The notes under the pieces are model-generated. The model worked only from the letters and a program-made list of their open reading frames with translations, was not told the DNA's origin and did no database searches. 64,000 nt of DNA. Origin: Fimbriimonadaceae bacterium. Lineage in GTDB: Bacteria; Armatimonadota; UBA10988. Location of the stretch: contig JADZEX010000045.1 of NCBI GenBank assembly GCA_020850355.1, forward strand, positions 1-64,000, read 5' to 3'. Of the stretch, positions 1 to 64,000 are shown one piece after another. Numbering within the stretch: position 1 is the first letter of the stretch; each line of letters begins with the position of its first letter. A program made the translations under genes and the position numbers.

Positions 1-10
1 CTCGATCTTC

Positions 11-69
11 CACGGAGCGGGTGTCCTTTCGGGGAGGTAGTGCTCTATCCGTTAGGACTCCGCTCCGTG
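11..69. other. Long inverted repeat near window edge, possible structured RNA
   Basis: A perfect 10-bp inverted repeat, CACGGAGCGG at 11-20 and CCGCTCCGTG at 60-69, encloses a second short pairing (TCC at 24-26 with GGA at 54-56). The minus strand has a short stretch resembling a tRNA-Arg D arm (GGATAGAGC), but no anticodon or T arm can be folded. It could be the end of an RNA or a regulatory hairpin of an upstream gene outside the window. I cannot assign it. Confidence 0.25.
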
Positions 70-87
70 CCCATTAGCTTCACCGCC

Positions 88-107
88 GGGGCCGTCCCGA
101 CGGCCCC
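88..107. terminator. GC hairpin, possible terminator of an upstream gene
   Basis: A perfect 9-bp stem with a 2-base loop, GGGGCCGTC-CC-GACGGCCCC. There is no T run on either side, so a terminator role for a gene lying before the window is only a guess. From 108 to about 350 I see no gene or clear signal. Confidence 0.3.
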
Positions 108-351
108 AGGATCTGACATGCACCCCCGCAGCCGCTGGCGCGGAACCCGGCTGGATCGGCGGGGTCAGCGCAGCCAACGCCGGCCCGGCCGCCGCGGATT
201 GCTCGTCGGACTCGCCGCCGCGCCGCGCAATCGGCGGCGCGAAGCGGCTTCGCGGCCATCGGCTGGCCGCTCACGAAATGCTAGAAACCTGGGTTCCAGG
301 CGGCTCCCGGCAGCGCGGCCCGGACCGGCCAGCCGACTCGGCGGGCCCCCC

Positions 352-379
352 TTCCGCGCCGCGGCGGTCATGCTATACT
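352..379 (+). promoter_or_regulatory. Putative dnaA promoter
   Basis: An extended -10 element, TGC followed by TATACT (374-379), stands out in GC-rich DNA. A weak -35 (TTCCGC, 352-357) lies 16 bp upstream. Transcription would begin near 386, giving a leader of about 130 nt. That leader contains a DnaA-box-like sequence at 462-470 (AGTGGATAA, one mismatch), which would allow autoregulation by DnaA. Confidence 0.5.
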
Positions 380-518
380 CCCTGCCAAGGTCGGCCGGGA
401 GGCGCGGGTGGTGCGCCTGCCGCTGGCCGCCGCCGTAGTTTTCCACCTTGGTGGACAAGTCAGTGGATAACTGTGTCAACCGGCTGGCGGCCCGGTTGGC
501 GGGAGAGGCAACGCAGCG

Positions 519-1901
519 ATGGCTGATGCGTCGCCGGATCTGGCGAGGGCCTGGCATCGGGCGGTCGCCGGGGTCCGGCCGGAACTCAGTGGACCAGCCT
601 TCGACCTCTGGATCGGTGACGTCTCGCCCCTTGGCTGCCGCAACGGCGTGGTGCAGGTGGCGGTACCCAATCCGCTGGTCCAGGAGCTGATGGTCCGCCG
701 CTGGGCCGGGTCGCTCCGGCGGGCGCTGTCCGAGGCGGTCGGCGAGCCCCTGGAGTTGGAGTTCCAGGTGGCGACCCCGGCACCAAACCAAACCGCTCCG
801 CCGCCGCGCGCGCCGGAGGCGTTGCTGGTCGACGAGGACACCCCGCGCGATGCCGACTTCGCCTCGCCGCCGCTGAACGGCCGGTTCACCTTCGAGAGCT
901 TCGTGATCGGCCCCTCGAACCGCTTTCCACAGGCCGCTGCCGAGGCGGTCGCCAAGAACCCCGGCGGCAACTACAACCCGCTCTTCCTGTACGGTGGGGT
1001 CGGTCTCGGCAAGACGCACCTGATGCAGGCGATCGGCCACAAGGTCGCCGAGCGGCATCCCGAGCTGAAGGTGGTCTACGTCTCCGGCGAGACTTTCCTG
1101 TACCACTTCGTGTCGGCGATTCGCGAGGACCGCACCGGGGAGTTCCGGCGCCGCTACCGGAGCGTCGATGTTTGGCTGGTGGACGACTTCCAGTTCATCG
1201 CCTCGCGCGAGCGCACCCGCACCGAAGCCGAGTTCTTCCACACCTTCAACGCCCTCTACGAGACCAACAAACAGATTGTCGTGACCAGCGATCGGCCGCC
1301 CAAGGAGTTGCTGATCGACGATCGGCTGCGCAGCCGGTTCGAGTGCGGCCTGGTCACCGACATCAAGCCACCGGACGTCGAGACGCGGCTGGCGATTCTG
1401 CAGAACCGCTGCAGCGAGGACCGCTTGCGGGTGCCCGATGAGGTGCTGATGTACGTCGCCCAGGTCGCCCGTGAGAGCATCCGGGTCTTGGAGGGCGCGC
1501 TGGTCAAGTTGGTGGCGTCGGCCTCGCTGATGCAGGCCGAGGTGACCCTCGACCTGGCGCGCGAGTGCCTCAAGGATTACAGCCTCGGCGACCGTCACCT
1601 GGACATCTCGACGGACTCGATCCAGCAGGCGGTGACGCGGCACTACGGCCTCGACGGCGGGGCGATCACCAGCAAGAGCCGCCGCGCCGAGGTGGCCCTG
1701 GCGCGGCAGGTGGCGATGTACCTCAGCCGCGAAATCGTGAAGTGCTCGTTCGCCGAGATCGGCGAGCAGTTCGGCCGCGATCACTCGACGGTGATCCACG
1801 CCTGCACCAAGATCGCCGATCTGCTGGCGGCCGGCGACCCGGATGTCTCCGCCGCGGTGAGTTCGATCACCGAGCGGATCCGGCTGGCCGAGACCTCCTG
1901 A
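519..1901 (+). CDS. dnaA: Chromosomal replication initiator protein DnaA
   Basis: DnaA binds DnaA boxes at oriC, oligomerises with ATP and opens the duplex to start replication. The protein is 460 aa, a normal length. An N-terminal domain is followed by a Pro-rich linker near residues 85-110. The AAA+ core has Walker A GGVGLGKTH near residue 160 and Walker B LVDDFQF near 218. The C-terminal helix-turn-helix carries the DnaA signature GRDHSTVIHA near 415. The ATG at 519 has a Shine-Dalgarno GGGAGAGG at 501-508. DnaA-box-like sequences lie before and after the gene, and dnaN follows after 314 bp, the usual origin arrangement. Confidence 0.98.
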   Translation: MADASPDLARAWHRAVAGVRPELSGPAFDLWIGDVSPLGCRNGVVQVAVPNPLVQELMVRRWAGSLRRALSEAVGEPLELEFQVATPAPNQTAPPPRAPEALLVDEDTPRDADFASPPLNGRFTFESFVIGPSNRFPQAAAEAVAKNPGGNYNPLFLYGGVGLGKTHLMQAIGHKVAERHPELKVVYVSGETFLYHFVSAIREDRTGEFRRRYRSVDVWLVDDFQFIASRERTRTEAEFFHTFNALYETNKQIVVTSDRPPKELLIDDRLRSRFECGLVTDIKPPDVETRLAILQNRCSEDRLRVPDEVLMYVAQVARESIRVLEGALVKLVASASLMQAEVTLDLARECLKDYSLGDRHLDISTDSIQQAVTRHYGLDGGAITSKSRRAEVALARQVAMYLSREIVKCSFAEIGEQFGRDHSTVIHACTKIADLLAAGDPDVSAAVSSITERIRLAETS

Positions 1902-2215
1902 CGGTGCCGGCCAGCGGCGCCGTCGGCGTGGTAGCCGTCGCGACGGGCTAATCCACCGGTGTGGAGAAGGAGCTGTGGATGGTCTGTGGAAGGGTGGGCT
2001 CCCCGTCGGGCGGATCGGCCAGGGCCCGGTTGGCAGAGCCCGGTCCACCAACCTATCCACCGTGGCGAAGGGGCTCCCAGCGCGGTGTGGCGGGGGTTAT
2101 CCACGAATCCACCGGAGTCAGTGGCAGCAGCTCGAAGACTGTTTAGACAACCTCCCGGAGGGGAGTTCGTGGACAACCCGAATAGGGCTGAGCGTTTTGG
2201 AAGGGAAGACCGACG
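1902..2215. other. oriC: Candidate oriC in the dnaA-dnaN gap
   Basis: This 314-bp gap holds several DnaA-box-like nonamers (consensus TTATCCACA): 1960-1968 TGTGGAGAA and 2097-2105 TTATCCACG (one mismatch each), and 1974-1982 TGTGGATGG and 2053-2061 CTATCCACC (two mismatches each). More CCAC/GTGG half-matches lie between them. The position between dnaA and dnaN is the classical origin position. No long AT-rich unwinding element is obvious; the least GC-rich piece is around 2131-2190. A further box at 462-470 suggests the origin may be bipartite around dnaA. Confidence 0.65.
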
Positions 2216-3340
2216 ATGAAGTTCGTGACGCGGCGAGATGACCTGCAGCAGGCCATCAGTACCGTGCAGCGCGCCGTCTCGAGCCGCAGCACGTTGCCGA
2301 TTCTGAGCAATATCCTGCTGGAGGCGGAGAGCGAACGGCTGACGCTGAGCGCCACGGATCTGGAGATTGGGATCCGCGCCGTGTTGCCGGTCGAGTGCGA
2401 AGTCACCGGTGGTACCACGCTGCAGGCCAAACTGCTGGCCGAGGTTGTCGGTGCGCAGTCGAGCGGTCTGCCGCTGGTGATTGAGGCCGACGACCAGAAC
2501 CACCTCAGCTTCCGCTGCGGGCGCGGCCAGCTCGAAGTGCATGGGCTGCCGGCCGAAGAGTTTCCGGTGATCCCGGCGATCCAGGGTGAGGTCCAACTGA
2601 GCGTGCCGCAGGCGGCCCTGAAGCGGATGATCCAGGAGTGCATCATCGCGGTCGGCACCGACGAGACGCGAGCCCGCCTGACCGGCATGTTGCTGCTCGT
2701 CGAAAACAGTCGGATGCGGCTCGTCGCGACCGACACCCACCGGCTCGCCACCGCCAGTTGCGAGCTGGCCAGTGAGCGCGACATCAGCGTGATCATCCCG
2801 GCCCGCGCGTTGCGCGAGGTCGAGCGGCAGCTCAGCGACGACGAGCAGGCGACGGTGGCGGTGGACGTGACCGAGACGCAGGTGCAGTTCCGGTTCGAGA
2901 AGGTGACCATCCTGTCGCGCCTGATCGAGGGCGAGTTCCCGAACTATCGCAAGGCGATCCCGGCGACTCACGAGTGGAGCATCACCGGTCCGGTCAGCGT
3001 CTTGCGCGAGAGCGTGCGCCGCTGCGCGATTGTCTCGCGCGAGGACAACCGCAAGCTGAAGGTCCAGGTGGCCGCCTCGGGCGAGTTGCGGCTGGAGGCC
3101 CAAAGCACCCGCGTGGGCAGCGCGGAGGAGACCGTCGACGAGGTCACGGTGGTCGCGAACGACAGCTCGGCGCCGCCGCTGGAAGTCGCCTTCAACGCGG
3201 ACTACCTGCTGGATATTCTGAACCAGCTCGGCTCCGACGAGTTCAAGATGCAGCTCACGGCAGCCAACCAGCCGGCGGCGATTCGGCCGAACGCCGACCA
3301 GGACTATGTCTACGTGCTGATGCCGATGCAGTTGGGCTGA
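2216..3340 (+). CDS. dnaN: DNA polymerase III sliding clamp (beta subunit)
   Basis: This protein forms the ring that tethers DNA polymerase III to DNA. At 374 aa it matches the family length and the three-subdomain clamp fold. It begins MKFVTRRDDLQQAI, as clamps do, and ends with YVLMPMQLG, equivalent to the conserved C-terminal clamp edge (usually YVVMPMRL). The ATG follows GGAAGGGAAG. Its TGA overlaps the recF start (TGATG), so the two genes are likely co-transcribed. Confidence 0.97.
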   Translation: MKFVTRRDDLQQAISTVQRAVSSRSTLPILSNILLEAESERLTLSATDLEIGIRAVLPVECEVTGGTTLQAKLLAEVVGAQSSGLPLVIEADDQNHLSFRCGRGQLEVHGLPAEEFPVIPAIQGEVQLSVPQAALKRMIQECIIAVGTDETRARLTGMLLLVENSRMRLVATDTHRLATASCELASERDISVIIPARALREVERQLSDDEQATVAVDVTETQVQFRFEKVTILSRLIEGEFPNYRKAIPATHEWSITGPVSVLRESVRRCAIVSREDNRKLKVQVAASGELRLEAQSTRVGSAEETVDEVTVVANDSSAPPLEVAFNADYLLDILNQLGSDEFKMQLTAANQPAAIRPNADQDYVYVLMPMQLG

Positions 3341-4467
3341 TGTTCCTGGAGCGCCTCGAGCTGAACGACTTTCGGAGCTGGGAGCAGCTCCGGCTGCAGT
3401 TCGAGGCGCCCCTGACGATCCTGGCTGGCGCCAACGGCCAGGGCAAAACCAACATCCTCGAGGCGGTGCTGCTGCTGGCGCAGACCCGCTCACCGCGGAC
3501 CGGTCGCGACAGCGAACTGGTGCGGCGAGGCCAACGCGAGGCGGTGGTGCGCGGCGAGATCCGGCGGCAGCGCGGCGCGGCTGGCACGGTAGCGGTGGCC
3601 TTGCGCTCCGACGGCAGCAAAGTCGTCAAGATCGACGGGCAGCCGGTGCGGCGGTTGGTCGACGCGGTCGGTGCGCTGGCGGTGGTGTTTTTCGGTCCGG
3701 ATGAGCTCCGCCTGGTCAGTGGCGGCCCCGAGACGCGGCGCAACTACCTGAACGGCTGCCTCGGCCAACTCAGCCCACGCTACCTGGCGGCGCTGGCCGG
3801 TTACCGCGGGGTCCTGCGGCAGCGCAACCAACTGCTGCGGTCAGCGCGCGAGCGGCCGGTTGGTGGCGACCTCTTGGCGGCCTTCGACGACGGGCTGGCC
3901 GCCCAGGCGGCCATTCTGATGGCGGAGCGGTGCCGTGGCGTAGAGCAGCTGTCGCGACACGCGGCCACGGCGCACTACGAGCTGAGCGCCGGCGCCGAGA
4001 CCCTGCAGGTGACCTACCGGCCCCACGTATCGTTGCCGGCCGAGCCCGATCCTGAGCGCCTGCAGACCGCTGTGTTGGAGCAGTTGGCCCGCCGGCGCGA
4101 CGAGGAGCTGCGACGCGCGACGACCCTCGTCGGACCGCACCGCGACGACTTGGCCATCCGCCTGAACGAGGTGGAGGCCCGGACCTACGGCAGCCAAGGG
4201 CAGCAACGGACCGCGGCGCTGGCACTCAAGATGGCCGAACTGCGGGTGCTCAGCACAGTGCTAGACGAGCCGGCCGTGCTGCTGCTGGACGATGTCCTCT
4301 CCGAACTGGACGACACCCGGCGCCGTCAGGTGCTGGCATTGATCGACGAGACCGACCAGGTCGTGGTGACCTGTGCCCAGACGAGCGGCTTCGACGAGCG
4401 GTCGCTGGCCAGGTCGTCGCTGTGGGAGGTCGCCGGTGGCGCGGTGGTAGCCCGGAGTTCGCCATGA
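3340..4467 (+). CDS. recF: DNA replication and repair protein RecF
   Basis: RecF is an SMC-like ATPase that loads RecA at single-strand gaps. The 375-aa protein starts MFLERLELNDFRSW and has a Walker A motif, GANGQGKTN, near residue 32. The ABC-type signature region (YGSQGQQRTAALALK) and Walker B (LLLDDVLSELD) are in the C-terminal third. The ATG overlaps the dnaN stop codon. An in-frame start further upstream would lie inside dnaN and is rejected. The end overlaps the next gene by 4 nt. Confidence 0.96.
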   Translation: MFLERLELNDFRSWEQLRLQFEAPLTILAGANGQGKTNILEAVLLLAQTRSPRTGRDSELVRRGQREAVVRGEIRRQRGAAGTVAVALRSDGSKVVKIDGQPVRRLVDAVGALAVVFFGPDELRLVSGGPETRRNYLNGCLGQLSPRYLAALAGYRGVLRQRNQLLRSARERPVGGDLLAAFDDGLAAQAAILMAERCRGVEQLSRHAATAHYELSAGAETLQVTYRPHVSLPAEPDPERLQTAVLEQLARRRDEELRRATTLVGPHRDDLAIRLNEVEARTYGSQGQQRTAALALKMAELRVLSTVLDEPAVLLLDDVLSELDDTRRRQVLALIDETDQVVVTCAQTSGFDERSLARSSLWEVAGGAVVARSSP

Positions 4468-5057
4468 GCGACCGGTCGGGGCAGGCCGCGGAGAGCTTCC
4501 GGAGCGGCGGCGGGCCGACCGCGGCGGGGCGCCTTCTGAGAACCGCGATCGGTCGCCACGGCGGCACCGAGCTGGCTGCAAGACTCGAGCTGCAGGGCCA
4601 TTGGGCAGCGGTCGTAGGCGAGGCGATCGCCCGCCAGACCGAGCCGACGCGACTGCAGGACGGCGTCCTGACCATCGCCGTGGTGTCGCCGAGTTGGCAC
4701 GGCACGCTGCGGTCGATGGAGCGCAAGCTCCTGGCAACGATCCAGGACCGCTGTCCGCACCTGCGGGTGGCGACGCTGCGGTTCCAGCTCGGCCGTCCGG
4801 CCGCTGCGCCAGCCCGCGCCAGCGACCCCGACGAGCTGACCCCGGCGCCGGGCGAAGTGGCCGGCGTCGTGCTCAGCCCGGCGGTGCTGGTCGAGGTCGA
4901 CGCGCTGCTGCAGCCGCTGACCGACGAACGGCTGCGGGCGGTGGTGCGCGCCGCGCTGATCAGCCACCGCCAACTGCAGCAGTGGCGACTGCAACACGGC
5001 TGGCGCCGCGACCCGGCCGACGGCGAACTGCTGCCGCCGCCCAGCCTGCGTCGCTGA
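4464..5057 (+). CDS. DUF721 (DciA-like) protein
   Basis: A 197-aa protein with a DUF721-type core (WAAVVGEAIARQTEPTRL, then GVLTIAVVSPSWHGTLRS) in residues about 30-90. DUF721/DciA proteins are commonly encoded next to recF at origins, and DciA is a replicative-helicase loader in several phyla. The C-terminal half is Pro/Ala-rich and variable. The ATG at 4464 overlaps the recF stop (ATGA), so it belongs to the dnaN-recF operon. The family is clear; a loader function here is inferred. A parS cluster follows directly. Confidence 0.8.
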   Translation: MSDRSGQAAESFRSGGGPTAAGRLLRTAIGRHGGTELAARLELQGHWAAVVGEAIARQTEPTRLQDGVLTIAVVSPSWHGTLRSMERKLLATIQDRCPHLRVATLRFQLGRPAAAPARASDPDELTPAPGEVAGVVLSPAVLVEVDALLQPLTDERLRAVVRAALISHRQLQQWRLQHGWRRDPADGELLPPPSLRR

Positions 5058-5096
5058 GCCCGGCGCGGAGCCGGCCGGCCGGCAGTCCCAGCCGCG

Positions 5097-5211
5097 TGTT
5101 TCACGTGAAACAGGCGCGTGCCCTGAGAGCGGGCTGTTTCACGTGAAACACCCGCCACGCCGCTGGTGGCGTCGCCCGGCGCAGGAGCGGCGGGCTGTTT
5201 CACGTGAAACA
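5097..5211. other. parS: parS cluster 1 (three ParB-binding sites)
   Basis: Three perfect copies of TGTTTCACGTGAAACA at 5097-5112, 5135-5150 and 5196-5211, in the convergent gap between the DUF721 gene and the peptidase-like gene. The third is extended to a 22-bp palindrome (GGC/GCC flanks). The 16-mer is the classical chromosomal parS sequence bound by ParB/Spo0J, which spreads from it and loads SMC. Confidence 0.93.
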
Positions 5212-5273
5212 GCCAACCCGGTCGGGCACGCGGGCCGTCGCCACGAGCCGCCGCCCGGCGGGCCCGGCGGCGA

Positions 5274-7316
5274 TCAGTTCAGCCGGCCCTCCAGCAGCGC
5301 CGCCAGGAACTCCTGCTGGCCTAGCGCGGTGATCCGCCGGAAGGCCTCCTCGGGCCCGGCGCCCCAACCGGTGGCCTGCAGCAGCAGCGCCAGGGCGTCG
5401 ACTCCGAAGCGGTTGACGAAGGCCTGGGTCATCAACTGCGCCTGCCCGAAGGCGTGGTCGGTCAGTTGGCGGTCGAAGAAGACCGCCGGGTTGTTGATCT
5501 GCTCGATGCCGAGGACGTTGCCGCGGCGGAAGTTGCTGCTGGCGATGGCCATCTGCGCGCCATTGCGTTGGGCCGCGGAGGCGAGGCCCTCCTCGAACCA
5601 GAGCGGGCCGGGGAGGCCATCCTCGGTGAGGGCGTTGATCGCGGCGTGGCCGATCTGATGCCGCAGGTAGCGCCGCAGGTCGAGGGGGTCGGCGACCAGG
5701 AACACGCGGCGGCCGACCGTGGCGGCCTGGCCAAACGCCTGCCGCCCGGCCTGGTCGCGGGGCAGCGCCGCCGTGAGGGCCGTCGCGTCCTCAAACAGCA
5801 GCACCTCGAGGTCCTCGGCAAACCAGCCCCAGGCGGTGGTGAAGCGGTAGGCCTCTTCGGCGGCGTCGAGCTGCGAGCGCAGCAGCGGACCGACCTGCAG
5901 CCGGCGGTCCTGGTCGTGGTAGCGGACCACCACGCCTTGTCCGACCACGGCCGCCGGTGGGTCCGCGGCCGCACTGGTGGCCAGCGCCGTAGCGGCTCGC
6001 AACCAGGCCTGGCTGACTTCGCGGGCACTGGCGGGATACTCTGGGCTCGGCGCCGTGGCGGCGGCGGCCTGGAACAACGCCGCGGCCTGTTGGTAGAACC
6101 GCGCCCGATCACGCGCCGGCTGGGCCAGCAGGTCGCCGCGCGAGACGGCGAGCAGCCCGCGCTGGTGGAGCAGCACCGGCCAGGTCGGCAGGGCTCCGGC
6201 GGCGGCCTGCCACCACTGCTCGCAGAGCACCAGGTCGTTGCGGCGGTAGGCTTCGAGACCGAGCCAGGCGGCAGTCCGCGCCCAGGCCGCGGTGACCGCC
6301 TCGCGGGTCGGCTGTTGCTGCAAGCTGCCCACCGCATTGATGCTGGTGGCAAAGATCGGATACGGCACACGCACTTGCCGGGCATCCGGGGTCGGCGGCT
6401 GCCGCTGCAGCGACTGGTACAACGCGCTGGCCTGCTGGCGGGCGACCGCAGCGGCGTTCGGGCGGCCGGCCGCGTCGTTCAGCCGGGCCACCGCGAGGTA
6501 GACCGCCGGGTCGTCCGGCAGCTCGGTGGCCACCGCGCCGAGCACGGCCGTCGACTCGTCCAGTTTGCCGCTGCCGGTCAGGTAATCGGCGTACCACAGC
6601 CGGAAGGCCAGGTAGACCGAGGCCAGCAGCTTCTGCGCCTCGGCCGGTTCGGTGCGCAGCATGGCGCCGGCCTGCTGCAGCCGCTGCTGGGCGATCTGCA
6701 AGGTCTCGAGCGGCACCACGGCCTCGTCGAGACGGGCCGGCAGAGCGGCGCGCAGACTCGCCTCGAAGGCGGCGCCGTCGGCCCGTACGGCGGCGAACCG
6801 GCGCGGCCGGACCACCACTTGACCGCGACCCCAAGGCAGCAGCGCCGCGAGGTAGCGGCGGGCCGGGTAGGCCACCGCCGGGTCGTGGACCTGCAGCAAC
6901 GGCACGGCGTTGGGGTGGGCGGTGACCAGGTGGCCTTCGACCGCGACTTCGCCGTAGGCATCGTCGACCTGGCCCAGCGCGGCCCAGGCGCCCCGCGGGG
7001 CGGCGCGGCGGCCGTGGACCCAGCGCTCGCGGGCCGTCACGGCAGCCGTCTGAAACCCGAAGGAGCGCGCCAGATCAGTCTCCACCCAGAGCGTGCCGCC
7101 GCGTTCGACCCAGTCTTGCAGCCGGGTCAAGGTGGCCCGGTCGACCGCGGCAGTCGCCAACGAGGTCCAGATGGCCGCGGTGCTGCGTTCGCCCAGCGCC
7201 CGCTGCAACGCGGCCAGATCGCCGGCTGGCACGACGGGGTCGGTCGTCTCGGCAGCCCGGCCGAGACTGGCCACCAGGAGCAACGGCATGACGTTGCACA
7301 GCCGACCGAGGCGCAT
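5274..7316 (-). CDS. Secreted peptidase-MA-like protein with altered HExxH motif
   Basis: A 680-aa protein with an N-terminal signal peptide (MRLGRLCNVMPLLLVASLGRA). The N-terminal part (LQDWVERGGTLWVETD) resembles DUF4159/glutamine-amidotransferase-like folds. The middle is helical and TPR-like. The C-terminus resembles peptidase MA-like gluzincins: a helix YLRHQIGHAAINAL followed by WFEEGLAS, which matches the usual zinc-ligand Glu context. The metal motif reads HQIGH, so the catalytic Glu of HExxH is Gln and hydrolytic activity is doubtful. The start CAT at 7314-7316 is preceded on its strand by GGAG. It lies 62 bp downstream of the Lnt-like gene and is probably co-transcribed. Confidence 0.6.
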   Translation of the reverse strand: MRLGRLCNVMPLLLVASLGRAAETTDPVVPAGDLAALQRALGERSTAAIWTSLATAAVDRATLTRLQDWVERGGTLWVETDLARSFGFQTAAVTARERWVHGRRAAPRGAWAALGQVDDAYGEVAVEGHLVTAHPNAVPLLQVHDPAVAYPARRYLAALLPWGRGQVVVRPRRFAAVRADGAAFEASLRAALPARLDEAVVPLETLQIAQQRLQQAGAMLRTEPAEAQKLLASVYLAFRLWYADYLTGSGKLDESTAVLGAVATELPDDPAVYLAVARLNDAAGRPNAAAVARQQASALYQSLQRQPPTPDARQVRVPYPIFATSINAVGSLQQQPTREAVTAAWARTAAWLGLEAYRRNDLVLCEQWWQAAAGALPTWPVLLHQRGLLAVSRGDLLAQPARDRARFYQQAAALFQAAAATAPSPEYPASAREVSQAWLRAATALATSAAADPPAAVVGQGVVVRYHDQDRRLQVGPLLRSQLDAAEEAYRFTTAWGWFAEDLEVLLFEDATALTAALPRDQAGRQAFGQAATVGRRVFLVADPLDLRRYLRHQIGHAAINALTEDGLPGPLWFEEGLASAAQRNGAQMAIASSNFRRGNVLGIEQINNPAVFFDRQLTDHAFGQAQLMTQAFVNRFGVDALALLLQATGWGAGPEEAFRRITALGQQEFLAALLEGRLN

Positions 7317-7378
7317 CGCGATCTCCAGGTGCCTGCTGCGGCACCGGCCGGGCGCGGCCAGGTGGGCCGGGCCTGTGT

Positions 7379-8743
7379 TCAGTCCAAGAGCGGGTGATAG
7401 GGCAGCCGCCAGCGCGGCGGGGCAAACGCCAGGACGGCCAGCAGGACCGCCGCCAGCCAGCCAGCGAGCCGGCGTTCGGTGGCCAGCAAGAGGCCGCCTC
7501 TGACAATCGGCACCGTGGTGCTGAGCACCTGGTCGCGGGCGCCGCCGCGGTCCGCCGCGGCGACCAGGCTGCCGAAGGGATCGACCACCAGGCTGCCGCC
7601 ATCGCGGGCGCAGCGCACCACGACCATCCCGTTCTCGGCGGCCCGAAGCCGCGCCAACCACGCTAGCCTTTCGTGGTTCGGCGTCGAATCGGCCGGGATC
7701 GCCAAGACGGTGCAGCCCAGCGCGGCGGCCGCCCGAGCCGGGCCGGCCGACCACAGCGCGGCATCCTCCAACGCCCCGAGCCGCCCGAAGCTGGCTTGCG
7801 GCGGGCCCAGCAGCGCGCCGTGCGGCAATGAGCCGCTATCGACGTGGCGGCCGCTGGGTGCGGCGATCAGCATCTGCCGCCGCCCGACGGCGTGCAGGCC
7901 GGTGACCAGCCAACTGCCCAGCTCGCGGGCCACCACACCGACCGCGCCCGGCGTGCTGTCGGGCTGTGCCGCCACCGGCACCGCCGCGGCCGGCCAGACC
8001 ACGACGCGACTGCCGTCGGTGACGACCGCGGCGGTCAACGCCGCCAGCCGTGGCACGCGATCGTCGTGCGCCGCGACCGCTGCCACCTGCAGGTTCTCGC
8101 TCGAACCGCGGTCCAAGCGGTCCAAGCCGGCGGCGACCGTAGCAGCCAGCAGGGCCATCGCGCTGGCCACCACCCGCAGGGCGGCCCGCCGCTGCGGGTC
8201 CAGGATCAGCACCCCGACGGCCGTCCCGACGAAGGTCACCAGGAACGAGACCGCCGCGACGCCACCAATGTGCAGCGCCTGGGCGAGCAGCGCGGCATCC
8301 AGCCGGTAGGCGCCCCACGAGAAGCCCTCGCCCAGTGGGGTCAGTTGCCAGAGGCGTTCGAGCAGGACCCGCCCGGCCGCCAGTCCGGCGGCGACGACCA
8401 GCGCGTTGCCGCGGGCCGCCAGCCAACGACCGAGGGCCAGGAACGCCGCCAGGTCGAGCGCCAACGCCAGGCTCCAGGCCAACCGGGTGCTGCCAGGAGC
8501 CACCTGCCAGCCGCCGGTGATGGTCGCGCCCAGGCAGAGCAGCAGCCAGCAGCAGCCGGTCTGGCGCCGCGTCGCGCGCGTCGCCACCCCGGCGGCGACC
8601 ACCGGGACCAGCCAGATGCTGCGCCCCGCCGGGCCTTGCCACTGCGCCAGCGCCAGCGCCGCGCTGCCCAAGGTGGCCCAGGCGCAGGCTTGCTGCCAGG
8701 TCCACGGTGCGGTCGTTGCGTTGCTTGACTCAGCTTGCTTCAC
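7379..8743 (-). CDS. Apolipoprotein N-acyltransferase-like membrane protein, catalytic triad absent
   Basis: A 454-aa protein with about seven N-terminal hydrophobic segments, a C-terminal nitrilase-like domain and a last transmembrane helix, the architecture of Lnt. The segment LTPLGEGFSWGAYRL and the following helix match Lnt. So does ARLRAAENGMVVVRCARDGG near the C-terminus, the usual RAxE..R..NtG region. The Glu of the WPE motif is replaced (WPAAAVP). The CYE nucleophile region reads ALWSAG. The only lysine in the protein is residue 2, so the catalytic Lys is also missing. This is probably a non-enzymatic Lnt paralogue. It starts with GTG right at the predicted transcription start. Confidence 0.65.
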   Translation of the reverse strand: MKQAESSNATTAPWTWQQACAWATLGSAALALAQWQGPAGRSIWLVPVVAAGVATRATRRQTGCCWLLLCLGATITGGWQVAPGSTRLAWSLALALDLAAFLALGRWLAARGNALVVAAGLAAGRVLLERLWQLTPLGEGFSWGAYRLDAALLAQALHIGGVAAVSFLVTFVGTAVGVLILDPQRRAALRVVASAMALLAATVAAGLDRLDRGSSENLQVAAVAAHDDRVPRLAALTAAVVTDGSRVVVWPAAAVPVAAQPDSTPGAVGVVARELGSWLVTGLHAVGRRQMLIAAPSGRHVDSGSLPHGALLGPPQASFGRLGALEDAALWSAGPARAAAALGCTVLAIPADSTPNHERLAWLARLRAAENGMVVVRCARDGGSLVVDPFGSLVAAADRGGARDQVLSTTVPIVRGGLLLATERRLAGWLAAVLLAVLAFAPPRWRLPYHPLLD

Positions 8744-8749
8744 GAAGGC

Positions 8750-8758
8750 AGTCTAGCA
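8750..8758 (-). promoter_or_regulatory. Extended -10 promoter of the Lnt-like gene
   Basis: On the minus strand TGC is followed by TAGACT. The predicted transcription start falls on or next to the GTG start codon at 8743, so the mRNA would be leaderless. The -35 region is weak (CTGCCG). Confidence 0.4.
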
Positions 8759-9199
8759 CCTCAGGCCGGTGGCGGCAGCCACGCCTGCCTCCCCAGACGA
8801 TCCGCGCGCCGCGCATGTCAACCGCGTCGCGCGAGTCGTTAGGGGCCTGTTTCACGTGAAACGGTTGGCCCGCGCCGTGCACCGCGTTGCGCGAGTCGCT
8901 GCGGGCTGTTTCACGTGAAACGGTTGGCCCGCGCCGTGCGCTGCGTCGAGCGAGTCGCTGGGGGCTGTTTCACGTGAAACAGGCGGCCCGCGCCGTGCAC
9001 CGCGTTGCGCGAGTTGCCGGGTAGCTGTTTCACGTGAAACGGTTGGCCCGCGCCGTGCGCTGCGTCGAGCGAGTCGCTGGGGGCTGTTTCACGTGAAACA
9101 GGCGGTCGGGGCCGTGCGCCGCGGCGGGCGAGGCGTCGAGTCGCTGTTTCACGTGAAACCGGTGTGCCACAGCCGGCCTGGCCACCTGCGCGCGGCCGG

Positions 9200-9229
9200 T
9201 TGACGCCGGCCGTCGGAACCGCGTATCCT
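9200..9229 (+). promoter_or_regulatory. Sigma70-type promoter giving a leaderless transcript
   Basis: TTGACG (9200-9205) and TATCCT (9224-9229) are separated by 18 bp. The predicted +1 is at about 9236, which is the A of the ATG of the next gene. It lies 40 bp after the last parS of the six-site array. Confidence 0.55.
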
Positions 9230-9235
9230 CGCCAC

Positions 9236-10264
9236 ATGGCAGGCTGGACTCGACGCACAGCGCTGTTGGCTCTGCTGGCCGCCGCCGCTCGGGCGGCGCG
9301 GGGGCAGGAGACTGGCGGCACGGCCGAGGTCACCGCCAGACGACAACTTGACGAGGCGCTGCGGGCGGTCGAGCAGCAGACCGGCGTGCGGATCGCGAAT
9401 CAGGCGGCGGTGGCCGAGCGTCCGCTCAGCGGCACCTGGTTCGGCGACTGGCCGGGCCTCCTGGCACGACTCGGCGAGGCGGCCGGCGTTTGGCTCTGTC
9501 GCACCGCGCCGTGGGACTACCTGGCCTTGCCGCAACCGCCGCCGGGTACGGTCTCCGGGGCGGGGCTGCGCTGGCGCTGCGGGCGAGCCCGGGTGATTGG
9601 TCGCGGCGAGCCGGCCGACCCGCGGCGGGTGGTGCTCGAACTGTGGGCCGAGGCCGACCGCGACGAGGAGCTGGCCGCGCTGGTCGGCCTTGACCTCGCC
9701 ACGGTCCGGCTCCGCGAGCTGCCGCCGCCGGCGGGGCTGCCGCTGCCAGAGCATTGCCTGCTGGCCGCGGCGGCCAAACGGCGGCACGGGTTTGTGGGCC
9801 TCCTGGCGTTCGCCGCCCCCACGGACGGCGCGCGGACCGTCACACTGGAATGGACCGCAGTGCGGTATGAGTCCACCGATACGGTGACCACTGAAACGAC
9901 CGTCGCCGACCCGGTCACTGTGGAGCGGGATGGTATTCGGGTGAGCTGGCAGTCCTTTCATACCTGGGGCGGGCGGTGGCGAGCGCGGGCCGCGCTACGC
10001 TATCCGCCGAGTCTGCAGCAGTCCGAACCCTGGCTGACGGCCCTGGCCAGCGGGCCGGCGGGCCGATGGCGGCCGCTCAGCATCACGCCAGGTCCGGCCA
10101 CGGCGACCGACGACGACCGCCTGGAGTGTACCTGCGAGGCGGACTTCGCCAGCGCCGTGGCGCCGCAGCGGGTAATGCTGCAGGTGACCCGCGGGCGCGG
10201 ACCGCTGCAGCGGGCCACCGTGCAGTGGCCAGGGCTGACCCTGCCCGCTGGAGGTGTGCCGTGA
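9236..10264 (+). CDS. Secreted protein of unknown function
   Basis: 342 aa with a signal peptide containing twin arginines (TRRTALLALLAAAARAARG). Residues about 35-95 (LDEALRAVEQQTGVRI ... LLARLGEAAGVW) resemble the STN/secretin short N-terminal domain pattern, but I cannot confirm this. The rest is beta-rich with no motif I recognise. The ATG at 9236 is chosen because it starts the signal peptide and coincides with the predicted +1. The TGA overlaps the GTG of the CHASE2 kinase by 4 nt (GTGA), so the two are one operon and may act in one envelope sensing pathway. Confidence 0.55.
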   Translation: MAGWTRRTALLALLAAAARAARGQETGGTAEVTARRQLDEALRAVEQQTGVRIANQAAVAERPLSGTWFGDWPGLLARLGEAAGVWLCRTAPWDYLALPQPPPGTVSGAGLRWRCGRARVIGRGEPADPRRVVLELWAEADRDEELAALVGLDLATVRLRELPPPAGLPLPEHCLLAAAAKRRHGFVGLLAFAAPTDGARTVTLEWTAVRYESTDTVTTETTVADPVTVERDGIRVSWQSFHTWGGRWRARAALRYPPSLQQSEPWLTALASGPAGRWRPLSITPGPATATDDDRLECTCEADFASAVAPQRVMLQVTRGRGPLQRATVQWPGLTLPAGGVP

Positions 10265-12201
10265 GCGCGGCCCAGCGGACCTCGACGGTGCTCGAACGTG
10301 GCCTCGGCGTGGCGGCGCGGCAGGCCCTGGTGATGGCGGTCGTGGCGGCCGTGCTGGCGATGGTCTTGTCGGCCGAAGGCGCCTTCGAGCCGCTCTCGCG
10401 GTTTGTCAGTGACCGGCGCCTGCGGCGCGACGACGTGGCGGCCTTCCGACGAGGCGAGCTGCAGAGCCCGGCGGTCGCGATCCTCGATGTCCCGGCAATG
10501 CGCCTGGTGGCCTGGCGGGCGGGTGAGCCCGGGGCCCGCGCCGAGCTGGCCGGCCTGCTCCGCCGCCTCAGCAGCCTGGCGCCGCGCGCGGTTGTGCTGG
10601 ACGCCACGCTCGAAAGCAATGGGGTGGACGACGAACTGCTGCAACAGGCGATCCGAGCCAGTGGCAAGGTGGTCCTGGCGGCCGAGTTCGACTCGCCGCG
10701 CCCGAGCGTCCGGGGACTGACCCTGCCGCTGCTGGCGTTCCGCCTGGCGGCCGCCGGTCAGGGCTACCGCTCGTGGACCGTCGACAACGACAGCGTGGCG
10801 CGCCACTTCTCGTTGGCCCTGCCCGAGGTGGCCGAGCTGAGCCTGCCGCTGGTGGGCTGGGCCGTCGCCACCGAGACGCCGCTGGTCGCCGTCCGGAACA
10901 GCCTGCGACGCTACCAGGCGCTGCCGGATGGCCGGGTGCTGGATGACCAGTACCACCTCAACTTCAGCTTCCGGGGACCGCCCGGCACGGGCTTCCGGAC
11001 GGTCCGGCTGCGCGATCTGCCGGATCAGGAGGCGGCGCTGCGGGGCCAGGTGGTGGTGGTCGGGACGCTCGACCAGACCGCGCCCGGGGTGCTGGTCCCG
11101 TTGTCGGCCAGTTGGCGACCCGACTGGCAGGACCGCTGGGCCGAGCCGATGAGCCGCACCGAGCTGCTGGCCGGGGCGATCGACACCTTGCTCGAAGACC
11201 GCGCGGTCCGCGAAGTGCACGGCGGCTCGCTCTACGCCGTAGTGTTCCTCGCCGCCTACCTGGTCGCCCTGGCCAGTCTCGCCACGCCAGGCCGCCAGGC
11301 CGTGATCGTGGCGTTGGCGGTCGGCACGGTCTGGTGGGTGGTGGGGGCCGCTCTCTGGTCGACCCTGCATGTCGACCTGCCGCTGGCCGAGGCGGTCACG
11401 GCGATGCTGTTGTGCCTCGCCGTCGGGCTGTACCAGGGCCTGCACCGCGAGATGGCCGTCTCGCGAGCGGTCGCCGCGCGGGCCGACGCCGAACGCCAGC
11501 GGCTGGCCGAACTGGACAGCGCCAAGCGCGCCGTGCTGGGCACTGTGGTGCACGACCTGAAGGTGCCGGTGGCCATCGTCAAGGGTCAGGCCCTGACGCT
11601 GCTGGCCGACCCGGAGCGCGAACTGGGGCTCGAAGTCCACCAGGAGTTCCTGGAGACGATCGCCGCGCAGTGCGACCGGCTGACGGCGATGGTCGAGGAC
11701 ATCCTGGACACCGACCCCGACCGCCAGTTGACCGTGCATCGCGAGCAGTGCGATCTGGGCAAGCTCGTGCGCCACGTTGTGGCGATGCACGAGGCCACCG
11801 CCAACCGGCACTCCTTCCGGGTCGAGGCGCCCACCAGCGCGGCGGCGATGGTCGATCCGGCGAAGATCTCCCGAGTCCTCAACAACCTCGTCTCGAACGC
11901 GGTCAAGTACAGCCCGCGCGGCGGCGAGGTGATCGTGATCCTCGACCAGCCGAGTCCGGCCGAGGTTGCGATCCGCGTGCGGGACTCGGGGATCGGCATG
12001 ACGCCCGACCAGGTGGCCAAGCTGTTCGGCCTGTTCGTGCGGGTGATCGACAATCCGGCCAGCATTCCCGGCACGGGCGTCGGACTCTACTCCACCAAAC
12101 GCCTGGTCGAGGCGCACGGCGGCCGGATCGAAGTCAGCAGCGAGCGCGGGGCCGGCAGCGAGTTCCGGGTCGTCCTGCCGACTGCCAACGGCACCGCCTG
12201 A
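10261..12201 (+). CDS. CHASE2-domain sensor histidine kinase
   Basis: 646 aa, GTG start overlapping the upstream stop. A first transmembrane helix (about 15-35) precedes a CHASE2-like extracytoplasmic sensor (about 40-330) and further membrane helices (about 330-395). The HisKA domain has its H box HDLKVP near His431. The HATPase domain carries NNLVSNAVKY near 540, DSGIGM near 575 and GTGVGLYSTKRL near 604, so the kinase motifs are complete. No response regulator is encoded nearby. The stop at 12201 lies only 3 nt from the convergent stop of the next gene. Confidence 0.85.
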   Translation: MSAAQRTSTVLERGLGVAARQALVMAVVAAVLAMVLSAEGAFEPLSRFVSDRRLRRDDVAAFRRGELQSPAVAILDVPAMRLVAWRAGEPGARAELAGLLRRLSSLAPRAVVLDATLESNGVDDELLQQAIRASGKVVLAAEFDSPRPSVRGLTLPLLAFRLAAAGQGYRSWTVDNDSVARHFSLALPEVAELSLPLVGWAVATETPLVAVRNSLRRYQALPDGRVLDDQYHLNFSFRGPPGTGFRTVRLRDLPDQEAALRGQVVVVGTLDQTAPGVLVPLSASWRPDWQDRWAEPMSRTELLAGAIDTLLEDRAVREVHGGSLYAVVFLAAYLVALASLATPGRQAVIVALAVGTVWWVVGAALWSTLHVDLPLAEAVTAMLLCLAVGLYQGLHREMAVSRAVAARADAERQRLAELDSAKRAVLGTVVHDLKVPVAIVKGQALTLLADPERELGLEVHQEFLETIAAQCDRLTAMVEDILDTDPDRQLTVHREQCDLGKLVRHVVAMHEATANRHSFRVEAPTSAAAMVDPAKISRVLNNLVSNAVKYSPRGGEVIVILDQPSPAEVAIRVRDSGIGMTPDQVAKLFGLFVRVIDNPASIPGTGVGLYSTKRLVEAHGGRIEVSSERGAGSEFRVVLPTANGTA

Positions 12202-12204
12202 CGG

Positions 12205-13665
12205 CTACTCCATCCCGCGGAACATCGTCGCCAGCATGTCCTGGTAGCGCACCGCCCGGGTCAACGACCGTTTGGCCAGGATCGAGTGCTGGTGCAGCCC
12301 TTCGAGGACGAACTCCATCAGCCCGCCGACCTCCTCGGGCTCCGCGGTCGGGAACGCCGTCTCAACCGCCGCCAACAGTCCCGGCACGGTGGCCAGCCGC
12401 TCGAAGTAGGTCGCGTACGGCAAGTCGTCGCCGACCTCGAGGCTCTGCTCACCGCGGAACCAGTCACTCACGCTGCGGTACAGCGCGCTCTCCTCGTGCG
12501 GGGTCAGGTCGCCGTCGGCGGTGCGGCGGAAGACCTCTGGGAAGACCCGCCGGAAGCTCCGCTTGACGCCCTCGCCGATCAACTGCAGCGCCACCGTGGC
12601 GTTCCCCTCGCGCTCGCCCTCGTAGACCAGCTCCAGCTTCCCCGTGATCGCGGGCAGCATCGCGTACAGATCGCAGATCCGCGGGTAGACCACGGCCTCG
12701 TCCTCGCGCACGGCGCGCCGCTCGAGGTTCGAGACGAGGTTCTCACGGGCGGCGATGGTCAGCCGGGCCGAGACACCGGAGCTCTGGTCGACATAGGCGC
12801 TGTCGCGCGCGGCGAAGGCGATCTCCTCGACCAGCTCCTTGAACAGCGGCCCCACGGCCACCCGCGTCCCACGCTCGACCCACGCCTCCTGGTCGGTGAT
12901 CTGGATCGCCTCCGCCACCGTCTCCGGGTAGTGCGTGATGATCTGACTGTCGATGCGGTCCTTCAGCGGGGTGATGATGGCCCCGCGGTTGGTGTAGTCC
13001 TCGGGGTTGGCGGTGTAGACCATCACAATGTCGAGCGCCAGGCGGACCGGGAAACCGCGGATCTGGACGTCCTTCTCTTCCATGATGTTGAGCAGCCCGA
13101 CCTGGATCCGCGGCTGCAGGTCCGGCAGCTCGTTGATTGCGAAAATGCCGCGATGCGTGCGGGGGATCAGGCCGTAGTGGATCACCTCCTCGTCGCTGAA
13201 GTCGCGCTGCTCGCGGCTGGCCTTGATCGGGTCGATGTCGCCGATCAGGTCGGCGATGCTGACGTCCGGCGTCGCCAGCTTCTCGTTGTACCGCGCTTGC
13301 CGCGGCAGCCACTCGATGGGGGTCGCGTCGCCCAGTTCGCGCACCACCCGCCGGCCGTAGGCACTGACCGGCGCCAGTGGGTCGTCGTGCAGCGGGCTGC
13401 CGGCAATCACCGGCACCTGCGCGTCGAGCAGATCGGTCAACTGTCGCAGCAGGCGGGTCTTCGCCTGGCCGCGTAGGCCGAGCAGAATCAGGTCATGGCG
13501 CGCCAGCAGGGCGTTCACGATCTGGGGGATCACCGTCTCGTCGTAGCCGACCACGCCCGGGAAGAGCTGCTCGCCGCGCTGCAGCTTCTGAAGCAGGTTC
13601 CGCCGCAGTTCGTCCTTCACCGATTCGGTGCGATAGCCCCGGGCCCGTAGTTCGCCAAGTGTCAT
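12205..13665 (-). CDS. MoxR/magnesium-chelatase-like AAA+ ATPase
   Basis: A 486-aa AAA+ protein. Walker A is GLRGQAKT, about 45 residues from the start. It has the subfamily signature GIFAINELPDL (Asn in place of the usual Walker B Asp), then IMEEKDVQIRGFPV and TANPEDYTNRG. This group of magnesium-chelatase-like ATPases usually works with VWA-domain partners as a remodelling chaperone; no partner is visible here. The start is ATG at 13663-13665; longer readings run into parS and are rejected. It ends convergently 3 nt from the kinase gene. Confidence 0.78.
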   Translation of the reverse strand: MTLGELRARGYRTESVKDELRRNLLQKLQRGEQLFPGVVGYDETVIPQIVNALLARHDLILLGLRGQAKTRLLRQLTDLLDAQVPVIAGSPLHDDPLAPVSAYGRRVVRELGDATPIEWLPRQARYNEKLATPDVSIADLIGDIDPIKASREQRDFSDEEVIHYGLIPRTHRGIFAINELPDLQPRIQVGLLNIMEEKDVQIRGFPVRLALDIVMVYTANPEDYTNRGAIITPLKDRIDSQIITHYPETVAEAIQITDQEAWVERGTRVAVGPLFKELVEEIAFAARDSAYVDQSSGVSARLTIAARENLVSNLERRAVREDEAVVYPRICDLYAMLPAITGKLELVYEGEREGNATVALQLIGEGVKRSFRRVFPEVFRRTADGDLTPHEESALYRSVSDWFRGEQSLEVGDDLPYATYFERLATVPGLLAAVETAFPTAEPEEVGGLMEFVLEGLHQHSILAKRSLTRAVRYQDMLATMFRGME

Positions 13666-13791
13666 CGTTGCCACGTCCTGGCCATCAGAATGGTGCGCCA
13701 CCCGCTGCGTGTCCCGTCCCAGCGGCGTCGCGCGAGGCCGCGCCAGCCCCCGCCACGGCACCTTCACCCGGCGCCGCCGGCCGCGGGGCCC

Positions 13792-13841
13792 TGTTTCACG
13801 TGAAACAGCCGCCGGCCGCGGGGCCCGTTTCACGTGAAACA
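13792..13841. other. parS: parS cluster 3 (two sites)
   Basis: Sites at 13792-13807 (perfect) and 13826-13841 (first base C, core perfect), only 34 bp apart, the tightest pair in the window. They lie between two co-directional minus-strand genes. A CCGCCGGCCGCGGGGCCC motif precedes each site, so the pair arose by local duplication. Confidence 0.9.
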
Positions 13842-13870
13842 GCCAGCCCGCCGTGGGGCCGTGGCGGTGC

Positions 13871-14713
13871 TCAGGCGTGGGCCAGCAGCAGCCAGCCGTG
13901 CCAGAGGTGGAACGCCTGCTCGGCGGTCAGGCGCACGCCGGCCTCATCGGGCGGCGCATCGATCCAGTGGATCGGCAAGTTGCCGCTGCTGCCGACCAGA
14001 AAGCCCGGCAGGCCGCGCGACAGCAACTCGATGCTGACCACCAGGTCGGCGCCGACCTGCCAGCCCGCCACGCTGGCTGGCCGGGAGAGCAGCCGGTAGG
14101 CCCGCCGCTTGAGCACCCCGGTGACCAGCGCCTGCGGCACGGCCGCGGCCGACAGCCGGCGGGCCTGGTTGGCGAAGGCCAGCCCGGCGGCCAGCGCCAC
14201 GGCGTCGGCCGCGTCGAGGTGGGCGGTGCCGCCGGTGGTGTGCGCCAGCAGCGGACGCAGCAGCACCAGGCCCGACAGCCGGGTTGGGAACAGAAAGCGG
14301 TAGACCGCCACCTCTTCGCGCTGCAACGGCGCCGGCCAGGGCGCCAGGACCGCCAGGCGCTCGAACTGCACCGGCAAGTCGCCCAGCAGCTCGGCCGCCT
14401 GCGACTGATCCAGCCGCTCGGGGTCGGCGAAGCTCTCGCTGACCAGGTCAAGCAGATCCAACTCGCGCAGGTACCCGACCGCGCGCCAGGCGGTGCGCAG
14501 CCAGGTCGCGGCCTCCGCCAGCGCGGCGACACCGGCCTGATCGCCACGCCGCGCCAGCAGGTAGGCCACATCGCAGAACGCCGCCGGCTGGGCGCGGCAG
14601 CTCTCCAGCAACTCCCGCAGCGCGGCCGCCGGCACCGCGTCGGCCGCCGTCAGCAGCTCCGCCGAGAACCAGCCGGTGCCTGCGCTGAGCCGGTCGAGCA
14701 GCGTGCTGTTCAT
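13871..14713 (-). CDS. Hypothetical protein downstream of glycoside hydrolase
   Basis: 280 aa, Ala/Leu-rich and mostly helical, without a signal peptide or a domain I recognise. The ATG (14711-14713) overlaps the stop of the large glycoside hydrolase gene (ATGA), so it is translated from the same message. A run at the C-terminus is aromatic-rich (FHLWHGWLLLAHA). It may be an accessory protein of the hydrolase, but nothing in its sequence shows that. Confidence 0.55.
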   Translation of the reverse strand: MNSTLLDRLSAGTGWFSAELLTAADAVPAAALRELLESCRAQPAAFCDVAYLLARRGDQAGVAALAEAATWLRTAWRAVGYLRELDLLDLVSESFADPERLDQSQAAELLGDLPVQFERLAVLAPWPAPLQREEVAVYRFLFPTRLSGLVLLRPLLAHTTGGTAHLDAADAVALAAGLAFANQARRLSAAAVPQALVTGVLKRRAYRLLSRPASVAGWQVGADLVVSIELLSRGLPGFLVGSSGNLPIHWIDAPPDEAGVRLTAEQAFHLWHGWLLLAHA

Positions 14714-17700
14714 CCGCCGAGCACCACCACACCCAACTCTGCGGCCCGTTTCGTCCAACCGATCCCGCCGAACACCTGCAGCCAGCCCTCGCGGCCGGTG
14801 CCGTCGTTCTCGTTGACCAACGCCCCAAACCCCAGCCGCCGCCCGGCCCTGGGCTCGCTGACGCCGAGCAGCGCCCAGGGCAGCGCCGCCTCGTAAGTGG
14901 TCACCGCCCCCGCCCGCCGGACCGCGAAGCTGCCCGCCGGCAGCGCCGTGGCGGTCGGCAGCGTGCGCTCGCCGAGGGCCGCGGCACCCAGCGCCAACGC
15001 GACCTCGGTGAATCCGGCCGCCGGCTCACTGCCCGCCAGGGGGTCCACGGCAACCTGCAGCGAGTCGTCCTGCCAGGCCGTTTCGGGCGCCTGCTGCTGG
15101 ACGTGCTGCGCGTCGCGCACCTCGGCCGCCAGGCCCAACGCGGTCGGGCTCCAGGCCAGCCGCACCGTCGCCGCCAGATCGGCATCGTCAGCCGGGCGTC
15201 GGCCGGCGATGCTCTGGTAATCGGTCAGCGCCACCGGCGTGACCTGCGCCCATTCGCGCAAGTCGCCATCGACCGTGATCGCTGGCAGCCGCGGCACCAG
15301 CCAGCCGTTGACCGTCGCCGCCGTCGTCCAGCGCAGCCCGGCCGGGCCTTCGACGGTCACCGCCAGCTCCTGCACCACCCCGGCCGTGCCCGGCACGGCG
15401 GCCCCGCTGGCAGACACCGCCGTCGCCCCGGGCGCCAGCGTCGGCAACGCCACGACCTCTCCCAGCACCTGCACCCGCCAGCCCGCCTGCGGGACGCTCG
15501 TCTGGTTCTGGGCCGCCACCGCCGTGACCAGCCGGCCTTGCTGCCACTGCGGCACCAGCCGCACCGCCAACGGAGCCTCGACGGTCACCGCGGTCGTCGT
15601 GACGGCCGCGCCCAGCCGCACCAGCACGTCGTACTCGCCCGGCGCCGCGTCGGCCGGCACCCGCACTTCCAGCCGTTGCCCGCGCGGTCCGCCAGCGCCA
15701 GCAATCGCCCCGACCGGCTGGGGAGTCGGCCAGCCCGGCGGCACCTCCCAGACCGCCGTGGGCGCCGCCACGGCGGGTCCCGCGGCTCCTGGGCCGGCGC
15801 GCAGTTCGAGCGTCGCCAGCCCGCCCGGCCAGGTCGGCGCCGCCGCCGTCAGCAGCACCGGCGGAGTCACGGTGACGGCTGTGCAGCGCCCCGTCACGAA
15901 GACCGGCGTGCCGCTGACCGCCACCTGCAGGCGCCCCTCCTGCAACGCCACCTGACGCTGCTCGCCGCTGCCGCTCGACAGCTCCACGTTGGCCGCGCCG
16001 GCCAGAGTGAGCGTCACCTCGCGCGGGGCCGTGCTGCTCCAGAGCACCACCGTCCGCTCGCCGTCGGCGCCGACGTACTCCTGCCCGTGGAGCCCGTCGC
16101 CCGGCGAGTGGTCGGCGGCGAAGCGCGGCGCCGCCAGCACCCGATTCATCATCGCCGCCGCCAGGTAGGGCCGCTTCGGGCTGAAGTCCAGGTTGAGCAG
16201 CCCGAAGTTGTCCTCGTTGTAGGCCGGGTTGGTGCCGTCGTTCTGGAAGTCGTACCAGATCACCGGCCCGACGAACGGCAAGGCGCGCGCCAGGCAGACC
16301 ATCCGGACCAGGTAGTCGGCGGTGGTCGCCTCGCTGACGCCCCGCGGATCGTCCTGGTTCGGCCAGCCGATTTCCGTCAGCCAAACGGGCTTGTCGCCGA
16401 TCCCGTAGCGCTGCATCAGGGCCTGCAGCCGCTGCAACTCGCCGACGAAGTCCGACTCCTCGGGACTCCGCGGGTAGCGGTAGGGGTGCACGCTGAGCGC
16501 GTCCATGTACGGCCCGCCGCCGGCCTGCAGGACGGCCTCGATGTACTGGAGGTCGGTCCCGGCCGTGCAGATTCCGACCACGGTGCAGGTCGGGTCAGCG
16601 CGCTTGCAGGCCTGGTAGGTCTTCTGCAGCAGGCGCGTGTAGGCGATTGGATCGGGCTTCGGCTTCCAGAAGCCGATGTTCGGTTCGTTGTAGACCTCCC
16701 AGGCGGAGCAGACGTCCTTGTAGCGCCGCACCATCTGGTAGGCATACTCCGCGAAGGCGGTCTGGGCCGGTTCGCTGGTGGGCGCCTGGCCGTCGTCGTA
16801 GAGGGGATTGCCGTAGTCCAGGATGATCAGCGGCTCGATCCCTTGGGCGCGGGCTTGCCGCAGGTAATGGTCGTTGTACTCGGGGAAGGTGTACTTGCCA
16901 CGCTCCCGCTCAACCGTGGTCCAGCCGTACTCGTCACGCGACCAGCGCGCGCCGCAGCGCGCCAGCAACTGGTAGTTCAGCGGCACCCGGCCCTTGTGCT
17001 GCGCGTAGTGCAGGCACGCCCCGAACGGGTTGCCGGTCTGCGGACCCGCGGCCGCCGCGGGCAGGCGGGCCAGGTTGACCCGCTGTACCGCGTAGTCGTC
17101 GGCCAGCCGCCAGACCAGCGCCAGGGTGCGCCAGCCCGGCGCGGCACCCTCCCAACGCCAGGTGGTGGTGACCGGCTGGCCGCCGGGCAGGGTCACCGTG
17201 CGAAGGCTCTCCTGAACCTGCTCGCCGGCTGCGTCGAGGGCCACCAGGCGCACCGCCAGCGGCGTTTCGCCGGCTGCCCCGGCCCGCCGGTCGCGCCAGG
17301 TCAGTTGCAGCCCCAGCGGCTGCGCACCCGCCGTGGTCCAGCCGCTGGGCGTGGCCGGTTCGACCGTACACTGCACCGCCTGCGCCGCCGGGGCGAGCTG
17401 CTCGATCGTCACCTGGTCGACCCACCAACGCCCCTGGCTCGGCCGGACCGCGGCGTCGACCAGCACCGAGACCAGCGTCAAGGCCCCGTCGAGCTGGCCG
17501 TTGCCGTCGCCACCCCAGTGCCCGGCCGAGGGCCGGTCAAGCGGGCAACGCAGCTCGCGCCAGGCCGTCGACTGCAGCGTGCCGCAGTCGTACTGGTGGT
17601 ACTCCCCGCTGGCGTCGTGCACCCGGACTCGCAGCGGGTTGGCACTGCCGTCGCCCTTGACCTGCATCCGGACCGGACCGCGACCCGTTCCGAGGGCCGC

Positions 17701-18897
17701 CCCGAGCGGCACCTCGAGGTATTGCAGCCCAGGGACCTGCGCGAACTCGTAGTCGCAGCGCCAGGAGGCTGCGCCAGTGAGGTGCTCGGGACGGTCCAGC
17801 AGGAGTCGACTGCCCGCCTGCAGCGCCGTTCCGCCCAGGCCCGGCGGCGCCGTTTCGGCTGGCTCGCTGACCAGCTCCAGCGGCTGCGGCCGACCATGCG
17901 ACGGGACCACCGCCAGGCGGCGCAGCCGCCAGCGGCCAGTACCAGGCCCGGGTCGGTCGCAGATCAGCGCCCGCAGCCGCCGCTCGCCGTCGAGCTGACG
18001 ATTGCCGTCGCCACCCCAGCACTCCGCGCCGCTCAGCGGCAGCTCGGCGCGCTGCCAGCCGGTCCAGTTCACCCCGCCCAGCGTGAACTGGTGGGTCTCG
18101 CCGCTGGCGTCCTGCACCTGGGCCCGGAGCAGCGCGCCGCCGCCATCGCCCTCCAGCTCCAGCAGCAGCCGCTCGCCCGGGGGCAGCGCCGCGCCCAGCT
18201 CCAGCGCCACGAACTGCAGGCCCGCGGCGGCGGTGAAGGTGTAGTCGAGCTGCAGCGTCTCGTCGGCGGCCTGCCAGGCCAGCCGAGTCGCCGGCTGCAA
18301 CTGGTCACCGGCCAGGCGGGCGGCGGCCAACGGCAGCGGCGCCGCTTCCGGCGGCGCGGGCTCCACCCGCGGCTCCCAGCGCAGGTCGTCGAAGTAAAGG
18401 TCGCCGCTGGCCGGCCTGACGACACTGTCCACCAGCAGCAGATCGAGGCGCAGCGGCGGGTCCAGCCGGCGGTTCTGATCGCCACCCCAGCACAGCCCGC
18501 CGTCGCCCAGACCGACTCGCAGCTCGCGCCAGCCGCGGAATGTCAGTAGTCCCAGCACGAACTGGTGGACCTCGCCGCTGCGGTCCGCCAGGCGCAGGTT
18601 GAGGCGCTGCCCACTCCCATCGCCACGAACCGCCAGGCGCAGCGCGGCCGCCCGCAACGGGATCGTCAACGGCGCGCTGAACCCGACATACTGCGGGCTG
18701 GGCACGCCGCTGGCGAAGGCGTAATGCAGGCCAACCGCCTGTCGCCCGCTGCGAGCCACCTGGGTTTGTAGCGCCGCGCTCACACCAGGCTGCAAATGCT
18801 CGCCGCCGAGGCGAACCGGCAGCGCGCTTTCGAAGTCCGAGAGGAGAAACACCGGGGAAGCCTGAAGCGCCAGGCAGAGCAGCCAACTGGCAACCAT
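14710..18897 (-). CDS. Large secreted glycoside hydrolase with repeated binding modules
   Basis: 1395 aa with a signal peptide (MVASWLLCLALQASPVFL). Three successive modules of about 160-180 residues each share a WGGDxNxxLD motif and an H-Q-F/Y-x-x-G strand, and look like tandem carbohydrate-binding modules. The catalytic part is a clan-A (beta/alpha)8 hydrolase resembling GH39/GH5. Its acid/base Glu lies in EVYNEPNIGFW and its nucleophile Glu in VWLTEIGWPNQ. After Ig-like stretches, the C-terminus (ITVDGDLREWAQV ... WQDDSLQVAVDP) matches CBM9/DOMON-like binding domains. GGAG precedes the ATG. The substrate is unknown; a plant or microbial polysaccharide is likely. Confidence 0.75.
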   Translation of the reverse strand: MVASWLLCLALQASPVFLLSDFESALPVRLGGEHLQPGVSAALQTQVARSGRQAVGLHYAFASGVPSPQYVGFSAPLTIPLRAAALRLAVRGDGSGQRLNLRLADRSGEVHQFVLGLLTFRGWRELRVGLGDGGLCWGGDQNRRLDPPLRLDLLLVDSVVRPASGDLYFDDLRWEPRVEPAPPEAAPLPLAAARLAGDQLQPATRLAWQAADETLQLDYTFTAAAGLQFVALELGAALPPGERLLLELEGDGGGALLRAQVQDASGETHQFTLGGVNWTGWQRAELPLSGAECWGGDGNRQLDGERRLRALICDRPGPGTGRWRLRRLAVVPSHGRPQPLELVSEPAETAPPGLGGTALQAGSRLLLDRPEHLTGAASWRCDYEFAQVPGLQYLEVPLGAALGTGRGPVRMQVKGDGSANPLRVRVHDASGEYHQYDCGTLQSTAWRELRCPLDRPSAGHWGGDGNGQLDGALTLVSVLVDAAVRPSQGRWWVDQVTIEQLAPAAQAVQCTVEPATPSGWTTAGAQPLGLQLTWRDRRAGAAGETPLAVRLVALDAAGEQVQESLRTVTLPGGQPVTTTWRWEGAAPGWRTLALVWRLADDYAVQRVNLARLPAAAAGPQTGNPFGACLHYAQHKGRVPLNYQLLARCGARWSRDEYGWTTVERERGKYTFPEYNDHYLRQARAQGIEPLIILDYGNPLYDDGQAPTSEPAQTAFAEYAYQMVRRYKDVCSAWEVYNEPNIGFWKPKPDPIAYTRLLQKTYQACKRADPTCTVVGICTAGTDLQYIEAVLQAGGGPYMDALSVHPYRYPRSPEESDFVGELQRLQALMQRYGIGDKPVWLTEIGWPNQDDPRGVSEATTADYLVRMVCLARALPFVGPVIWYDFQNDGTNPAYNEDNFGLLNLDFSPKRPYLAAAMMNRVLAAPRFAADHSPGDGLHGQEYVGADGERTVVLWSSTAPREVTLTLAGAANVELSSGSGEQRQVALQEGRLQVAVSGTPVFVTGRCTAVTVTPPVLLTAAAPTWPGGLATLELRAGPGAAGPAVAAPTAVWEVPPGWPTPQPVGAIAGAGGPRGQRLEVRVPADAAPGEYDVLVRLGAAVTTTAVTVEAPLAVRLVPQWQQGRLVTAVAAQNQTSVPQAGWRVQVLGEVVALPTLAPGATAVSASGAAVPGTAGVVQELAVTVEGPAGLRWTTAATVNGWLVPRLPAITVDGDLREWAQVTPVALTDYQSIAGRRPADDADLAATVRLAWSPTALGLAAEVRDAQHVQQQAPETAWQDDSLQVAVDPLAGSEPAAGFTEVALALGAAALGERTLPTATALPAGSFAVRRAGAVTTYEAALPWALLGVSEPRAGRRLGFGALVNENDGTGREGWLQVFGGIGWTKRAAELGVVVLGG

Positions 18898-18973
18898 CGC
18901 GAGCTCCGCACGGCCGTCCGGCTTCGCCCGCGCAAGACGGTTTCCTGCCGCGTGGCAAGCGGGTTTGGCGCGG

Positions 18974-19003
18974 TTGACAGCGCCGGATCCCGCTGAGTAT
19001 AAT
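18974..19003 (+). promoter_or_regulatory. Near-consensus sigma70 promoter of the beta-propeller gene
   Basis: A perfect TTGACA (18974-18979) and a perfect TATAAT (18998-19003) with an 18-bp spacer. This is the best promoter in the window and suggests strong constitutive expression of the downstream beta-propeller gene, possibly extending into dprA. Confidence 0.8.
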
Positions 19004-19021
19004 GGCGCGGCTTCCCGAACC

Positions 19022-19042
19022 GCCCGCGGCGCTGCCGCGGGC
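19022..19042 (+). promoter_or_regulatory. 5'-UTR hairpin
   Basis: A perfect 9-bp stem with a 3-nt loop, GCCCGCGGC-GCT-GCCGCGGGC, starting about 12 nt after the predicted +1. It is followed 10 nt later by the Shine-Dalgarno GGAGGAGG (19053-19060). It may stabilise the mRNA or modulate translation. Confidence 0.5.
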
Positions 19043-19065
19043 CACGCAGCACGGAGGAGGCGACC

Positions 19066-20805
19066 ATGACGGTGCGCAGGCTCTGGTGGACGGGCGTGAT
19101 CCTGTTCGCCGTCGCCAATGGCCAGGCTGACGACTTCACCATGGCACGCTACAATGCGGCCCGCACCGGCTCGACGCCCGAGAAGCTGGCTCCGCCGCTG
19201 GCGTTGCAGTGGCAGTTTGCCACCGACAAAGACACCTCGTTCGTGGCGGCCCCGCTGGTGATCGGAAATCGGGTCTACTTCTGTTCGCTCGGCACGGTCT
19301 ACTGCCTCGACGCCGAGACCGGCGAGACGAAGTGGGAGTACCAGATCCGCTACGACATCCGCAACACCCCGCTCTACGACCGCGGCCGGCTCTACGTCGG
19401 CACCGCCAAGGGCGAGTTGCACGTGATCGATGTCAGCGACGACACGACCCCCAAAGTGGTCACCGTGCTGGACCTGCACAAGGGTCTCACCAGCGACCCC
19501 CTGATCCTCGGCGACACGCTCTACCTCGCCAACGACGCCGGGCGCGTGCTGACCTTCAACCTGCAGACCTGGGCCGAGGCCGAGCTGCTACGGCTGCCCG
19601 ACGCCCCCAAGGGGCCGCTGGCCACCGACGGTAAGAGCCTCTACGTCACCAGCACCAACGGCATGTTGACGACCTACGAGTTTCGCCGCAAGCGCGTCGT
19701 CTGGTCGAAGAGCACCGGCATCCTGTCCACCGCCCCGATCGCCCAGCCGGGCGGCGCGGTGGTCGGCAGCCGGGACGAGATTCAGCGCCTGCGCGACATC
19801 ACCGGCACCCAGGAGTGGCGACGCCCCGGCGCTGGGGTCGACCGCGGCGGCCTGGCCCTCGGCAACAACCGCATCTTCGCCGCCGGGCGCGACGAGTTCT
19901 TCCTGCTGGTTGACGCGGTCCGCGGCAACTTGCTGGCCCGCGTCGAGGCCGACGCGCCGCTCGATCGGCCCGGCACCATCGCCGACACCGACTGCTACAT
20001 CGGCACCGGTTCCGGCAATATCTTCTGCCTCGACGGCAACAACCTTGAGGTGAAGTGGCTCTACCGCTGCAATCCGGTCGAGACCGTCGGCAAGAAGGTC
20101 CCGCAGTACAAGGTCGCCACGGCGCCCGTGATCGCCAACGGCAGCCTCCTGGTGGCCACCACCCAGGGCTCGCTGTACTGCTTCCGGGCCGATGCCGTGG
20201 ACGTCGGCAAGCCCAAGCTGTACCTGCCGCAGATCAGCACCAACGCCGTGGACGGTTCGCTGGTGGCGATGCCGGTCAACGACGACGAGTTGCGCGACGC
20301 CCTGCTGGAAGAGGCCAAGGCCAACGCCAAGGAGGGCGAGGAGCCGGAAGTCCCGAAGGACGCCGAGCCGCTGAAGTTGCCCGGCAAGCAGCGCACCTTC
20401 CGCTTCGAGACCTACGTCTACGACGAGGGCAGCGGGGTCGACCTTTCCAAGATCGTCGTCAAGTGGGACGACAAGCCCTGGCTGACCGAGCTGATCAAGG
20501 TCGTGCGGAACGACTACCTGTTGACCGTCGACCTGGTCAGCCAGCGCGAAGGCGCCGCGCGGGCCCGGCTCGATGACGGCGACCACGTGCTGAGCATCAC
20601 GGTGCCCGACTACCGTGGCAACCTGATCGAGCGCAAGTACAGTCTGACCATCGACAACTCGCTGCCGCCGCTGCCGCCGAAGAAGCCGGACCCGCCGGCC
20701 GGTGGTGGCCCGGGCGGGCCGGGTGCGCCGGGTGGCGTGCCGGGGGCACCGGTTGGACCGTCTGGATCGGGGGCCGGCGCCGCGGGGCCGCCGCCGGGCA
20801 CGTGA
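19066..20805 (+). CDS. PQQ-type beta-propeller repeat protein
   Basis: 579 aa with a signal peptide (ILFAVANGQADD). Repeated blades of the PQQ/BamB type follow: RVYFCSLGTVYCLDAETGETKW, GRLYVGTAKGELHVID, CYIGTGSGNIFCLDGNNLEVKW and GSLLVATTQGSLYCF. After the propeller come an Ig-like segment (about 445-545) and a flexible Gly/Pro tail. Such proteins are periplasmic or surface scaffolds; a BamB-like role is possible but unproven. It has a strong promoter, a 5' hairpin and an ideal ribosome site. Its stop overlaps the GTG of dprA. Confidence 0.72.
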   Translation: MTVRRLWWTGVILFAVANGQADDFTMARYNAARTGSTPEKLAPPLALQWQFATDKDTSFVAAPLVIGNRVYFCSLGTVYCLDAETGETKWEYQIRYDIRNTPLYDRGRLYVGTAKGELHVIDVSDDTTPKVVTVLDLHKGLTSDPLILGDTLYLANDAGRVLTFNLQTWAEAELLRLPDAPKGPLATDGKSLYVTSTNGMLTTYEFRRKRVVWSKSTGILSTAPIAQPGGAVVGSRDEIQRLRDITGTQEWRRPGAGVDRGGLALGNNRIFAAGRDEFFLLVDAVRGNLLARVEADAPLDRPGTIADTDCYIGTGSGNIFCLDGNNLEVKWLYRCNPVETVGKKVPQYKVATAPVIANGSLLVATTQGSLYCFRADAVDVGKPKLYLPQISTNAVDGSLVAMPVNDDELRDALLEEAKANAKEGEEPEVPKDAEPLKLPGKQRTFRFETYVYDEGSGVDLSKIVVKWDDKPWLTELIKVVRNDYLLTVDLVSQREGAARARLDDGDHVLSITVPDYRGNLIERKYSLTIDNSLPPLPPKKPDPPAGGGPGGPGAPGGVPGAPVGPSGSGAGAAGPPPGT

Positions 20806-21914
20806 GTCCCGCGGACCCGGCGGCCGAGGCCTGGCTGCGGCTCGCCGCGCTGAACACCTCAGCGCGGCGCAAGCAGCGGCTGTTGCAGCACTTCGGCAGT
20901 CCCGCCGCCCTGCTGGCCGCCCCGGCGGCCGCCTGGGCCGCCCTGCGCCCGCGCGACGGCGAGGTCGAAGGCGTCCAGCGAGTCGCGCAACTCGATGTCA
21001 GTGCGGCGATGGCCCTGCTGCAAGACGCCGCCGGGCGGTTGGTGCCGAGCACGGATCCGGAGTTCCCAGCGCGCCTGCAAGCCATCGACGACCCGCCCGT
21101 GGTGCTCTTCGTCCGCGGGCGGCTGCCGGCGCCGGAGCAGCCGGCCGTGGCCCTGGTCGGCACCCGGCGCACCTCGCCCTATGGTGAACTGGTGGCCGAA
21201 GAGCTGGCCCGCGACCTGGCCGCCGCCGGTGTCGCGGTGATCAGCGGGCTGGCCGCGGGGATCGACGGCGCCGCGCACGAAGGGGCGCTACGGGCCAGTG
21301 GGCTGACGGTCGCGGTCCTCGGTACCGGGGTCGACCGAGCCTACCCGAGCAGTCACAAGGCCCTCCTGGAGCGGGTCGCCGCTGAGGGTGGGGTGGTCTC
21401 TGAGTTTCTCCCCGGGACCGGCCCGCGGGGCTTCCACTTCCCGCTGCGCAATCGACTGATCAGCGGTTTGGCGCAGGCTGTGGTGGTGGTGCAGGCGCCC
21501 CGGCGGAGCGGGGCCCTGGTCACCGCGCAGCTCGCCGCCGAACAGAACCGTGATGTCCTGGCGGTGCCGGGGCCGATCACCGATTCGCGCCACGCCGGCT
21601 GCCACGACCTGCTGCGCGACGGGGCGCGGCTGGTGCGCGGCGCCGACGACATCCTGGAGGTCCTCAACCTGCCGCCAGCGGGCGCGCGGGGCAGCGACCC
21701 GCCGGACGCGCGTCCCGTGCCGGTGGCGGTCGCGCCGAGCGCCGGACCAGAGGCCGCCGTCGCCGCGGCCTGCGGCCTGCTGCCGCTGGGCATCGACGAT
21801 CTCATCGAGCAGACCGGTTTGGCGACTCCTGAGGTACAATCCGCGCTGGTGACGTTAGAGTTGAAGCAGGTCGTTCGGCGGTTGCCCGGTAACCGCTTCG
21901 TGCGCGCCACCTGA
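20802..21914 (+). CDS. dprA: DNA-processing protein DprA
   Basis: DprA protects incoming single-stranded DNA and loads RecA during transformation. The 370-aa protein contains the Rossmann-like core: VALVGTRRTSPYG, VISGLAAGIDGAAHEGAL, VLGTGVDRAYP, SEFLPGTGP, FPLRNRLISGLAQAVVVVQA and SGALVTAQLAAEQNRDVLAVPG. A C-terminal winged-helix region (LGIDDLIEQTGLATPEVQSAL) completes the usual length. The GTG overlaps the upstream TGA. The dprA-topA order is common in bacteria. Confidence 0.95.
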   Translation: MSPADPAAEAWLRLAALNTSARRKQRLLQHFGSPAALLAAPAAAWAALRPRDGEVEGVQRVAQLDVSAAMALLQDAAGRLVPSTDPEFPARLQAIDDPPVVLFVRGRLPAPEQPAVALVGTRRTSPYGELVAEELARDLAAAGVAVISGLAAGIDGAAHEGALRASGLTVAVLGTGVDRAYPSSHKALLERVAAEGGVVSEFLPGTGPRGFHFPLRNRLISGLAQAVVVVQAPRRSGALVTAQLAAEQNRDVLAVPGPITDSRHAGCHDLLRDGARLVRGADDILEVLNLPPAGARGSDPPDARPVPVAVAPSAGPEAAVAAACGLLPLGIDDLIEQTGLATPEVQSALVTLELKQVVRRLPGNRFVRAT

Positions 21915-21946
21915 TCGCGGCGCGACGTGATAGGCGTACGAAGTCC

Positions 21947-24391
21947 ATGGGCAAACGGGTAATCATCGTCGAGAGTGCAGCGAAGACGCGGACGATTGGG
22001 GGGTTCCTGGGGGACGATTTCGTCCTGGCGGCATCCCTCGGACACGTGCGCGATCTCCCCGAGCGCGACCTCGGAGTCGACGTCGACCGCGGCTTCGAAC
22101 CGACTTACCAGGTCATGAAGGACAAGGCCGAAGTCGTCAAGCGGCTGAAGGGCGCGGTCAAGGGCGCCGAGGCGGTGTTCCTGGCGACCGACCCCGATCG
22201 CGAGGGCGAGGCGATCGCCTGGCACCTGCAGCAGGCCCTCGGCTTGCGGCAGGTCGAGCGGATCGAGTTCAACGAGATCACCCGCAGCGCGGTGCAGGAA
22301 GCGCTGCGCCACCCGCGGCCGATCGACCTCGACCGGGTCAACGCCCAGCAGGCCCGCCGGATCCTCGACCGGTTGGTGGGCTACAAGCTCAGCCCGTTGC
22401 TCTGGCGAAAAGTCAAGAACGCCCGCAGCGCCGGCCGGGTGCAGTCGATCGCGGTGCGCCTGATTGTCGAACGCGAGCGCGAGATCCGCGACTTCGTGCC
22501 GGTCGAGCACTGGCGCGTGGTCGCCGTGGTCAGCCCCGCCGATCGCCCCGCCGAGCGGTTTGAGGCGCGCCTGGACCGCGTCCGCGGCCAGAAGCTGGAG
22601 ATCGGCGACCTGCCCGACGAGGCCGCGGCGCAGGCCGTGGTGCAGGAGCTGCAGGCGGCCGACTGGCTGGTGGCCGGGCTGTCGACTCGCACCACCACCC
22701 GCCGGGCCGCGCCGCCGTTGATCACCAGCACCCTGCAGCGCGATGCCTCCAACAAGCTCGGTTTTCGGGCCCAACGGACGATGAGCGTGGCGCAGCGGCT
22801 CTACGAGGGGCTGCCCCTTGGTGGTGGCGAGAGCGTCGGTCTGATCACTTACATGCGTACCGACTCGACCCGCGTCGCCAACGAGGCGGCGGCGGCGGCG
22901 CAGCAGCTGATCAGCGAGACCTGGGGCGACGACTACACCGGAAAGGGCACTCGCGGCAAGGCGCCGAAGTTGGCGCAGGATGCCCACGAGTGCATCCGTC
23001 CGACCTATGTCGAAAAGCACCCGGACGAGATCGACAAGCTGCTCCCCGGCCGCGAGAACCTCGACGCGCGGCGGCTGTACCGCCTGATCTGGACGCGCTT
23101 CGTGGCCAGCCAGATGGCCCCGGCGCAGCTCGAGACGACCAGCGCCGACCTCAGCGCCGGGCCGCACGGCCTGCGCGCCAGCGGTACGCGGGTGCTGTTT
23201 CCGGGCTACATGGCCCTCACCGGGCTGCCGCAGGCCGCCAAGAAGAGCGACGAGCCGGCCGACGACGAGGAGCGCGGCGATGACGACTTCGGGCGGCTGC
23301 TCCCACCGCTGCGCGAGGGCGAGCCGCTGCAACTGCACGAGCTGACGCCCAGCCAGCACGTCACCCAGCCGCCGCCACGCTACACCGAGGCCTCCCTGGT
23401 GAAGACGCTCGAAGAGCGCGGGATCGGCCGGCCGAGCACCTACGCGCCGATCCTCGGCACCATCACCGAGCGGCGGTACGTCAGTCTCGAGCAGAACCGC
23501 TTCGTCCCGACCGGACTCGGCGAGGCGGTCAACGACGCCCTGGTGAAGCACTTCCCGACGATCATGGACGTCGACTTCACGGCCACGCTAGAGTCCGAGC
23601 TGGACGATGTCGAGACCGGCAAGCACGACTGGGTGGCCCTGCTGGAGGAGTTTCACACCCCGTTCGCGCAGCAGATTGAGGACGCCAACCGCGATATGGA
23701 GCGGGTCAAGGTGCAGGCTGTCGAGACCGACCACGACTGCCCGCAGTGTGGCGCCAAGATGCTGCTCCGCGAGGGCCGCTACGGGCAGTTCCTGGGTTGC
23801 TCGCGCTACCCCGAATGCAACGGCATCTTGCGGCTGGACCGCCAGGGCAACCCGGTCTCGCCGGAGGGCACCCCGACGGAACAGCCCTGCCCGGTCTGCG
23901 AGTCGCCGCTGCACCGGATCGAGGGCCGTTGGGGGCCGTATCTCCGCTGCTCGCGCCACCCCGAGTGCGAGGGTCGCATGAAGCTCGACCGCCAGGGCAA
24001 CGCAACGGCCGTCGAGAAGCCGCAGACCACCAAACAGAAGTGCCCCAAGTGCAGCAGCGTGATGCTGCTCCGCAACAGCAAACGCGGACCCTTTCTGGGG
24101 TGCAGCGCCTACCCGAAGTGCCGCGGCATCGTGCGCCTCGATGACACCATCCGGGCAGCGCTGCAGGCGGACGGGCTCACCATCCCCGAAGCCCCCCCCA
24201 GCACCCCGGGCAGCGGACCGGTGCAGACCCCAGTGGCCTGCGAGGCGTGCGGCTCGCCGATGATCTTGCGGACCAGCCGCCGCGGGCCATTCCTGGGCTG
24301 CAGCGGCTACCCGAAGTGCCGCTCGACCCGCGAGCTGGACGATGCCGTCCGCGCCACGCTGGCCGCCGCCGGCATCGCCCTCGACCCCTGA
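21947..24391 (+). CDS. topA: DNA topoisomerase I
   Basis: Type IA topoisomerase that relaxes negative supercoils. At 814 aa it has the TOPRIM domain (VESAAKTRTI; ATDPDREGEAIAWHL with the metal Asp pair near 83-85). The active-site Tyr is in LITYMRTDST near residue 302. Four C-terminal C4 zinc ribbons (CPQC...C, CPVC...C, CPKC...C, CEAC...C, with GxFLGCSxYPxC repeats) bind DNA. The start follows dprA by 32 bp with only a weak ribosome site, so the two are probably co-transcribed. Confidence 0.97.
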   Translation: MGKRVIIVESAAKTRTIGGFLGDDFVLAASLGHVRDLPERDLGVDVDRGFEPTYQVMKDKAEVVKRLKGAVKGAEAVFLATDPDREGEAIAWHLQQALGLRQVERIEFNEITRSAVQEALRHPRPIDLDRVNAQQARRILDRLVGYKLSPLLWRKVKNARSAGRVQSIAVRLIVEREREIRDFVPVEHWRVVAVVSPADRPAERFEARLDRVRGQKLEIGDLPDEAAAQAVVQELQAADWLVAGLSTRTTTRRAAPPLITSTLQRDASNKLGFRAQRTMSVAQRLYEGLPLGGGESVGLITYMRTDSTRVANEAAAAAQQLISETWGDDYTGKGTRGKAPKLAQDAHECIRPTYVEKHPDEIDKLLPGRENLDARRLYRLIWTRFVASQMAPAQLETTSADLSAGPHGLRASGTRVLFPGYMALTGLPQAAKKSDEPADDEERGDDDFGRLLPPLREGEPLQLHELTPSQHVTQPPPRYTEASLVKTLEERGIGRPSTYAPILGTITERRYVSLEQNRFVPTGLGEAVNDALVKHFPTIMDVDFTATLESELDDVETGKHDWVALLEEFHTPFAQQIEDANRDMERVKVQAVETDHDCPQCGAKMLLREGRYGQFLGCSRYPECNGILRLDRQGNPVSPEGTPTEQPCPVCESPLHRIEGRWGPYLRCSRHPECEGRMKLDRQGNATAVEKPQTTKQKCPKCSSVMLLRNSKRGPFLGCSAYPKCRGIVRLDDTIRAALQADGLTIPEAPPSTPGSGPVQTPVACEACGSPMILRTSRRGPFLGCSGYPKCRSTRELDDAVRATLAAAGIALDP

Positions 24392-24398
24392 CGGCCTT

Positions 24399-24430
24399 AC
24401 GATTCCCTTAAGGATTTCTTACGGAATCGT
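24399..24430. terminator. Inverted repeat after topA, possible terminator
   Basis: ACGATTCC (24399-24406) pairs with GGAATCGT (24423-24430) around a 16-nt loop that itself contains the palindrome CTTAAG. It starts 8 nt after the topA stop. This stretch is much more AT-rich than its surroundings and has no T run after it. It may be a terminator or a protein-binding site. Confidence 0.4.
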
Positions 24431-24494
24431 GGCTTGCGCGGCTGGTTCAGAGGTGGTACCGTTGAGGTGGCCACAAACTACGCGTAGTGGGCCG

Positions 24495-24548
24495 ACGGGG
24501 CGCGGATCCCCCGCTGATGTCCCCCCCTGCATCGGCACCGCGCCCCGT
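24495..24548. other. Strong two-part hairpin, possible structured RNA or terminator
   Basis: An 11-bp perfect stem (ACGGGGCGCGG at 24495-24505 with CCGCGCCCCGT at 24538-24548) encloses a second 7-bp stem (GCTGATG with CATCGGC, one G-U pair) and a C-rich loop of about 10 nt. The 3' arm is followed by TTT. It could end topA transcription or be a small RNA. It lies in a 433-bp gene-free stretch (24392-24824) that otherwise contains only the inverted repeat at 24399 and the parS at 24671. Confidence 0.45.
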
Positions 24549-24670
24549 TTCCATGTTTACCTGCCGCGGTCGGCGCCGGACCTGCGCGGAGGCGACCTGT
24601 TTCGCCAGCCGCTCCGCGCAGGCGCCGTGGTTGCACCTCAAACAAGCTGCCCGCCCAGCAGCGCCGCCGC

Positions 24671-24686
24671 TGTTTCACGTGAAACA
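24671..24686. other. parS: parS site 4 (single)
   Basis: A single perfect TGTTTCACGTGAAACA between topA and the export operon, both on the plus strand. It lies about 140 bp before the GTG of the adaptor gene. Confidence 0.92.
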
Positions 24687-24824
24687 GGCCCGCGCGCGGT
24701 TCGACGGCTCGCCCAGCCAGCGCGGCGGAGCTGACGGCCAGCACTTCGACCCGTCGTCAGCGGAGCGCCTGATGTCAGGATATAGCGGGTGGGGCGAGCC
24801 GCCGGGCGGCTGGAGTGGTGGGAC

Positions 24825-25748
24825 GTGAAGAGCTACCTGCAAGCGGTCTGGCGCAGCCGACGGGGCCGGTGGGGGCTGGTCGGCGCGGTCGTGTTGCTGG
24901 CCTGGGCGACGCACGCCGTCAAGGGGCAGTTGCCCGAAGTGGAGACGGCGGTGGCCCGCACCGCCGACCTCTGGCTGACGATCGCCGCCAGCGGCAGTGT
25001 CGAGGGTGTCGCCAGCGATTTGAGCTTCAACGAGACCGGGCGGCTGGTCGAGCTGTATGTCCGCGAGGGCGACACCGTCCGCGAGGAACAGGTCCTGGCG
25101 CGGATCGAGCCGGGGCTGACGCTGTCCGCGGGCGGGGTGCCGCTGGACGTGATCCGGGCGCCCTTCGATGGCTGGGTGGTGGCGGTGCATTGCTATCAGG
25201 GGAGCGTGGTGCAGCAGGGGCTGCCGGTGCTGCGGCTGGTGCAGCAGGGCCAACGCTGGGTCACCGCCTACCTCGACAGCGAAGACGCCGCGCAGGTCCG
25301 CGAAGGGCAGCGGTTCACCTGCCGGGCTGGCGGTTACCTGTCACGCGCCTGGCCCCTGGCGGTGGTGCGAGTCGGTCACGAGGCGGTCCCGCGCGACGAT
25401 GTGCCGGGGTCGGCGAAGCAGGTTCGCGTGCGGTTGCAGCCGCAGGAGGCAGGTCTGGTGCTGCCGCCGGGAACGCCAGTCGATATCGACGGCGAGGTCG
25501 AGCTGGCGCACCAGGCGTTGGTGATCCCCGCCGCGGCGGTGGTTCGCGAGAACGGTCGCAGCCGGGTCTGGCGGCTCCGCGCCGGGCAGGTGCAGCCGGT
25601 CGAGATCAGCACCGGCGCCAACAACTTCCGGCAGATCGCCGTCCTCAGCGGCCTGGCGCCGGGCGACACGGTGGTGGTCGAGGGCAAGACCAGCCTGACG
25701 CCCGGTAGCCTGGTGCGGGCGAAGGCCTGGACCGAGGGCGGCGGATGA
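24825..25748 (+). CDS. MacA/HlyD-type membrane fusion protein
   Basis: 307 aa. An N-terminal signal anchor (LVGAVVLLAWATHAV) precedes a biotinyl-lipoyl-like hairpin (GRLVELYVREGDTVREEQVLARI ... IRAPFDGWVVAV) and a beta-barrel ending PGDTVVVEGKTSLTPGSLV. Such adaptors link an ABC exporter to the outer membrane. The long coiled-coil hairpin is nearly absent, so it is short for the family. The GTG at 24825 has GGAG about 9 nt upstream. The stop overlaps the ATPase start (ATGA). Confidence 0.78.
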   Translation: MKSYLQAVWRSRRGRWGLVGAVVLLAWATHAVKGQLPEVETAVARTADLWLTIAASGSVEGVASDLSFNETGRLVELYVREGDTVREEQVLARIEPGLTLSAGGVPLDVIRAPFDGWVVAVHCYQGSVVQQGLPVLRLVQQGQRWVTAYLDSEDAAQVREGQRFTCRAGGYLSRAWPLAVVRVGHEAVPRDDVPGSAKQVRVRLQPQEAGLVLPPGTPVDIDGEVELAHQALVIPAAAVVRENGRSRVWRLRAGQVQPVEISTGANNFRQIAVLSGLAPGDTVVVEGKTSLTPGSLVRAKAWTEGGG

Positions 25749-26464
25749 CCGCGGCCGCCGACTCCCCGGCGGTCTACGCCCGGGGGGTGGTCAAGGAGTA
25801 CCGGCTCGGACCGGTCACCGTGCAGGCCCTCCGCGGGGTCGACCTGGAGCTCCGCCGGGGCGCCTTCGTGGTCATGCTGGGCCCCAGCGGATCGGGCAAG
25901 ACCACGCTCCTGAATCTGATCGGTGGCCTTGACCAGCCGTCCTCGGGCGAGCTGGCCGTGATGGGCACCGGGCTCGGCGGCCTCGACGATGTCGCGCTGA
26001 CCGCCTACCGCAAGGAGACCGTCGGGTTTGTCTTCCAGCTCTTCAACCTGGTGCCAACCTTGACGGCGCTGGAGAATGTAGCGCTGATCGGCGAGCTGGT
26101 CGGCGATGCCAGCCGCGCTGGCGAGTTGTTGGCGAGCGTCGGGCTGGCGGACCGCGCCAACCAGTTTCCAGCCCAGCTTTCGGGGGGCGAACAGCAGCGC
26201 GTGGCGATTGCGCGGGCCCTGGTCAAGGAGCCACCGCTGCTGCTGGCCGACGAACCGACCGGGGCTCTGGACAGTGAGACCGGGGCGACGGTGATGCAGT
26301 TGCTGTGGGAGGAGACCCGCCGGCGTGGGGTGACGGTGATCATGGTCACGCACAACGAGGAGTACGCCAAGGTTGGCGATCTGGTGGTCCACCTGCGATC
26401 TGGCCACGTCACCGACGTCCACCAGGAGGCGCACCCCCTGGCGCCGCGGGACCTGGCCGGGTGA
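25745..26464 (+). CDS. ABC transporter ATPase, MacB/LolD family
   Basis: 239 aa. Walker A GPSGSGKTT, Q loop FQLFNLVPTLTALENV, signature LSGGEQQRVAIARAL, Walker B LLLADEPTGALD and the switch His in VTHNEEYA are all intact. The sequence is typical of ATPases paired with FtsX-like permeases. It overlaps both neighbours by 4 nt in a MacA-ATPase-permease operon. Confidence 0.9.
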   Translation: MTAAADSPAVYARGVVKEYRLGPVTVQALRGVDLELRRGAFVVMLGPSGSGKTTLLNLIGGLDQPSSGELAVMGTGLGGLDDVALTAYRKETVGFVFQLFNLVPTLTALENVALIGELVGDASRAGELLASVGLADRANQFPAQLSGGEQQRVAIARALVKEPPLLLADEPTGALDSETGATVMQLLWEETRRRGVTVIMVTHNEEYAKVGDLVVHLRSGHVTDVHQEAHPLAPRDLAG

Positions 26465-28854
26465 GCGCCGGATCCAACCGCTGGCTGGCGCGCAAGGTCT
26501 GGCGCGACGCGGTCGCCCTCGGGTCGACCTCGATCGCGCTGATGGTGCTGGTGGCGGTCGGCGCCTGCCTCTTCGTGATCTTCAGCGAGACGCGCGCCAA
26601 CCTGGAGGCCAGCTACCAGGGCTTCTACCGCGACCACGGCTTCGCCGACGCCACCATCTTGGTCGATCTGGCACCCGAGAGTCTGGTGATCAGCGCGCGT
26701 CAGATCCCCGGGGTCCAGGACGCCATCGGCCGCGCCGTGAAAGACGGCACAATCATCCTGCGCGACCGCGCCCGACGGCGGGTCCAGGGGCGTTTCGTCG
26801 GCGTCGACCCGCGTGGCGTCACGGACATCAACACGCTGCTGCTGCTTCGCGGGCGCCCGCTGTCGAGTCGCAGCGACTGCCTCGTCGAGCACCAGTTCGC
26901 GCGGCTCAACGAGGTGCGGATCGGGGATCGCCTGAGCGCCAGCTACCTCGGCCGGCGGCGCGACTTCCGGGTCGTCGGGATGGTGGCCAGTCCGGAGTAC
27001 ATCTACCCGGCGCCCTCGAAGGAGGCGCCCTGGGCTTCGCCGCAGGCCTTCGGGGTGGTCTGGATCGATGAGGACGCCGCCCGGCAGTGGTTCGGCATCG
27101 GCCGCCAGGTGACCGAAGTCCACGTCCGCTGCCGCCCCGGCACAGCGCTGGGAGTGCTGGAGATCCTGAAGGGGCTGGGCGAGCGCTACGGCCTGCGCAG
27201 TTGGTGGGACCAGCGGGAGCAGCCGAGCAACCACCTGCTGTCGATGGACTTGCAGGGCTTCCAGGCGCTGAGCGTGATGTTCCCGGTGCTCTTCATGTTC
27301 GCCGCGGCGCTCTCGCTGTACAGCTCCCTGACCCGCATCGGACGTCTGCAGACGGGCGTGGTCGGGTTCCTACGCGCCAGCGGGTTCTCGGCGCGGCAGG
27401 TGATGTGGCACTACCTGCTCCAGGGCGGGTTGATCGCCGGGGCAGGCGCGACGCCGGGGCTGTTCATTGGGCACTGGCTGGCGGTGCTGATGACCGCCAA
27501 GTACGTCTCGGTGCTGCACCTGCCGAACGCCGTCAACCGCGCTCACCCAGATGTGCTGCTGGCGGCCTTCTCGCTGTCGATGGTGACCGGCCTGGTCTCG
27601 GCCTGGCTGCCGGCGCGCGCGGCGGCCGCGATACCGCCCGCGGTGGCGATGCGCGGCGACCGCGATGATGAGGACATGACGCGCCGGATGCGCTGGCTGC
27701 TGACCCTCACCAGTCGGCTGCCGGTGCTCTGGCGGATCCCACTGAGGGGCCTGGCGCGGCGTCCCAGCCGCACGCTATTCGCGGTTGGCGGCCTCGTTAG
27801 CGGCACCAGCCTGCTGCTCTCGACGGTCGGGATGTACGCCAGTATCACCTCAACCATCGACGGCTTCATGAACAAGACGCTGCGCTATGAACTCGATGTG
27901 GCGTTCATCAGCCGGGCGGGTGAGCCGCTGTTGCAAGCGGTGGCCGAGACGGCCGGTGTCGACGGGGTCTACCGCACCTGCCAACTGATCGCTCGGTTCC
28001 GCGGCCGCAAGGGGAGTCGCAACCTGACCTTGATGGGCATCCAGCCGGGCCAGCGGTCGTTGGGAGTGCAGACCCTCGACGGCCGGCCCTGCCGCCCGGC
28101 CCCGGGCGAAGTCTGGCTGCCGCAGAAGCTGGCCGGCGCGATCGGTGTCGAGCCGGGCGACGCGGTGCAGGTCGAATGGGCCTTCTCGAGCCGCCAGCGT
28201 TTCGTGAAGCAGCGGATGCGGGTCGCCGGGCTGCTGGACCCCAGCCTGGGCGGCATGGCTTACGGCAACGTCGACGACCTGGAGCGCAGCTTCCTGGACC
28301 GCACCTGGCCCGATGGTGGCCGCGGCGCCCAGATCATCTGCGACCCGGAGGTGGGCAAGTCGCTGCGACGGCAGCTCGAGCGGGACGACCTGGTGGCGGC
28401 GTGCATCAGCATTCAGGACATCCGCGACGAGGTCGAGACCTCGCTGCGGGTCACACTGATCTTCTGCACCGTCTTGCTGGCGTTCGGTATGGCGCTGGCC
28501 GGCGCCGTGCTCCACAGCGTTTCCTCGGTTGGCATTTTGGAGCGCCTCCGCGAGCTGGCCACGCTGCGCAGTCTGGGTTTCTCGGCGCAGGCCACGGCGC
28601 TCACCGCGGCGGTCGAGATCTACACCATGGCGCTGTTCGGGCTGCTCTTCGGGCTGCCCGCCGGGACCTGGTTGAACCGCGCCTATCTCAGCCTCTACGA
28701 AACAGAGACGATGTCGTTCGAGCCGGTCTTGCCGCTGTGGGGCTACCTGCTGGTGACGGCCATCGTGCTCGGCCTGGTGGCCTGCTCACTCCGCGGCGGC
28801 CTGCGGCGCCTGCAGTTGATGGACCTGGCCCAGGCGACCAAGGCGCGGGAGTAG
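26461..28854 (+). CDS. FtsX-like ABC permease (double FtsX domain)
   Basis: 797 aa. An N-terminal membrane helix (IALMVLVAVGACLFVIF) is followed by a MacB-like periplasmic domain, then three helices around 280-400. A second N-terminal-like helix (about 440-460), another periplasmic domain and three final helices (about 660-780) follow. Two FtsX units in one chain are typical of permeases that export lipoproteins, lipids or peptides without a separate partner. The GTG overlaps the ATPase stop. The substrate is unknown. The gene ends at parS cluster 5. Confidence 0.83.
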   Translation: MSAGSNRWLARKVWRDAVALGSTSIALMVLVAVGACLFVIFSETRANLEASYQGFYRDHGFADATILVDLAPESLVISARQIPGVQDAIGRAVKDGTIILRDRARRRVQGRFVGVDPRGVTDINTLLLLRGRPLSSRSDCLVEHQFARLNEVRIGDRLSASYLGRRRDFRVVGMVASPEYIYPAPSKEAPWASPQAFGVVWIDEDAARQWFGIGRQVTEVHVRCRPGTALGVLEILKGLGERYGLRSWWDQREQPSNHLLSMDLQGFQALSVMFPVLFMFAAALSLYSSLTRIGRLQTGVVGFLRASGFSARQVMWHYLLQGGLIAGAGATPGLFIGHWLAVLMTAKYVSVLHLPNAVNRAHPDVLLAAFSLSMVTGLVSAWLPARAAAAIPPAVAMRGDRDDEDMTRRMRWLLTLTSRLPVLWRIPLRGLARRPSRTLFAVGGLVSGTSLLLSTVGMYASITSTIDGFMNKTLRYELDVAFISRAGEPLLQAVAETAGVDGVYRTCQLIARFRGRKGSRNLTLMGIQPGQRSLGVQTLDGRPCRPAPGEVWLPQKLAGAIGVEPGDAVQVEWAFSSRQRFVKQRMRVAGLLDPSLGGMAYGNVDDLERSFLDRTWPDGGRGAQIICDPEVGKSLRRQLERDDLVAACISIQDIRDEVETSLRVTLIFCTVLLAFGMALAGAVLHSVSSVGILERLRELATLRSLGFSAQATALTAAVEIYTMALFGLLFGLPAGTWLNRAYLSLYETETMSFEPVLPLWGYLLVTAIVLGLVACSLRGGLRRLQLMDLAQATKARE

Positions 28855-28891
28855 GCCACCGCCGGACCGACGGCGCCGCCAGGCCGAGCCG

Positions 28892-29074
28892 TGTTTCACG
28901 TGAAACAGCACCCCAGCGGACCGGTCGGGATCCCAACCGGCCAGCGCTGTTTCACGTGAAACAGCACCCCCTGACGCGCGTCGGGATCCGTCCGGCCGCG
29001 GCTGTTGCACGTGAAACAGCACCCCAGCGGACCGGTCGGGATTCCAACCGGCCAGCGCTGTTTCACGTGAAACA
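28892..29074. repeat. parS: parS cluster 5: four-site alternating array
   Basis: Sites at 28892-28907, 28948-28963, 29003-29018 and 29059-29074, spaced 56, 55 and 56 bp, in a convergent gap. Site 3 reads TGTTGCACGTGAAACA, one change that the Bacillus consensus TGTTNCACGTGAAACA tolerates. The spacers after sites 1 and 3 are the same 40-bp sequence with one difference; the spacer after site 2 differs, giving an A-B-A pattern. Site 4 sits in a perfect 32-bp palindrome (29051-29082). Confidence 0.92.
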
Positions 29075-29091
29075 GCGCTGGCGGCGCGGCC

Positions 29092-30660
29092 TCAGATCGC
29101 GAAATCGGCCTCGTTCCGCCGCGGCACATGCGGTGACGGGTGGCACAGCAGCAGGTCGATGCGACCGTCCGCGGTGCGGTGGAAGTGGTAGTCGTAGCCT
29201 TGTTCGTAGGCCAGGCGGGTCAGCGAGGTCATCTGCTGCGGGCTGCGCAGCCGCACCAGCAGCCGCTCGCCACGCAGGATTCGCTGCAGCAGGCCAGCCG
29301 AAGCGTCGGCCTCGAAAGTCGGCGCCTCGCGCGTCAGGTCGACGTAGCTGCCGTCCGGCTCGTCGATCCAGCGGTCGTCGAGCCGGACCACCTGGGCCGC
29401 CCCGATGCCGACCTCGGCCCGCGCTTCGCGGACGGTGCCGCCGCCTCGGACGATGCCGTCGACCACCACGACGAAGCGCCCCAGCCGGGCGTTCTCTTCG
29501 TACAGGTCCAACGCCAGCGGTCGCCGGAAGCCGAGCACGACGGTCCCGGACTCGGTCGGCAGCAGGGCGGCGGCGTGGCGCTCCAGAATCTCGAGGCTGG
29601 AGCTGTCGAGACGCTCGTCGATCCCCAGCACCGTCGCTTCGCATTCCGCGGTCGCCAGCTTGAGGATCACCTTCTGGCCGACCGACAACGGCTGCAGCCC
29701 GAGCCAGAACAAGCTCGCGACCACCTCGTTGGCGACCCGCGGCGGGCGGCTGGCGATCGCCACCACCTCGCCGCGCTCGGCAAACAGCTCCTCGTCGAAG
29801 GTCAGCGCCACGGACTCGCCGGCAACGGCTTCACGGCGGCCCGGGTCGCCCCAGACCTCGATGCTGCGCACCTTCACCCGGCGGTCCGACGGGCGCAGGA
29901 TGACGTCGTCGCCGACCCGCACCAGCCCGGCCTCGACGCGGCCGGCGTAGTAGCGCTGATCGTCCCAGCGGTAGACATCCTGCAGCGGGAACCGCAGCGG
30001 CAGGTGAGCTGGCGAACGCACCTCGCTGCAGGTGTCCAGGGCTGCCAGGATCGTCGGTCCGTCGTACCACGGCGCCTGCTCTGAGGTCGCCGCGATGTTG
30101 TCGCCGGCGCGGGCCGAGATCGGCACCACGTGCAGCGGGGTGATCCCCAGCCCGTGCAAGAACTGCAGCAGCGTGCGGCGGACGTCGTCATAGACGGTCT
30201 GCGACCAGCCGACCAGGTCCATCTTGTTGATCGCCACGATCACCTGCTGGATGCCCAGCAGCGACAGCACGTAGGCGTGCCGCCTGGTCTGCTCCCGCAC
30301 GCCCTCGGCGGCGTCCACCAGCAGCAAGGCGGCGTCAGCCTGCGCGGCGCCGGTCAGCATGTTCTTCAGGAACTCCTTGTGACCAGGCGCATCGATGATC
30401 ACGTACCGCCGCACGGCGGTCTGGAAGTAGGTCTGCGCCGTATCGATGGTGACGTTCTGCTCGCGTTCCTCCGCCAGCGCGTCCATCAGGAAGGCGAACT
30501 CGAACTCGCGGCCTTCCACCTCGCAGGCATAGCGGATCGCCTCGTACTTCTCCTGCGGCAAGCTGCCGGTGTCGTAGAACAAGCGCCCGATCAGGGTCGA
30601 CTTGCCGTGGTCGACGTGGCCGACAATCACCATTTCCAACGGCGGTACTTCGCGCTGCAT
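29092..30660 (-). CDS. cysN: Sulfate adenylyltransferase, large (GTPase) subunit
   Basis: CysN couples GTP hydrolysis to adenosine 5'-phosphosulfate (APS) synthesis from sulfate and ATP by CysD. At 522 aa it has an EF-Tu-like G domain: G1 GHVDHGKST, switch/G3 DAPGHKEF and G4 NKMD, then beta-barrel domains. It is somewhat longer than plain CysN but lacks a P-loop for an APS-kinase (CysC) fusion. The ATG at 30658-30660 has AGGTGG close upstream. It follows cysD with a 13-bp gap. Confidence 0.93.
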
Positions 30661-30673
30661 CGTGCCACCTGCC

Positions 30674-31498
30674 TCACATGTAACCCATCGCACGCAGCTT
30701 CTGCATCGCGTACGCCTGTGACTGGTCCATCGCTCGTCCGGCCCGCTCCGGGGTCTTGATCACCTTCAGCTCCGCGATGATCTCGTCGATCGTCGTGGCG
30801 GTCGACTCGATCGGCCGCGTCACCTGCTGGCAGCCCAGGCTGCGGTAGCGTTGGCCGTGGCGGGCGTAGTAGAGCGAGCAGACCGGGATGCCCTCGCGAC
30901 GGTGGTACTCCCAGATATCGACCTCGGTCCAGTGCAGAATCGGATGCACCCGGACGTGGCTGTCGCGCGTGAAGGTCGTGTTGAACTGGTCCCACAGCTC
31001 GGGCGGCTGGTCTTTGTAGTTCCACTCGAAGTTCTTGTCGCGTGGCGAGAAAACCCGCTCCTTGGCGCGGGTCCCCTCCTCGTCGCGCCGGATGCCGAGG
31101 ACCAGCCCCTTGAAGCCGCGCTCTGCCATGGTCTGTTGCAGGGCCACCGTCTTCAACTCGTGGGCCACCGTGACGGCATCGTAGTTGTCGTAGTTGATGC
31201 CGCGCTCGAGCGCTGCGCGGTTGCAGCCGACGATCACATCGAGGCCCCACTCCCGCGCGTACTGCTCGCGGAAGGCGTACATTTCCGGGAACTTGAAGGT
31301 CGTGTCGATGTGCATCACCGTGAACGGCACCCGGCCGAGGAACGCCTTGCGGGCCAGCCACAGCGCCGCCGTCGAGTCTTTGCCAATCGACCACAACATG
31401 CAGAGATCGTCGAACGCCCGGTGGGCTTCGCGCAGAATGTAGATGCTCTGGGCCTCGAGTTCATCGAGGTGGTCCATGGTCTTCGCCATCAGCTTCAC
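30674..31498 (-). CDS. cysD: Sulfate adenylyltransferase, small subunit
   Basis: 274 aa, the ATP-sulfurylase catalytic subunit of the PAPS-reductase-like fold. The PP-loop reads [16 protein letters not shown], followed by [16 protein letters not shown] and [20 protein letters not shown]. It works with CysN in the cytoplasm. The annotated start is GTG at 31498, which overlaps the cysH stop by 4 nt (GTGA). An ATG three codons later (31489) is an alternative. Confidence 0.94.
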
Positions 31499-32238
31499 CT
31501 TGCCTCAATCACCGGCCGGGCGTGTAGCCCGCACTCTTTGTGCTCGGCCGCTTCCCACCACCAACGGCCCGCCCGCTCGTCCTCGCCGGGCTCCACCGCA
31601 CGGGTGCAGGGCAGGCACCCGATGCTGGGGTACCCAACCTGGTGCAGCGGGTGCACCGGCACCTGCTGCTCCGCGGCGTAGGCCTCGACGTCCGCCCGGG
31701 TCCAGGCGGCCAGCGGGTTCAACTTGAGCAGCCCGCCGTTGGCTGCATCCCACTCCACCGCGGCCAGCCCGCCGCGGGTGACGCTCTGTGCGCGGCGCTG
31801 CCCGGTGACCCAGGCCGTGGCGCCCTGCAAGGCCCTCCGCAGCGGTTCCACCTTGCGGATGCCGCAACACTCGTGCCGGTTGGCCAGGCTCTCGCGAAAC
31901 GAGAAGGCCCCCTTGGCGCCGAGCAACGCCTCGACCGCCGACGCCAGCGGGAAGTACCAGGCGATCGACAGGCCGTAGCGCGCGGTCACCTGCTCCGCAC
32001 AGCGGTAGGTCTCCTCGGGCAGTCGCCCGGTGTCCAGCGCGAAGACCCGTGGCCGCAAGCCCAGCCCCACCAGCAGATCGACCACCACGCAGTCCTCGAG
32101 ACTGAAGCTGCAGGCAACCGCCAGCGGGCCACCACCAAGGCTCGCCGCCCAGGCCAGCAACTCGCCGGCCGGCGCCGCCCCCCACTGCCCTTGCCAAACC
32201 GCGACGTCCGCCTCCGTCGGCATCCCTTGAAACTCCAT
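31495..32238 (-). CDS. cysH: Adenylyl-sulfate (APS) reductase
   Basis: Reduces activated sulfate to sulfite. At 247 aa from the ATG at 32238, it has the PP-loop-like CSFSLEDCVVVDLL and ALDTGRLPEETY. The iron-sulfur cysteines HECCGIRK and GCLPC mark the [4Fe-4S] APS-reductase type rather than the PAPS type. The redox-active Cys is in the C-terminal KECGLH. Direct use of APS fits the absence of an APS kinase gene nearby. First gene of the cysHDN operon; an operator-like repeat covers its leader. Confidence 0.92.
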   Translation of the reverse strand: MEFQGMPTEADVAVWQGQWGAAPAGELLAWAASLGGGPLAVACSFSLEDCVVVDLLVGLGLRPRVFALDTGRLPEETYRCAEQVTARYGLSIAWYFPLASAVEALLGAKGAFSFRESLANRHECCGIRKVEPLRRALQGATAWVTGQRRAQSVTRGGLAAVEWDAANGGLLKLNPLAAWTRADVEAYAAEQQVPVHPLHQVGYPSIGCLPCTRAVEPGEDERAGRWWWEAAEHKECGLHARPVIEAR

Positions 32239-32266
32239 TCCTACTTTCCTACTAGACAACTAGGAA
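32238..32266 (-). promoter_or_regulatory. Operator-like repeats in the cysH leader
   Basis: An inverted repeat TTCCTA-N9-TAGGAA spans 32246-32266, and a further direct copy of the half-site TTCCTACT lies at 32238-32245. The three half-sites cover the region from the predicted +1 to the start codon. This AT-rich patch is unlike its surroundings. It looks like a repressor site; Rrf2-family cysteine or iron-sulfur regulators (CymR/IscR type) bind comparable inverted repeats at cys genes. The regulator is not in the window. Confidence 0.5.
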
Positions 32267-32273
32267 TATGGCC

Positions 32274-32302
32274 ATTGTGATCGCCGCGGGCCGATCTGTC
32301 AA
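32274..32302 (-). promoter_or_regulatory. Promoter of the cysHDN operon
   Basis: On the minus strand, TTGACA (32297-32302) and CACAAT (32274-32279) are separated by 17 bp. The predicted +1 near 32267 falls on the edge of the inverted repeat. Confidence 0.6.
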
Positions 32303-32342
32303 GGCGCGGGCGCGAGGGGCTGGTCGAGCGGCGGGCGGCCGG

Positions 32343-32456
32343 TGTTTCACGTGAAACAACGCCCCGCCGCGCCGCCGCCGGTGGGCCGGGCGACGGGCGA
32401 GTCGGTGGCCAGCGGCGTGGTGGCGCCGCCCGGCGGCCGCTGTTTCACGTGAAACA
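32343..32456. other. parS: parS cluster 6 (two sites)
   Basis: Perfect sites at 32343-32358 and 32441-32456, 98 bp apart, in the 310-bp divergent gap between cysH and a cyclophilin lipoprotein gene. The rest of this gap holds the cys operator and promoter on one side and the cyclophilin promoter on the other. Confidence 0.92.
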
Positions 32457-32513
32457 GCCGCCGGGTGCAACGCTGGCGGCCGCAGCGGGCACCCCATGTG
32501 GTCCAGGTGGGCG

Positions 32514-32522
32514 TGTTATAAT
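32514..32522 (+). promoter_or_regulatory. Extended -10 promoter of the cyclophilin lipoprotein gene
   Basis: TGT followed by a perfect TATAAT (32517-32522); no -35 is recognisable. The Shine-Dalgarno GGAGGAGG at 32536-32543 follows within the short leader. Confidence 0.6.
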
Positions 32523-32548
32523 GGCGGCCAGTCCTGGAGGAGGCAGTG

Positions 32549-33373
32549 ATGCGCGGTCTTTCGTTTCGGGTGATGCTCCTGCTGTCGGCGAGCCTGGTGC
32601 TGGTGGCCTGCACGCCGCGTAGCAAGGTGGCCACCAACGCCAGCGGCGAGCAGAAGCTGGCCGATGTGCCGACCGACCGGGGCGGGTACGCCGGCGACCT
32701 GGCCGACCCACCGGCCGAGCGGGCGGTGGTCGACGTCGAGACCAACATCCAGGCCGGCGACCTAACCAACTCCCAGGACCCCGTGCGGGTGGACGAGGAC
32801 GAGCAGCACAAGAACGAGGAGCAGGCCAAGAAGGCGGCCGAAGAGACCGCCAAGATGGCCAGCCTCTCGCAGGCCAAGGACACGTCGGGCGATGCGAAGT
32901 GGACCAGCGTCGGCAACCCGGTGGTCTGCTTCCAGACCAGCCGCGGGATCATCTACCTGGAGCTGTACCCGGATGTCGCGCCGAAGCACACCAAGAACAT
33001 GCTCAAGCTGTGCTCCACGAAGTTCTACGACGGCATCTTCATCCATCGCGTCGAACCAGGGTTCGTGGTGCAGTTGGGCGATCCGTTGACTCGCAACAAG
33101 GGGCCGCAGGTGCCAAACGTCGGCTCCGGCGGGCCGGGCTGGAAGGTGCCGGCCGAGTTCAACAAGAAGCAGCACCTGCGAGGCTCGCTGTCGATGGCGC
33201 GGAGCGACGACCCGAACTCCGGCGGCAGCCAGTTCTTCATCTGCCTCGACCGCCAGGAGCGGCTGGACGGCCAGTACACCGTGTTCGGCAAGATCCTCGG
33301 CGACGGGATGGACATCGTCGACCAGATGCAGATCGGCGACAAGGTCTTCTACGCCTGGGTGGTGAAGGAGTAG
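32549..33373 (+). CDS. Lipoprotein cyclophilin-type peptidyl-prolyl isomerase
   Basis: 274 aa. The lipobox LVAC at about residues 19-22 predicts a lipid-anchored envelope protein. A charged linker (about 25-105) with a Glu/Lys-rich helix leads to a cyclophilin domain: GIIYLELYPDVAPKHTKNML, FYDGIFIHRVEPGFVVQLGDP, GSLSMARSDDPNSGGSQFFI and YTVFGKILGDGMDIVD. It folds proline-containing exported proteins. Catalytic-site residues (HRV, QFF) are present. The ATG has an ideal ribosome site. First of three consecutive cyclophilin genes. Confidence 0.88.
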   Translation: MRGLSFRVMLLLSASLVLVACTPRSKVATNASGEQKLADVPTDRGGYAGDLADPPAERAVVDVETNIQAGDLTNSQDPVRVDEDEQHKNEEQAKKAAEETAKMASLSQAKDTSGDAKWTSVGNPVVCFQTSRGIIYLELYPDVAPKHTKNMLKLCSTKFYDGIFIHRVEPGFVVQLGDPLTRNKGPQVPNVGSGGPGWKVPAEFNKKQHLRGSLSMARSDDPNSGGSQFFICLDRQERLDGQYTVFGKILGDGMDIVDQMQIGDKVFYAWVVKE

Positions 33374-33443
33374 ACTGGCTCTCGCGGCGGTCGGCCCCGG
33401 GGCCCTGGCACGGCCGCTGTGGCGGCAGAAAGAGCGACAGCGG

Positions 33444-33899
33444 ATGATTCGCGTGGAGACGAGCAAGGGGACCTTTGAGCTGGAGCTGTTTGAGGACGTC
33501 GCCCCGCGCCACGCCGCGAACCTGGAACGCCTCGCCCGGGAGGGTTTCTACGACGGGCTGCACGTGCATCGGGTCGAGCCGAACTTCGTGGTGCAGGCCG
33601 GCTGTCCGCACACCCGCGACAACGCGCGCGATCCGCGGGCCGGGACCGGTGGACCGGGCTGGCTGGTCGACGCCGAGTTCAACAGCAAGCCGCACCAGCG
33701 CGGCACGCTGGGGATGGCTCGCTCCGCCGATCCGAACAGCGCCGGCAGCCAGTGGTACATCTGCCTTGCCGAGGCGCGCTTCCTGGACCACCAGTACACC
33801 GTCTTTGGGCAGGTGGTCGGCGATGGGATGACGGTGGTCGACCAGTTGCGGGTCGGCGACCAGATCCTCGCGATGACGGTAGGGGGTGCCGATGAGTAG
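33444..33899 (+). CDS. Stand-alone cyclophilin-type peptidyl-prolyl isomerase
   Basis: A 151-aa single-domain cyclophilin without a signal peptide, so probably cytoplasmic. Motifs: GTFELELFEDVAPRHAANL, FYDGLHVHRVEPNFVVQAG, GTLGMARSADPNSAGSQWYI and YTVFGQVVGDGMTVVD. The Phe of the usual SQFF/I is Trp here (SQWY). The stop overlaps the next gene start by 8 nt, so the second and third cyclophilin genes are translationally linked. Confidence 0.88.
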   Translation: MIRVETSKGTFELELFEDVAPRHAANLERLAREGFYDGLHVHRVEPNFVVQAGCPHTRDNARDPRAGTGGPGWLVDAEFNSKPHQRGTLGMARSADPNSAGSQWYICLAEARFLDHQYTVFGQVVGDGMTVVDQLRVGDQILAMTVGGADE

Positions 33900-35913
33900 T
33901 CGCACGCTCTGGACGGCGCTGCTGCTGGCCTGCTGTACTGCCGCGCAGGCGCTCGAGATCGCGCTGCTGCCACCCGTCGCCGACGATCCGACGGCGGCTG
34001 CGATACGCTCGGCCGCCGCCGAGATCGGCGTCACCGTGGCGGTCCTCGAACCGGCCCAGGTGATTGATCCGGCCCGCTTCTCGCCCACCATCTACGCGAT
34101 GGCCGTGCTGGTCGGCGGTGAGCGCTACCCCGACACGGTGATCGACGAAGGCGATGCGGCGCTGGCTCTGCAGGCTTACATCGACGCCGGCGGCGCGTTC
34201 CTGGTCGCCGCGTCGGGCCCGGTGCTGAGCCGGCCACAGCGCTGGAACGGCAGCGAGTGGCGCAGCATCCCGGCCCCCGTGCGGCGGATGCAGACGGTCT
34301 CCAAGCTCGGATTGCTCGACGCCGGTCTGCCGCTGGAGAGCGCCGCCCCGACGGGGTCGCAGTTGGCGGTAACGAGCCCGTCGGTGCTCGCCAGCAAGCT
34401 CCCCGACCGCTTCGCGGCGCCGGCTGGGACGTTCCTGCCGATCCCGGCGAACCAGGAGAGCGGCATCAACTTCGCCCCGCTGGCCACCCTGGTCGACCCG
34501 CAGGGCGGCACCTACGGCGCGGCGATGGCGCAGTTGCGCCGGCCGGCCCCGTCGCGCGGGGCGACCTACTACTGCTGGGCCCCGCTGCTGGCGGCAGCCC
34601 AGGGTCGTGACCTGCTGTTGGGGCTGCTGACGCTGCACGCGGGCGAGACCATGACCAGCGAGCAGGCCGCCAGGCGCGACGAGCTGTTGGGGCAGATCCA
34701 GCAACTCGACCGGGCCCACCGGCAAGCTGGCGCCGTGCTCCCGGCTGACCTGCACACCGCCGAGGTCGACGCCCTGCGGCAGACCCTCGGTCAACAGGCG
34801 GACACGCTGCGCTGGCTGCGCGAGGCGTGCGGAGCAGGCAACCTGAGCTTCGTCGCGATGCGCCTGCAGAAGCTGCGCGAGGAGCTGGGCGATCTGCCGG
34901 CGCGGGTTGGCCGGGCGGTCGACCAGGCGGTGCAGGACGCCGTCGCCGCCGCGCCAGGCGGCCGCACCGAGCTGCCGCTCGAACCGCCCCGCACCTCCAG
35001 CGGCAATCCGCGTGGGCCGCAGGACGCCGCCGTTGACGGCACCCTGACGGTCGTGACGGCCACCGGATTGAAGCCGCCCACCGAGGTGGCGCCAGCCGAC
35101 GACCAGCGCCAACCGCCGCGCGAGCGGCCGGCCCCGGCAGTCGCCGCTGGCGGGCCCGCGGCCCAGCCCGTCGGGACCAGCGAGTCCGGCGGCCTGTTGG
35201 TGGCGGGCGTGCCCACTCCGTCGGTCGAGGCCCCGCGCCCACCCGAGACGACCGCCCGCACCGCGCCAGGTGGCGCGACCCCAGGCGGGACCACACCGGG
35301 TGGCACCACGCCAGGTGGGACCACACCGGGTGGCACCACGCCAGGCGGCACCACGCCAGGCGGCACCACGCCGGACAAGCCACGCTTCGCGACGGCCAAT
35401 CCGGTGGTGGAGTTCGAGATCAAGGGGCGCGGCAAGGTCTGTATCGAACTGCTGCCCGCGGAAGCGCCGAAGACTGCGTCGGCCTTCCTTTACCTGGTGC
35501 GCAGCGGGTTCTATGACGGCACCTACTTCCACCGGCGCGTCGCGCGGTTCGTCGTGCAGGGCGGGGATCCCCTCTCGAAGACCCGCTCGCCCGACGATCC
35601 GGAGGTCGGCACCGGCGGGCCCGCCTGGACCGTACCCGGCGAGTTCAGCGACAAGGCGACCCACCGGCGGGGCACTGTCGGCCTGGCCCGCGCGCCGCAC
35701 GACCCCAACAGTGGCGGCAGTCAGTTCTACATCTGCCTCGAGCCGCAGCCCAGCTTGGACCGCGAGTACGCCATCTTCGGGCAGGTGATCGATGGTCTGG
35801 AGCTGATCGACAAGATCCAGGTCGGCGACCGGATCCTGGCGACCCGCATCGTGCAGGGCGCCGAGCCGACCAACCCGGAGGGCGTCAAGCCGCTCGACCT
35901 GTTCAAGAAGTAG
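33892..35913 (+). CDS. Secreted multidomain protein with C-terminal cyclophilin
   Basis: 673 aa with a signal peptide (LWTALLLACCTAAQA). Residues about 20-260 resemble a class-I glutamine-amidotransferase-like or ThuA-like alpha/beta domain (AVLVGGERYPDTVID ... YIDAGGAFLVAASG). A helical region (about 265-350), a Pro/Thr-rich linker and seven PGGTT repeats (about 459-493) follow. The C-terminal cyclophilin starts near 505 (FYDGTYFHRRVARFVVQGGDP; GTVGLARAPHDPNSGGSQFY). The chosen ATG lies two codons after a possible GTG. The combination is unusual; perhaps a cell-surface folding factor. Confidence 0.75.
   Translation: MSSRTLWTALLLACCTAAQALEIALLPPVADDPTAAAIRSAAAEIGVTVAVLEPAQVIDPARFSPTIYAMAVLVGGERYPDTVIDEGDAALALQAYIDAGGAFLVAASGPVLSRPQRWNGSEWRSIPAPVRRMQTVSKLGLLDAGLPLESAAPTGSQLAVTSPSVLASKLPDRFAAPAGTFLPIPANQESGINFAPLATLVDPQGGTYGAAMAQLRRPAPSRGATYYCWAPLLAAAQGRDLLLGLLTLHAGETMTSEQAARRDELLGQIQQLDRAHRQAGAVLPADLHTAEVDALRQTLGQQADTLRWLREACGAGNLSFVAMRLQKLREELGDLPARVGRAVDQAVQDAVAAAPGGRTELPLEPPRTSSGNPRGPQDAAVDGTLTVVTATGLKPPTEVAPADDQRQPPRERPAPAVAAGGPAAQPVGTSESGGLLVAGVPTPSVEAPRPPETTARTAPGGATPGGTTPGGTTPGGTTPGGTTPGGTTPGGTTPDKPRFATANPVVEFEIKGRGKVCIELLPAEAPKTASAFLYLVRSGFYDGTYFHRRVARFVVQGGDPLSKTRSPDDPEVGTGGPAWTVPGEFSDKATHRRGTVGLARAPHDPNSGGSQFYICLEPQPSLDREYAIFGQVIDGLELIDKIQVGDRILATRIVQGAEPTNPEGVKPLDLFKK
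35266..35370 (+). repeat. Seven-copy 15-bp tandem repeat (PGGTT)
   Basis: Seven in-frame 15-bp units (CCAGGNGGNACCACN type) encode a PGGTT-repeat linker in the cyclophilin fusion protein. The first unit encodes PGGAT. Third-position differences alternate between units, so they arose by duplication. The length is likely to vary between strains. Confidence 0.9.
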
Positions 35914-35981
35914 GGCGGACCGGGCGTTCGAAGCAGGCAGGAGCGGTCTGTCGCCGGCCGGCAGACCCGTGGAGGGTGACC

Positions 35982-37850
35982 ATGCCGAGGCGCTGGCGGT
36001 GGTGCGGGGCGGTGCTGCTGCTGGCACTGACGGCTTGCGGCGACAACGAGAAGAAGGACGCCGACAACGGCGACCTGAAGCAAGCCGACGTGGCCGCCTG
36101 CCAGGCCCTGAAGACCGTCTACCACGACTGGCAGAGCCTGGAGTTGCGCAACGGCCTGGTCAGCATCCAGGTCGTGCCACAGCTCGGCGGCCGGGCGATC
36201 GGCTACTCCTTCAACGAACGCGAGCTGCTCTACGCGAACCCGAAGCTGCTCGGGCAATTGCCCGGCGTGACTCAGCCCAGCCGCGCGGCCTGGGTCCCGG
36301 CGACCGGCGCCACGCCGCCCGCCGGCGCCGCGCCCGCCCCGAGTCGCTGGCCGGCTGACGAAGGCCAGCCCACCACGCCCTCTGACGCCGTGCCGGACGA
36401 GCCGGAGGAGGTGCCCGGCGGCGGCCTGCGCACCCCGCGCCGCGCCGTGGACGCCCCGGCTGCCGGCGCTGCCCCGACTACGCCGGCCGCGCCAGCCGCG
36501 GCGCCGGACCGCCCGGCGCTGGCGGTGGCCGAAGGTAGTAGCACCATCGGCGCGCAGCCTGCCCCGCAGTTGGCGGGCGAGACCGAGCCCCTGCGCTATG
36601 TGCCGTCGCCGACCACCGAGCAGTACCAGAACTACGGTGGCGCCGCCACCTGGCCAGCCCCGCAGGGACAGTGGACTGCCGCCTGGCCGCCACCGTTGGC
36701 CCTGGACCTGGGGACGTACACTGCCACGGTCGAGCGTGCTGACGGCGACCTGGCCGAGGTGTCGGTCGGCAGCCCCAAGGACGAGCAACTCGGTCTGTCC
36801 GTGACGCGCCGCCTGGCGCTGCTACGCGCCAGCACGGTGCTTCGCGTCGACAGCGTGCTGACCAACCAGAGCGCGCAGCCACGGGCCTGGTCGGTCGCCG
36901 ATGTGTCCCAGCACCACGGCTCGCTGACCCCCGGCGAGACGTTCACCAAAGACGTGCAGGTGTTTCTGCCGCTGGCCGCCGAGAGCCAGCACCACCTGGG
37001 TTACGCCGCGCTGCTCGGCCCCGCCACCAGCACCCAGTTCTTCCCCGAGAACGGCCTGATGCGGGTGGAGTACCTCGGCCAGGAAGCCAGCTTCGGGACC
37101 GACGACAAGCGCGGCTGGGTGGCCTGGTGCGACCGCCGCCACGAGACAGTGCTGGCGAAGCTGACGACGCTGGACCCGGCGGCGCCCTACCCCGACCGGG
37201 GTCTGGCCAGCCTGGTCTACACGTCGCCGGCCAGCAAAGAGTCTTACCTGGCGTTGACTCTGCGCTCCGCCCTGAAGCTGCTGGCCCCGCAGGAGTCCCT
37301 GGCCCTGACCGTCTGGTACGGCGCCGCCACCTGTCCGTCGCCGATCGTCGCGGCGACGCGCGGCGGGGTGGTCAGCCAGCCGTTGCAGGCCGAGAAGCTG
37401 GGCGACTCGGTGCAGTTGCGCGGCCTGTTCGGGGTGTTCTACGCCGGTGACGCGCAGGTGGTCTTCTACGACCAGGAGGGCCGCGAACTGGCGCGCACCA
37501 AGCCGGTGCCGGTCCACCCGGTGGAGGCGTACCGCCTGGACACGGTGGCCGTGCTGCCCGACCGCGCGGTCCGGGCGGCCGTGATGATTGTCAACCATCG
37601 CCGCGTCGACGTTGCGGTGGTCTCCGACAGCGGGATCGCCGACCTGCAGCCCGACACCGCTACGGAGCTGGCGATCCAGCCCGAGCCCGTCGAGCCGCCC
37701 GCCGCCAGCACGCCCGCCGTGGCGGTGACCGGCGACGGCGGGCCCGATCGGCCGAGCGGCAGTCCGCTGCCGACCATCGCCGAGCCCGCCGCCGATCCGA
37801 CTTCACCGCGCGACGGCGCCGAAGAGGCGCCCAAGCCCGCGGCGCCGTAG
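35982..37850 (+). CDS. Lipoprotein with mutarotase-like (DUF4380-type) domain
   Basis: 622 aa with a lipobox (LLLALTACG). The region LRNGLVSIQVVPQLGGRAIGYSFNERELLYANP is typical of galactose-mutarotase-like/DUF4380 proteins. A low-complexity insertion rich in Ala, Pro and Thr (about 95-200) interrupts this domain. Beta-sandwich sequence continues to about residue 560, then an acidic Pro-rich tail. The function is unknown; the fold suggests sugar or glycan binding at the cell envelope. The ATG has GGAGGG 5 nt upstream. It sits 68 bp after the third cyclophilin. Confidence 0.65.
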   Translation: MPRRWRWCGAVLLLALTACGDNEKKDADNGDLKQADVAACQALKTVYHDWQSLELRNGLVSIQVVPQLGGRAIGYSFNERELLYANPKLLGQLPGVTQPSRAAWVPATGATPPAGAAPAPSRWPADEGQPTTPSDAVPDEPEEVPGGGLRTPRRAVDAPAAGAAPTTPAAPAAAPDRPALAVAEGSSTIGAQPAPQLAGETEPLRYVPSPTTEQYQNYGGAATWPAPQGQWTAAWPPPLALDLGTYTATVERADGDLAEVSVGSPKDEQLGLSVTRRLALLRASTVLRVDSVLTNQSAQPRAWSVADVSQHHGSLTPGETFTKDVQVFLPLAAESQHHLGYAALLGPATSTQFFPENGLMRVEYLGQEASFGTDDKRGWVAWCDRRHETVLAKLTTLDPAAPYPDRGLASLVYTSPASKESYLALTLRSALKLLAPQESLALTVWYGAATCPSPIVAATRGGVVSQPLQAEKLGDSVQLRGLFGVFYAGDAQVVFYDQEGRELARTKPVPVHPVEAYRLDTVAVLPDRAVRAAVMIVNHRRVDVAVVSDSGIADLQPDTATELAIQPEPVEPPAASTPAVAVTGDGGPDRPSGSPLPTIAEPAADPTSPRDGAEEAPKPAAP

Positions 37851-37878
37851 CCGCGGCAGCCGGCCCCACGCGCCGACC

Positions 37879-38126
37879 TGTTTCACGTGAAACAGCGCCC
37901 GGACCCGGCCCCCAAGCCGGCCTCCGAGCGCGCCGTTGAGCAGCCGAGAACAGCGCGGTCCGCGGGGGATCGGTCGTTGTGCCGCTGGGGACACGCCAAC
38001 ACCGCTCGTCAGGCTGGCTACGGGCGGGCGTCGGCGACCGGGCAGGCCGTCGCCGACATGGTCGGCCGGCCCGCCCCCAAGCGTCCCGCTACCTGCGGCT
38101 TGCGGCGCGGTGTTTCACGTGAAACA
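37879..38126. other. parS: parS cluster 7 (two sites)
   Basis: Perfect sites at 37879-37894 and 38111-38126, 232 bp apart, in the 320-bp convergent gap between the mutarotase-like gene and tatC. I see no gene, promoter or other element in the DNA between them. Confidence 0.92.
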
Positions 38127-38170
38127 GCGGTCGCCCCGAGTCGACGCCGTGAAGCGGCCAGGCGTCCGGC

Positions 38171-39160
38171 TCAGGCATCGGGGTCGAACAGCGCTTCGTC
38201 GGTCGGCTCGGCGGTGTCGTCGGGCGGGCCTTGCAGCACCGAGCGGTCCACCACCAGGGGCGTCGTGGTCAGCGGTGCCTCCGGTGGCAGCAGGGAGTCG
38301 GGCTTGGCCGGTGGCGCCGCGGGCGGGTCGACCGGCGGAGGCAGCGCAGGCGGGTTGGCCGGTAGTGGGGTCTCGGCGGGCGGCTCCGGTTGCGCCTCGG
38401 CGCGCCGGCGCCGTTCGACGAACCACACCAGGACGACCGACAGGAAGTAGAGCAGCACCAGCGGCACGGCGATCACGCTCATGTTGAAGGGGTCGATGGT
38501 CGGCGTGATCACGGCGGCCAGCGTGAAGCAGGCCAAGACAGCGTGGCGCCAGAAGCGCATCAGACCGCGCGAACTGACGATCTCGAGCCTGCCGAGCAGC
38601 AGCATCACGATCGGCATCTGGAAGCTGACGGCGGCGGCGATCATCATTCGCAGGAGCAGGAAGTAGTAGCGGTTGAGGTGCTGCATCACCTTCGCTTCGT
38701 CCTGCGGAGGCGCGAACTTCAGCAGAAACTCGAAGGCGATGGGGAGCGCGTAGTAGATCAGGGCAAAGCCGGCAAAGCAGAGCAGGATGCTGAACGGCAT
38801 CAGCGGCGCGGCGAAGCGGCGCTCGTTCTCGTAGAGCCCCGGTGCGACGAAGCGCCAGGCCTCCCAGAGCATCAACGGCAGCCCGACGATCACAGAGGCG
38901 GCGAAGACCACCTGGATCCGGAAGAGCAGCGGCTCCAGGATGTCCATGAAGACCAGGTCGGTGTGGTAGCTGGCGCGCCGGAAAGCCTCCATCACCGGCC
39001 GCGACATCAGGGCATAGATCCCGTCGTAGTAGTGCCAGCCGACCGCGAAAGCCACCACCAGGTAGAAGATGCAGCGCAGCAGGTGCCAGCGCAGCTCTTC
39101 GAGATGCTCGGTGAACGGCATCTCCTTCTCAGGGTTGGCGGAGCTCTTCCGACGCAGCAT
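38171..39160 (-). CDS. tatC: Sec-independent protein translocase TatC
   Basis: Substrate-receptor subunit of the twin-arginine pathway. 329 aa. The conserved N-terminus MPFTEHLEELRWHLLR starts near residue 14. Six transmembrane helices follow, with the FVAPGLYENERRFA loop containing the conserved Glu, and ITPTIDPFNM near the end. After about residue 245 there is an unusual Pro-rich cytoplasmic tail of some 80 residues. No tatA/tatB is in the window. Confidence 0.93.
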   Translation of the reverse strand: MLRRKSSANPEKEMPFTEHLEELRWHLLRCIFYLVVAFAVGWHYYDGIYALMSRPVMEAFRRASYHTDLVFMDILEPLLFRIQVVFAASVIVGLPLMLWEAWRFVAPGLYENERRFAAPLMPFSILLCFAGFALIYYALPIAFEFLLKFAPPQDEAKVMQHLNRYYFLLLRMMIAAAVSFQMPIVMLLLGRLEIVSSRGLMRFWRHAVLACFTLAAVITPTIDPFNMSVIAVPLVLLYFLSVVLVWFVERRRRAEAQPEPPAETPLPANPPALPPPVDPPAAPPAKPDSLLPPEAPLTTTPLVVDRSVLQGPPDDTAEPTDEALFDPDA

Positions 39161-39173
39161 ACCCGTCCTTCAG

Positions 39174-40328
<1,155 letters not shown>

Positions 40329-40347
40329 GGGCCGTCCATCCAGCGGC

Positions 40348-40353
40348 ATTATA
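40348..40353 (-). promoter_or_regulatory. -10 element of the MalK-like gene
   Basis: A perfect TATAAT on the minus strand, with TG directly in front. The predicted leader is about 13 nt. No clear -35. It decides the start: the ATG at 40349 overlaps this box. Confidence 0.5.
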
Positions 40354-40412
40354 CACCGCCGCGGCGGGAAGGGGATCGGCGGGCAAAGGCCAACCGGGGC
40401 GCGGAGGGGCCG

Positions 40413-41270
40413 ATGAGCCGTTGCGTCGATCCGCCGCCGGGCCGCCTGTTGCCCGGCAGCCAGGTCATCGAGATTCTGTGCGACCCGCCCGTCGGCCAGG
40501 TTCGCCATGCGCTGTTCGATTTCGACGGCACGCTGAGCCTGATTCGCGCCGGCTGGCAGGACGTCATGATGCCGCTGCTCGTGGCGGAACTGCAGGGCTG
40601 TCCCCGCGCCGAAGACGCCGCCCGTCTGCAGCAGGTCGTCCGCGACTGGGTCGAACTGCTGACCGGCAAGCAGACCATCTACCAGATGATCCGCCTCGCC
40701 GAGGAGGTCGCCGCCCGCGGTGGCCAGCCGGAGGACCCGCTGACCTACAAGCACCGCTACCTGGCGCAGCTCCAGGAGCGCATCCAGCACCGGCTCGATG
40801 CTCTGGCGAGAGGCGCTTGTCGGCCGGACGACCTGCTGGTGCCAGGCTCGCGCCAGCTCCTGGAGGCCCTCCGCGCCGCCGGGGTGCGCTGCTACCTGGC
40901 CTCGGGCACCGACCTGCCTTACGTCCTGGCCGAAGCTCGCGCGCTGCAGGTCGAGCACTACTTCGAGGGCCGTATCTACGGTGCGCTGGACGACTACAAG
41001 CGCTTCTCGAAGCAGCTCATCATCGACCGCATCCTGGCCGAGCATGGGCTGCAGGGGCCGGAGCTGGTCGCCTTCGGCGACGGTTACGTCGAGCTCGAGA
41101 ACACCCTCAGCGTCGGCGGCGTGGCCGTGGCGGTGGCCAGCGATGAAGCGCAGCCGGGCCAGACCGACGCCTGGAAGCGGCGCCGGCTGACGGCCGCCGG
41201 GGCGCACCTCCTGCTGCCAGACTTCCGCGACGCCGGCCGCCTGGTCGAGTTGCTGACGACGGGGCGCTGA
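40413..41270 (+). CDS. HAD-superfamily phosphatase
   Basis: 285 aa. HAD motif I reads [10 protein letters not shown] (nucleophile Asp), motif II is SGTD in [12 protein letters not shown], motif III Lys lies around YKRFSKQ and motif IV is [12 protein letters not shown] helical cap (about 60-140) indicates a small-molecule phosphatase. It is encoded 25 bp before a heptose-kinase-like gene, so a sugar-phosphate substrate is plausible. The ATG follows GGAGGGG. Confidence 0.8.
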
Positions 41271-41295
41271 TTGCGGCCCGCAGGGAAGCTCACCC

Positions 41296-42300
41296 ATGAC
41301 ACCCAGCCGCCTGGCCGAGTTGCTCGCCCGCTTCCGGACGCTGACCATCGCGGTGGTCGGCGACTACTTCGTCGACGAGTACCGCCTGATCGACCCCGAC
41401 CTGGAGGAGCCTTCGCTGGAGACCGGGCTGCCGGCGCACCAGGTGGTGCAGGTGCGCTACCAGCCGGGCGCGGCCGGCACCGTCACCAACAACCTGGCGG
41501 CGCTCGGCGTCCAGGCGATCCTCGCGGTTGGCTGCACCGGCTCCGATGGTCTCGGTTGGGAGCTGCGACGCGGCCTGGCCTCCACCGGAGTCGACCTGCG
41601 CTGGCTGCTGGAGTGGCCAGACCGGGTCACACCGACCTATACCAAGCCCTTGGTGCTCTCCGCCACCGGCCCGCGGGAGTTGTCGCGACTGGACATCAAG
41701 AACCGTGTCGCGACACCCACCGAGCTGCAGGACGGCCTGATCGTCGCGATCGAAGAAGCTGCCGCGCTGGCCGACGGGATGCTGCTGCTCGACCAGGTCA
41801 GCGAACCGCAGCACGGCGTGCTGACCAGCCGCGTCCGTAACGCTTGTGCCGAGCTGGCCCGCGCGCGCGGTGACTGGCCGCTCTCGGCCGACTCTCGGGC
41901 GCAGATCGCCGCCTTTCAAGCCGTCACCCTGAAGCCAAACCGTGCCGAGTTGGCGGCCCTAACCGGCTGGACCGGCGAGTTGGCCGACCACGCGCGCCAA
42001 CTGGCCCACCGACAAGGCCGGCCCTGCTTCGTCACGCTGGGAGACCAGGGCGTCGTGGTGGCGGACGGCGACGCGGTGACCACCGTGCCGGCGGTGCCGG
42101 TGACCGGCCCGGTGGACATCGTCGGGGCCGGCGACAGCTTCCACGCCGCCGCCGGGGCAACGCTGGCCGCTGGTGGCACGGCCGTCGAGGCCGCGCAGGT
42201 CGGCTGTCTGGTCGCCAGCCTGACGGTGCAGCAGATCGGGACCACGGGCACCGCCAGGCCCGACGAGGTGCTGGCCCGCCTGGCGGCGGCGCCGTGGTAA
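41296..42300 (+). CDS. PfkB-family carbohydrate kinase, heptose-7-phosphate-kinase-like
   Basis: 334 aa, ribokinase fold. The N-terminus [10 protein letters not shown], the Gly-rich [14 protein letters not shown] and the anion-hole/catalytic motif [12 protein letters not shown] (base Asp near 280) resemble the kinase domain of HldE/RfaE. There is no nucleotidyltransferase domain. The paired upstream HAD phosphatase suggests a nucleotide-sugar or heptose pathway; the substrate is unproven. It ends at parS cluster 8. Confidence 0.8.
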
Positions 42301-42311
42301 AGCGAGGGGCC

Positions 42312-42463
42312 TGTTTCACGTGAAACAGGGCGCGCGGCGCACAGGGCCGGCCGGCGAGTCCCAGCCGGCCACGGCTGTTTCACGTGAAACAGCCGCGGTG
42401 CCGGGCAGGCACTGTCCAGATGGCAACGCGGTGGCCGAAGCCGACACTGTTTCACGTGAAACG
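42312..42463. other. parS: parS cluster 8 (three sites)
   Basis: Sites at 42312-42327, 42376-42391 (inside a 24-bp palindrome) and 42448-42463 (last base G), spaced 64 and 72 bp, filling a 167-bp convergent gap. The last one ends 5 bp before the stop codon of the GNAT gene. Confidence 0.92.
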
Positions 42464-42467
42464 GCGC

Positions 42468-43343
42468 TCAGAGTTCCTTGCGCAGTTGCCAGAAGACACG
42501 ACTGATCACGGCGCCACAGTGGCGTTGGTAGAAGCGCCACGGGCCGACCCAGCCGATCTGCGCCTGGCGATAGCCCCGGCTGCGGAGGTCTTGCAGGCAG
42601 AGCCGCAGCAGCACCCGCCCCAGGCCGTGCCGGCGAAACGCCGGGTCGGTACCCATCGGACCAAACCAGCCCGGGTTGGTGACCTCGTCGGCCGCAAAGG
42701 CGACGAGCTGGTCCTGCCGCCAGGCCAGCCAGCAACTGACGGGCTGGCGCCGCAGCGCGAGCGAGGTCTCGATCAGCCAGCCCTCCGAGAAGTGCGTTGC
42801 CATGAACTGCGCCAACGCCGGCTGATCGGCCGCGGTGAGCCGCCGGAGCTGGAAGCCGGCCGCGGCCAGGCGAGCCTCGTCGTCGTCGGTCGACAGGTCG
42901 GCGGTCAGGTCGCTGGTCATGTTGAAGGCATCGCGGCTGCGCTCGTAGCCGCGCGCCTGATAGAACCGCAAGGTGGCGGTGTCGGTCGGGTCGACGCCCG
43001 GCAGGAAGTAGCACGGGGCGCTGGCGGCGATCTCGACGCTGCTCGCGCCGAGACCGCGCACGCGCGCTTCGAAGTCGGCCAACAGCACGTCGGCGAGGTG
43101 CTCGTCGGGCCAGGTGGTGAGCGCCTTGACGAAGGCCCGCGGCCCCCGGCGCACCCCGATCAGTCCACCCTCCAGGCCGACCGCGCTGGTCGCCGCGAGG
43201 CACAGCGTCTCGTCGTAGTCGGCGTCGCCGAAGACCTTCTCGGCCAGGTTGTCGACGTCGTAGCCGTCGGCTGGGAAGCCGGCCTGCAGACGCCGCGCCA
43301 GGGCCGGCAGATCGGCGGCAGTCAACGGCCGAATCGTCGCCAT
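42468..43343 (-). CDS. Protein with two tandem GNAT acetyltransferase domains
   Basis: 291 aa. The N-terminal GNAT-like half is less conserved. The C-terminal half has the acetyl-CoA binding pattern DPAFRRHGLGRVLLRLCLQDLRSRG. Double-GNAT proteins often acetylate small molecules such as aminoglycosides or polyamines; the substrate is unknown. The start MATIRPLTAAD at 43343 is chosen because the upstream in-frame reading lacks family similarity and would overlap the next gene. Last gene of the aroB operon. Confidence 0.75.
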   Translation of the reverse strand: MATIRPLTAADLPALARRLQAGFPADGYDVDNLAEKVFGDADYDETLCLAATSAVGLEGGLIGVRRGPRAFVKALTTWPDEHLADVLLADFEARVRGLGASSVEIAASAPCYFLPGVDPTDTATLRFYQARGYERSRDAFNMTSDLTADLSTDDDEARLAAAGFQLRRLTAADQPALAQFMATHFSEGWLIETSLALRRQPVSCWLAWRQDQLVAFAADEVTNPGWFGPMGTDPAFRRHGLGRVLLRLCLQDLRSRGYRQAQIGWVGPWRFYQRHCGAVISRVFWQLRKEL

Positions 43344-43362
43344 CCGCGTACCTGTCTGGCCG

Positions 43363-44220
43363 TCAGACGGCCGCTGCCCACGCGCGCAGCAGTTGGACGT
43401 TGGCAGCCAGCTTCTCGCGCGTCTCACCCGCACCGAAGTCCTCGGTGGCGAACCAGCCGTCGTAGCCGACCCGCTGCAAGCTGCGGAAAACCGCCGGCCA
43501 GTCCACCTGACCCTCCAGCAGGCGACACATCTCGCCCTTCCAGATCGCCCGGCCCTGGTCGTCCTGGCCCGTGGTCACCCAGCGGGCACTCTTGACATGC
43601 ACGTGCGCCAGGTAGGGCCCGAGGGCGCCGATGGCGATGTCGGGATGCTCCCACCCTTCGTGCACCATGTTGCCCGGGTCGTAGATAGCGCCGACCTGCG
43701 CCGGTTCGAAGGCGCCCAGGAAGCGCACGGCGGCGGAGGCGCTGGGGATCAGTGCGCCGTGGTGCAGCTCGGCGAGGATCCGCCGACCATAGCGCTGGCC
43801 CAGCGCTACCACCGGCTGCCACAGCTCGATCGCGGTGCGCAGGGCCTCGTCGTAGCTGCTGCTGCGGTCCCAGCCGGGCAGACCGACCCGCAACTGCGGC
43901 ACCCCCAGGGCCTGGGCGGCGCGGCAGCAGGCTTCGATCAGGTCGAGGCGCCGCGGATCGAGGTAGGTGCCGAGGCTCGGCAGCGCCAGGCCGTGGGCGG
44001 CGCTGAGGTGCGCAAGCGGCGCGACCTCGTCCGCGAGGCGGTCGATCTCGAAGGCGCAGACGTTGCCATTCCAGTAGTTGCGGTTGGTCGGCAGACTGGC
44101 CGGCAGGTTGGTGATCCGCCACTCGACCCCGTCGTAGCCCAGCCGCTGCAACTCGGCGGCGGCCTCGGCTGGGGTCAGGTCGAAGGTCTGCACCGTGAAG
44201 ACGGCCAGCCGCAACTCCAT
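43363..44220 (-). CDS. Sugar phosphate isomerase/epimerase (AP endonuclease 2-like TIM barrel)
   Basis: 285 aa. Motifs for the metal-binding barrel are LRVGLPGWD, LAELHHGALIPS, IYDPGNMVHEG, LAHVHVKSARW and WFATEDFG, typical of the xylose-isomerase-like/IolE-type family. The ATG has AAGGAG upstream and starts 10 bp after the aldehyde dehydrogenase. It could feed a sugar-derived aldehyde pathway with that enzyme. The substrate is not identifiable. Confidence 0.82.
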   Translation of the reverse strand: MELRLAVFTVQTFDLTPAEAAAELQRLGYDGVEWRITNLPASLPTNRNYWNGNVCAFEIDRLADEVAPLAHLSAAHGLALPSLGTYLDPRRLDLIEACCRAAQALGVPQLRVGLPGWDRSSSYDEALRTAIELWQPVVALGQRYGRRILAELHHGALIPSASAAVRFLGAFEPAQVGAIYDPGNMVHEGWEHPDIAIGALGPYLAHVHVKSARWVTTGQDDQGRAIWKGEMCRLLEGQVDWPAVFRSLQRVGYDGWFATEDFGAGETREKLAANVQLLRAWAAAV

Positions 44221-44230
44221 GGGGTGCTCC

Positions 44231-45658
44231 TTAGGCGTACAGCATGCCCGAGTAGCAGAGATGCCGCCGCCGCTGCCAGGTGCGCGGTGAGGTGACGCCC
44301 TCGCCCGTTGGGGTGGTCACCGTCATCGTCGCGTAGCCCTCACCCTCGTCACCCGAAAAGGCGTAGCTGGGGCCGTTGATCACGGTGATCGTCGTCCCCA
44401 TCGTGGCGATGAAGCGGTCGATGTGAGTGGTGTTCTGGGAATGCAGAATCGCCGTGTGGCCGAAGCCGTGTTCGACCTGCAGGGCCAGTCGCAGCGCGTC
44501 GTCGAAATCGCGGACGCGCACCACCGGCAGGAACGGCATCATCTGCTCGTGGATCACCAGCGGGTGGTCCTCAGGCAGCACGGCGACGATCAGCCGCGGT
44601 TCACCGCGGACCGGCAACCCGGCCCGCCGCAGCAGCTCCGTGGCGTCCTGGCCAATCGACTCGCGCCGCGGGTGTTCGCCGTCCAGGACCACCGGCAGGA
44701 TCTTCTCGATCTCGCTGCCAGTCAGCAGTTGCGCGCCGTGGCGCTCCATCGCGCGCACGTAGTCGTCGAGAATCCGCGACTCCGCGATGGCGACCTTTTC
44801 GGCGACGCAGGGCAGGTTGTTGTCAAACGAGGAACCCTTGACCGTGCTCGCGCCAGCGCGCGCCAGGTCGGCCGTGGCGTCGACCACCACCGGCGGATTG
44901 CCCGGGCCGGCCGCGAAGACTTTCTTGCCGGTGTCCATCGCCGCCCGGACCACGCCCGGTCCGCCGGTCGCGGCGATCACCCGAATCCGCTCCGACTTCA
45001 TGATCTCGGCGGCGTTCTTCAGCGTCGGCTCGGCCACCGTGCACATCAGGTTGGCGGGCAGCCCGGCCGCGACGATGGCGCGGTTGAGGTCGACCATCGT
45101 CTCCTTGGTCGACTCCTTGGCGCTCGGGTGGGGACAGAACACCACGGTGTTGCCGGCGGCGATCATCGCCAGGCCGTTGTTGATCACGGTCGCCGTCGGA
45201 TTGGTGCTGGGGGTGATGGCGCAGATGATGCCCCACGGCCGACCGTCGATGATATGGGTCCCGGCATCACCCTTGAGCGTCCGCGGTTCGAGGTCCTCGA
45301 CGCCCGGAGTGCCATTGGCGACCGCCAGGTTCTTGAGCACCTTGTGCGGCCAGTAGCCCATGCCGGTCTCGGCACGGGCGTGCTGCGCCCACTTCTCGGC
45401 ATTGGCGCGGGCGGTCTGGCGAATCACCTCGACGATCTTCCGTCGCAGGCCCAGCCCGCCGGCCGCCAGCTCGGCCAGACTGCGCTCAGCAGCCTGGATC
45501 GCCTCGCTGGGTGTGCTGAAGACGCCATCGCCGACCGGCTGCGGGGCGGGCGGGGACAGGGTCGCGGCCGCCGCGGGTGCCGCGGCGCCGCCGTCGGCCA
45601 GCAGGCTGCGCACCACCTTCTCCACCATCTCGCTCAACTGCCGCTCATCGATCGCCAT
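44231..45658 (-). CDS. CoA-acylating aldehyde dehydrogenase of microcompartment type (EutE/PduP-like)
   Basis: 475 aa from the ATG at 45658, which has GGGAGG at good distance; ATG 45661 is adjacent. The N-terminal amphipathic helix (DERQLSEMVEKVVRSLL) followed by an Ala/Pro linker resembles encapsulation peptides that target enzymes into bacterial microcompartments. The catalytic domain has ITPSTNPTATVINNGL, the GGPGVVRAA motif and the catalytic Cys in NNLPCVAEK (near 280). It converts an aldehyde, CoA and NAD to acyl-CoA. No shell proteins are in the window. Its start overlaps the end of aroB. Confidence 0.85.
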   Translation of the reverse strand: MAIDERQLSEMVEKVVRSLLADGGAAAPAAAATLSPPAPQPVGDGVFSTPSEAIQAAERSLAELAAGGLGLRRKIVEVIRQTARANAEKWAQHARAETGMGYWPHKVLKNLAVANGTPGVEDLEPRTLKGDAGTHIIDGRPWGIICAITPSTNPTATVINNGLAMIAAGNTVVFCPHPSAKESTKETMVDLNRAIVAAGLPANLMCTVAEPTLKNAAEIMKSERIRVIAATGGPGVVRAAMDTGKKVFAAGPGNPPVVVDATADLARAGASTVKGSSFDNNLPCVAEKVAIAESRILDDYVRAMERHGAQLLTGSEIEKILPVVLDGEHPRRESIGQDATELLRRAGLPVRGEPRLIVAVLPEDHPLVIHEQMMPFLPVVRVRDFDDALRLALQVEHGFGHTAILHSQNTTHIDRFIATMGTTITVINGPSYAFSGDEGEGYATMTVTTPTGEGVTSPRTWQRRRHLCYSGMLYA

Positions 45659-46784
45659 CATCAGCCTCCCGGCTTGCCGCCACCAACACTTCGCGGACCA
45701 GCGCCGGCGGGGTGTCGTCCACCACCATCGCCTCGCCCAGCGACCGCAACAGGACCAGCCGCAGGCGGCCGTCGCGGACCTTCTTGTCGCGCTGCATCAC
45801 CGCCTGGACCGCTTCGGGGTCGGTCCCTGCGGGCAGCCTGGTCGGCAAGCCCGCCGCCGCACAGACCTTCGCGATGCGGCCGGCAGTGCCTGCCGGCAGA
45901 TCTCCGCGCCGCTCACCAAGTTGCGCGGCCAGGATGCACCCGATGGCCACCGCTTCACCGTGGTGCAGCTTGCCGTACCCAGCCACCTGCTCCAGGGCGT
46001 GTCCGAAGGTATGCCCGAAGTTCAGCCAGGCCCGCTGCCCGGACTCCCGCTCGTCGGCGGCCACCACGGCGCCCTTCAGCTCGCAGCTCCGCTCGACGCA
46101 GTTCTGCAGCAACTCCGCCGAGAGGCCAGTGCGAGCGGTCAACGGGTAGTCGGTTGGCTGGCCCGGTTGCAGTTCGGCCTCGAGCCGCTCGAACAGCTGG
46201 CGGTCGAGGATGCAGCCGTGCTTGATCACCTCGCCCATCCCGCAGCGCAGTTCGCGGGCCGGCAGGCTGCGGAGGGTGTCGAGGTCGGCCACCACCAGGC
46301 TGGGCTGCCAGAAGGCCCCGATCAGGTTCTTGCCGAGCCGGCTGTTGACGCCGGTCTTGCCCCCAACGCTGCTGTCAACCATCGCCACCAGCGTGGTCGG
46401 GACTTGGACGAAGGAGACCCCGCGGTAGAGCACCGCGGCCGTGAAGCCCAGCAGATCGCCGATCACACCCCCGCCGAGCGCCAGCACCAGGCCGCCGCGG
46501 TCGAGCCCGGCGGCGATTGCTGCCTGGCAGGCCGCCTCGACGTTGCTCAAACGCTTGGCACGCTCGCCGGCCTGGACGATGTGCCAGCTTACTTCCAGCC
46601 CGGCGGCGCGCAGCGCGGCCTCCAGGGGGGCCCCGAAGTAGCGTTGCAGAAGCGGATTGGTGCCGACCAGGACGCGCCCGCCGAGGCCGTGGGAGTGCAG
46701 CAGGTGCCCCACTTGCGGCAGCAGCCCCGATCCGATCAGCACCGGATAGGAGCGGGCACCGAGTTCGACGATGACGCTGCTCAC
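45645..46784 (-). CDS. aroB: 3-Dehydroquinate synthase
   Basis: Second step of the shikimate pathway. 379 aa with NAD-binding GGGVIGDLLGF and active-site motifs QVPTTLVAMVDSSVGGKTGVN, GMGEVIKHG and NFGHTFGHALE with the zinc ligands. GTG start with AAGGAG 5 nt upstream. First gene of a four-gene operon (aroB, aldehyde dehydrogenase, isomerase, GNAT); pairing with a microcompartment-type enzyme is unusual. Confidence 0.95.
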   Translation of the reverse strand: MSSVIVELGARSYPVLIGSGLLPQVGHLLHSHGLGGRVLVGTNPLLQRYFGAPLEAALRAAGLEVSWHIVQAGERAKRLSNVEAACQAAIAAGLDRGGLVLALGGGVIGDLLGFTAAVLYRGVSFVQVPTTLVAMVDSSVGGKTGVNSRLGKNLIGAFWQPSLVVADLDTLRSLPARELRCGMGEVIKHGCILDRQLFERLEAELQPGQPTDYPLTARTGLSAELLQNCVERSCELKGAVVAADERESGQRAWLNFGHTFGHALEQVAGYGKLHHGEAVAIGCILAAQLGERRGDLPAGTAGRIAKVCAAAGLPTRLPAGTDPEAVQAVMQRDKKVRDGRLRLVLLRSLGEAMVVDDTPPALVREVLVAASREADDGDR

Positions 46785-46807
46785 ACGGGCTCCTTCGACG
46801 GTCAGAC

Positions 46808-46837
46808 ACTATACCAGACCGGCTGGTGAAGCGGCAA
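46808..46837 (-). promoter_or_regulatory. Promoter of the aroB operon
   Basis: On the minus strand TTGCCG (46832-46837) and TATAGT (46808-46813) are 18 bp apart. The region is divergent from the promoter of the DUF697 gene, and the two -35 boxes nearly touch. Confidence 0.6.
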
Positions 46838-46838
46838 G

Positions 46839-46868
46839 TTGACAGGCTCGGCAGCGCCTGCCTATGAT
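46839..46868 (+). promoter_or_regulatory. Promoter of the DUF697 gene
   Basis: TTGACA (46839-46844) and TATGAT (46863-46868) with an 18-bp spacer. The first ATG in the reading frame is inside this -10 box, so translation must begin further on. Confidence 0.65.
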
Positions 46869-46890
46869 CCGTGGCGACGGAGGCCGGGCT

Positions 46891-47973
46891 TTGATCATCC
46901 GCAGCACCACGGGCGCCATCACCACGATCTTCAACGACCTGGTCTCGCGCTACAAAGACCTCGAGGAGATCGGCAAGTCCTTCGCTGGCGACCCACGCCT
47001 GGTGGTGGTCGGTGCCCCCGACAGTGCGGTGGCCGAGGTCTACGCGACCTTCTACGGCGAGCCCGCCGAGCGGTTGACCCAGGCTGGCGACGAGGGCGAG
47101 TGGGAGGCTTGCAGCAGCTTCCGGCTGGAGCAACTCCCCGGACTCGGCGTCTACGGGCCGAGCCTGCCGGCCGACCGCCCGCGAGCCTATCTCGCCGAAG
47201 CCGACGTGGTGCTCTTCTGCCTGCTGCACGACCGCCTGCCGACCGCCCTGGAGCGGGCGCTGTACAGCCACCTAAAGAGCCTTCGGCGGCCGGTCGTGAC
47301 GGTTGTCCACACCCCTGTCGCCAGCCTCACGAGCCGCGTGAAGCACCGCGATCCGGCGGTCCAGTCGGCCTGGCGTGGGTGGGAACTGGAGCTGCGGCGC
47401 GCTCTCGGAGACCGTGACCTGAAGGCTCTGCCGCTCCGCGGAACGTACGGTCCCGACCTCGTCTGCCTGGCGCGGGCGGTCCACGAGAAGCTGGACCCGA
47501 AGCTGCAGTTGCGGCTGATCCACCACCTGCCCCCCGGTGCCTGTCGCCACGCGCTGCTGAGTGACCTGATCAACGCGACCGCCCGGACGTGTGCCTTCCT
47601 TGGGCTGAGCCCCATCGAGTACGCCGACACCATCGCGATGACGCCGCTGCAGGTGCTGCTGGTCTGCCGCATCGCCGCGGTCTCGGGTCGTCGCATCACG
47701 GCGCGCCTGGCGGCTGACTTCGTAACGGTCTGTGGGGCCGTGATCGGCGCCGGCAGTGTCTGCCGCGGAGTCTACCGAAGGATTCGCCGCGGTTGGGGTG
47801 ACCCGGCCCTGCCTGTCACGATGGCCCTGGGGTCGGCGGTGGCCTGGGCGGGCACCCAGGTGATCGGCCACGCGGCGCGGCTCTACTTTGGGGGGGAACA
47901 GCCGAGCATCCCCCAGGCCGCCGAAGCCGCCGCCGAGGAGCTGGCCAGTCAAAGCTTGCTGGGCCTGCGGTAG
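46891..47973 (+). CDS. DUF697/YcjF-like protein with degenerate GTPase-like N-terminus
   Basis: 360 aa from a TTG start at 46891, chosen because the upstream ATG lies in the -10 box and GGAGG sits 7 nt before the TTG. Residues about 25-170 look like an Era/dynamin-type G domain (RLVVVGAPDSAVAEVYATFYG; EADVVLFCLLHDRL; PVVTVVHT). The GKS of G1 and the NKxD of G4 are missing. Residues about 220-300 (DLINATARTCAFLGLSPIEYADTIAMTP) match DUF697, a membrane-associated domain often fused to GTPases. Function unknown. Confidence 0.65.
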   Translation: MIIRSTTGAITTIFNDLVSRYKDLEEIGKSFAGDPRLVVVGAPDSAVAEVYATFYGEPAERLTQAGDEGEWEACSSFRLEQLPGLGVYGPSLPADRPRAYLAEADVVLFCLLHDRLPTALERALYSHLKSLRRPVVTVVHTPVASLTSRVKHRDPAVQSAWRGWELELRRALGDRDLKALPLRGTYGPDLVCLARAVHEKLDPKLQLRLIHHLPPGACRHALLSDLINATARTCAFLGLSPIEYADTIAMTPLQVLLVCRIAAVSGRRITARLAADFVTVCGAVIGAGSVCRGVYRRIRRGWGDPALPVTMALGSAVAWAGTQVIGHAARLYFGGEQPSIPQAAEAAAEELASQSLLGLR

Positions 47974-47992
47974 GCCCAGCCCATCCGGATGA

Positions 47993-48065
47993 CGTCCTGG
48001 GCAGGATTTGAACCTGCGACCTCCTGCTCCGCAGGCAGGCGCTCTATCCCCTGAGCTACCAGGAC
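47993..48065 (-). tRNA. tRNA-Arg, anticodon GCG
   Basis: Folds into a full cloverleaf on the minus strand. The acceptor GTCCTGG pairs with CCAGGAC and the D stem is GCTC/GAGC. The anticodon arm CCTGC-CTGCGGA-GCAGG has anticodon GCG, the variable loop is AGGTC, and the T arm is GCAGG-TTCAAAT-CCTGC. The discriminator is G and CCA is not encoded. The A in the D loop (GGATA) fits arginine identity. GCG is rare for bacteria, which normally use ACG (read as inosine) for CGU/CGC. Confidence 0.92.
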
Positions 48066-48198
48066 AACGCCGCTCAGGGTACCGCGCAAAGCCGGCGGCG
48101 TCAAGCCCAGACGGTGGCCCCCAGCAGTCGGTCGGCCAAGACAGGCGCTTCACGTCGTGGACACCGCCGTGACCCGGCGCCTCGTCAAACTGCGGGCC

Positions 48199-49120
48199 AT
48201 GACGGACCTGGGCGCGACCTATCCGGTGGGCGAGTTCTACGACGAGGCGTTCGTCGGGCCGAGCGAGCCGCGGTCGGATTACCACCGCGTGCTCCAGACC
48301 GTCGAGCAGCTCGGCCTGGCCGAGTTGCGGCAGCGCAGCCAGCTTCGGGACCGGCTACAACGCTTCCGGGGCATGACGGTCACCGTCTACGCCGATGGCA
48401 ACCACCTCGAACGGACCTTTCCGAAAGCCTGGTCGGTTGCGCCGGCCTGCTGAATGCCGCCCGGGCGGGGACCGTGACGCTGGCCAACGCGGTGGGCAAC
48501 GGCGTCTCCGACGACAATCAACCTACCCCTACGTGCCGGAGATGATCCGCTACTACCTGGGCGAGGCGGCGATCCTGTAGAACGCGCCCACCTTCATCTG
48601 CTGCGAGCCCGAGGACCGCGCGACGGGGCTGGACCGGCTGGACCAACTGGTGATCTAGCCCACCGACGGCAGCGGTGGCTACGGCGTGGTGATCGGCCCG
48701 CAGGCCACGCCATGCGAGTTGGGGCAGTTGGCGGCGGCCATCCGGGCGCATCCGGAGCAGTACATCGCGCAGGAACTGGTACGGTCGTCGCAACACCCCA
48801 CGGTGAGCGAGCGCTGCCTGGTGCCGCGGCATGTCGACCTGCGGCCATTCATCGTACAGGGCGATTCCATCGAGGTGTTGCCGGGCGGGCTGACGCGGGT
48901 GGCCCTCCGAGAGGGCAGTTTCGTGGTCAACTCTTCGCAGGACGGTGGATCGAAAGACACCTGGGTGCTGCGCGACGTGCCAGGCAGCCCGGAGCGCGCG
49001 GCGCGGGCAGGTCGCGTCGAGCACGGGGTGGTGCATCGCGACGCCGTGCTGGGCCCCGAGGCCGAAGCTGCTCGCGAGCAGCAACAGCAGCAGCAACAGC
49101 AGGGCGGTGCAGCACGCTGA
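48199..49120 (+). pseudogene. Decayed circularly permuted ATP-grasp protein
   Basis: The first piece ([21 protein letters not shown] ... [16 protein letters not shown]) is the N-terminus of a circularly permuted type-2 ATP-grasp protein. Right after it, in another frame, comes [23 protein letters not shown], which normally lies some 200 residues later, so the middle is deleted. A further frame change gives [18 protein letters not shown]. Two TAG codons (48578, 48656) then interrupt the frame before HVDLRPF, GGLTRVAL and NSSQDGGSKDTW. Readthrough ends in a poly-Gln stretch (CAG/CAA repeats, 49075-49102). Clearly inactive. Confidence 0.85.
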
Positions 49121-49712
49121 GTCGGCTGGCCGAGCACCTCTACTGGATCGGGCGGTATGTCGAGCGGGCCGACGACCAGGTGCGGCTGGCCAGCGCGCTC
49201 TACTTCGGTGGCACGCACATCGGGTTGTTGGGCGATCCACAGTTGCCAGCCGACCTGGTCGGCGTGCTCGGCGCCGCGCCGGATCAGCCTCCCTTTGCGA
49301 GCTTGGGCGAGGCCGTCGAGTGGTGCGTCTGCGACCCGGCCAACCCGTCCTCGGCGGCAAGCTACCTGCAGGCCGCCCGCGAGAACACCCGCCGGGCGCG
49401 CGAAGTCCTGTCGCTGGAGCTGTGGGAGATCATCAGTGAAGCGACCATGCGACTGCTGGAGTTCCGGACCCGCCAGGCCGCGGTCGAGGAGGACCTGCTG
49501 GCCGTGCCGTGGTGGACGCGGGCCTACTACGGGGTCGTAGAGAGCGCTCTGCCGCGCGACGAGGCGCGGGCGGTGTTGCGGCTGGGGGTGGATACGAGCG
49601 CGCTGACCTGACGCTGCGGCTGCTGATCCTGGGCGCCTCGCATCGCGAGGTGGGCGACGCCGACCCGGCGGCGGCGCACTTCTGGATGCTCCTGTTGAAG
49701 GTCTGCGGCGCG
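49114..49712 (+). pseudogene. Decayed alpha-E domain protein
   Basis: Starts with ACG where homologues have the ATG of MLSRxAE (TLSRLAEHLYWIGRYVERAD). It continues through ARENTRRAREVLSLELWE and VVESALPRDEARAVLRLG, then shifts frame near 49588 into GGYERADLTLRLLILG and HFWMLLLKVCGA. It runs out where a transglutaminase-like sequence begins in a third frame. Alpha-E genes normally sit between a circularly permuted ATP-grasp gene and a transglutaminase gene, as here. Confidence 0.82.
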
Positions 49713-50173
49713 ACGACCCCCGCGAGACCGCCGAGCGGATCATCGCCTGGCTGCGCAGCCAGTTGGCGTACGAGCGCGGCACCACCTCGGTCGACACGCC
49801 GGTCGATGAAGTGCTGCGCCGGGGCCGCGGCGTCTGTCAGGACTATGCGCATCTGGGCTGTGCGTTGCTGCGGGCGGCCGGGCTGGCGGCGCGCTATGTC
49901 TCAGGTTACTACCCTGCCCGGCAGTTGGCGGTCGGCGAAGCCGCGGTGGGTGAAGGGCACGCCTGGCTCGAGGTCCTGCTGCCGCCGCTCGGTTGGGTCG
50001 GCTACGACCCGACCAACGCCTGCCCGCCCAACCCTTCCTGGATCAAAGTCGGCCACGGCCGCGACTACCGCGATGTGCTGCCGCTCCGCGGGGTCTACTT
50101 CGGCAACGCCGGCCAGCAGATGCAGGTCAGCGTGACCATCGAGCGGCTGCCCGATTGGCTCGGAGGCCAGTAG
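49712..50173 (+). pseudogene. Truncated transglutaminase-like protein
   Basis: Only the C-terminal half of a transglutaminase-like protease is left (from ETAERIIAWLRSQLAYERGTT). Its catalytic triad region is intact: GVCQDYAHL (Cys), GEGHAWLEV (His) and GYDPTN (Asp), followed by a normal C-terminus. The N-terminal beta domain is missing and the frame is joined to the alpha-E relic. A TTG at 49763 could start a 136-aa product, but no ribosome site is evident. Confidence 0.75.
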
Positions 50174-50193
50174 GCGCCGCCGCGTTCCGCGGC

Positions 50194-50275
50194 TGTTTCA
50201 CGTGAAACACCGCTCCGCGGTGGCCTGGGTGGACCGGCCGGGCGTCGGCCGCGGCGATCCGTTTCACGTGAAACA
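50194..50275. other. parS: parS cluster 9 (two sites)
   Basis: Sites at 50194-50209 (perfect) and 50260-50275 (first base C, core perfect), 66 bp apart, in the 105-bp convergent gap after the transglutaminase relic. The second ends 3 bp before the stop codon of the ligase gene. Confidence 0.92.
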
Positions 50276-50278
50276 GAC

Positions 50279-52405
50279 CTATCGCGCGCAGCGCAGCTCG
50301 CGCTGCGCGCGGTCGATCCCGCTGACCAGCCCGTTGACTTCCTGCCGCTCCGATTCGCGCAGTCCCTGCTGCTCCAGCAACACCTGTCGCTCGGCAGCGG
50401 GCAGGCTGGCGACCAGGCCTTCCTGTTCGCGCCAGGTGGCGAGGTACTTCTCGAAGTCCGGCAGCGCGCGGGCATAGGCGTCGCAGGCCGGACCGGCCTG
50501 GCCCGCCTGGCGGTACAACTCGGCCAATCTGAAGAGCCCGTAGCCGTGGGTCGGCTCGAAGGTGTAGCCGGTCAGCGGGGCGGCACTGCTGAGGGCCGGC
50601 GAAGTAGCCAGGGCGTCGAGCCGCTGGTAGACCGCGATCGCCTCGGCGCGGCGACCGGCTTGCGTCAGCAACTCGCCCAACTGCAGGTAGCCTTGCAGGT
50701 GCAACGGGCTGAGCGTCGCCGACCGCAGCGACCAGTCGAGGGCCGCCGGCAAGTCGCCCCGGGCGGCTTCGAAGGCGGCGCGCCGGTAGGCGATGCGGGC
50801 GCTGGTCGGACGGCACGCGAAGGCCCGGTTGTAGGCGCGGGCCGCCAGCACCGGGTCACCGCTGGCCGCCGCCAACCCGGCCAGGTCCTCCCAGGCCGGA
50901 CCGCTCGCCGGCAGCCCGGCGACGGCCGCCTGCAGCTCCTGCCGCGCGGTCAGCAGCGCGCCGCTGGCGATGGCTCGTTGCGCCGCGGCCCGGTGGGCCT
51001 CCGCCCGCGCGGCGCTGCCGGTCACGAGCAGGACCAGCAGGCCCGCCGCGGCGACCAGCCAGCGGCCCGCCGGGGCGTCTGTTTCACGTGAAACAGCCGG
51101 CGCCGCCAGCGCGGCCAGCGCCGTCAAGCTGAGTGGCACGGCCGTCACCAGCCAGCCGCAGTCCAGGGCGTGGTGCAGCGCGAAGCCGAGCGTGGCGGCC
51201 ACCAGGCCGTAGCCGGCTGACCGTCGCCGCGGGTCGCCGGCCAGCGCCGCCCGCCAGCCCAGCCGCAGCCACCCGGCGAGCAGCAGCAGGTGGGCCAGCA
51301 GGGCCCCCCAGCCTGCTTCAGCAGCGATCTGCAGGTAGCCGTTGTGGGCGTGCTGCGTGTACGCCCCCCGGGCGAAACCGCCGTAGGCTTGGACCCAGCC
51401 GCCGGCACCGACGCCGAGCCAGGGGGCCTGGGCGATCAGGTCGACCGTGCCCTGCCAGGTCAGCAGCCGGAAGTTGTTGGACCGCGCCTGTTGCAGGCCG
51501 CCGAGCAGGCGCGAGCCGAACGGCGAAATGAGCAGGACCAGCAGCCCGAGCAGCGTCAGCGTGACCAGCGCGGCGGCCAGTCGCGGGCGGCCCGCGCGGG
51601 CCAAGGTTAGCCCGCAGGCCAGCAGCCCGGCGACCAGACCCAGTTGAGCGCCGCGCGAGCCCGTCAGGAGCAGCGCCAGGAAGGCCAGGCCGACGACGCC
51701 GGCCACCAGCCAGCGCAGCTTGCGGCGCGGCTGTTGCACAGCCTGCCGCCGCAGCCACTCCGCGGCGACCGTCTCCCCACCGGCCCGGACCCAGGCCGCG
51801 GCCGCGGCCGGCAGCACCACCAGCAGGTAGCAGCCCGCCTGGTTCGGGTTGGCGAAGCCGGCGAAGACCCGCCAGTTGAGCTCCCCGCTGCGCAGGTGTG
51901 GCAAAAACTCCTGCAGGGCCCGCAGCCCGACCACCGCCGCGCCGGCACCGAGACCGCTGCAGACGGCGGCCGGCCGCGCCCGCGCCGTCGCCAGGGCCGC
52001 CAGGCAGCAGAGCCCGAGGCGGGCCAGCTCGACGAGTCCGGCGGCGAAGTCGGCCGGGTAATGCGTCGCCAGGGGCGGCCCACGGAGCACGGCGGGCAGC
52101 GACGCACCGGCTCGCGGGACGGCGATCGACAGGGCGGCGAGCAGCAGGAACGCCAGCCAGGCCCCGAGCGGCACTCGCCGGAGTGCCGGCCGGCTGAGCG
52201 CGGCGAGCAGCAGCAGCGCCGCCAGCCCGGCGCGGCCCCAGAGGACGGCCGCGTTGGGCAACTCGTCGAGGACCAGGCCGGTGCCGAAGACTGGGGCCAG
52301 GGCCACCGCGACTGCGACCAGGTAGTCGGCGAGGTGCCACCGGGCCAGCGGCGCGGGCGCTGCCAGCGGAGGGGGCGACTCGGCCGGCGGGCGGCGGCGG
52401 GGCAT
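50279..52405 (-). CDS. O-antigen-ligase-like membrane protein with TPR tail
   Basis: 708 aa. About ten or more transmembrane helices occupy residues 25-430. The Wzy/WaaL-type signature region includes FAGFANPNQAGCYLLVVLP, LLTGSRGAQLGLVAGL and GVGAGGWVQAYGG...HAHNGYLQIAAEAGW, with a conserved periplasmic His. After a last helix near 455 come TPR-like repeats (about 470-680). It likely transfers or polymerises a surface glycan. The coding sequence contains a parS site at 51080-51095 (VSRET in a loop between helices). The ATG lies 2 nt after the recJ stop. Confidence 0.8.
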   Translation of the reverse strand: MPRRRPPAESPPPLAAPAPLARWHLADYLVAVAVALAPVFGTGLVLDELPNAAVLWGRAGLAALLLLAALSRPALRRVPLGAWLAFLLLAALSIAVPRAGASLPAVLRGPPLATHYPADFAAGLVELARLGLCCLAALATARARPAAVCSGLGAGAAVVGLRALQEFLPHLRSGELNWRVFAGFANPNQAGCYLLVVLPAAAAAWVRAGGETVAAEWLRRQAVQQPRRKLRWLVAGVVGLAFLALLLTGSRGAQLGLVAGLLACGLTLARAGRPRLAAALVTLTLLGLLVLLISPFGSRLLGGLQQARSNNFRLLTWQGTVDLIAQAPWLGVGAGGWVQAYGGFARGAYTQHAHNGYLQIAAEAGWGALLAHLLLLAGWLRLGWRAALAGDPRRRSAGYGLVAATLGFALHHALDCGWLVTAVPLSLTALAALAAPAVSRETDAPAGRWLVAAAGLLVLLVTGSAARAEAHRAAAQRAIASGALLTARQELQAAVAGLPASGPAWEDLAGLAAASGDPVLAARAYNRAFACRPTSARIAYRRAAFEAARGDLPAALDWSLRSATLSPLHLQGYLQLGELLTQAGRRAEAIAVYQRLDALATSPALSSAAPLTGYTFEPTHGYGLFRLAELYRQAGQAGPACDAYARALPDFEKYLATWREQEGLVASLPAAERQVLLEQQGLRESERQEVNGLVSGIDRAQRELRCAR
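51080..51095. other. parS: parS site 10 inside a coding sequence
   Basis: A perfect TGTTTCACGTGAAACA within the O-antigen-ligase-like gene, encoding V-S-R-E-T at about residues 437-442. That is between two membrane helices, in a flexible Ala/Pro-rich loop. It is the only one of the 32 sites inside a gene. Confidence 0.93.
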
Positions 52406-52407
52406 CG

Positions 52408-54117
52408 TCAGCCGGCCTCGAGGTGGAGGTCCTCGACCATGATCTGCGGCTGCCGCCGGCCCTGCCAGGAGTCGATCCCGAGGCTGCCGGCGACCGACAC
52501 GGCGCTGCCCTCGTGGAGCCGCTCGGCCAGCCGGCCCTGGCGGGGCCAGAAGGCCTTCAGGCGGGTCTCGCGGCCGTCCACGCCAAACTGCAACTGCAGG
52601 TGCTGCCCATCGCGCGTGGCCGCGACGCGCTGCAGGCGGAGTCCCCGCATCTCGAACAGCGGTTCGGGGTTGCCCTCACCGAACGGCGCCAAGGTGGCCA
52701 GTTGCTCCGCCAGTTCGATGGTCAGGGCGCTCCCCTTGACGGCGCACTCGGTCTGGATCTGCGGCACCAGGGCATCGGCGGTGACCTGCTGCTTGACCGC
52801 GCTGTCGAACCGTTCGACGAGCGCCGGAAGCTGCGCCCGCGTGAGCGTCAGCCCGGCTGCCCGGGGGTGTCCGCCAAAGCGCTCCAGCAGATCGGCGCAA
52901 GCCGTCAGCGCGGCGTGCAAGTTGACCGCGGCGGTACTTCGGCCGGAGCCCTTGACGGTGTCACCCGTGATGCTCAGCGCCAGCACCGGCCGGTGGTGCT
53001 GCCGGCTGAGGCGCCCGGCGACCAGGCCCAGCACCCCCTCATGCCAACCTTCGGCGGCCACCACCAGGCCCCAGGTGTCGTGCAGGCTCTGGCCCGCGAC
53101 AATCTGCTCGGCTTCCAGGGCGAGGCGCTCTTCCAGCTCGCGCCGCTCGCGGTTCAGTTGTTCCAAAGCCTCAGCGATCTGGAAGGCCTCGGCGCGGCTG
53201 CTGGTGACCAACAGCCGATAGGCCTGATCGGCGGACTCCAGGCGGCCAGGGGCGTTCAGCCGCGGCCCGATCCCGAAGCCGATGTCGCGGGCGGTCAGGG
53301 TGCGATCGGCACCCAGCCGGGCGACCTCCAGCAGCGCCTGCAAGCCGACGATGCCGGTCCGCGGCAAGGTCGCCAGCCCGCGCTGCACGAGGTGGCGGTT
53401 CTCGCCGCGCAACGGCATCACATCGGCGACGGTGCCGATCGCGGCCAGCTCGTGGAGGTCCTGACAGGAAGCAAAGTCGTAGTCGAGCAGCTCTGCCACC
53501 GCGCCGCAGACTTTGTGGATCACGGCGGCGCCGCAGAGGTCCTTGAAAGGATACGTCGACTCCGCCCGGTGCGGGTTGACCGCCGGCACCTTCGGCAGCC
53601 GGGCGGGCACCTGATGGTGATCGGTGACGATCACCGCCGTCCCGAGCGCCACCGCGGTGTCGATCTCCTCGGCCGACGCAATGCCGCAGTCGACCGTCAC
53701 GATCAGCCCAGGCTTGTGCCTCGTGACGATTTCGACCACGGCCTTGGCATTGACCCCGTAGCCCTCGTCGAAGCGGTCCGGCACGTAGTAGCTGTGGGGC
53801 ACCTCGAAGCGCGCCAGAAACCGCGACAGCAGCGCGCCGGCGCAGGTGCCATCGGCATCGTAGTCGCCGTAAATGACGACCTTCTCACGGTGCCGGATGG
53901 CCTCCGCCAGACGGGCGGCAGCGGCGTCCAGGTCGGGGATGCCGGAGGGATCGGCGGGCGCCAGCCGGCTGGGCTCCAAGAAGGCCGGAATCTCGGCTGC
54001 GGTCAGGCCGCGGTTGAGGAGGATGTGGGCCACCACGGGGTGCAGGCCGAGCGACTGCTGCAGCGCGAGGGCCTCGTCGCGGCGGCTGGGCGCGAGTTGC
54101 CAGACCGGACGCCTCAC
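52408..54117 (-). CDS. recJ: Single-stranded-DNA-specific exonuclease RecJ
   Basis: 5'-3' exonuclease of recombination and mismatch repair. 569 aa. DHH-family motifs: VVIYGDYDADGTCAGALL (motif I), VTVDCGI, VTDHHQVP (motif III), and the DHHA1 part GRSTAAVNLHAAL and FGGHPRAAGLTL. The C-terminal OB fold (RETRLKAFWPRQG) is present. GTG start overlaps the upstream stop (GTGA). Confidence 0.96.
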   Translation of the reverse strand: MRRPVWQLAPSRRDEALALQQSLGLHPVVAHILLNRGLTAAEIPAFLEPSRLAPADPSGIPDLDAAAARLAEAIRHREKVVIYGDYDADGTCAGALLSRFLARFEVPHSYYVPDRFDEGYGVNAKAVVEIVTRHKPGLIVTVDCGIASAEEIDTAVALGTAVIVTDHHQVPARLPKVPAVNPHRAESTYPFKDLCGAAVIHKVCGAVAELLDYDFASCQDLHELAAIGTVADVMPLRGENRHLVQRGLATLPRTGIVGLQALLEVARLGADRTLTARDIGFGIGPRLNAPGRLESADQAYRLLVTSSRAEAFQIAEALEQLNRERRELEERLALEAEQIVAGQSLHDTWGLVVAAEGWHEGVLGLVAGRLSRQHHRPVLALSITGDTVKGSGRSTAAVNLHAALTACADLLERFGGHPRAAGLTLTRAQLPALVERFDSAVKQQVTADALVPQIQTECAVKGSALTIELAEQLATLAPFGEGNPEPLFEMRGLRLQRVAATRDGQHLQLQFGVDGRETRLKAFWPRQGRLAERLHEGSAVSVAGSLGIDSWQGRRQPQIMVEDLHLEAG

Positions 54118-54617
54118 GACCGACTGCCGGCCCCGCGGCGAGCCTGCTCGGCCGCGGCTTCCTCACGGGCGATCTGTCGGATGTCGACGCCACCGGCCAC
54201 AATGTCGTCGGCCGGTTGTTCCATCAACCGCCGGTGCGGGTCGAGGCCCCCGATGATCTCGTCGTAGCGCTCGCGAAGTACGGGCAGCGCCGCTTCGAGA
54301 GCGCGGTTGGCGGCGCTCAGCTTACGGCGGTCCTGCTGCAGCGCTTCGTTGCTGGACCGCAGCACCCCGAGCCGGCCACCGACGCTGGCCAGGGCCGCCA
54401 GCACCCCCATCAGGGCGCCGAACCCGAAGGTCGCGATGAGCAGCTCACCGAGCCGTGTCTCGATCATCTTGCCGCCGCCCACCCGCAGTTGGAGCCACTG
54501 GCCTTCGGCAGCCGTGATCACCCGGAGCGGGCTCCAGTTCAGCCACACGAAGATGGCGAACAGCAGCACCGGCAGCACCACCAAGAGGGTCACAACGCTG
54601 ATTCGGCCTCGACTCAT
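54114..54617 (-). CDS. LapA-like two-helix membrane protein with coiled coil
   Basis: 167 aa. Two transmembrane segments (VVTLLVVLPVLLFAIFVWL and IATFGFGALMGVLAALASV) are followed by a coiled coil (NEALQQDRRKLSAANRALEAAL) and a charged tail. The topology matches LapA/DUF1049-type proteins linked to LPS assembly, which would fit the TPR/ligase gene downstream. The true start is ATG 54617; the longer reading runs into a parS site. First gene of the recJ operon. Confidence 0.55.
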   Translation of the reverse strand: MSRGRISVVTLLVVLPVLLFAIFVWLNWSPLRVITAAEGQWLQLRVGGGKMIETRLGELLIATFGFGALMGVLAALASVGGRLGVLRSSNEALQQDRRKLSAANRALEAALPVLRERYDEIIGGLDPHRRLMEQPADDIVAGGVDIRQIAREEAAAEQARRGAGSRS

Positions 54618-54690
54618 CGCCTGGTCGCCGGGGGGCAGGAATGGCCGGAGTATACCGACCCGCTGGCCCGCCGTCAACCGGCGCGGCGGC

Positions 54691-54785
54691 TGTTTCACGT
54701 GAAACAGCCGCCGCCTGGGCAGGCCGGCAGCGACCCACGCCGGGCGCCCCGGCCCGGGCAGCCGCGTGCTGTTTCACGTGAAACC
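54691..54785. other. parS: parS cluster 11 (two sites)
   Basis: Sites at 54691-54706 (perfect, within a perfect 32-bp palindrome 54683-54714) and 54770-54785 (last base C), 79 bp apart, in the divergent gap between the LapA-like gene and hom. Confidence 0.92.
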
Positions 54786-54860
54786 CGGCGATCCGCGTGG
54801 GAGCGGGCGGGCGGGACCGCGTGCCGCCGCGCCGGGGTCGCCGATTCGCGGCGGAAGGTG

Positions 54861-54866
54861 TAGAAT
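54861..54866 (+). promoter_or_regulatory. Possible -10 box of hom
   Basis: TAGAAT preceded directly by TG, with no convincing -35. It gives a leader of about 23 nt before the ATG at 54896. Confidence 0.35.
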
Positions 54867-54895
54867 GCCGCTTCCGAAGCATGGGAAGCTGGCGC

Positions 54896-56209
54896 ATGAA
54901 ACCGGTGAACGTGGGGCTCTTGGGGATCGGCACGGTCGGGGGTGGGACGTTTCGGGTGTTGCAGCGCAACGCGGCCGAGATCACGCGCCGCGCGGGTCGC
55001 CCGATTGTCATGCACACGGTCGCCGAGCGTGACCTGGCCCGCGCGCAGAGCCTGGTGTTTGGTGCTTGCCAAGTGGTCGACGATGCCTTCGCGACCTGCC
55101 GCAACCCCGAAATCGACATCATCGTCGAGCTGATCGGCGGGACCGGGGTGGCCCGCGAGCTGATCCTCGAGGCAATCGCCCACGGCAAGCATGTCGTGAC
55201 AGCCAACAAGCACCTGCTGGCGAAGCACGGCAACGAGATCTTCGCGGCCGCGCAGCGACACAACGTGATGGTCGGCTTCGAGGCGGCCGTGGCCGGCGGC
55301 ATTCCGATCATCAAAGCGCTGCGCGAGGGGCTCACGGCGAACCGGCTGGAGTGGGCGGCTGGGATCATCAACGGCACCAGCAACTTCATCCTGAGCGAGA
55401 TGCGCGAAAAGGGCCTGAGCTTCGAGGCCGTGCTGGCCGAGGCACAGCGGCTCGGCTACGCCGAGGCCGACCCGACCTTCGACATCGAGGGGATCGACGC
55501 CGCGCACAAGTTGACCATCATGGCGGCGATCGCCTTTGGCGTCCCGATGCAGTTCGAGAAGGCCTACATCGAGGGCATCAGCAAGCTGGAACCGGCCGAC
55601 ATCGAGTATGCGGAGAGCCTCGGCTACCGCATCAAGCTGCTCGGCATCACCAAGCGCACGCCGGCCGGGATCGAGCTGCGGGTGCATCCGACGCTGATCT
55701 CCGCGAAGCGGCTGATCGCCAACGTGGAGGGCGTGATGAACGCCATCCTCGTGAAGGGCGACGCGGTGGGCGTCACGATGTACTACGGCGCGGGCGCCGG
55801 GAGCGAGCCGACGGCCTCGGCGGTGGTCGCCGATCTGGTCGACTTGGCCCGCATGTTGACCGCCGATCCCGAGCACCGCGTGCCGCATCTGGCGTTCCAG
55901 CCGGACCAGCTCTGCGACCTGCCAGTGCTGCCGATCGAGGCGGTCGAGACGTCCTACTACCTGCGTCTGAAGGTGGTCGACCGGCCGGGCGTGATGGCCG
56001 ACATCGCCCGCCTCCTGAGTGACCACGGCATCAGCATCGAGGCCTTGCTGCAGCGCGAGCCGCCGGAGGGTGAGGACCGCGTCGACATCATCATGTTGAC
56101 CCACCGCACCCTCGAGGCCCGGATCGTGGCGGCGCTGGCCGCGATTGCTGAGCTGCCGGTGGTCGAGCCGCAGATCACCCGACTGCGCGTTGAGGACCTG
56201 CGCGGCTAA
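54896..56209 (+). CDS. hom: Homoserine dehydrogenase
   Basis: Reduces aspartate semialdehyde to homoserine for Thr/Met synthesis. 437 aa. NAD(P)-binding GLLGIGTVGGGTF at the N-terminus, then VVTANKHLLA, the catalytic region AAVAGGIPIIKALREGL, IINGTSNFIL and GYAEADPTFDIEGIDAAHKL. A C-terminal ACT domain (LKVVDRPGVMADIARLLSDHGISIE) indicates feedback control by amino acids. ATG 54896 is preferred because it starts the Rossmann strand; ATG 54881 is possible. Confidence 0.95.
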   Translation: MKPVNVGLLGIGTVGGGTFRVLQRNAAEITRRAGRPIVMHTVAERDLARAQSLVFGACQVVDDAFATCRNPEIDIIVELIGGTGVARELILEAIAHGKHVVTANKHLLAKHGNEIFAAAQRHNVMVGFEAAVAGGIPIIKALREGLTANRLEWAAGIINGTSNFILSEMREKGLSFEAVLAEAQRLGYAEADPTFDIEGIDAAHKLTIMAAIAFGVPMQFEKAYIEGISKLEPADIEYAESLGYRIKLLGITKRTPAGIELRVHPTLISAKRLIANVEGVMNAILVKGDAVGVTMYYGAGAGSEPTASAVVADLVDLARMLTADPEHRVPHLAFQPDQLCDLPVLPIEAVETSYYLRLKVVDRPGVMADIARLLSDHGISIEALLQREPPEGEDRVDIIMLTHRTLEARIVAALAAIAELPVVEPQITRLRVEDLRG

Positions 56210-56264
56210 GGCCTCGGCAGGAGCTGCCGGGGCGGCTGGTGAAGCCGCTGCCGGGAGCCTGTCG

Positions 56265-59111
56265 ATGCGCTGCCTGCTGTGCCTCGCCCTGTTGAGTTGG
56301 CCAGCCTGGGCCGGGCCTGCCGTCCACTGGTCGTCCAGTCCGGTGCAACCGGGCGAGGCCGTCATGCTGATCGGCGATGACCTCGCGCCGCGGCCGCAGG
56401 TCGTCGTGGAGCGACTCGCCGACAGCCCGCCGGGCAGCGTCCCCCGTGGGGCCACGGTTTCCAGCAAAGCAACCGCCGTCACGCTGCTCCAGAGCGACGC
56501 GCAGGCGGCCAAGTTCGTGCTGCCGCCCGGCCGCCCGGGGCTCTGTGCCTGGCGTCTCCAGACCGCCGCCGGCACCGTCGCCGGGCTGCTCAACCGCCCG
56601 CAGCCGTGGTGGGCCCAAGGACCTGCCCTGGGCAGCGGCACGCCCGGCGCGGTGCTACGGCTTGGCGGGATTTGCCTGCGTGGTGGCACGCCGACGGTGC
56701 TGCTGAGCGGCCCACGCACCCTCGCCCTGCCGGCCAGCGGCGACGCCTGGTGCCTGGCGACGACACTACCGGCGACCTTGCCGGCGGGGGCCTACCAGGT
56801 GCGGGTCCACAGCGGCTGGGGTGGGCCGGCCGGCTGGAGCGACCCCCTCAGCCTCCGCGTTACGACGGCCGCTGCCTGGCCAACGCGACGCTTCGATGCC
56901 GTGGCCGGCGGCGCTGACCCGACCGGGGTCGACGATGCGACCGAGGCGCTGCAGGCGGTGCTGGACGCCGCCGGGCGGGCTGGCGGCGGCGTCGTCTGGC
57001 TGCCGCGCGGGCGGTACCAGGTCAGCGCGACGCTGACGATTCCGCGGTTCACGGCGCTGCGCGGCGAACGGCAGGACCTGACGGCGCTCTTCTGGCCGGA
57101 CCTGCCCAAACCGCCAGCCGCCCTGCTGCGCGGATCCAACTCCTTCGCCATCGAGGATTTGACGGTCTACGCCACGCAGCACGAGCACGTCATCGTGGGC
57201 GACCTGGGCGATCAGCCGGACGCCGGGAACGTGCGCCTGCTGCGAGTCCGGGTGCGCGCCAACGCCTGGCGGGGGCATCTCTCGCCCGAGCAGGTCGACG
57301 CACAGCTCCGGGCCCAGTTGAAGCTCTCGACCGGCGGCGGCGACACCGTGCGCCTGGGCGGCGCCAACCTCGAGATTGCCGAGTGCGACCTCTATGGCTC
57401 CGGGCGCTGCCTCTACCTGATGCGCGTCCGCGGCGCGCGGGTCCACCACAACCAGCTCTACAACGGGCGCTGGGGCTGGTACTGCTTTTCCGGCAGCGAC
57501 GGCCTGGTGTTTGAGGACAACCATCTGACCGGCGCCGACCTGCAATCGACCGGTGGCGGGCTCAACTGCCTCGACGGCTCGACCAGTTCGCAACACGTCT
57601 ACTACGCCCGCAACCAGCTCCGCCTGATGCATGGCTGGGACCGCGAGGCGATGACCAGCGACGCCGGCGGTGGCGCCTACTGCGGCGCCGTCAGCGCGGT
57701 GGACGGCGCCACGTTAACCCTGGCGGGCGATCCCGCCGTGGCCAACCGGAGCTGGGCCGGCGCCGGGCTGTTCATCCTGGCCGGTCGCGGCCGGGGCCAG
57801 TACCGGCGGGTCGTGGCCGTCGACGACCGCACGGTGACCGTCGACTCACCGTGGCAGGTCGCGCCCGACGCCAGCTCCACGGTCACCCTCACGATGCTGC
57901 AGCGCCGCTACCTGTTCATCGACAACCAGTTCGCCGACGCCGGCGTGGCGATCCAGCTCTACGGCATGGCCTGCGAGCACGTCTGTGCCGGCAACACCTC
58001 GGAACGGACCGCTGGCTTCCACAACTTCGGCATGAACTACCACGGCATCCAGCCCTCCTGGTACATCCAGTGGCTGCGCAACCGCATCACCGAGGGCAAC
58101 GTCTACCGCAGCGGTCACGACAACTATCAGCTCGCTGGCGAGGCCCACCTCGGCGTCTTCTGCCTGCCGCCCAGCGCTGCCTGGCAGACTCCGCTGACCC
58201 TCGGCACGGTCGTGCGGGGCAACCAACTGCTGGGCAACGCGCACCTGGCGATCGGTGGCAGCGACCCGTACAACCCGGCCTACGGCGAGCCGCTGGTCCA
58301 GGAAGTGCTGTGCGAGGGCAACACCATCTGCGACAGCGCCGTGGGGATCGACCTGCGGCGGGCCGCGCGCGGCGTGGTGCTGCGCAACAACCGCACCGAG
58401 CGGGTCGCCGAGCCGCTGCGCGATGAGGTCGAGCGCCAGCGCCAGGACGCCGCGCGGCTCGCCAAGCTGCTGCAGGAGCCGACCCCGCTGGCGGCCTGGT
58501 CCGGCGACGAGCTGCGCGGCCGGCGGGTGCCCGACAGCACGGGTCACGGCTTCGACCTGCTGATCAACGGACCGGTGACGCTCGAGCCCGGTCGCCTCGG
58601 CCAGGCCCTGCGGTTGCGCGACCAGGCCTTCCTGAGCCGCGCCGACGCGGCGGTCTTCAACACCCCTAACCTGACCTGGTCGGCCTGGATCCGAGCCGAC
58701 ACCGTGGCCGGCCGGCAGGGGCTGTTCGTGAAGCGCCTGCACGGTACCACCGCGCCGTTCGTGGTCTCGCTCTGGGACGGCAGCCTCGACTTCGAGGCGA
58801 CCGCCACAACGGGCAGTTGGAGCTTCAACTTCCGCAGCCCGGCGGCCATCCAGGCCGGCGTCTGGCAGCACGTCGCAGTCGTCGCCCAGGCCGGCGTTGG
58901 GATCAGTCTGTACGTCAACGGGCAGCTCGTCGCCAGCAAGGCCCATGACGGCGAGCGGCTGGCCAACTTGGAGCCGCTGGTGATCGGTCGCGAGGCCTGG
59001 GACGGTCGGCAGAGCGTCCACGTCCCGTGCTGGTTCAGCGGACTGCTTGACGACCTCCGCGTCTGGGGGCGTGCCCTGTCAGCCGCCGAAGTGGCCGCGC
59101 TGGCCCGGTAG
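56265..59111 (+). CDS. Secreted beta-helix protein with C-terminal LamG domain
   Basis: 948 aa with a signal peptide (MRCLLCLALLSWPAWA). An Ig/TIG-like N-terminal part (about 20-200) precedes a right-handed parallel beta-helix of the pectate-lyase-3 type: FDAVAGGADPTGVDDATEALQAVLDAA, then GGVVWLPRGRY and many N-x-L/I coils. It ends with a LamG/concanavalin-like domain (LTWSAWIRADTVAGRQGLF ... GLLDDLRVWGRALSAAEV). Probably a cell-surface polysaccharide-binding or -cleaving protein. GGGAG precedes the ATG. It follows hom by 55 bp but is functionally unrelated. Confidence 0.8.
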   Translation: MRCLLCLALLSWPAWAGPAVHWSSSPVQPGEAVMLIGDDLAPRPQVVVERLADSPPGSVPRGATVSSKATAVTLLQSDAQAAKFVLPPGRPGLCAWRLQTAAGTVAGLLNRPQPWWAQGPALGSGTPGAVLRLGGICLRGGTPTVLLSGPRTLALPASGDAWCLATTLPATLPAGAYQVRVHSGWGGPAGWSDPLSLRVTTAAAWPTRRFDAVAGGADPTGVDDATEALQAVLDAAGRAGGGVVWLPRGRYQVSATLTIPRFTALRGERQDLTALFWPDLPKPPAALLRGSNSFAIEDLTVYATQHEHVIVGDLGDQPDAGNVRLLRVRVRANAWRGHLSPEQVDAQLRAQLKLSTGGGDTVRLGGANLEIAECDLYGSGRCLYLMRVRGARVHHNQLYNGRWGWYCFSGSDGLVFEDNHLTGADLQSTGGGLNCLDGSTSSQHVYYARNQLRLMHGWDREAMTSDAGGGAYCGAVSAVDGATLTLAGDPAVANRSWAGAGLFILAGRGRGQYRRVVAVDDRTVTVDSPWQVAPDASSTVTLTMLQRRYLFIDNQFADAGVAIQLYGMACEHVCAGNTSERTAGFHNFGMNYHGIQPSWYIQWLRNRITEGNVYRSGHDNYQLAGEAHLGVFCLPPSAAWQTPLTLGTVVRGNQLLGNAHLAIGGSDPYNPAYGEPLVQEVLCEGNTICDSAVGIDLRRAARGVVLRNNRTERVAEPLRDEVERQRQDAARLAKLLQEPTPLAAWSGDELRGRRVPDSTGHGFDLLINGPVTLEPGRLGQALRLRDQAFLSRADAAVFNTPNLTWSAWIRADTVAGRQGLFVKRLHGTTAPFVVSLWDGSLDFEATATTGSWSFNFRSPAAIQAGVWQHVAVVAQAGVGISLYVNGQLVASKAHDGERLANLEPLVIGREAWDGRQSVHVPCWFSGLLDDLRVWGRALSAAEVAALAR

Positions 59112-59151
59112 GCAGCGCCCGTTGGCCGACGAACAGCCGGCCCACCGTACC

Positions 59152-59331
59152 TGTTTCACGTGAAACACCAGCGGGCCAGGCGGCGCGGCACCCGCTGGAC
59201 CAGATGGCTGTTTCACGTGAAACAGCGGCTGCCGCCCGGCTTGTTGGCGGGCCTCACCTGTTTCACGTGAAACACCAGCGGGCCAGGCGGCGCGGCACCG
59301 GCCGGAACAGGCGCCTGTTTCACGTGAAACA
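59152..59331. repeat. parS: parS cluster 12: four-site array
   Basis: Four perfect sites at 59152-59167, 59209-59224, 59259-59274 and 59316-59331 (spacing 57, 50, 57 bp) in a convergent gap. The spacers after sites 1 and 3 begin with the same 25 bp or so (CCAGCGGGCCAGGCGGCGCG...), so a unit of about 107 bp was duplicated. Site 4 lies in a perfect 26-bp palindrome (59311-59336) touching the stop codon of the next gene. Confidence 0.93.
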
Positions 59332-59335
59332 GGCG

Positions 59336-61429
59336 CTACCGCACGGCTTCCAACTGGTCCCACTCGACCCAGCCGTCGCGCGTCGGGCCGTTGTCGAGCT
59401 GCACGACGTAGACGCTCTCCCAGGTCAGCGGTTGCTTCAGACCGCGGGGCAGCGCGGCTTCGACCAGCGTCCAACCGGTCGGGACCGGCCCCTCGAGCAG
59501 CGTGAAGGTCGAGCGCTGGCCGTTGCCGTCCAGCACGGCGGCGCGCAGCCAGGTCGGCTGGCCGTCGCCGCGCACGCGGCAGCGCAGCGTGAAGGCCCCG
59601 CCGATCGCTCGGTCGAGGCGCAGGTAGGCGGCCCGGGTGGTCTTCGCGTCGGTCAAGCGATAGGTCAGCCGAGCGGCCCTGCCACCTTCGGCCGCGTCGG
59701 TCGCCAGCAGTTCCACGCTGCCGCTGACGGTCTCTGGGAACCCGTCGAAGCGCACCGCCGGAGCCGCCTCGAAGCCCTCGATCAACTGCGGCGCGGCGAC
59801 CTGCACCGGCACCACCGCCGACGCGCCGTAGCCGCTCACGCGCAGGTTGGCGGTCGATCCCGGCGCGCCAGCGGTGAAGGTCGAGCCCGCCAACTGGCCG
59901 GCCCCCTCCAGGCTCCAGCGCAGCGCCGCCGGGCTCAACAACACCGGCCGGCCGGCCGAGTCTGCTCCGGCCACGGCCAGCTCGGCCTGCTCCCCGGCCA
60001 GCAGCGCCAGCGTGCTGGGCTCGACTCGCAGGCTGGCCACCTGGGCGACCACTTCAACCGCCAGCTCGCCGCGAGCCTGCCCGGCCTGCGCCAGCAGCCG
60101 GCCGCGCCCCGCCGTTGGGCCAGCCTGAAAGGCCTGGCCGTGGAACGCCCCGATCTCGCCCTCAACTGTCACGGTGACCGGCGTATCGGCCGTCAGCGGG
60201 TTGTACAGCGCGTCGGTCAGGCGCACCTGCGGTTGGAAGCTGGCGCCAGGGGCCAGTCGCACCGGGCCGCCGGGCTCGAAGGCCACCGCCGCCGGCTCGC
60301 CCAACGGCCCCAACGAGACCAGCGCCAGCGCGTTGGCGACGCTCCGCTCGCGGCCGTCGCTGGGACGGTTCAGGATACTGCCACGCGCCCAGCAGGTCGT
60401 CGACCCGCCGCCATCGAGGTTGACCCCTTCGCGGCAGCCGAACTCCGCCAGGAGCTTCGCCAGTTCAGGGAAGGTCATGCCGGCCGAGTGCCCCGGCCGT
60501 CGGCCATCGACGGTGACCGCCAGGATGTGCTGGTCGTCGAAGCCCATCGCCGTGCGGGGGTGGCGCGGCTCGTCGGCCTTTGGCTGATACACCAGCTTGC
60601 CGCCCGCCAACAGGATCGGGTGCCCGCCAACCGCTTCGGCCACCGGGACCGCAGGCTCGGTGCTGACCTCGATCCGGAGGCGCTGCCCGACCTGCAGCCG
60701 TCCGAGCGCCGCGGCCGGGGCGCCTTGGGCCGACAGCACCAGACCGTCGGGCGGGATCGCCAGGTCGCCGCGCCCAACCACCGGCGCCGCCGCCACCGCG
60801 GCGTCCAGGCTGCCGTTGGTCGGCACCTTGCCCGACCAGCGCAACAGCACCTCGGTCCCGCCGTCGTCGGTGCGCGTGCTGGGCGACCAGGAGGGTGAGT
60901 AGAGGACCAGCGTGTCGGCGGCGCGGTTGCTGTTGAGGCGGTGGATCGGCAGAGCGTCAGTCGCGCCAGGCAGCAGCAGGCGCAGCGTCGTGCCGAACTC
61001 GCCGATGTACGGCTCGCCGTTGCCCAGCCAGGCGAAGGCGGCGCGGCTGTTGCCAACGCCGAGCAGCTCGCCCTGGCGCACGAACAGCCCAATCGTGACT
61101 CCCTGCGCGGGGCCGCTCATCACGTAGAAGTCGCCGTTGACGGCCGCCACGGCGCGCTGCTGCGGGCTGGTCAGCCGGGCGATCTGCCGGCTGGTCGGCT
61201 CCAGGCCGTAGACCTGGTCGGCCCCATCGGTCGCGCGCAGTGTCAGTCGTCGCTCGGCGCGCTCCCAGTAGAAGCCGTCGATCGCCTGCGGGCCGGCGGT
61301 CCGCCGGATGCGGAACGACCAGGCCCCGGGGTGAATCGGCGTCGCCACCGCATCGGCCGGCAGGTGCAGCGCCGCGGCCGGGCGTAGGGCCCACAGCAAC
61401 ACCACCGCGCCGATTCGTCGCCAGGTCAT
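59336..61429 (-). CDS. Secreted phosphodiester glycosidase (NAGPA-type)
   Basis: 697 aa with a signal peptide (IGAVVLLWALRPAAA). The NAGPA-like domain (about 85-370) carries VAAVNGDFYVMSGPAQG, RTAMGFDDQHILAVTVDGR and the signature GVNLDGGGSTTCWARG. Such enzymes uncover or cleave sugar phosphodiesters. Ig-like beta domains (about 375-530) and a C-terminal carbohydrate-binding-like module (about 535-697) follow. The ATG overlaps the stop of the upstream LarA-like gene (ATGA). Confidence 0.82.
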   Translation of the reverse strand: MTWRRIGAVVLLWALRPAAALHLPADAVATPIHPGAWSFRIRRTAGPQAIDGFYWERAERRLTLRATDGADQVYGLEPTSRQIARLTSPQQRAVAAVNGDFYVMSGPAQGVTIGLFVRQGELLGVGNSRAAFAWLGNGEPYIGEFGTTLRLLLPGATDALPIHRLNSNRAADTLVLYSPSWSPSTRTDDGGTEVLLRWSGKVPTNGSLDAAVAAAPVVGRGDLAIPPDGLVLSAQGAPAAALGRLQVGQRLRIEVSTEPAVPVAEAVGGHPILLAGGKLVYQPKADEPRHPRTAMGFDDQHILAVTVDGRRPGHSAGMTFPELAKLLAEFGCREGVNLDGGGSTTCWARGSILNRPSDGRERSVANALALVSLGPLGEPAAVAFEPGGPVRLAPGASFQPQVRLTDALYNPLTADTPVTVTVEGEIGAFHGQAFQAGPTAGRGRLLAQAGQARGELAVEVVAQVASLRVEPSTLALLAGEQAELAVAGADSAGRPVLLSPAALRWSLEGAGQLAGSTFTAGAPGSTANLRVSGYGASAVVPVQVAAPQLIEGFEAAPAVRFDGFPETVSGSVELLATDAAEGGRAARLTYRLTDAKTTRAAYLRLDRAIGGAFTLRCRVRGDGQPTWLRAAVLDGNGQRSTFTLLEGPVPTGWTLVEAALPRGLKQPLTWESVYVVQLDNGPTRDGWVEWDQLEAVR

Positions 61430-62619
61430 GCCACCACCTCCTCCAAGCCGCGCTGCCGCGCTTCGGCGACCAGCGCCGCCGAGACCCGCAGTTCGGCGAG
61501 GTCCCGAGTGTTACGGATCCACGCCAGCCGCACCGCCGCCGCCGGCTTGTCCCGGATCAGGTCAATCGCCGTGTCGACTGCGCTGGCCGCGTCTGGGCAG
61601 GTCAAGGGCACGCTGACCCGGCCGGGCAGCCCGGTCGTCAACGCATTGGCCGCCATCGCGGTCTGGTCCAGCTTGCGGACCAGCGCCGCGGTCGTCAAGT
61701 CGGCCAGTCCGATCCCCAGTCCATTGCCGCCGGTCGCGGCCGTCAGGTCCAGCACCACGATCACGCGAATCTGCGGTCGACCCGGGTCGGCCACGCCGCG
61801 GATGCCAAGTCGGCCGATCACGTTCGGGTCGAGGCCTGTCCCGGAGACGTCCTTGCCCAGCTCGTCGACCACCAAGACGTCCAGTTCCTCGAACGGCAAG
61901 CGCGGCAGCAACTCGCGCGCCCGGTCCAGCAACTGCGGCTCGCGCTCGAGGATCTGCGGCGGCGACAACGCCTCCAGCAGTGCTGGCGCGTGGTAGGCAT
62001 CCTCCACCAGCGCCACGCCCAGCAGCACCGGCAGTCTCGCCAGCGCCACCTGCCCCACCTCGGCGATCGTCGCGCCCCAGGCTGCCACCGCCGGCCGATG
62101 CACCGCCGCCGCGCCAGCGTGGTTGCCCAGGCCGACTGCCAACAGCTTCAGCAAGCCGCTCTCGAAGTGGCCCTGAAAGCTGGTGTGGGGCTTGATGCGG
62201 TTGATCAGCACCAACCCGTCGGCCGCCGCGGCATGAGCGTCACAGTGCACCGGCACCCCGCTGGCGGTGGTCCCGAGCTGCACCGTCTCCATCGTCGCCC
62301 GCACCGGCGCGCCGACGGTCTGCTCCGTGACGCCCAGCCGGGCCAGCACTGCCGCCTGGCCTTCCGCCGTGGCCGCCCCGTGGCTGCCCATCGCCGGCAC
62401 GATCCAGGGCTCGCCGCCGCGTTGGCGCACCGCGGCGACCACGCCGCGCACCAGCAGCGGCAGACAGCCGATGCCCCGCGAGCCAACGGCGATGGCGACG
62501 CGCCGGCCGGCGAGGTCGCGCGGCCAGTCGGCCGACGCCAGGGCGGTGGCCAGGGTGGCGGCCGGATCGGCCAGGCCGCAGCGGGGGAACGGTTGCCGGA
62601 AGGTGGTCAGTTCAAGCAT
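61426..62619 (-). CDS. Lactate-racemase-domain (LarA/DUF2088-like) protein
   Basis: 397 aa. The N-terminal DUF2088-like region (IAVGSRGIGCLPLLVRGVV ... PAMGSHGAATAEGQ) and INRIKPHTSFQGHFESGLLKLLAVGLGNH resemble nickel-pincer racemase family members. No lar maturation genes are seen. The substrate is unknown. Its start overlaps the end of the Ppx/GppA gene by 8 nt, forming a three-gene operon with the glycosidase. Confidence 0.72.
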   Translation of the reverse strand: MLELTTFRQPFPRCGLADPAATLATALASADWPRDLAGRRVAIAVGSRGIGCLPLLVRGVVAAVRQRGGEPWIVPAMGSHGAATAEGQAAVLARLGVTEQTVGAPVRATMETVQLGTTASGVPVHCDAHAAAADGLVLINRIKPHTSFQGHFESGLLKLLAVGLGNHAGAAAVHRPAVAAWGATIAEVGQVALARLPVLLGVALVEDAYHAPALLEALSPPQILEREPQLLDRARELLPRLPFEELDVLVVDELGKDVSGTGLDPNVIGRLGIRGVADPGRPQIRVIVVLDLTAATGGNGLGIGLADLTTAALVRKLDQTAMAANALTTGLPGRVSVPLTCPDAASAVDTAIDLIRDKPAAAVRLAWIRNTRDLAELRVSAALVAEARQRGLEEVVA

Positions 62620-63526
62620 CGGCCGGCGCCCCCGCCAACCGGGCCAGCGCCCGCCGCAGGCCGCCGACCGCGACGCCGATGGCGGGCGCGCCGAGGCGAC
62701 GCAGCCAGCGGGCGGTCAGCACCGCGCCGGCCACGATGATGTCGGCCCGCTCCGCCTCCAGGCCGGGCACCATCTGCCGCTGGCGCCACGGCAGGGCCGC
62801 CAGGCGCGCGACCAGGGCGTCGATGTCGGCGACGGTGAGCGTCACCGCCGCCACCGCCGCGGCGTCGTAGACCGGCAGGCCGAGCTGCACTGCCGCCAGC
62901 GTCGTGATCGTGCCGCCCGAGCCGACCAGGCTGCCGGGCGCCAGGGGCTCGATGTCGGCGAGTGCCGCATCGGCCACGGCGGCGAGGCGGAGGAGGTCGG
63001 CCGGGCTCGGCGGATCGCCCGGCGCCGCCCGCTCGTGGCAGCGGCGCGAGCCAATCTGGATCGACCGCCGGCTGCCGATCCGGCCGTCGCGGCCAAGCAC
63101 CAGCTCGCTGGAGCCGCCCCCGATGTCGAGCAGCGCCAGCGGCTGGCCGGGCTGGCCGTGCGTCACCGCGACGTCGGCGTAGGTCAGCTCGGCTTCGCGC
63201 TCGCCGCTGATCACGTCGACCTGCCAACCGGTCGCCGCGGCCACCGCCGCCAGGAACTCGTCGCGGTTGGTGGCGTCGCGCAACGCAGCGGTGCCGGCGG
63301 CGCGCACGGCGACTACGCCGTGAGAGTCGGTCAGGCGGCGGTACTCCTGCAGCATCGCCACGCCCCGGGCGATGGCGGCGGCGCTGATCTGGGCGGTGCG
63401 GTCGACGCCTTCACCCAGTCGGGTGATGTCGGCCCGGTCCAGCAGCAGTCGCTCCGGCGACGCGGCGAGGTCCACGATACAGAGCAGGAAGGAGTTCGAT
63501 CCGACGTCCACTCCGGCCACGCGCAT
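62612..63526 (-). CDS. Ppx/GppA-type phosphatase
   Basis: 304 aa, the size of the short Ppx/GppA forms without the HD-like C-terminal extension. ASKHA-fold motifs: GVDVGSNSFLLCIVD, SGEREAELTYADV, ALLDIGGGSSELVL and LVGSGGTITTLAAV. These enzymes hydrolyse polyphosphate or pppGpp. First gene of its operon; the start has an AGG-rich region upstream. Confidence 0.88.
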   Translation of the reverse strand: MRVAGVDVGSNSFLLCIVDLAASPERLLLDRADITRLGEGVDRTAQISAAAIARGVAMLQEYRRLTDSHGVVAVRAAGTAALRDATNRDEFLAAVAAATGWQVDVISGEREAELTYADVAVTHGQPGQPLALLDIGGGSSELVLGRDGRIGSRRSIQIGSRRCHERAAPGDPPSPADLLRLAAVADAALADIEPLAPGSLVGSGGTITTLAAVQLGLPVYDAAAVAAVTLTVADIDALVARLAALPWRQRQMVPGLEAERADIIVAGAVLTARWLRRLGAPAIGVAVGGLRRALARLAGAPADA

Positions 63527-63630
63527 CGTCGTCTCCTGCCGCTCGCGCGCCCCGTCCGCCCCAACGCCAACGGGCAGCCAGCGGGCCGCAGAGACCCAGC
63601 CTGGCCGCCCGTCGCAACGCGATCTGCCGG

Positions 63631-64000
63631 TTAGGGCGTGCCCTTGGTCGCGGGTGGCGGCGTCTGCTCGACTGGCGCCGACGTCGGCTTGCCACCCACG
63701 CCCAGACTGGCCGGCGGGACCGGATTGCTGGCCCGCAGCCGCTTCGGCACCTCGGCCCCGATCTTCTGGAGCGCTGCTTCGGCGGCCTTGGCGACGCTGT
63801 CGTCCGGATCGGTGCGCACCAGCTCCTGCAGCTTGCTGGTCGCCGACTTCGCCTTGATCTCGCCCAGGCTGTTGATCACGGCCTTCCGGACGTCGGGCTC
63901 GAAGGTGTCGACGGCCTTCAACAGGGCCGCTTCCGTCGCCGGTCCGGGCATCTTCGCCAACGCCGCGGCGGCGGCCACTTTGGACTTCCCGGCCTCGGGC
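63631..64000 (-). CDS. HEAT-repeat protein (partial, runs off the window)
   Basis: Only the C-terminal 123 or so residues are present; the frame stays open to 64000. Helical repeats of the HEAT/PBS-lyase type are visible (ATEAALLKAVDTFEPDVRKAVINSLGEI, SKLQELVRTDPDDSVAKAAEAALQKIG). A Pro-rich tail follows. Probably a protein-interaction scaffold. It ends 104 bp before the Ppx/GppA start. Confidence 0.7.
   Translation of the reverse strand, partial: PEAGKSKVAAAAALAKMPGPATEAALLKAVDTFEPDVRKAVINSLGEIKAKSATSKLQELVRTDPDDSVAKAAEAALQKIGAEVPKRLRASNPVPPASLGVGGKPTSAPVEQTPPPATKGTP

What the first reader, a model, noticed from the sequence alone, without database searches (positions are those of the whole stretch)
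5097..59331. Exceptional origin-proximal parS domain: 32 sites in 54 kb
Reading the window I find 32 copies of the chromosomal parS palindrome (31 with a perfect 14-bp core, 23 with a perfect 16-bp match) in 12 loci. Well-studied genomes carry from one to about twenty in the whole chromosome (about ten in Bacillus subtilis, about twenty in Streptomyces). Chance cannot explain even two. All six protein-gene convergent gaps longer than a few bases carry a cluster, so placement looks selected to avoid genes and promoters. This could form one very long ParB condensate and SMC-loading zone on this side of oriC.
Basis: partly seen in the sequence, partly recalled or inferred. Interest (0 to 1): 0.95.

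Follow-up and report, generated by a model that had tools for sequence, protein, structure and literature searches.

The report
Record-dense bacterial centromere around replication origin
This uncultured bacterium carries about 156 copies of the DNA site that its chromosome-segregation protein ParB should recognise, mostly packed around the replication origin; this is more than twice the highest published count I found, and it offers a natural test of why bacteria keep more than one such site.

Summary
The window starts at oriC (dnaA-dnaN-recF at 648-4467).

The phenomenon is larger than reported. The draft genome (6.67 Mb, probably Armatimonadota) has 156 perfect cores. The two contigs that meet at oriC hold 95 in 270 kb, on both arms. 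Beyond the five densest contigs, the other 5.9 Mb holds about 24. There is one canonical ParA-ParB pair and one SMC.

Cores are nearly invariant while cluster flanks are unrelated. 119 of 127 sites are intergenic, and every convergent gap of at least 60 bp beside oriC is occupied. This fits selected, independently established ParB-loading sites. It does not fit a transposon, RNA hairpins or a local duplication.

Same-family relatives keep one or two variant sites beside parAB, so the expansion is recent on that scale. A second Armatimonadota lineage has 89, apparently independently.

It is an ordinary chromosomal ParABS system at an extreme of site number. The closest known case is Streptomyces (11-65 sites). 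ParB binding, spreading and SMC loading are inferred; none was measured.

The parts
648..1901 (+). dnaA; marks oriC at the left end of the window
   Evidence: TIGR00362, 466-481 bits; DnaA-box-like TTATCCAC[T/G] at about 462 (-) and 2097 (+)
2216..3340 (+). dnaN
   Evidence: TIGR00663, 314.5 bits
3340..4467 (+). recF
   Evidence: TIGR00611, 322.9 bits
5097..5211 (.). parS cluster, 3 sites (5097, 5135, 5196), convergent gap
8848..9160 (.). parS array, 6 sites, 59-60 bp spacing with repeated spacers, divergent gap
13792..13841 (.). parS pair, codirectional gap
24671..24686 (.). single parS, codirectional gap (a 3-mismatch possible relic at 24630)
28892..29074 (.). parS array, 4 sites (the one at 29003 with one core mismatch), convergent gap
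32343..32456 (.). parS pair, divergent gap
37879..38126 (.). parS pair 232 bp apart, convergent gap
42312..42463 (.). parS cluster, 3 sites, convergent gap
50194..50275 (.). parS pair, convergent gap
51080..51095 (.). single parS inside the Wzy_C-like gene 50279-52405
54691..54785 (.). parS pair, divergent gap
59152..59331 (.). parS array, 4 sites, convergent gap

Best explanation
The sites are functional chromosomal parS sites, the ParB-loading centromere of this bacterium's ParABS-SMC system. They have been multiplied to about 156 copies in small arrays (1-6 sites, typically 50-60 bp apart), placed every 5-6 kb between genes on both sides of oriC. Likely mechanism: ParB dimers bind each parS, close into CTP-dependent clamps and slide onto neighbouring DNA. 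With a loading array every ~5 kb the sliding zones should overlap, giving one continuous ParB-coated domain of at least 270 kb for ParA to pull on and for SMC to load at. Convergent gene ends are preferred, plausibly because ParB there hurts expression least. Shown here: the sites, their purity, their oriC-centred distribution, their placement, the ParA/ParB/SMC genes, and the contrast with relatives. Inferred: binding, sliding, overlap, SMC loading and the reason for the placement.
For: The genome has 156 perfect cores and none of the reversed control. The single ParB is canonical: it matches solved Spo0J/ParB structures at 1e-49 to 1e-55, with the ParA-stimulating LGKGL start and the GERR and ENLQR CTP-site motifs. 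ParA is next to it and SMC is on C19 (902 bits). Density is highest at oriC: 95 sites in the 270 kb touching it. 119 of 127 sites are intergenic although genes cover over 90% of the main contigs, and gaps of at least 60 bp are occupied 14/14 when convergent against 20/79 otherwise, p = 9e-8. Purifying selection: cores are almost all perfect, about a dozen copies have 1-3 mismatches and nearly all of these lie inside arrays, while flanks of 58 clusters are unrelated except in two pairs. Same-family G001 and G003 keep 1-2 variant sites beside parAB in a syntenic yidC-parA-parB block.
Against: No binding, spreading or Hi-C data. The assembly is a 117-contig draft, so contigs beyond the two at oriC are not ordered and the outer reach is uncertain. 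Bacillus work suggests many scattered loading sites promote SMC collisions (PMC8357415), so such an arrangement should carry a cost that this model does not explain. Sites in divergent gaps weaken the idea that placement only protects promoters.
Confidence: 0.85

Rival explanations
1. parS expansion is neutral or selfish: extra sites arise by slippage and recombination near the origin, where they are tolerated, and accumulate without adding function.
For: Some arrays clearly grew by local duplication (8848-9160; 10 clusters with internal repeats) and the C46 and C59 ends share an identical 127-bp array end. Extra parS are tolerated within about 600 kb of the native site in other bacteria (PMC7333895).
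Against: Neutral copies should decay: flanks of most clusters are unrelated, yet cores stay perfect. Close relatives have 0-2 sites, so accumulation is not a general outcome.
Confidence: 0.2
2. The palindromes act as RNA 3'-end hairpins or bidirectional transcription terminators at convergent gene ends.
For: All 14 convergent gaps of at least 60 bp beside oriC carry them, and one array folds strongly as RNA (z = -9.8).
Against: Any palindrome array folds. Degenerate copies show no compensatory changes; no T-tract terminator overlaps a site in the 15 kb scanned; 22 sites are in divergent gaps; the sites concentrate at oriC although convergent gaps occur everywhere (C19: 0 of 10 occupied).
Confidence: 0.04
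3. A mobile element or an assembly artefact multiplied the site.
For: The assembly is a fragmented draft, and two contigs end in the same array.
Against: No shared sequence beyond the site between clusters except two pairs; the flank preference of the oriC sites recurs at sites on other contigs; contamination is estimated at 2%.
Confidence: 0.03
4. The sites serve a second ParB-like protein, such as a nucleoid-occlusion factor, rather than ParB.
For: The ParB hits the Noc model (235.6 bits), but below its cut-off of 315.
Against: Only one ParB-family protein is found; it has the ParB-type LGKGL start and parA beside it, and the site matches parS.
Confidence: 0.03

Closest known systems
Streptomyces origin island (S. 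albidoflavus J1074 and relatives; PMC8743542)
   Same: Canonical parS in small arrays a few kb apart around oriC; 11-65 sites, mean 22.8. Counted here: 50, 62 and 69 perfect cores in three Streptomyces; array anatomy is very similar in S. albidoflavus NRRL B-1271.
   Different: Here 156 perfect cores, at most 31 in 54 kb of one contig against 20 in the Streptomyces contig examined, and on both arms (40 and 55 on the two oriC contigs), whereas Streptomyces places about 80% to the right of oriC; different phylum.
Chthonomonadaceae bacterium SKYG99 (G305, very probably the same as G113), Armatimonadota
   Same: 89 perfect cores in 3.7 Mb, arrays often at 58-bp spacing, parS just downstream of parB.
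   Different: Different family; flank consensus CC-core-GG rather than CT-core-AG; array units shared between loci; relatives in its family have 0-2, so apparently an independent expansion.
Bacillus subtilis scattered parS
   Same: Multiple parS spread over a wide origin region, ParB-SMC loading.
   Different: Eight sites over about 0.75 Mb (PMC8357415); far fewer sites.
Myxococcus xanthus parS cluster
   Same: Many sites near the origin (22; PMC3899335).
   Different: A compact cluster carried on a 3.12-kb probe rather than tens of dispersed arrays.

Membership tests
Chromosomal ParABS centromere (parS/ParB) | 16-bp palindromic parS, TGTTNCACGTGAAACA | tested here: met
Chromosomal ParABS centromere (parS/ParB) | Sites concentrated near oriC | tested here: met
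   dnaA at window 648-1901, rpmH/rnpA at the facing C96 tip; 95 of 156 on the two oriC contigs
Chromosomal ParABS centromere (parS/ParB) | ParB with CTPase fold, HTH and ParA-stimulating N-terminus, encoded next to ParA | tested here: met
   by sequence only:
Chromosomal ParABS centromere (parS/ParB) | ParB binds these sites and spreads with CTP | not testable with these tools
   needs in vitro binding or ChIP-seq
ParB-dependent SMC loading zone | SMC encoded in the genome | tested here: met
   TIGR02168, 902 bits at C19
ParB-dependent SMC loading zone | SMC loads at parS and aligns the arms | not testable with these tools
   needs ChIP-seq or Hi-C
Mobile repeat (MITE or transposon) | Shared element sequence beyond the core at dispersed copies | tested here: not met
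   only 2 pairs among 58 clusters share flanks
Intrinsic terminators | Stem-loop with T tract; compensatory stem variation | tested here: not met
   (terminator scan on window 1-15000 only)

The most novel reading that the evidence does not exclude
The origin region is a regional centromere: ParB loaded at dozens of arrays forms one continuous nucleoprotein domain of several hundred kb that moves as a body and loads SMC from many points. Two Armatimonadota lineages would have evolved this independently from ancestors with one or two sites.
Probability: 0.35. Interest if true: 0.85.

Novelty: new variant of a known kind. Interest (0 to 1): 0.62.

Why it matters
A 2020 review (PMC7333895) lists as open why parS number varies when one site often suffices, and what drives clustering. 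Here is a natural extreme (156 sites) with same-family relatives at about 0-2 and an apparently independent second expansion (89), so the question becomes comparative. The placement data (every convergent gap of at least 60 bp beside oriC filled, most other gaps empty) give a quantitative rule for where a ParB-loading site is tolerated. The arrangement also challenges the expectation that many scattered loading sites are counterproductive because SMC complexes collide (PMC8357415).

Tried and rejected
Naming the organism directly: its own records may be left out of the collection scan; the phylum was inferred from the match of G113 and SKYG99 in genome size and site count plus 82-94% identical array sequence, though L109's own contig was not among the stretches fetched. 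Helical phasing of spacings: no convincing 10.5-bp periodicity, only a preferred spacing of 50-60 bp. GC skew to order contigs: uninformative. A ParB substitution (ENLQREN instead of ENLQRED) looked unusual within the phylum sample but occurs in ParBs elsewhere, so no weight is put on it. A family-wide variant parS hiding in the relatives in large numbers: not found within two mismatches; G001 and G003 have only 1-2 variant sites near parAB. Terminator, mobile element and chance explanations were rejected as described. Papers: none found that mentions both Armatimonadota and parS sites, or a count above 65; the library holds open-licence papers only.

Full report
OBSERVATION. The window holds 32 parS sites in 12 clusters between 5097 and 59331: 31 perfect GTTTCACGTGAAAC, 23 perfect 16-mers, and one core with a single mismatch. 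Shuffles give about 0.01 matches.

WHERE IT IS. dnaA (648-1901), dnaN and recF lie at the left end of the window, and DnaA-box-like sequences lie at about 462 and 2097. The window is the left 64 kb of a 91,965-bp contig (C46). A second contig, C96, begins about 200 bp before rpmH (read directly from the sequence printed) and continues rnpA-yidD-yidC, then parA-parB. By the usual dnaA-rpmH arrangement the two contigs meet at oriC, pointing away from each other; this join is inferred.

SIZE. The genome (6.67 Mb, 117 contigs, 95% complete) has 156 perfect cores and none of the reversed control. C46 has 40, C96 has 55, C22 has 22, C19 has 8 and C59 has 7. The other 5.9 Mb has about 24. Per 20 kb away from oriC, C46 holds 11, 8, 12, 4, 5 (last bin part-filled) and C96 holds 10, 13, 6, 4, 6, 4, 10, 0, 2. 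Contigs beyond C46 and C96 are not ordered, so the outer limit is unknown.

THE PARTNERS. One ParB-family protein was found, 299 aa, with LGKGL, GERR and ENLQR motifs and clear similarity to solved Spo0J and ParB structures. From memory of the ParB/Noc specificity work summarised in PMC7333895, the specificity positions R173, T179 and G201 (Caulobacter numbering) are conserved and position 184, which varies among ParBs, is K. ParA is adjacent and SMC is on C19.

SELECTION. Of the 127 sites placed against gene calls on six contigs or so classified, 119 are intergenic although genes cover 91-94% of the five main contigs. In C46 plus C96, every convergent gap of 60 bp or more (14 of 14) holds parS, against 13 of 52 codirectional and 7 of 27 divergent gaps; Fisher p = 9e-8. 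Among 58 clusters only two pairs share flanking sequence, and only ten have internal repeats. Cores are nevertheless nearly invariant, and the few degenerate cores sit almost entirely inside arrays, without compensatory changes. Conserved cores in diverged flanks mean the sequence itself is maintained, as expected for a protein-binding site. The gene calls come from a simple codon-usage model written here, so individual start sites are approximate, and a few sites at contig ends fall outside any classified gap.

EVOLUTION. In 291 genomes of the phylum, this genome has 156, one other (G113) has 89 and none of the rest exceeds 13. Same-family G001 and G003 have no perfect core but keep variant sites (GTTGCACGTGCAAC, GTTGCACGTGAAAC) beside parAB, in a block syntenic with yidD-yidC-parA-parB here. 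The simplest history is an ancestor with one or two sites beside parAB and a large expansion in this lineage. A scan for triple arrays across GTDB species, followed by counts in 50 of the genomes found, gave 89 in Chthonomonadaceae SKYG99, which matches G113 in size and count and therefore suggests Armatimonadota as the phylum. It gave 50-69 in three Streptomyces, 49 in Enteroscipio rubneri and 40 in a Selenomonadaceae. The flank consensus differs between the two Armatimonadota lineages (CT/AG here, CC/GG in G113), consistent with independent expansions.

MECHANISM. By established ParB biology, each site loads ParB clamps that slide for kilobases (about 15 kb according to the abstract of PMC9242446). 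Median distances between loci of 4.7 kb (C46) and 5.9 kb (C96) would make sliding zones overlap. I therefore expect one continuous ParB domain over at least 270 kb, serving ParA and SMC. This is inference.

COMPARISON. The published maximum I found is 65 sites, in S. albidoflavus J1074, called 'remarkable' (PMC8743542). With a strict 14-mer count, its relative NRRL B-1271 has 62, at most 20 in 54 kb on the contig examined, against 31 here. The kind is known; the extent, two-sidedness and phylum are new. The survey was not exhaustive, so I do not claim an absolute record.

VERDICT. A real, strongly selected, extreme parS expansion in an otherwise canonical ParABS-SMC system.

Noticed in passing
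window 48686-50173: Three short consecutive ORFs match only parts of CP_ATPgrasp_2 (304-374 of 374), Alpha-E (62-152 of 294) and a transglutaminase core: possibly a decayed or frameshifted operon.
   Followed up: no
window 32570-35913: Three cyclophilin-type prolyl isomerase genes in a row, the last with a long N-terminal part of unknown kind.
   Followed up: no
G000 C46 right tip and C59 right tip: Both contigs end in the same 127 bp of parS array, so an identical array end occurs at two places in the assembly, a possible sign of recombination between arrays.
   Followed up: partly
G113 (Chthonomonadaceae-like), contigs C17, C56, C82, C89, C100, C103, C113: Arrays at seven loci share their spacer units, unlike in the window's genome, so arrays there seem to have been copied between loci; many contigs break at arrays.
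   Followed up: partly
G000 C66:3751 and 3790 (L082): Two parS cores 39 bp apart lie inside a well-scoring gene, with flanks unlike the rest on one side.
   Followed up: no
G017, G022, G046, G079: Several relatives in the phylum give 4-9 ParB-family matches each while the window's genome has one.
   Followed up: no
L137 (Enteroscipio rubneri) and L124/L148 (Selenomonadaceae Tb.RUG.10): 49 and 40 perfect parS cores in 2.8-Mb genomes: further high counts outside Streptomyces.
   Followed up: no

Follow-up and report, generated by a model that had tools for sequence, protein, structure and literature searches.

Six copies of the partition site parS lie in tandem between two divergent genes of the window (the whole 64,000 nt stretch of DNA analysed here), raising the question of how such an array arose and whether it belongs to a plasmid or to a chromosome. 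Each copy is an exact 14-mer, GTTTCACGTGAAAC, supporting the original identification of the sites as parS, here of the canonical chromosomal type, and the spacing from start to start is 59, 59, 60, 59 and 60 bp. The locus comprises the following features:

8849-9159, unstranded: six-site parS array (16-mers at 8848-9160), with sites starting at 8849, 8908, 8967, 9027, 9086 and 9146
8905-8986, plus strand: 82 bp exact repeat unit, the duplicated two-site unit, with its second copy at 9024-9105 (lag 119 bp)
7379-8743, minus strand: left neighbour of the array, carbon-nitrogen hydrolase domain gene
9236-10264, plus strand: right neighbour of the array, gene without a Pfam match; a promoter-like site ends 6 nt upstream of its ATG

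The exact starts and TRF analysis (period 59 with 5.7 copies; period 119 with 2.8 copies, which scores better) agree with the original prediction of a 59-60 bp period within a 119 bp higher-order repeat. The longest exact repeat within the array is 82 bp at a lag of 119, spacers 2 and 4 agree at each of their 45 bases, and sites 3 and 5 have the right flank AGGCGG in common. Taken together, these make duplication of a two-site unit the natural reading, and the predicted route of expansion is supported. When the array units were aligned, 14/14 columns of the palindrome core were invariant vs 27/49 of the other columns (Fisher p = 0.001); the same test gave p = 2e-6 for the array at 59153, and p = 0.09, which is not significant, for the array at 28893 with its variant site included. 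The combination of invariant palindrome columns and variable remaining columns indicates that the palindrome is selected while the spacers drift. A helical-phasing code for the 59-60 bp spacing was considered and rejected, as vector strength at 10.5 bp was 0.16 vs a random expectation of 0.10, which is not significant.

The array had also been placed between two divergent promoters, both apparently leaderless. The flanking genes are divergent, and on the plus side a promoter-like TTGACG-18-TATCCT ends at 9229, with the ATG of the right gene at 9236. A leaderless transcript is plausible for this gene only; a consensus promoter was sought on the minus side of the array gap and none was found.

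The replicon to which the array belongs is indicated by the genes at the start of the window:

648-1901, plus strand: dnaA (start approximate), which puts the window at the chromosome origin
2216-5057, plus strand: dnaN, recF and dciA, origin-proximal gene block

Plasmids typically carry regular tandem partition sites, and the original prediction had likened the array to a plasmid centromere, in which case the window would derive from a plasmid or chromid with an iteron-like partition site. This is scarcely credible, given that the contig carrying the array opens with dnaA-dnaN-recF-dciA, that parAB lie behind rpmH on another contig (C96), that the genome's only ParB is chromosomal in type, and that a search of the array against plasmid and phage records returned no match. 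Contig C46, whose first 64 kb are the window, begins with dnaA, dnaN, recF and dciA and carries 40 sites in 92 kb, and C96 begins with rpmH, has parA-parB at ~4-6 kb and carries 55 sites in 178 kb. The order rpmH-dnaA is the usual one at chromosomal origins, and judged from it C46 and C96 are the two sides of the chromosomal origin. A third contig, C22, has 22 sites in 206 kb, their density declining from one end to the other; it presumably adjoins the origin region, judging from site density and this falling gradient only. Ordering by end overlap linked none of the contigs. The right end of C46 shares its array with C59, and its left end, positions 1-125 of the window, is a repeat that is also found at the ends of C54, C60 and C77. 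This repeat interrupts the assembly a short way upstream of dnaA, on the side towards rpmH.

Exact matches to the palindrome forms (GTTTCACGTGAAAC / TGTTTCACGTGAAACA; extended consensus CTGTTTCACGTGAAACAG) number 156 in the 6.67 Mb draft assembly (117 contigs, 95% complete), and the reversed control gave 0. When up to 2 mismatches were allowed, there were 168 16-mers in this genome vs 1-2 in same-family and same-order genomes. C46, C96 and C22 (476 kb, 7.1% of the assembly) together carry 117/156 exact sites; the restriction of sites to the origin is not absolute, with 39 lying off these three contigs and a few lying inside genes. The 2.25 Mb examined in detail contain 134/156 sites, and 19 of the other 22 were also located, the last 3 being in stretches outside. 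These 134 exact sites (vs 12 with 1-2 mismatches) form 60 clusters of 1-6 sites, 43 of them with at least 2, and the array at 8849-9159 is both the largest and the only one with six.

The window itself has 31 exact sites in twelve clusters, and parS-like 16-mers with up to 3 mismatches number 32 vs a shuffle mean of 0.07. Eleven clusters beyond the array, which the original prediction did not mention, are as follows:

5098-5210, unstranded: parS cluster, 3 sites, convergent gap after dciA
13793-13840, unstranded: parS cluster, 2 sites
24672-24685, unstranded: single parS site
28893-29073, unstranded: parS array, 3 exact sites plus the variant GTTGCACGTGAAAC at 29004, ~56 bp period, convergent gap
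32344-32455, unstranded: parS cluster, 2 sites, divergent gap
37880-38125, unstranded: parS cluster, 2 sites, convergent gap
42313-42462, unstranded: parS cluster, 3 sites, convergent gap
50195-50274, unstranded: parS cluster, 2 sites, convergent gap
51081-51094, unstranded: single parS site within a called gene
54692-54784, unstranded: parS cluster, 2 sites, divergent gap
59153-59330, unstranded: parS array, 4 sites, 107 bp two-site unit, convergent gap

Two of these further clusters thus show two-site or 56 bp periodicity. The copy number could in principle have been inflated or collapsed by short-read metagenome assembly: the draft is in 117 contigs, the right end of C46 shares array sequence with the end of C59 so that both contigs end within the same array sequence, and the 82 bp exact repeat could be mis-resolved by short k-mers. 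The clusters differ from one another in gene context and spacers, and the total therefore cannot come from duplicated contigs, making an artefact very unlikely as the source of the pattern; the copy number of six in this array is that of the assembly as it stands and may be inexact.

The genome encodes a single ParB, with ParB_N, HTH_ParB and ParB_C domains, whose close alignment with solved chains of ParB and Spo0J covers the GERRWRA and ENLQR motifs. The parA gene adjoins parB behind rpmH on C96, and one SMC scores above its curated cut-off. A second ParB or Noc as reader of the sites was rejected, as only one ParB_N protein is present in the genome. Multi-site clusters recur about every 4-8 kb on C46 and C96, with a median cluster distance of 4.5 kb and 6.8 kb, respectively, and every part of C46 lies within 10 kb of a parS site. 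In model species, ParB spreads in vivo over 10-15 kb (PMC9242446), further than the clusters lie apart, and the ParB zones would therefore be expected to merge over the origin region.

The sites are not placed at random with respect to genes, which were called with a home-made codon-usage model that agrees with Pfam for most genes checked. The great majority (126/134) lie outside called genes, where the non-coding share of these contigs is 7-9%. Among origin-proximal gaps of 100 bp or more, parS is present in 15/16 convergent, 18/38 co-directional and 8/32 divergent gaps; in the distal contigs (1.53 Mb), it is present in 0/30 convergent gaps of this size. The six-site array departs from this convergent-gap preference, as the gap that holds it is divergent. 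As convergent gaps contain no promoters, this preference fits sites being tolerated where ParB least disturbs transcription, as we infer. The contrast between 15/16 and 0/30 suggests a placement rule, for which cultured Eggerthellaceae and Streptomyces would be a test case. So marked a bias towards convergent gaps would also suit regulatory or terminator elements, or uptake sequences. Terminators and uptake sequences would be genome-wide, at odds with the empty distal convergent gaps; in addition, no terminator-like site was found in the array region, and the sequence is exactly the universal parS in a genome that encodes its cognate ParB, so that this alternative is highly improbable.

A selfish or neutral origin was also weighed, namely that a satellite-like or mobile repeat carrying parS has spread here without being required for segregation. 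The tandem units with drifting spacers are compatible with this, as are two cluster pairs that share flanking sequence (the ends of C46 and C59; 76730 and 89388 on C46) and the dispersed multi-parS segment of a second genome in the phylum (at least 5 loci, 87-99% identity; see below). It is nevertheless unlikely, because all-against-all BLAST with parS masked found no convincing homology for most of the 60 clusters, the palindrome is far stricter than the spacers, and the sites are concentrated at the origin and in convergent gaps. A mobile or MITE-like element spreading all clusters was rejected on the same grounds of few homologous flanks with parS masked. Beyond the window, a 110 bp segment occurs on C46 at 76637-76746 and 89295-89404 with 94% identity, the two copies being 12.7 kb apart and both ending just after parS.

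Exact parS counts in same-family genomes are 0, 1 and 0. Loss of regular spacing in close relatives had been named as grounds for rejecting the original prediction, and it applies in so far as the sites are missing altogether from the same-family genomes, pointing to a lineage-specific expansion rather than to an artefact. The nearest usable relative (G001), whose ParB is 54% identical, carries no more than two variant sites, both flanking parAB (TGTTGCACGTGAAACA and TGTTGCACGTGCAACA), and a search of the stretch examined at its dciA locus found no parS-like site. In this genome the variant core GTTGCACGTGAAAC is present at window position 29004 and at position 8310 of C60, and it also lies near parB in the same-family genomes G001 (C167:5989) and G003 (C162:1095); it is possibly a relic of an ancestral family parS. 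A census of 291 genomes of the phylum, Armatimonadota, gave 156 sites in this genome, then 89, then 13 and below, and no paper linking parS to Armatimonadota was found in the literature searched. The genome with 89 sites (G132) is Chthonomonadaceae bacterium SKYG99, a separate expansion in the same phylum which likewise has 58 bp regular arrays, but differs in that its arrays share a dispersed cassette, which the clusters of this genome do not in general. In SKYG99 a multi-parS segment of 137-253 bp is found at no fewer than 5 loci with 87-99% identity and with homology edges at or near parS, the apparent dispersed parS cassettes being:

4124-4445 of L035: parS cassette locus
6953-7164 of L093: parS cassette locus
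5337-5528 of L109: parS cassette locus
7284-7537 of L110: parS cassette locus
692-898 of L118: parS cassette locus

Regular parS arrays had been considered unknown in bacterial chromosomes, a view that comparison with other bacteria does not support. Three parS spaced 42-72 bp apart were found in at least 117 stretches from many phyla, and comparable arrays include 12 sites at 41-42 bp (L055), 9 sites at 57-58 bp upstream of parAB (L047) and an array at 58 bp (L110); most are on MAG contigs, for which a chromosomal location is likely, not proven one by one. Regular local parS arrays are a recurrent pattern, of which the array studied here is a real new instance. Whole-genome counts in array-bearing genomes reached 121 in Streptomyces sp. 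NRRL F-4489 (G086), 82 in Candidatus Gordonibacter avicola and 49 in Enteroscipio rubneri. In the family of the last, the Eggerthellaceae, 9/101 genomes have 106-135 exact parS; these are Actinomycetota, and several members of the family share the expansion, unlike the present one, which is confined to a single genome of its family. A dedicated paper on Eggerthellaceae with more than 100 parS was sought and none was found in the literature searched. Published Streptomyces counts have a mean of 22.8 and a range of 11-65, the 65 sites of S. albidoflavus J1074 being called remarkable (PMC8743542); the counting used here gave 62 exact parS in an S. albidoflavus strain, supporting the method. The Streptomyces origin island resembles the present genome in that its origin-proximal sites number in the dozens and partly form short arrays, whereas this genome has 156 sites, belongs to another phylum and carries them on both sides of the origin. 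The count of 156 is the highest among the genomes counted here, with no claim to a record among bacteria. It far exceeds 65, the highest number found in the literature consulted, as do the counts for the nine Eggerthellaceae genomes and for Streptomyces sp. NRRL F-4489.

It is quite probable, judging from the arrangement of sites and genes, that the array serves as one of the ParB-loading clusters in a chromosomal ParABS centromere of greatly increased size, which has grown by local duplication in a tolerant zone. Canonical ParABS systems (B. subtilis 8, P. aeruginosa 10 and C. crescentus 5-7 sites) have the same palindrome, ParB type and origin proximity, while this genome has more than 10 times as many sites, arranged in tandem arrays and over hundreds of kb; parS sites in most bacteria typically spread over 5-40 kb (PMC8357415). 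Taken over the whole genome, this is a known system in an extreme form. Under this expanded-centromere model, the lone ParB would bind each palindrome, close as a CTP clamp and slide off, and the merged ParB zones would form one long ParB-coated origin domain of hundreds of kilobases, which ParA would move and at which SMC would probably be loaded. The ancestor may have had one or two sites next to parAB, with clusters then multiplying through short tandem duplication (here of the 119 bp two-site unit) and occasional dispersal. The low homology between clusters once parS is masked, two pairs aside, implies that dispersal was old, rare or short. New sites would be tolerated only within an origin-proximal permissive zone, selection would maintain the palindromes while spacers drift, and the 59-60 bp period would be a by-product of the duplicated unit.

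Transposon experiments showed that extra parS are tolerated in Caulobacter only within ~500 kb, and in P. aeruginosa only within ~650 kb, around the native locus or origin (PMC5815017, PMC5098823), and in the present genome such a permissive zone seems to have filled up naturally. SMC-loading sites that lie far apart promote collisions in B. subtilis (PMC8357415), work which predicts the same for numerous scattered sites, and for this reason the SMC part of the model may not carry over. A bolder proposal, which we advance tentatively and regard as possible rather than probable, is that of a regional centromere, in which ~0.4-0.5 Mb around the origin, tiled with parS arrays, would form a single domain that is coated with ParB throughout and loads SMC at multiple points, working differently from the point-like centromeres studied so far; Armatimonadota (twice), Eggerthellaceae and Streptomyces may have arrived at this state independently. 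Alternatively, the many sites may be an excess that is tolerated and has been selected repeatedly. The causes of variation in parS number and of parS clustering have been named as open questions (PMC7333895), and a genome with 156 sites beside family relatives with 0-1, together with several lineages above 100, offers a natural contrast for the questions of parS number and SMC collision.

CRISPR-like features were also seen. CRISPR-like repeats GTCGACAAGGCAGCAGCGCCTACTCAGGCGTGGAAAC are present at the right end of C22 (~206200-206376), and on C46 at ~77-86 kb, beyond the window, genes resemble type III CRISPR/RAMP genes by eye.
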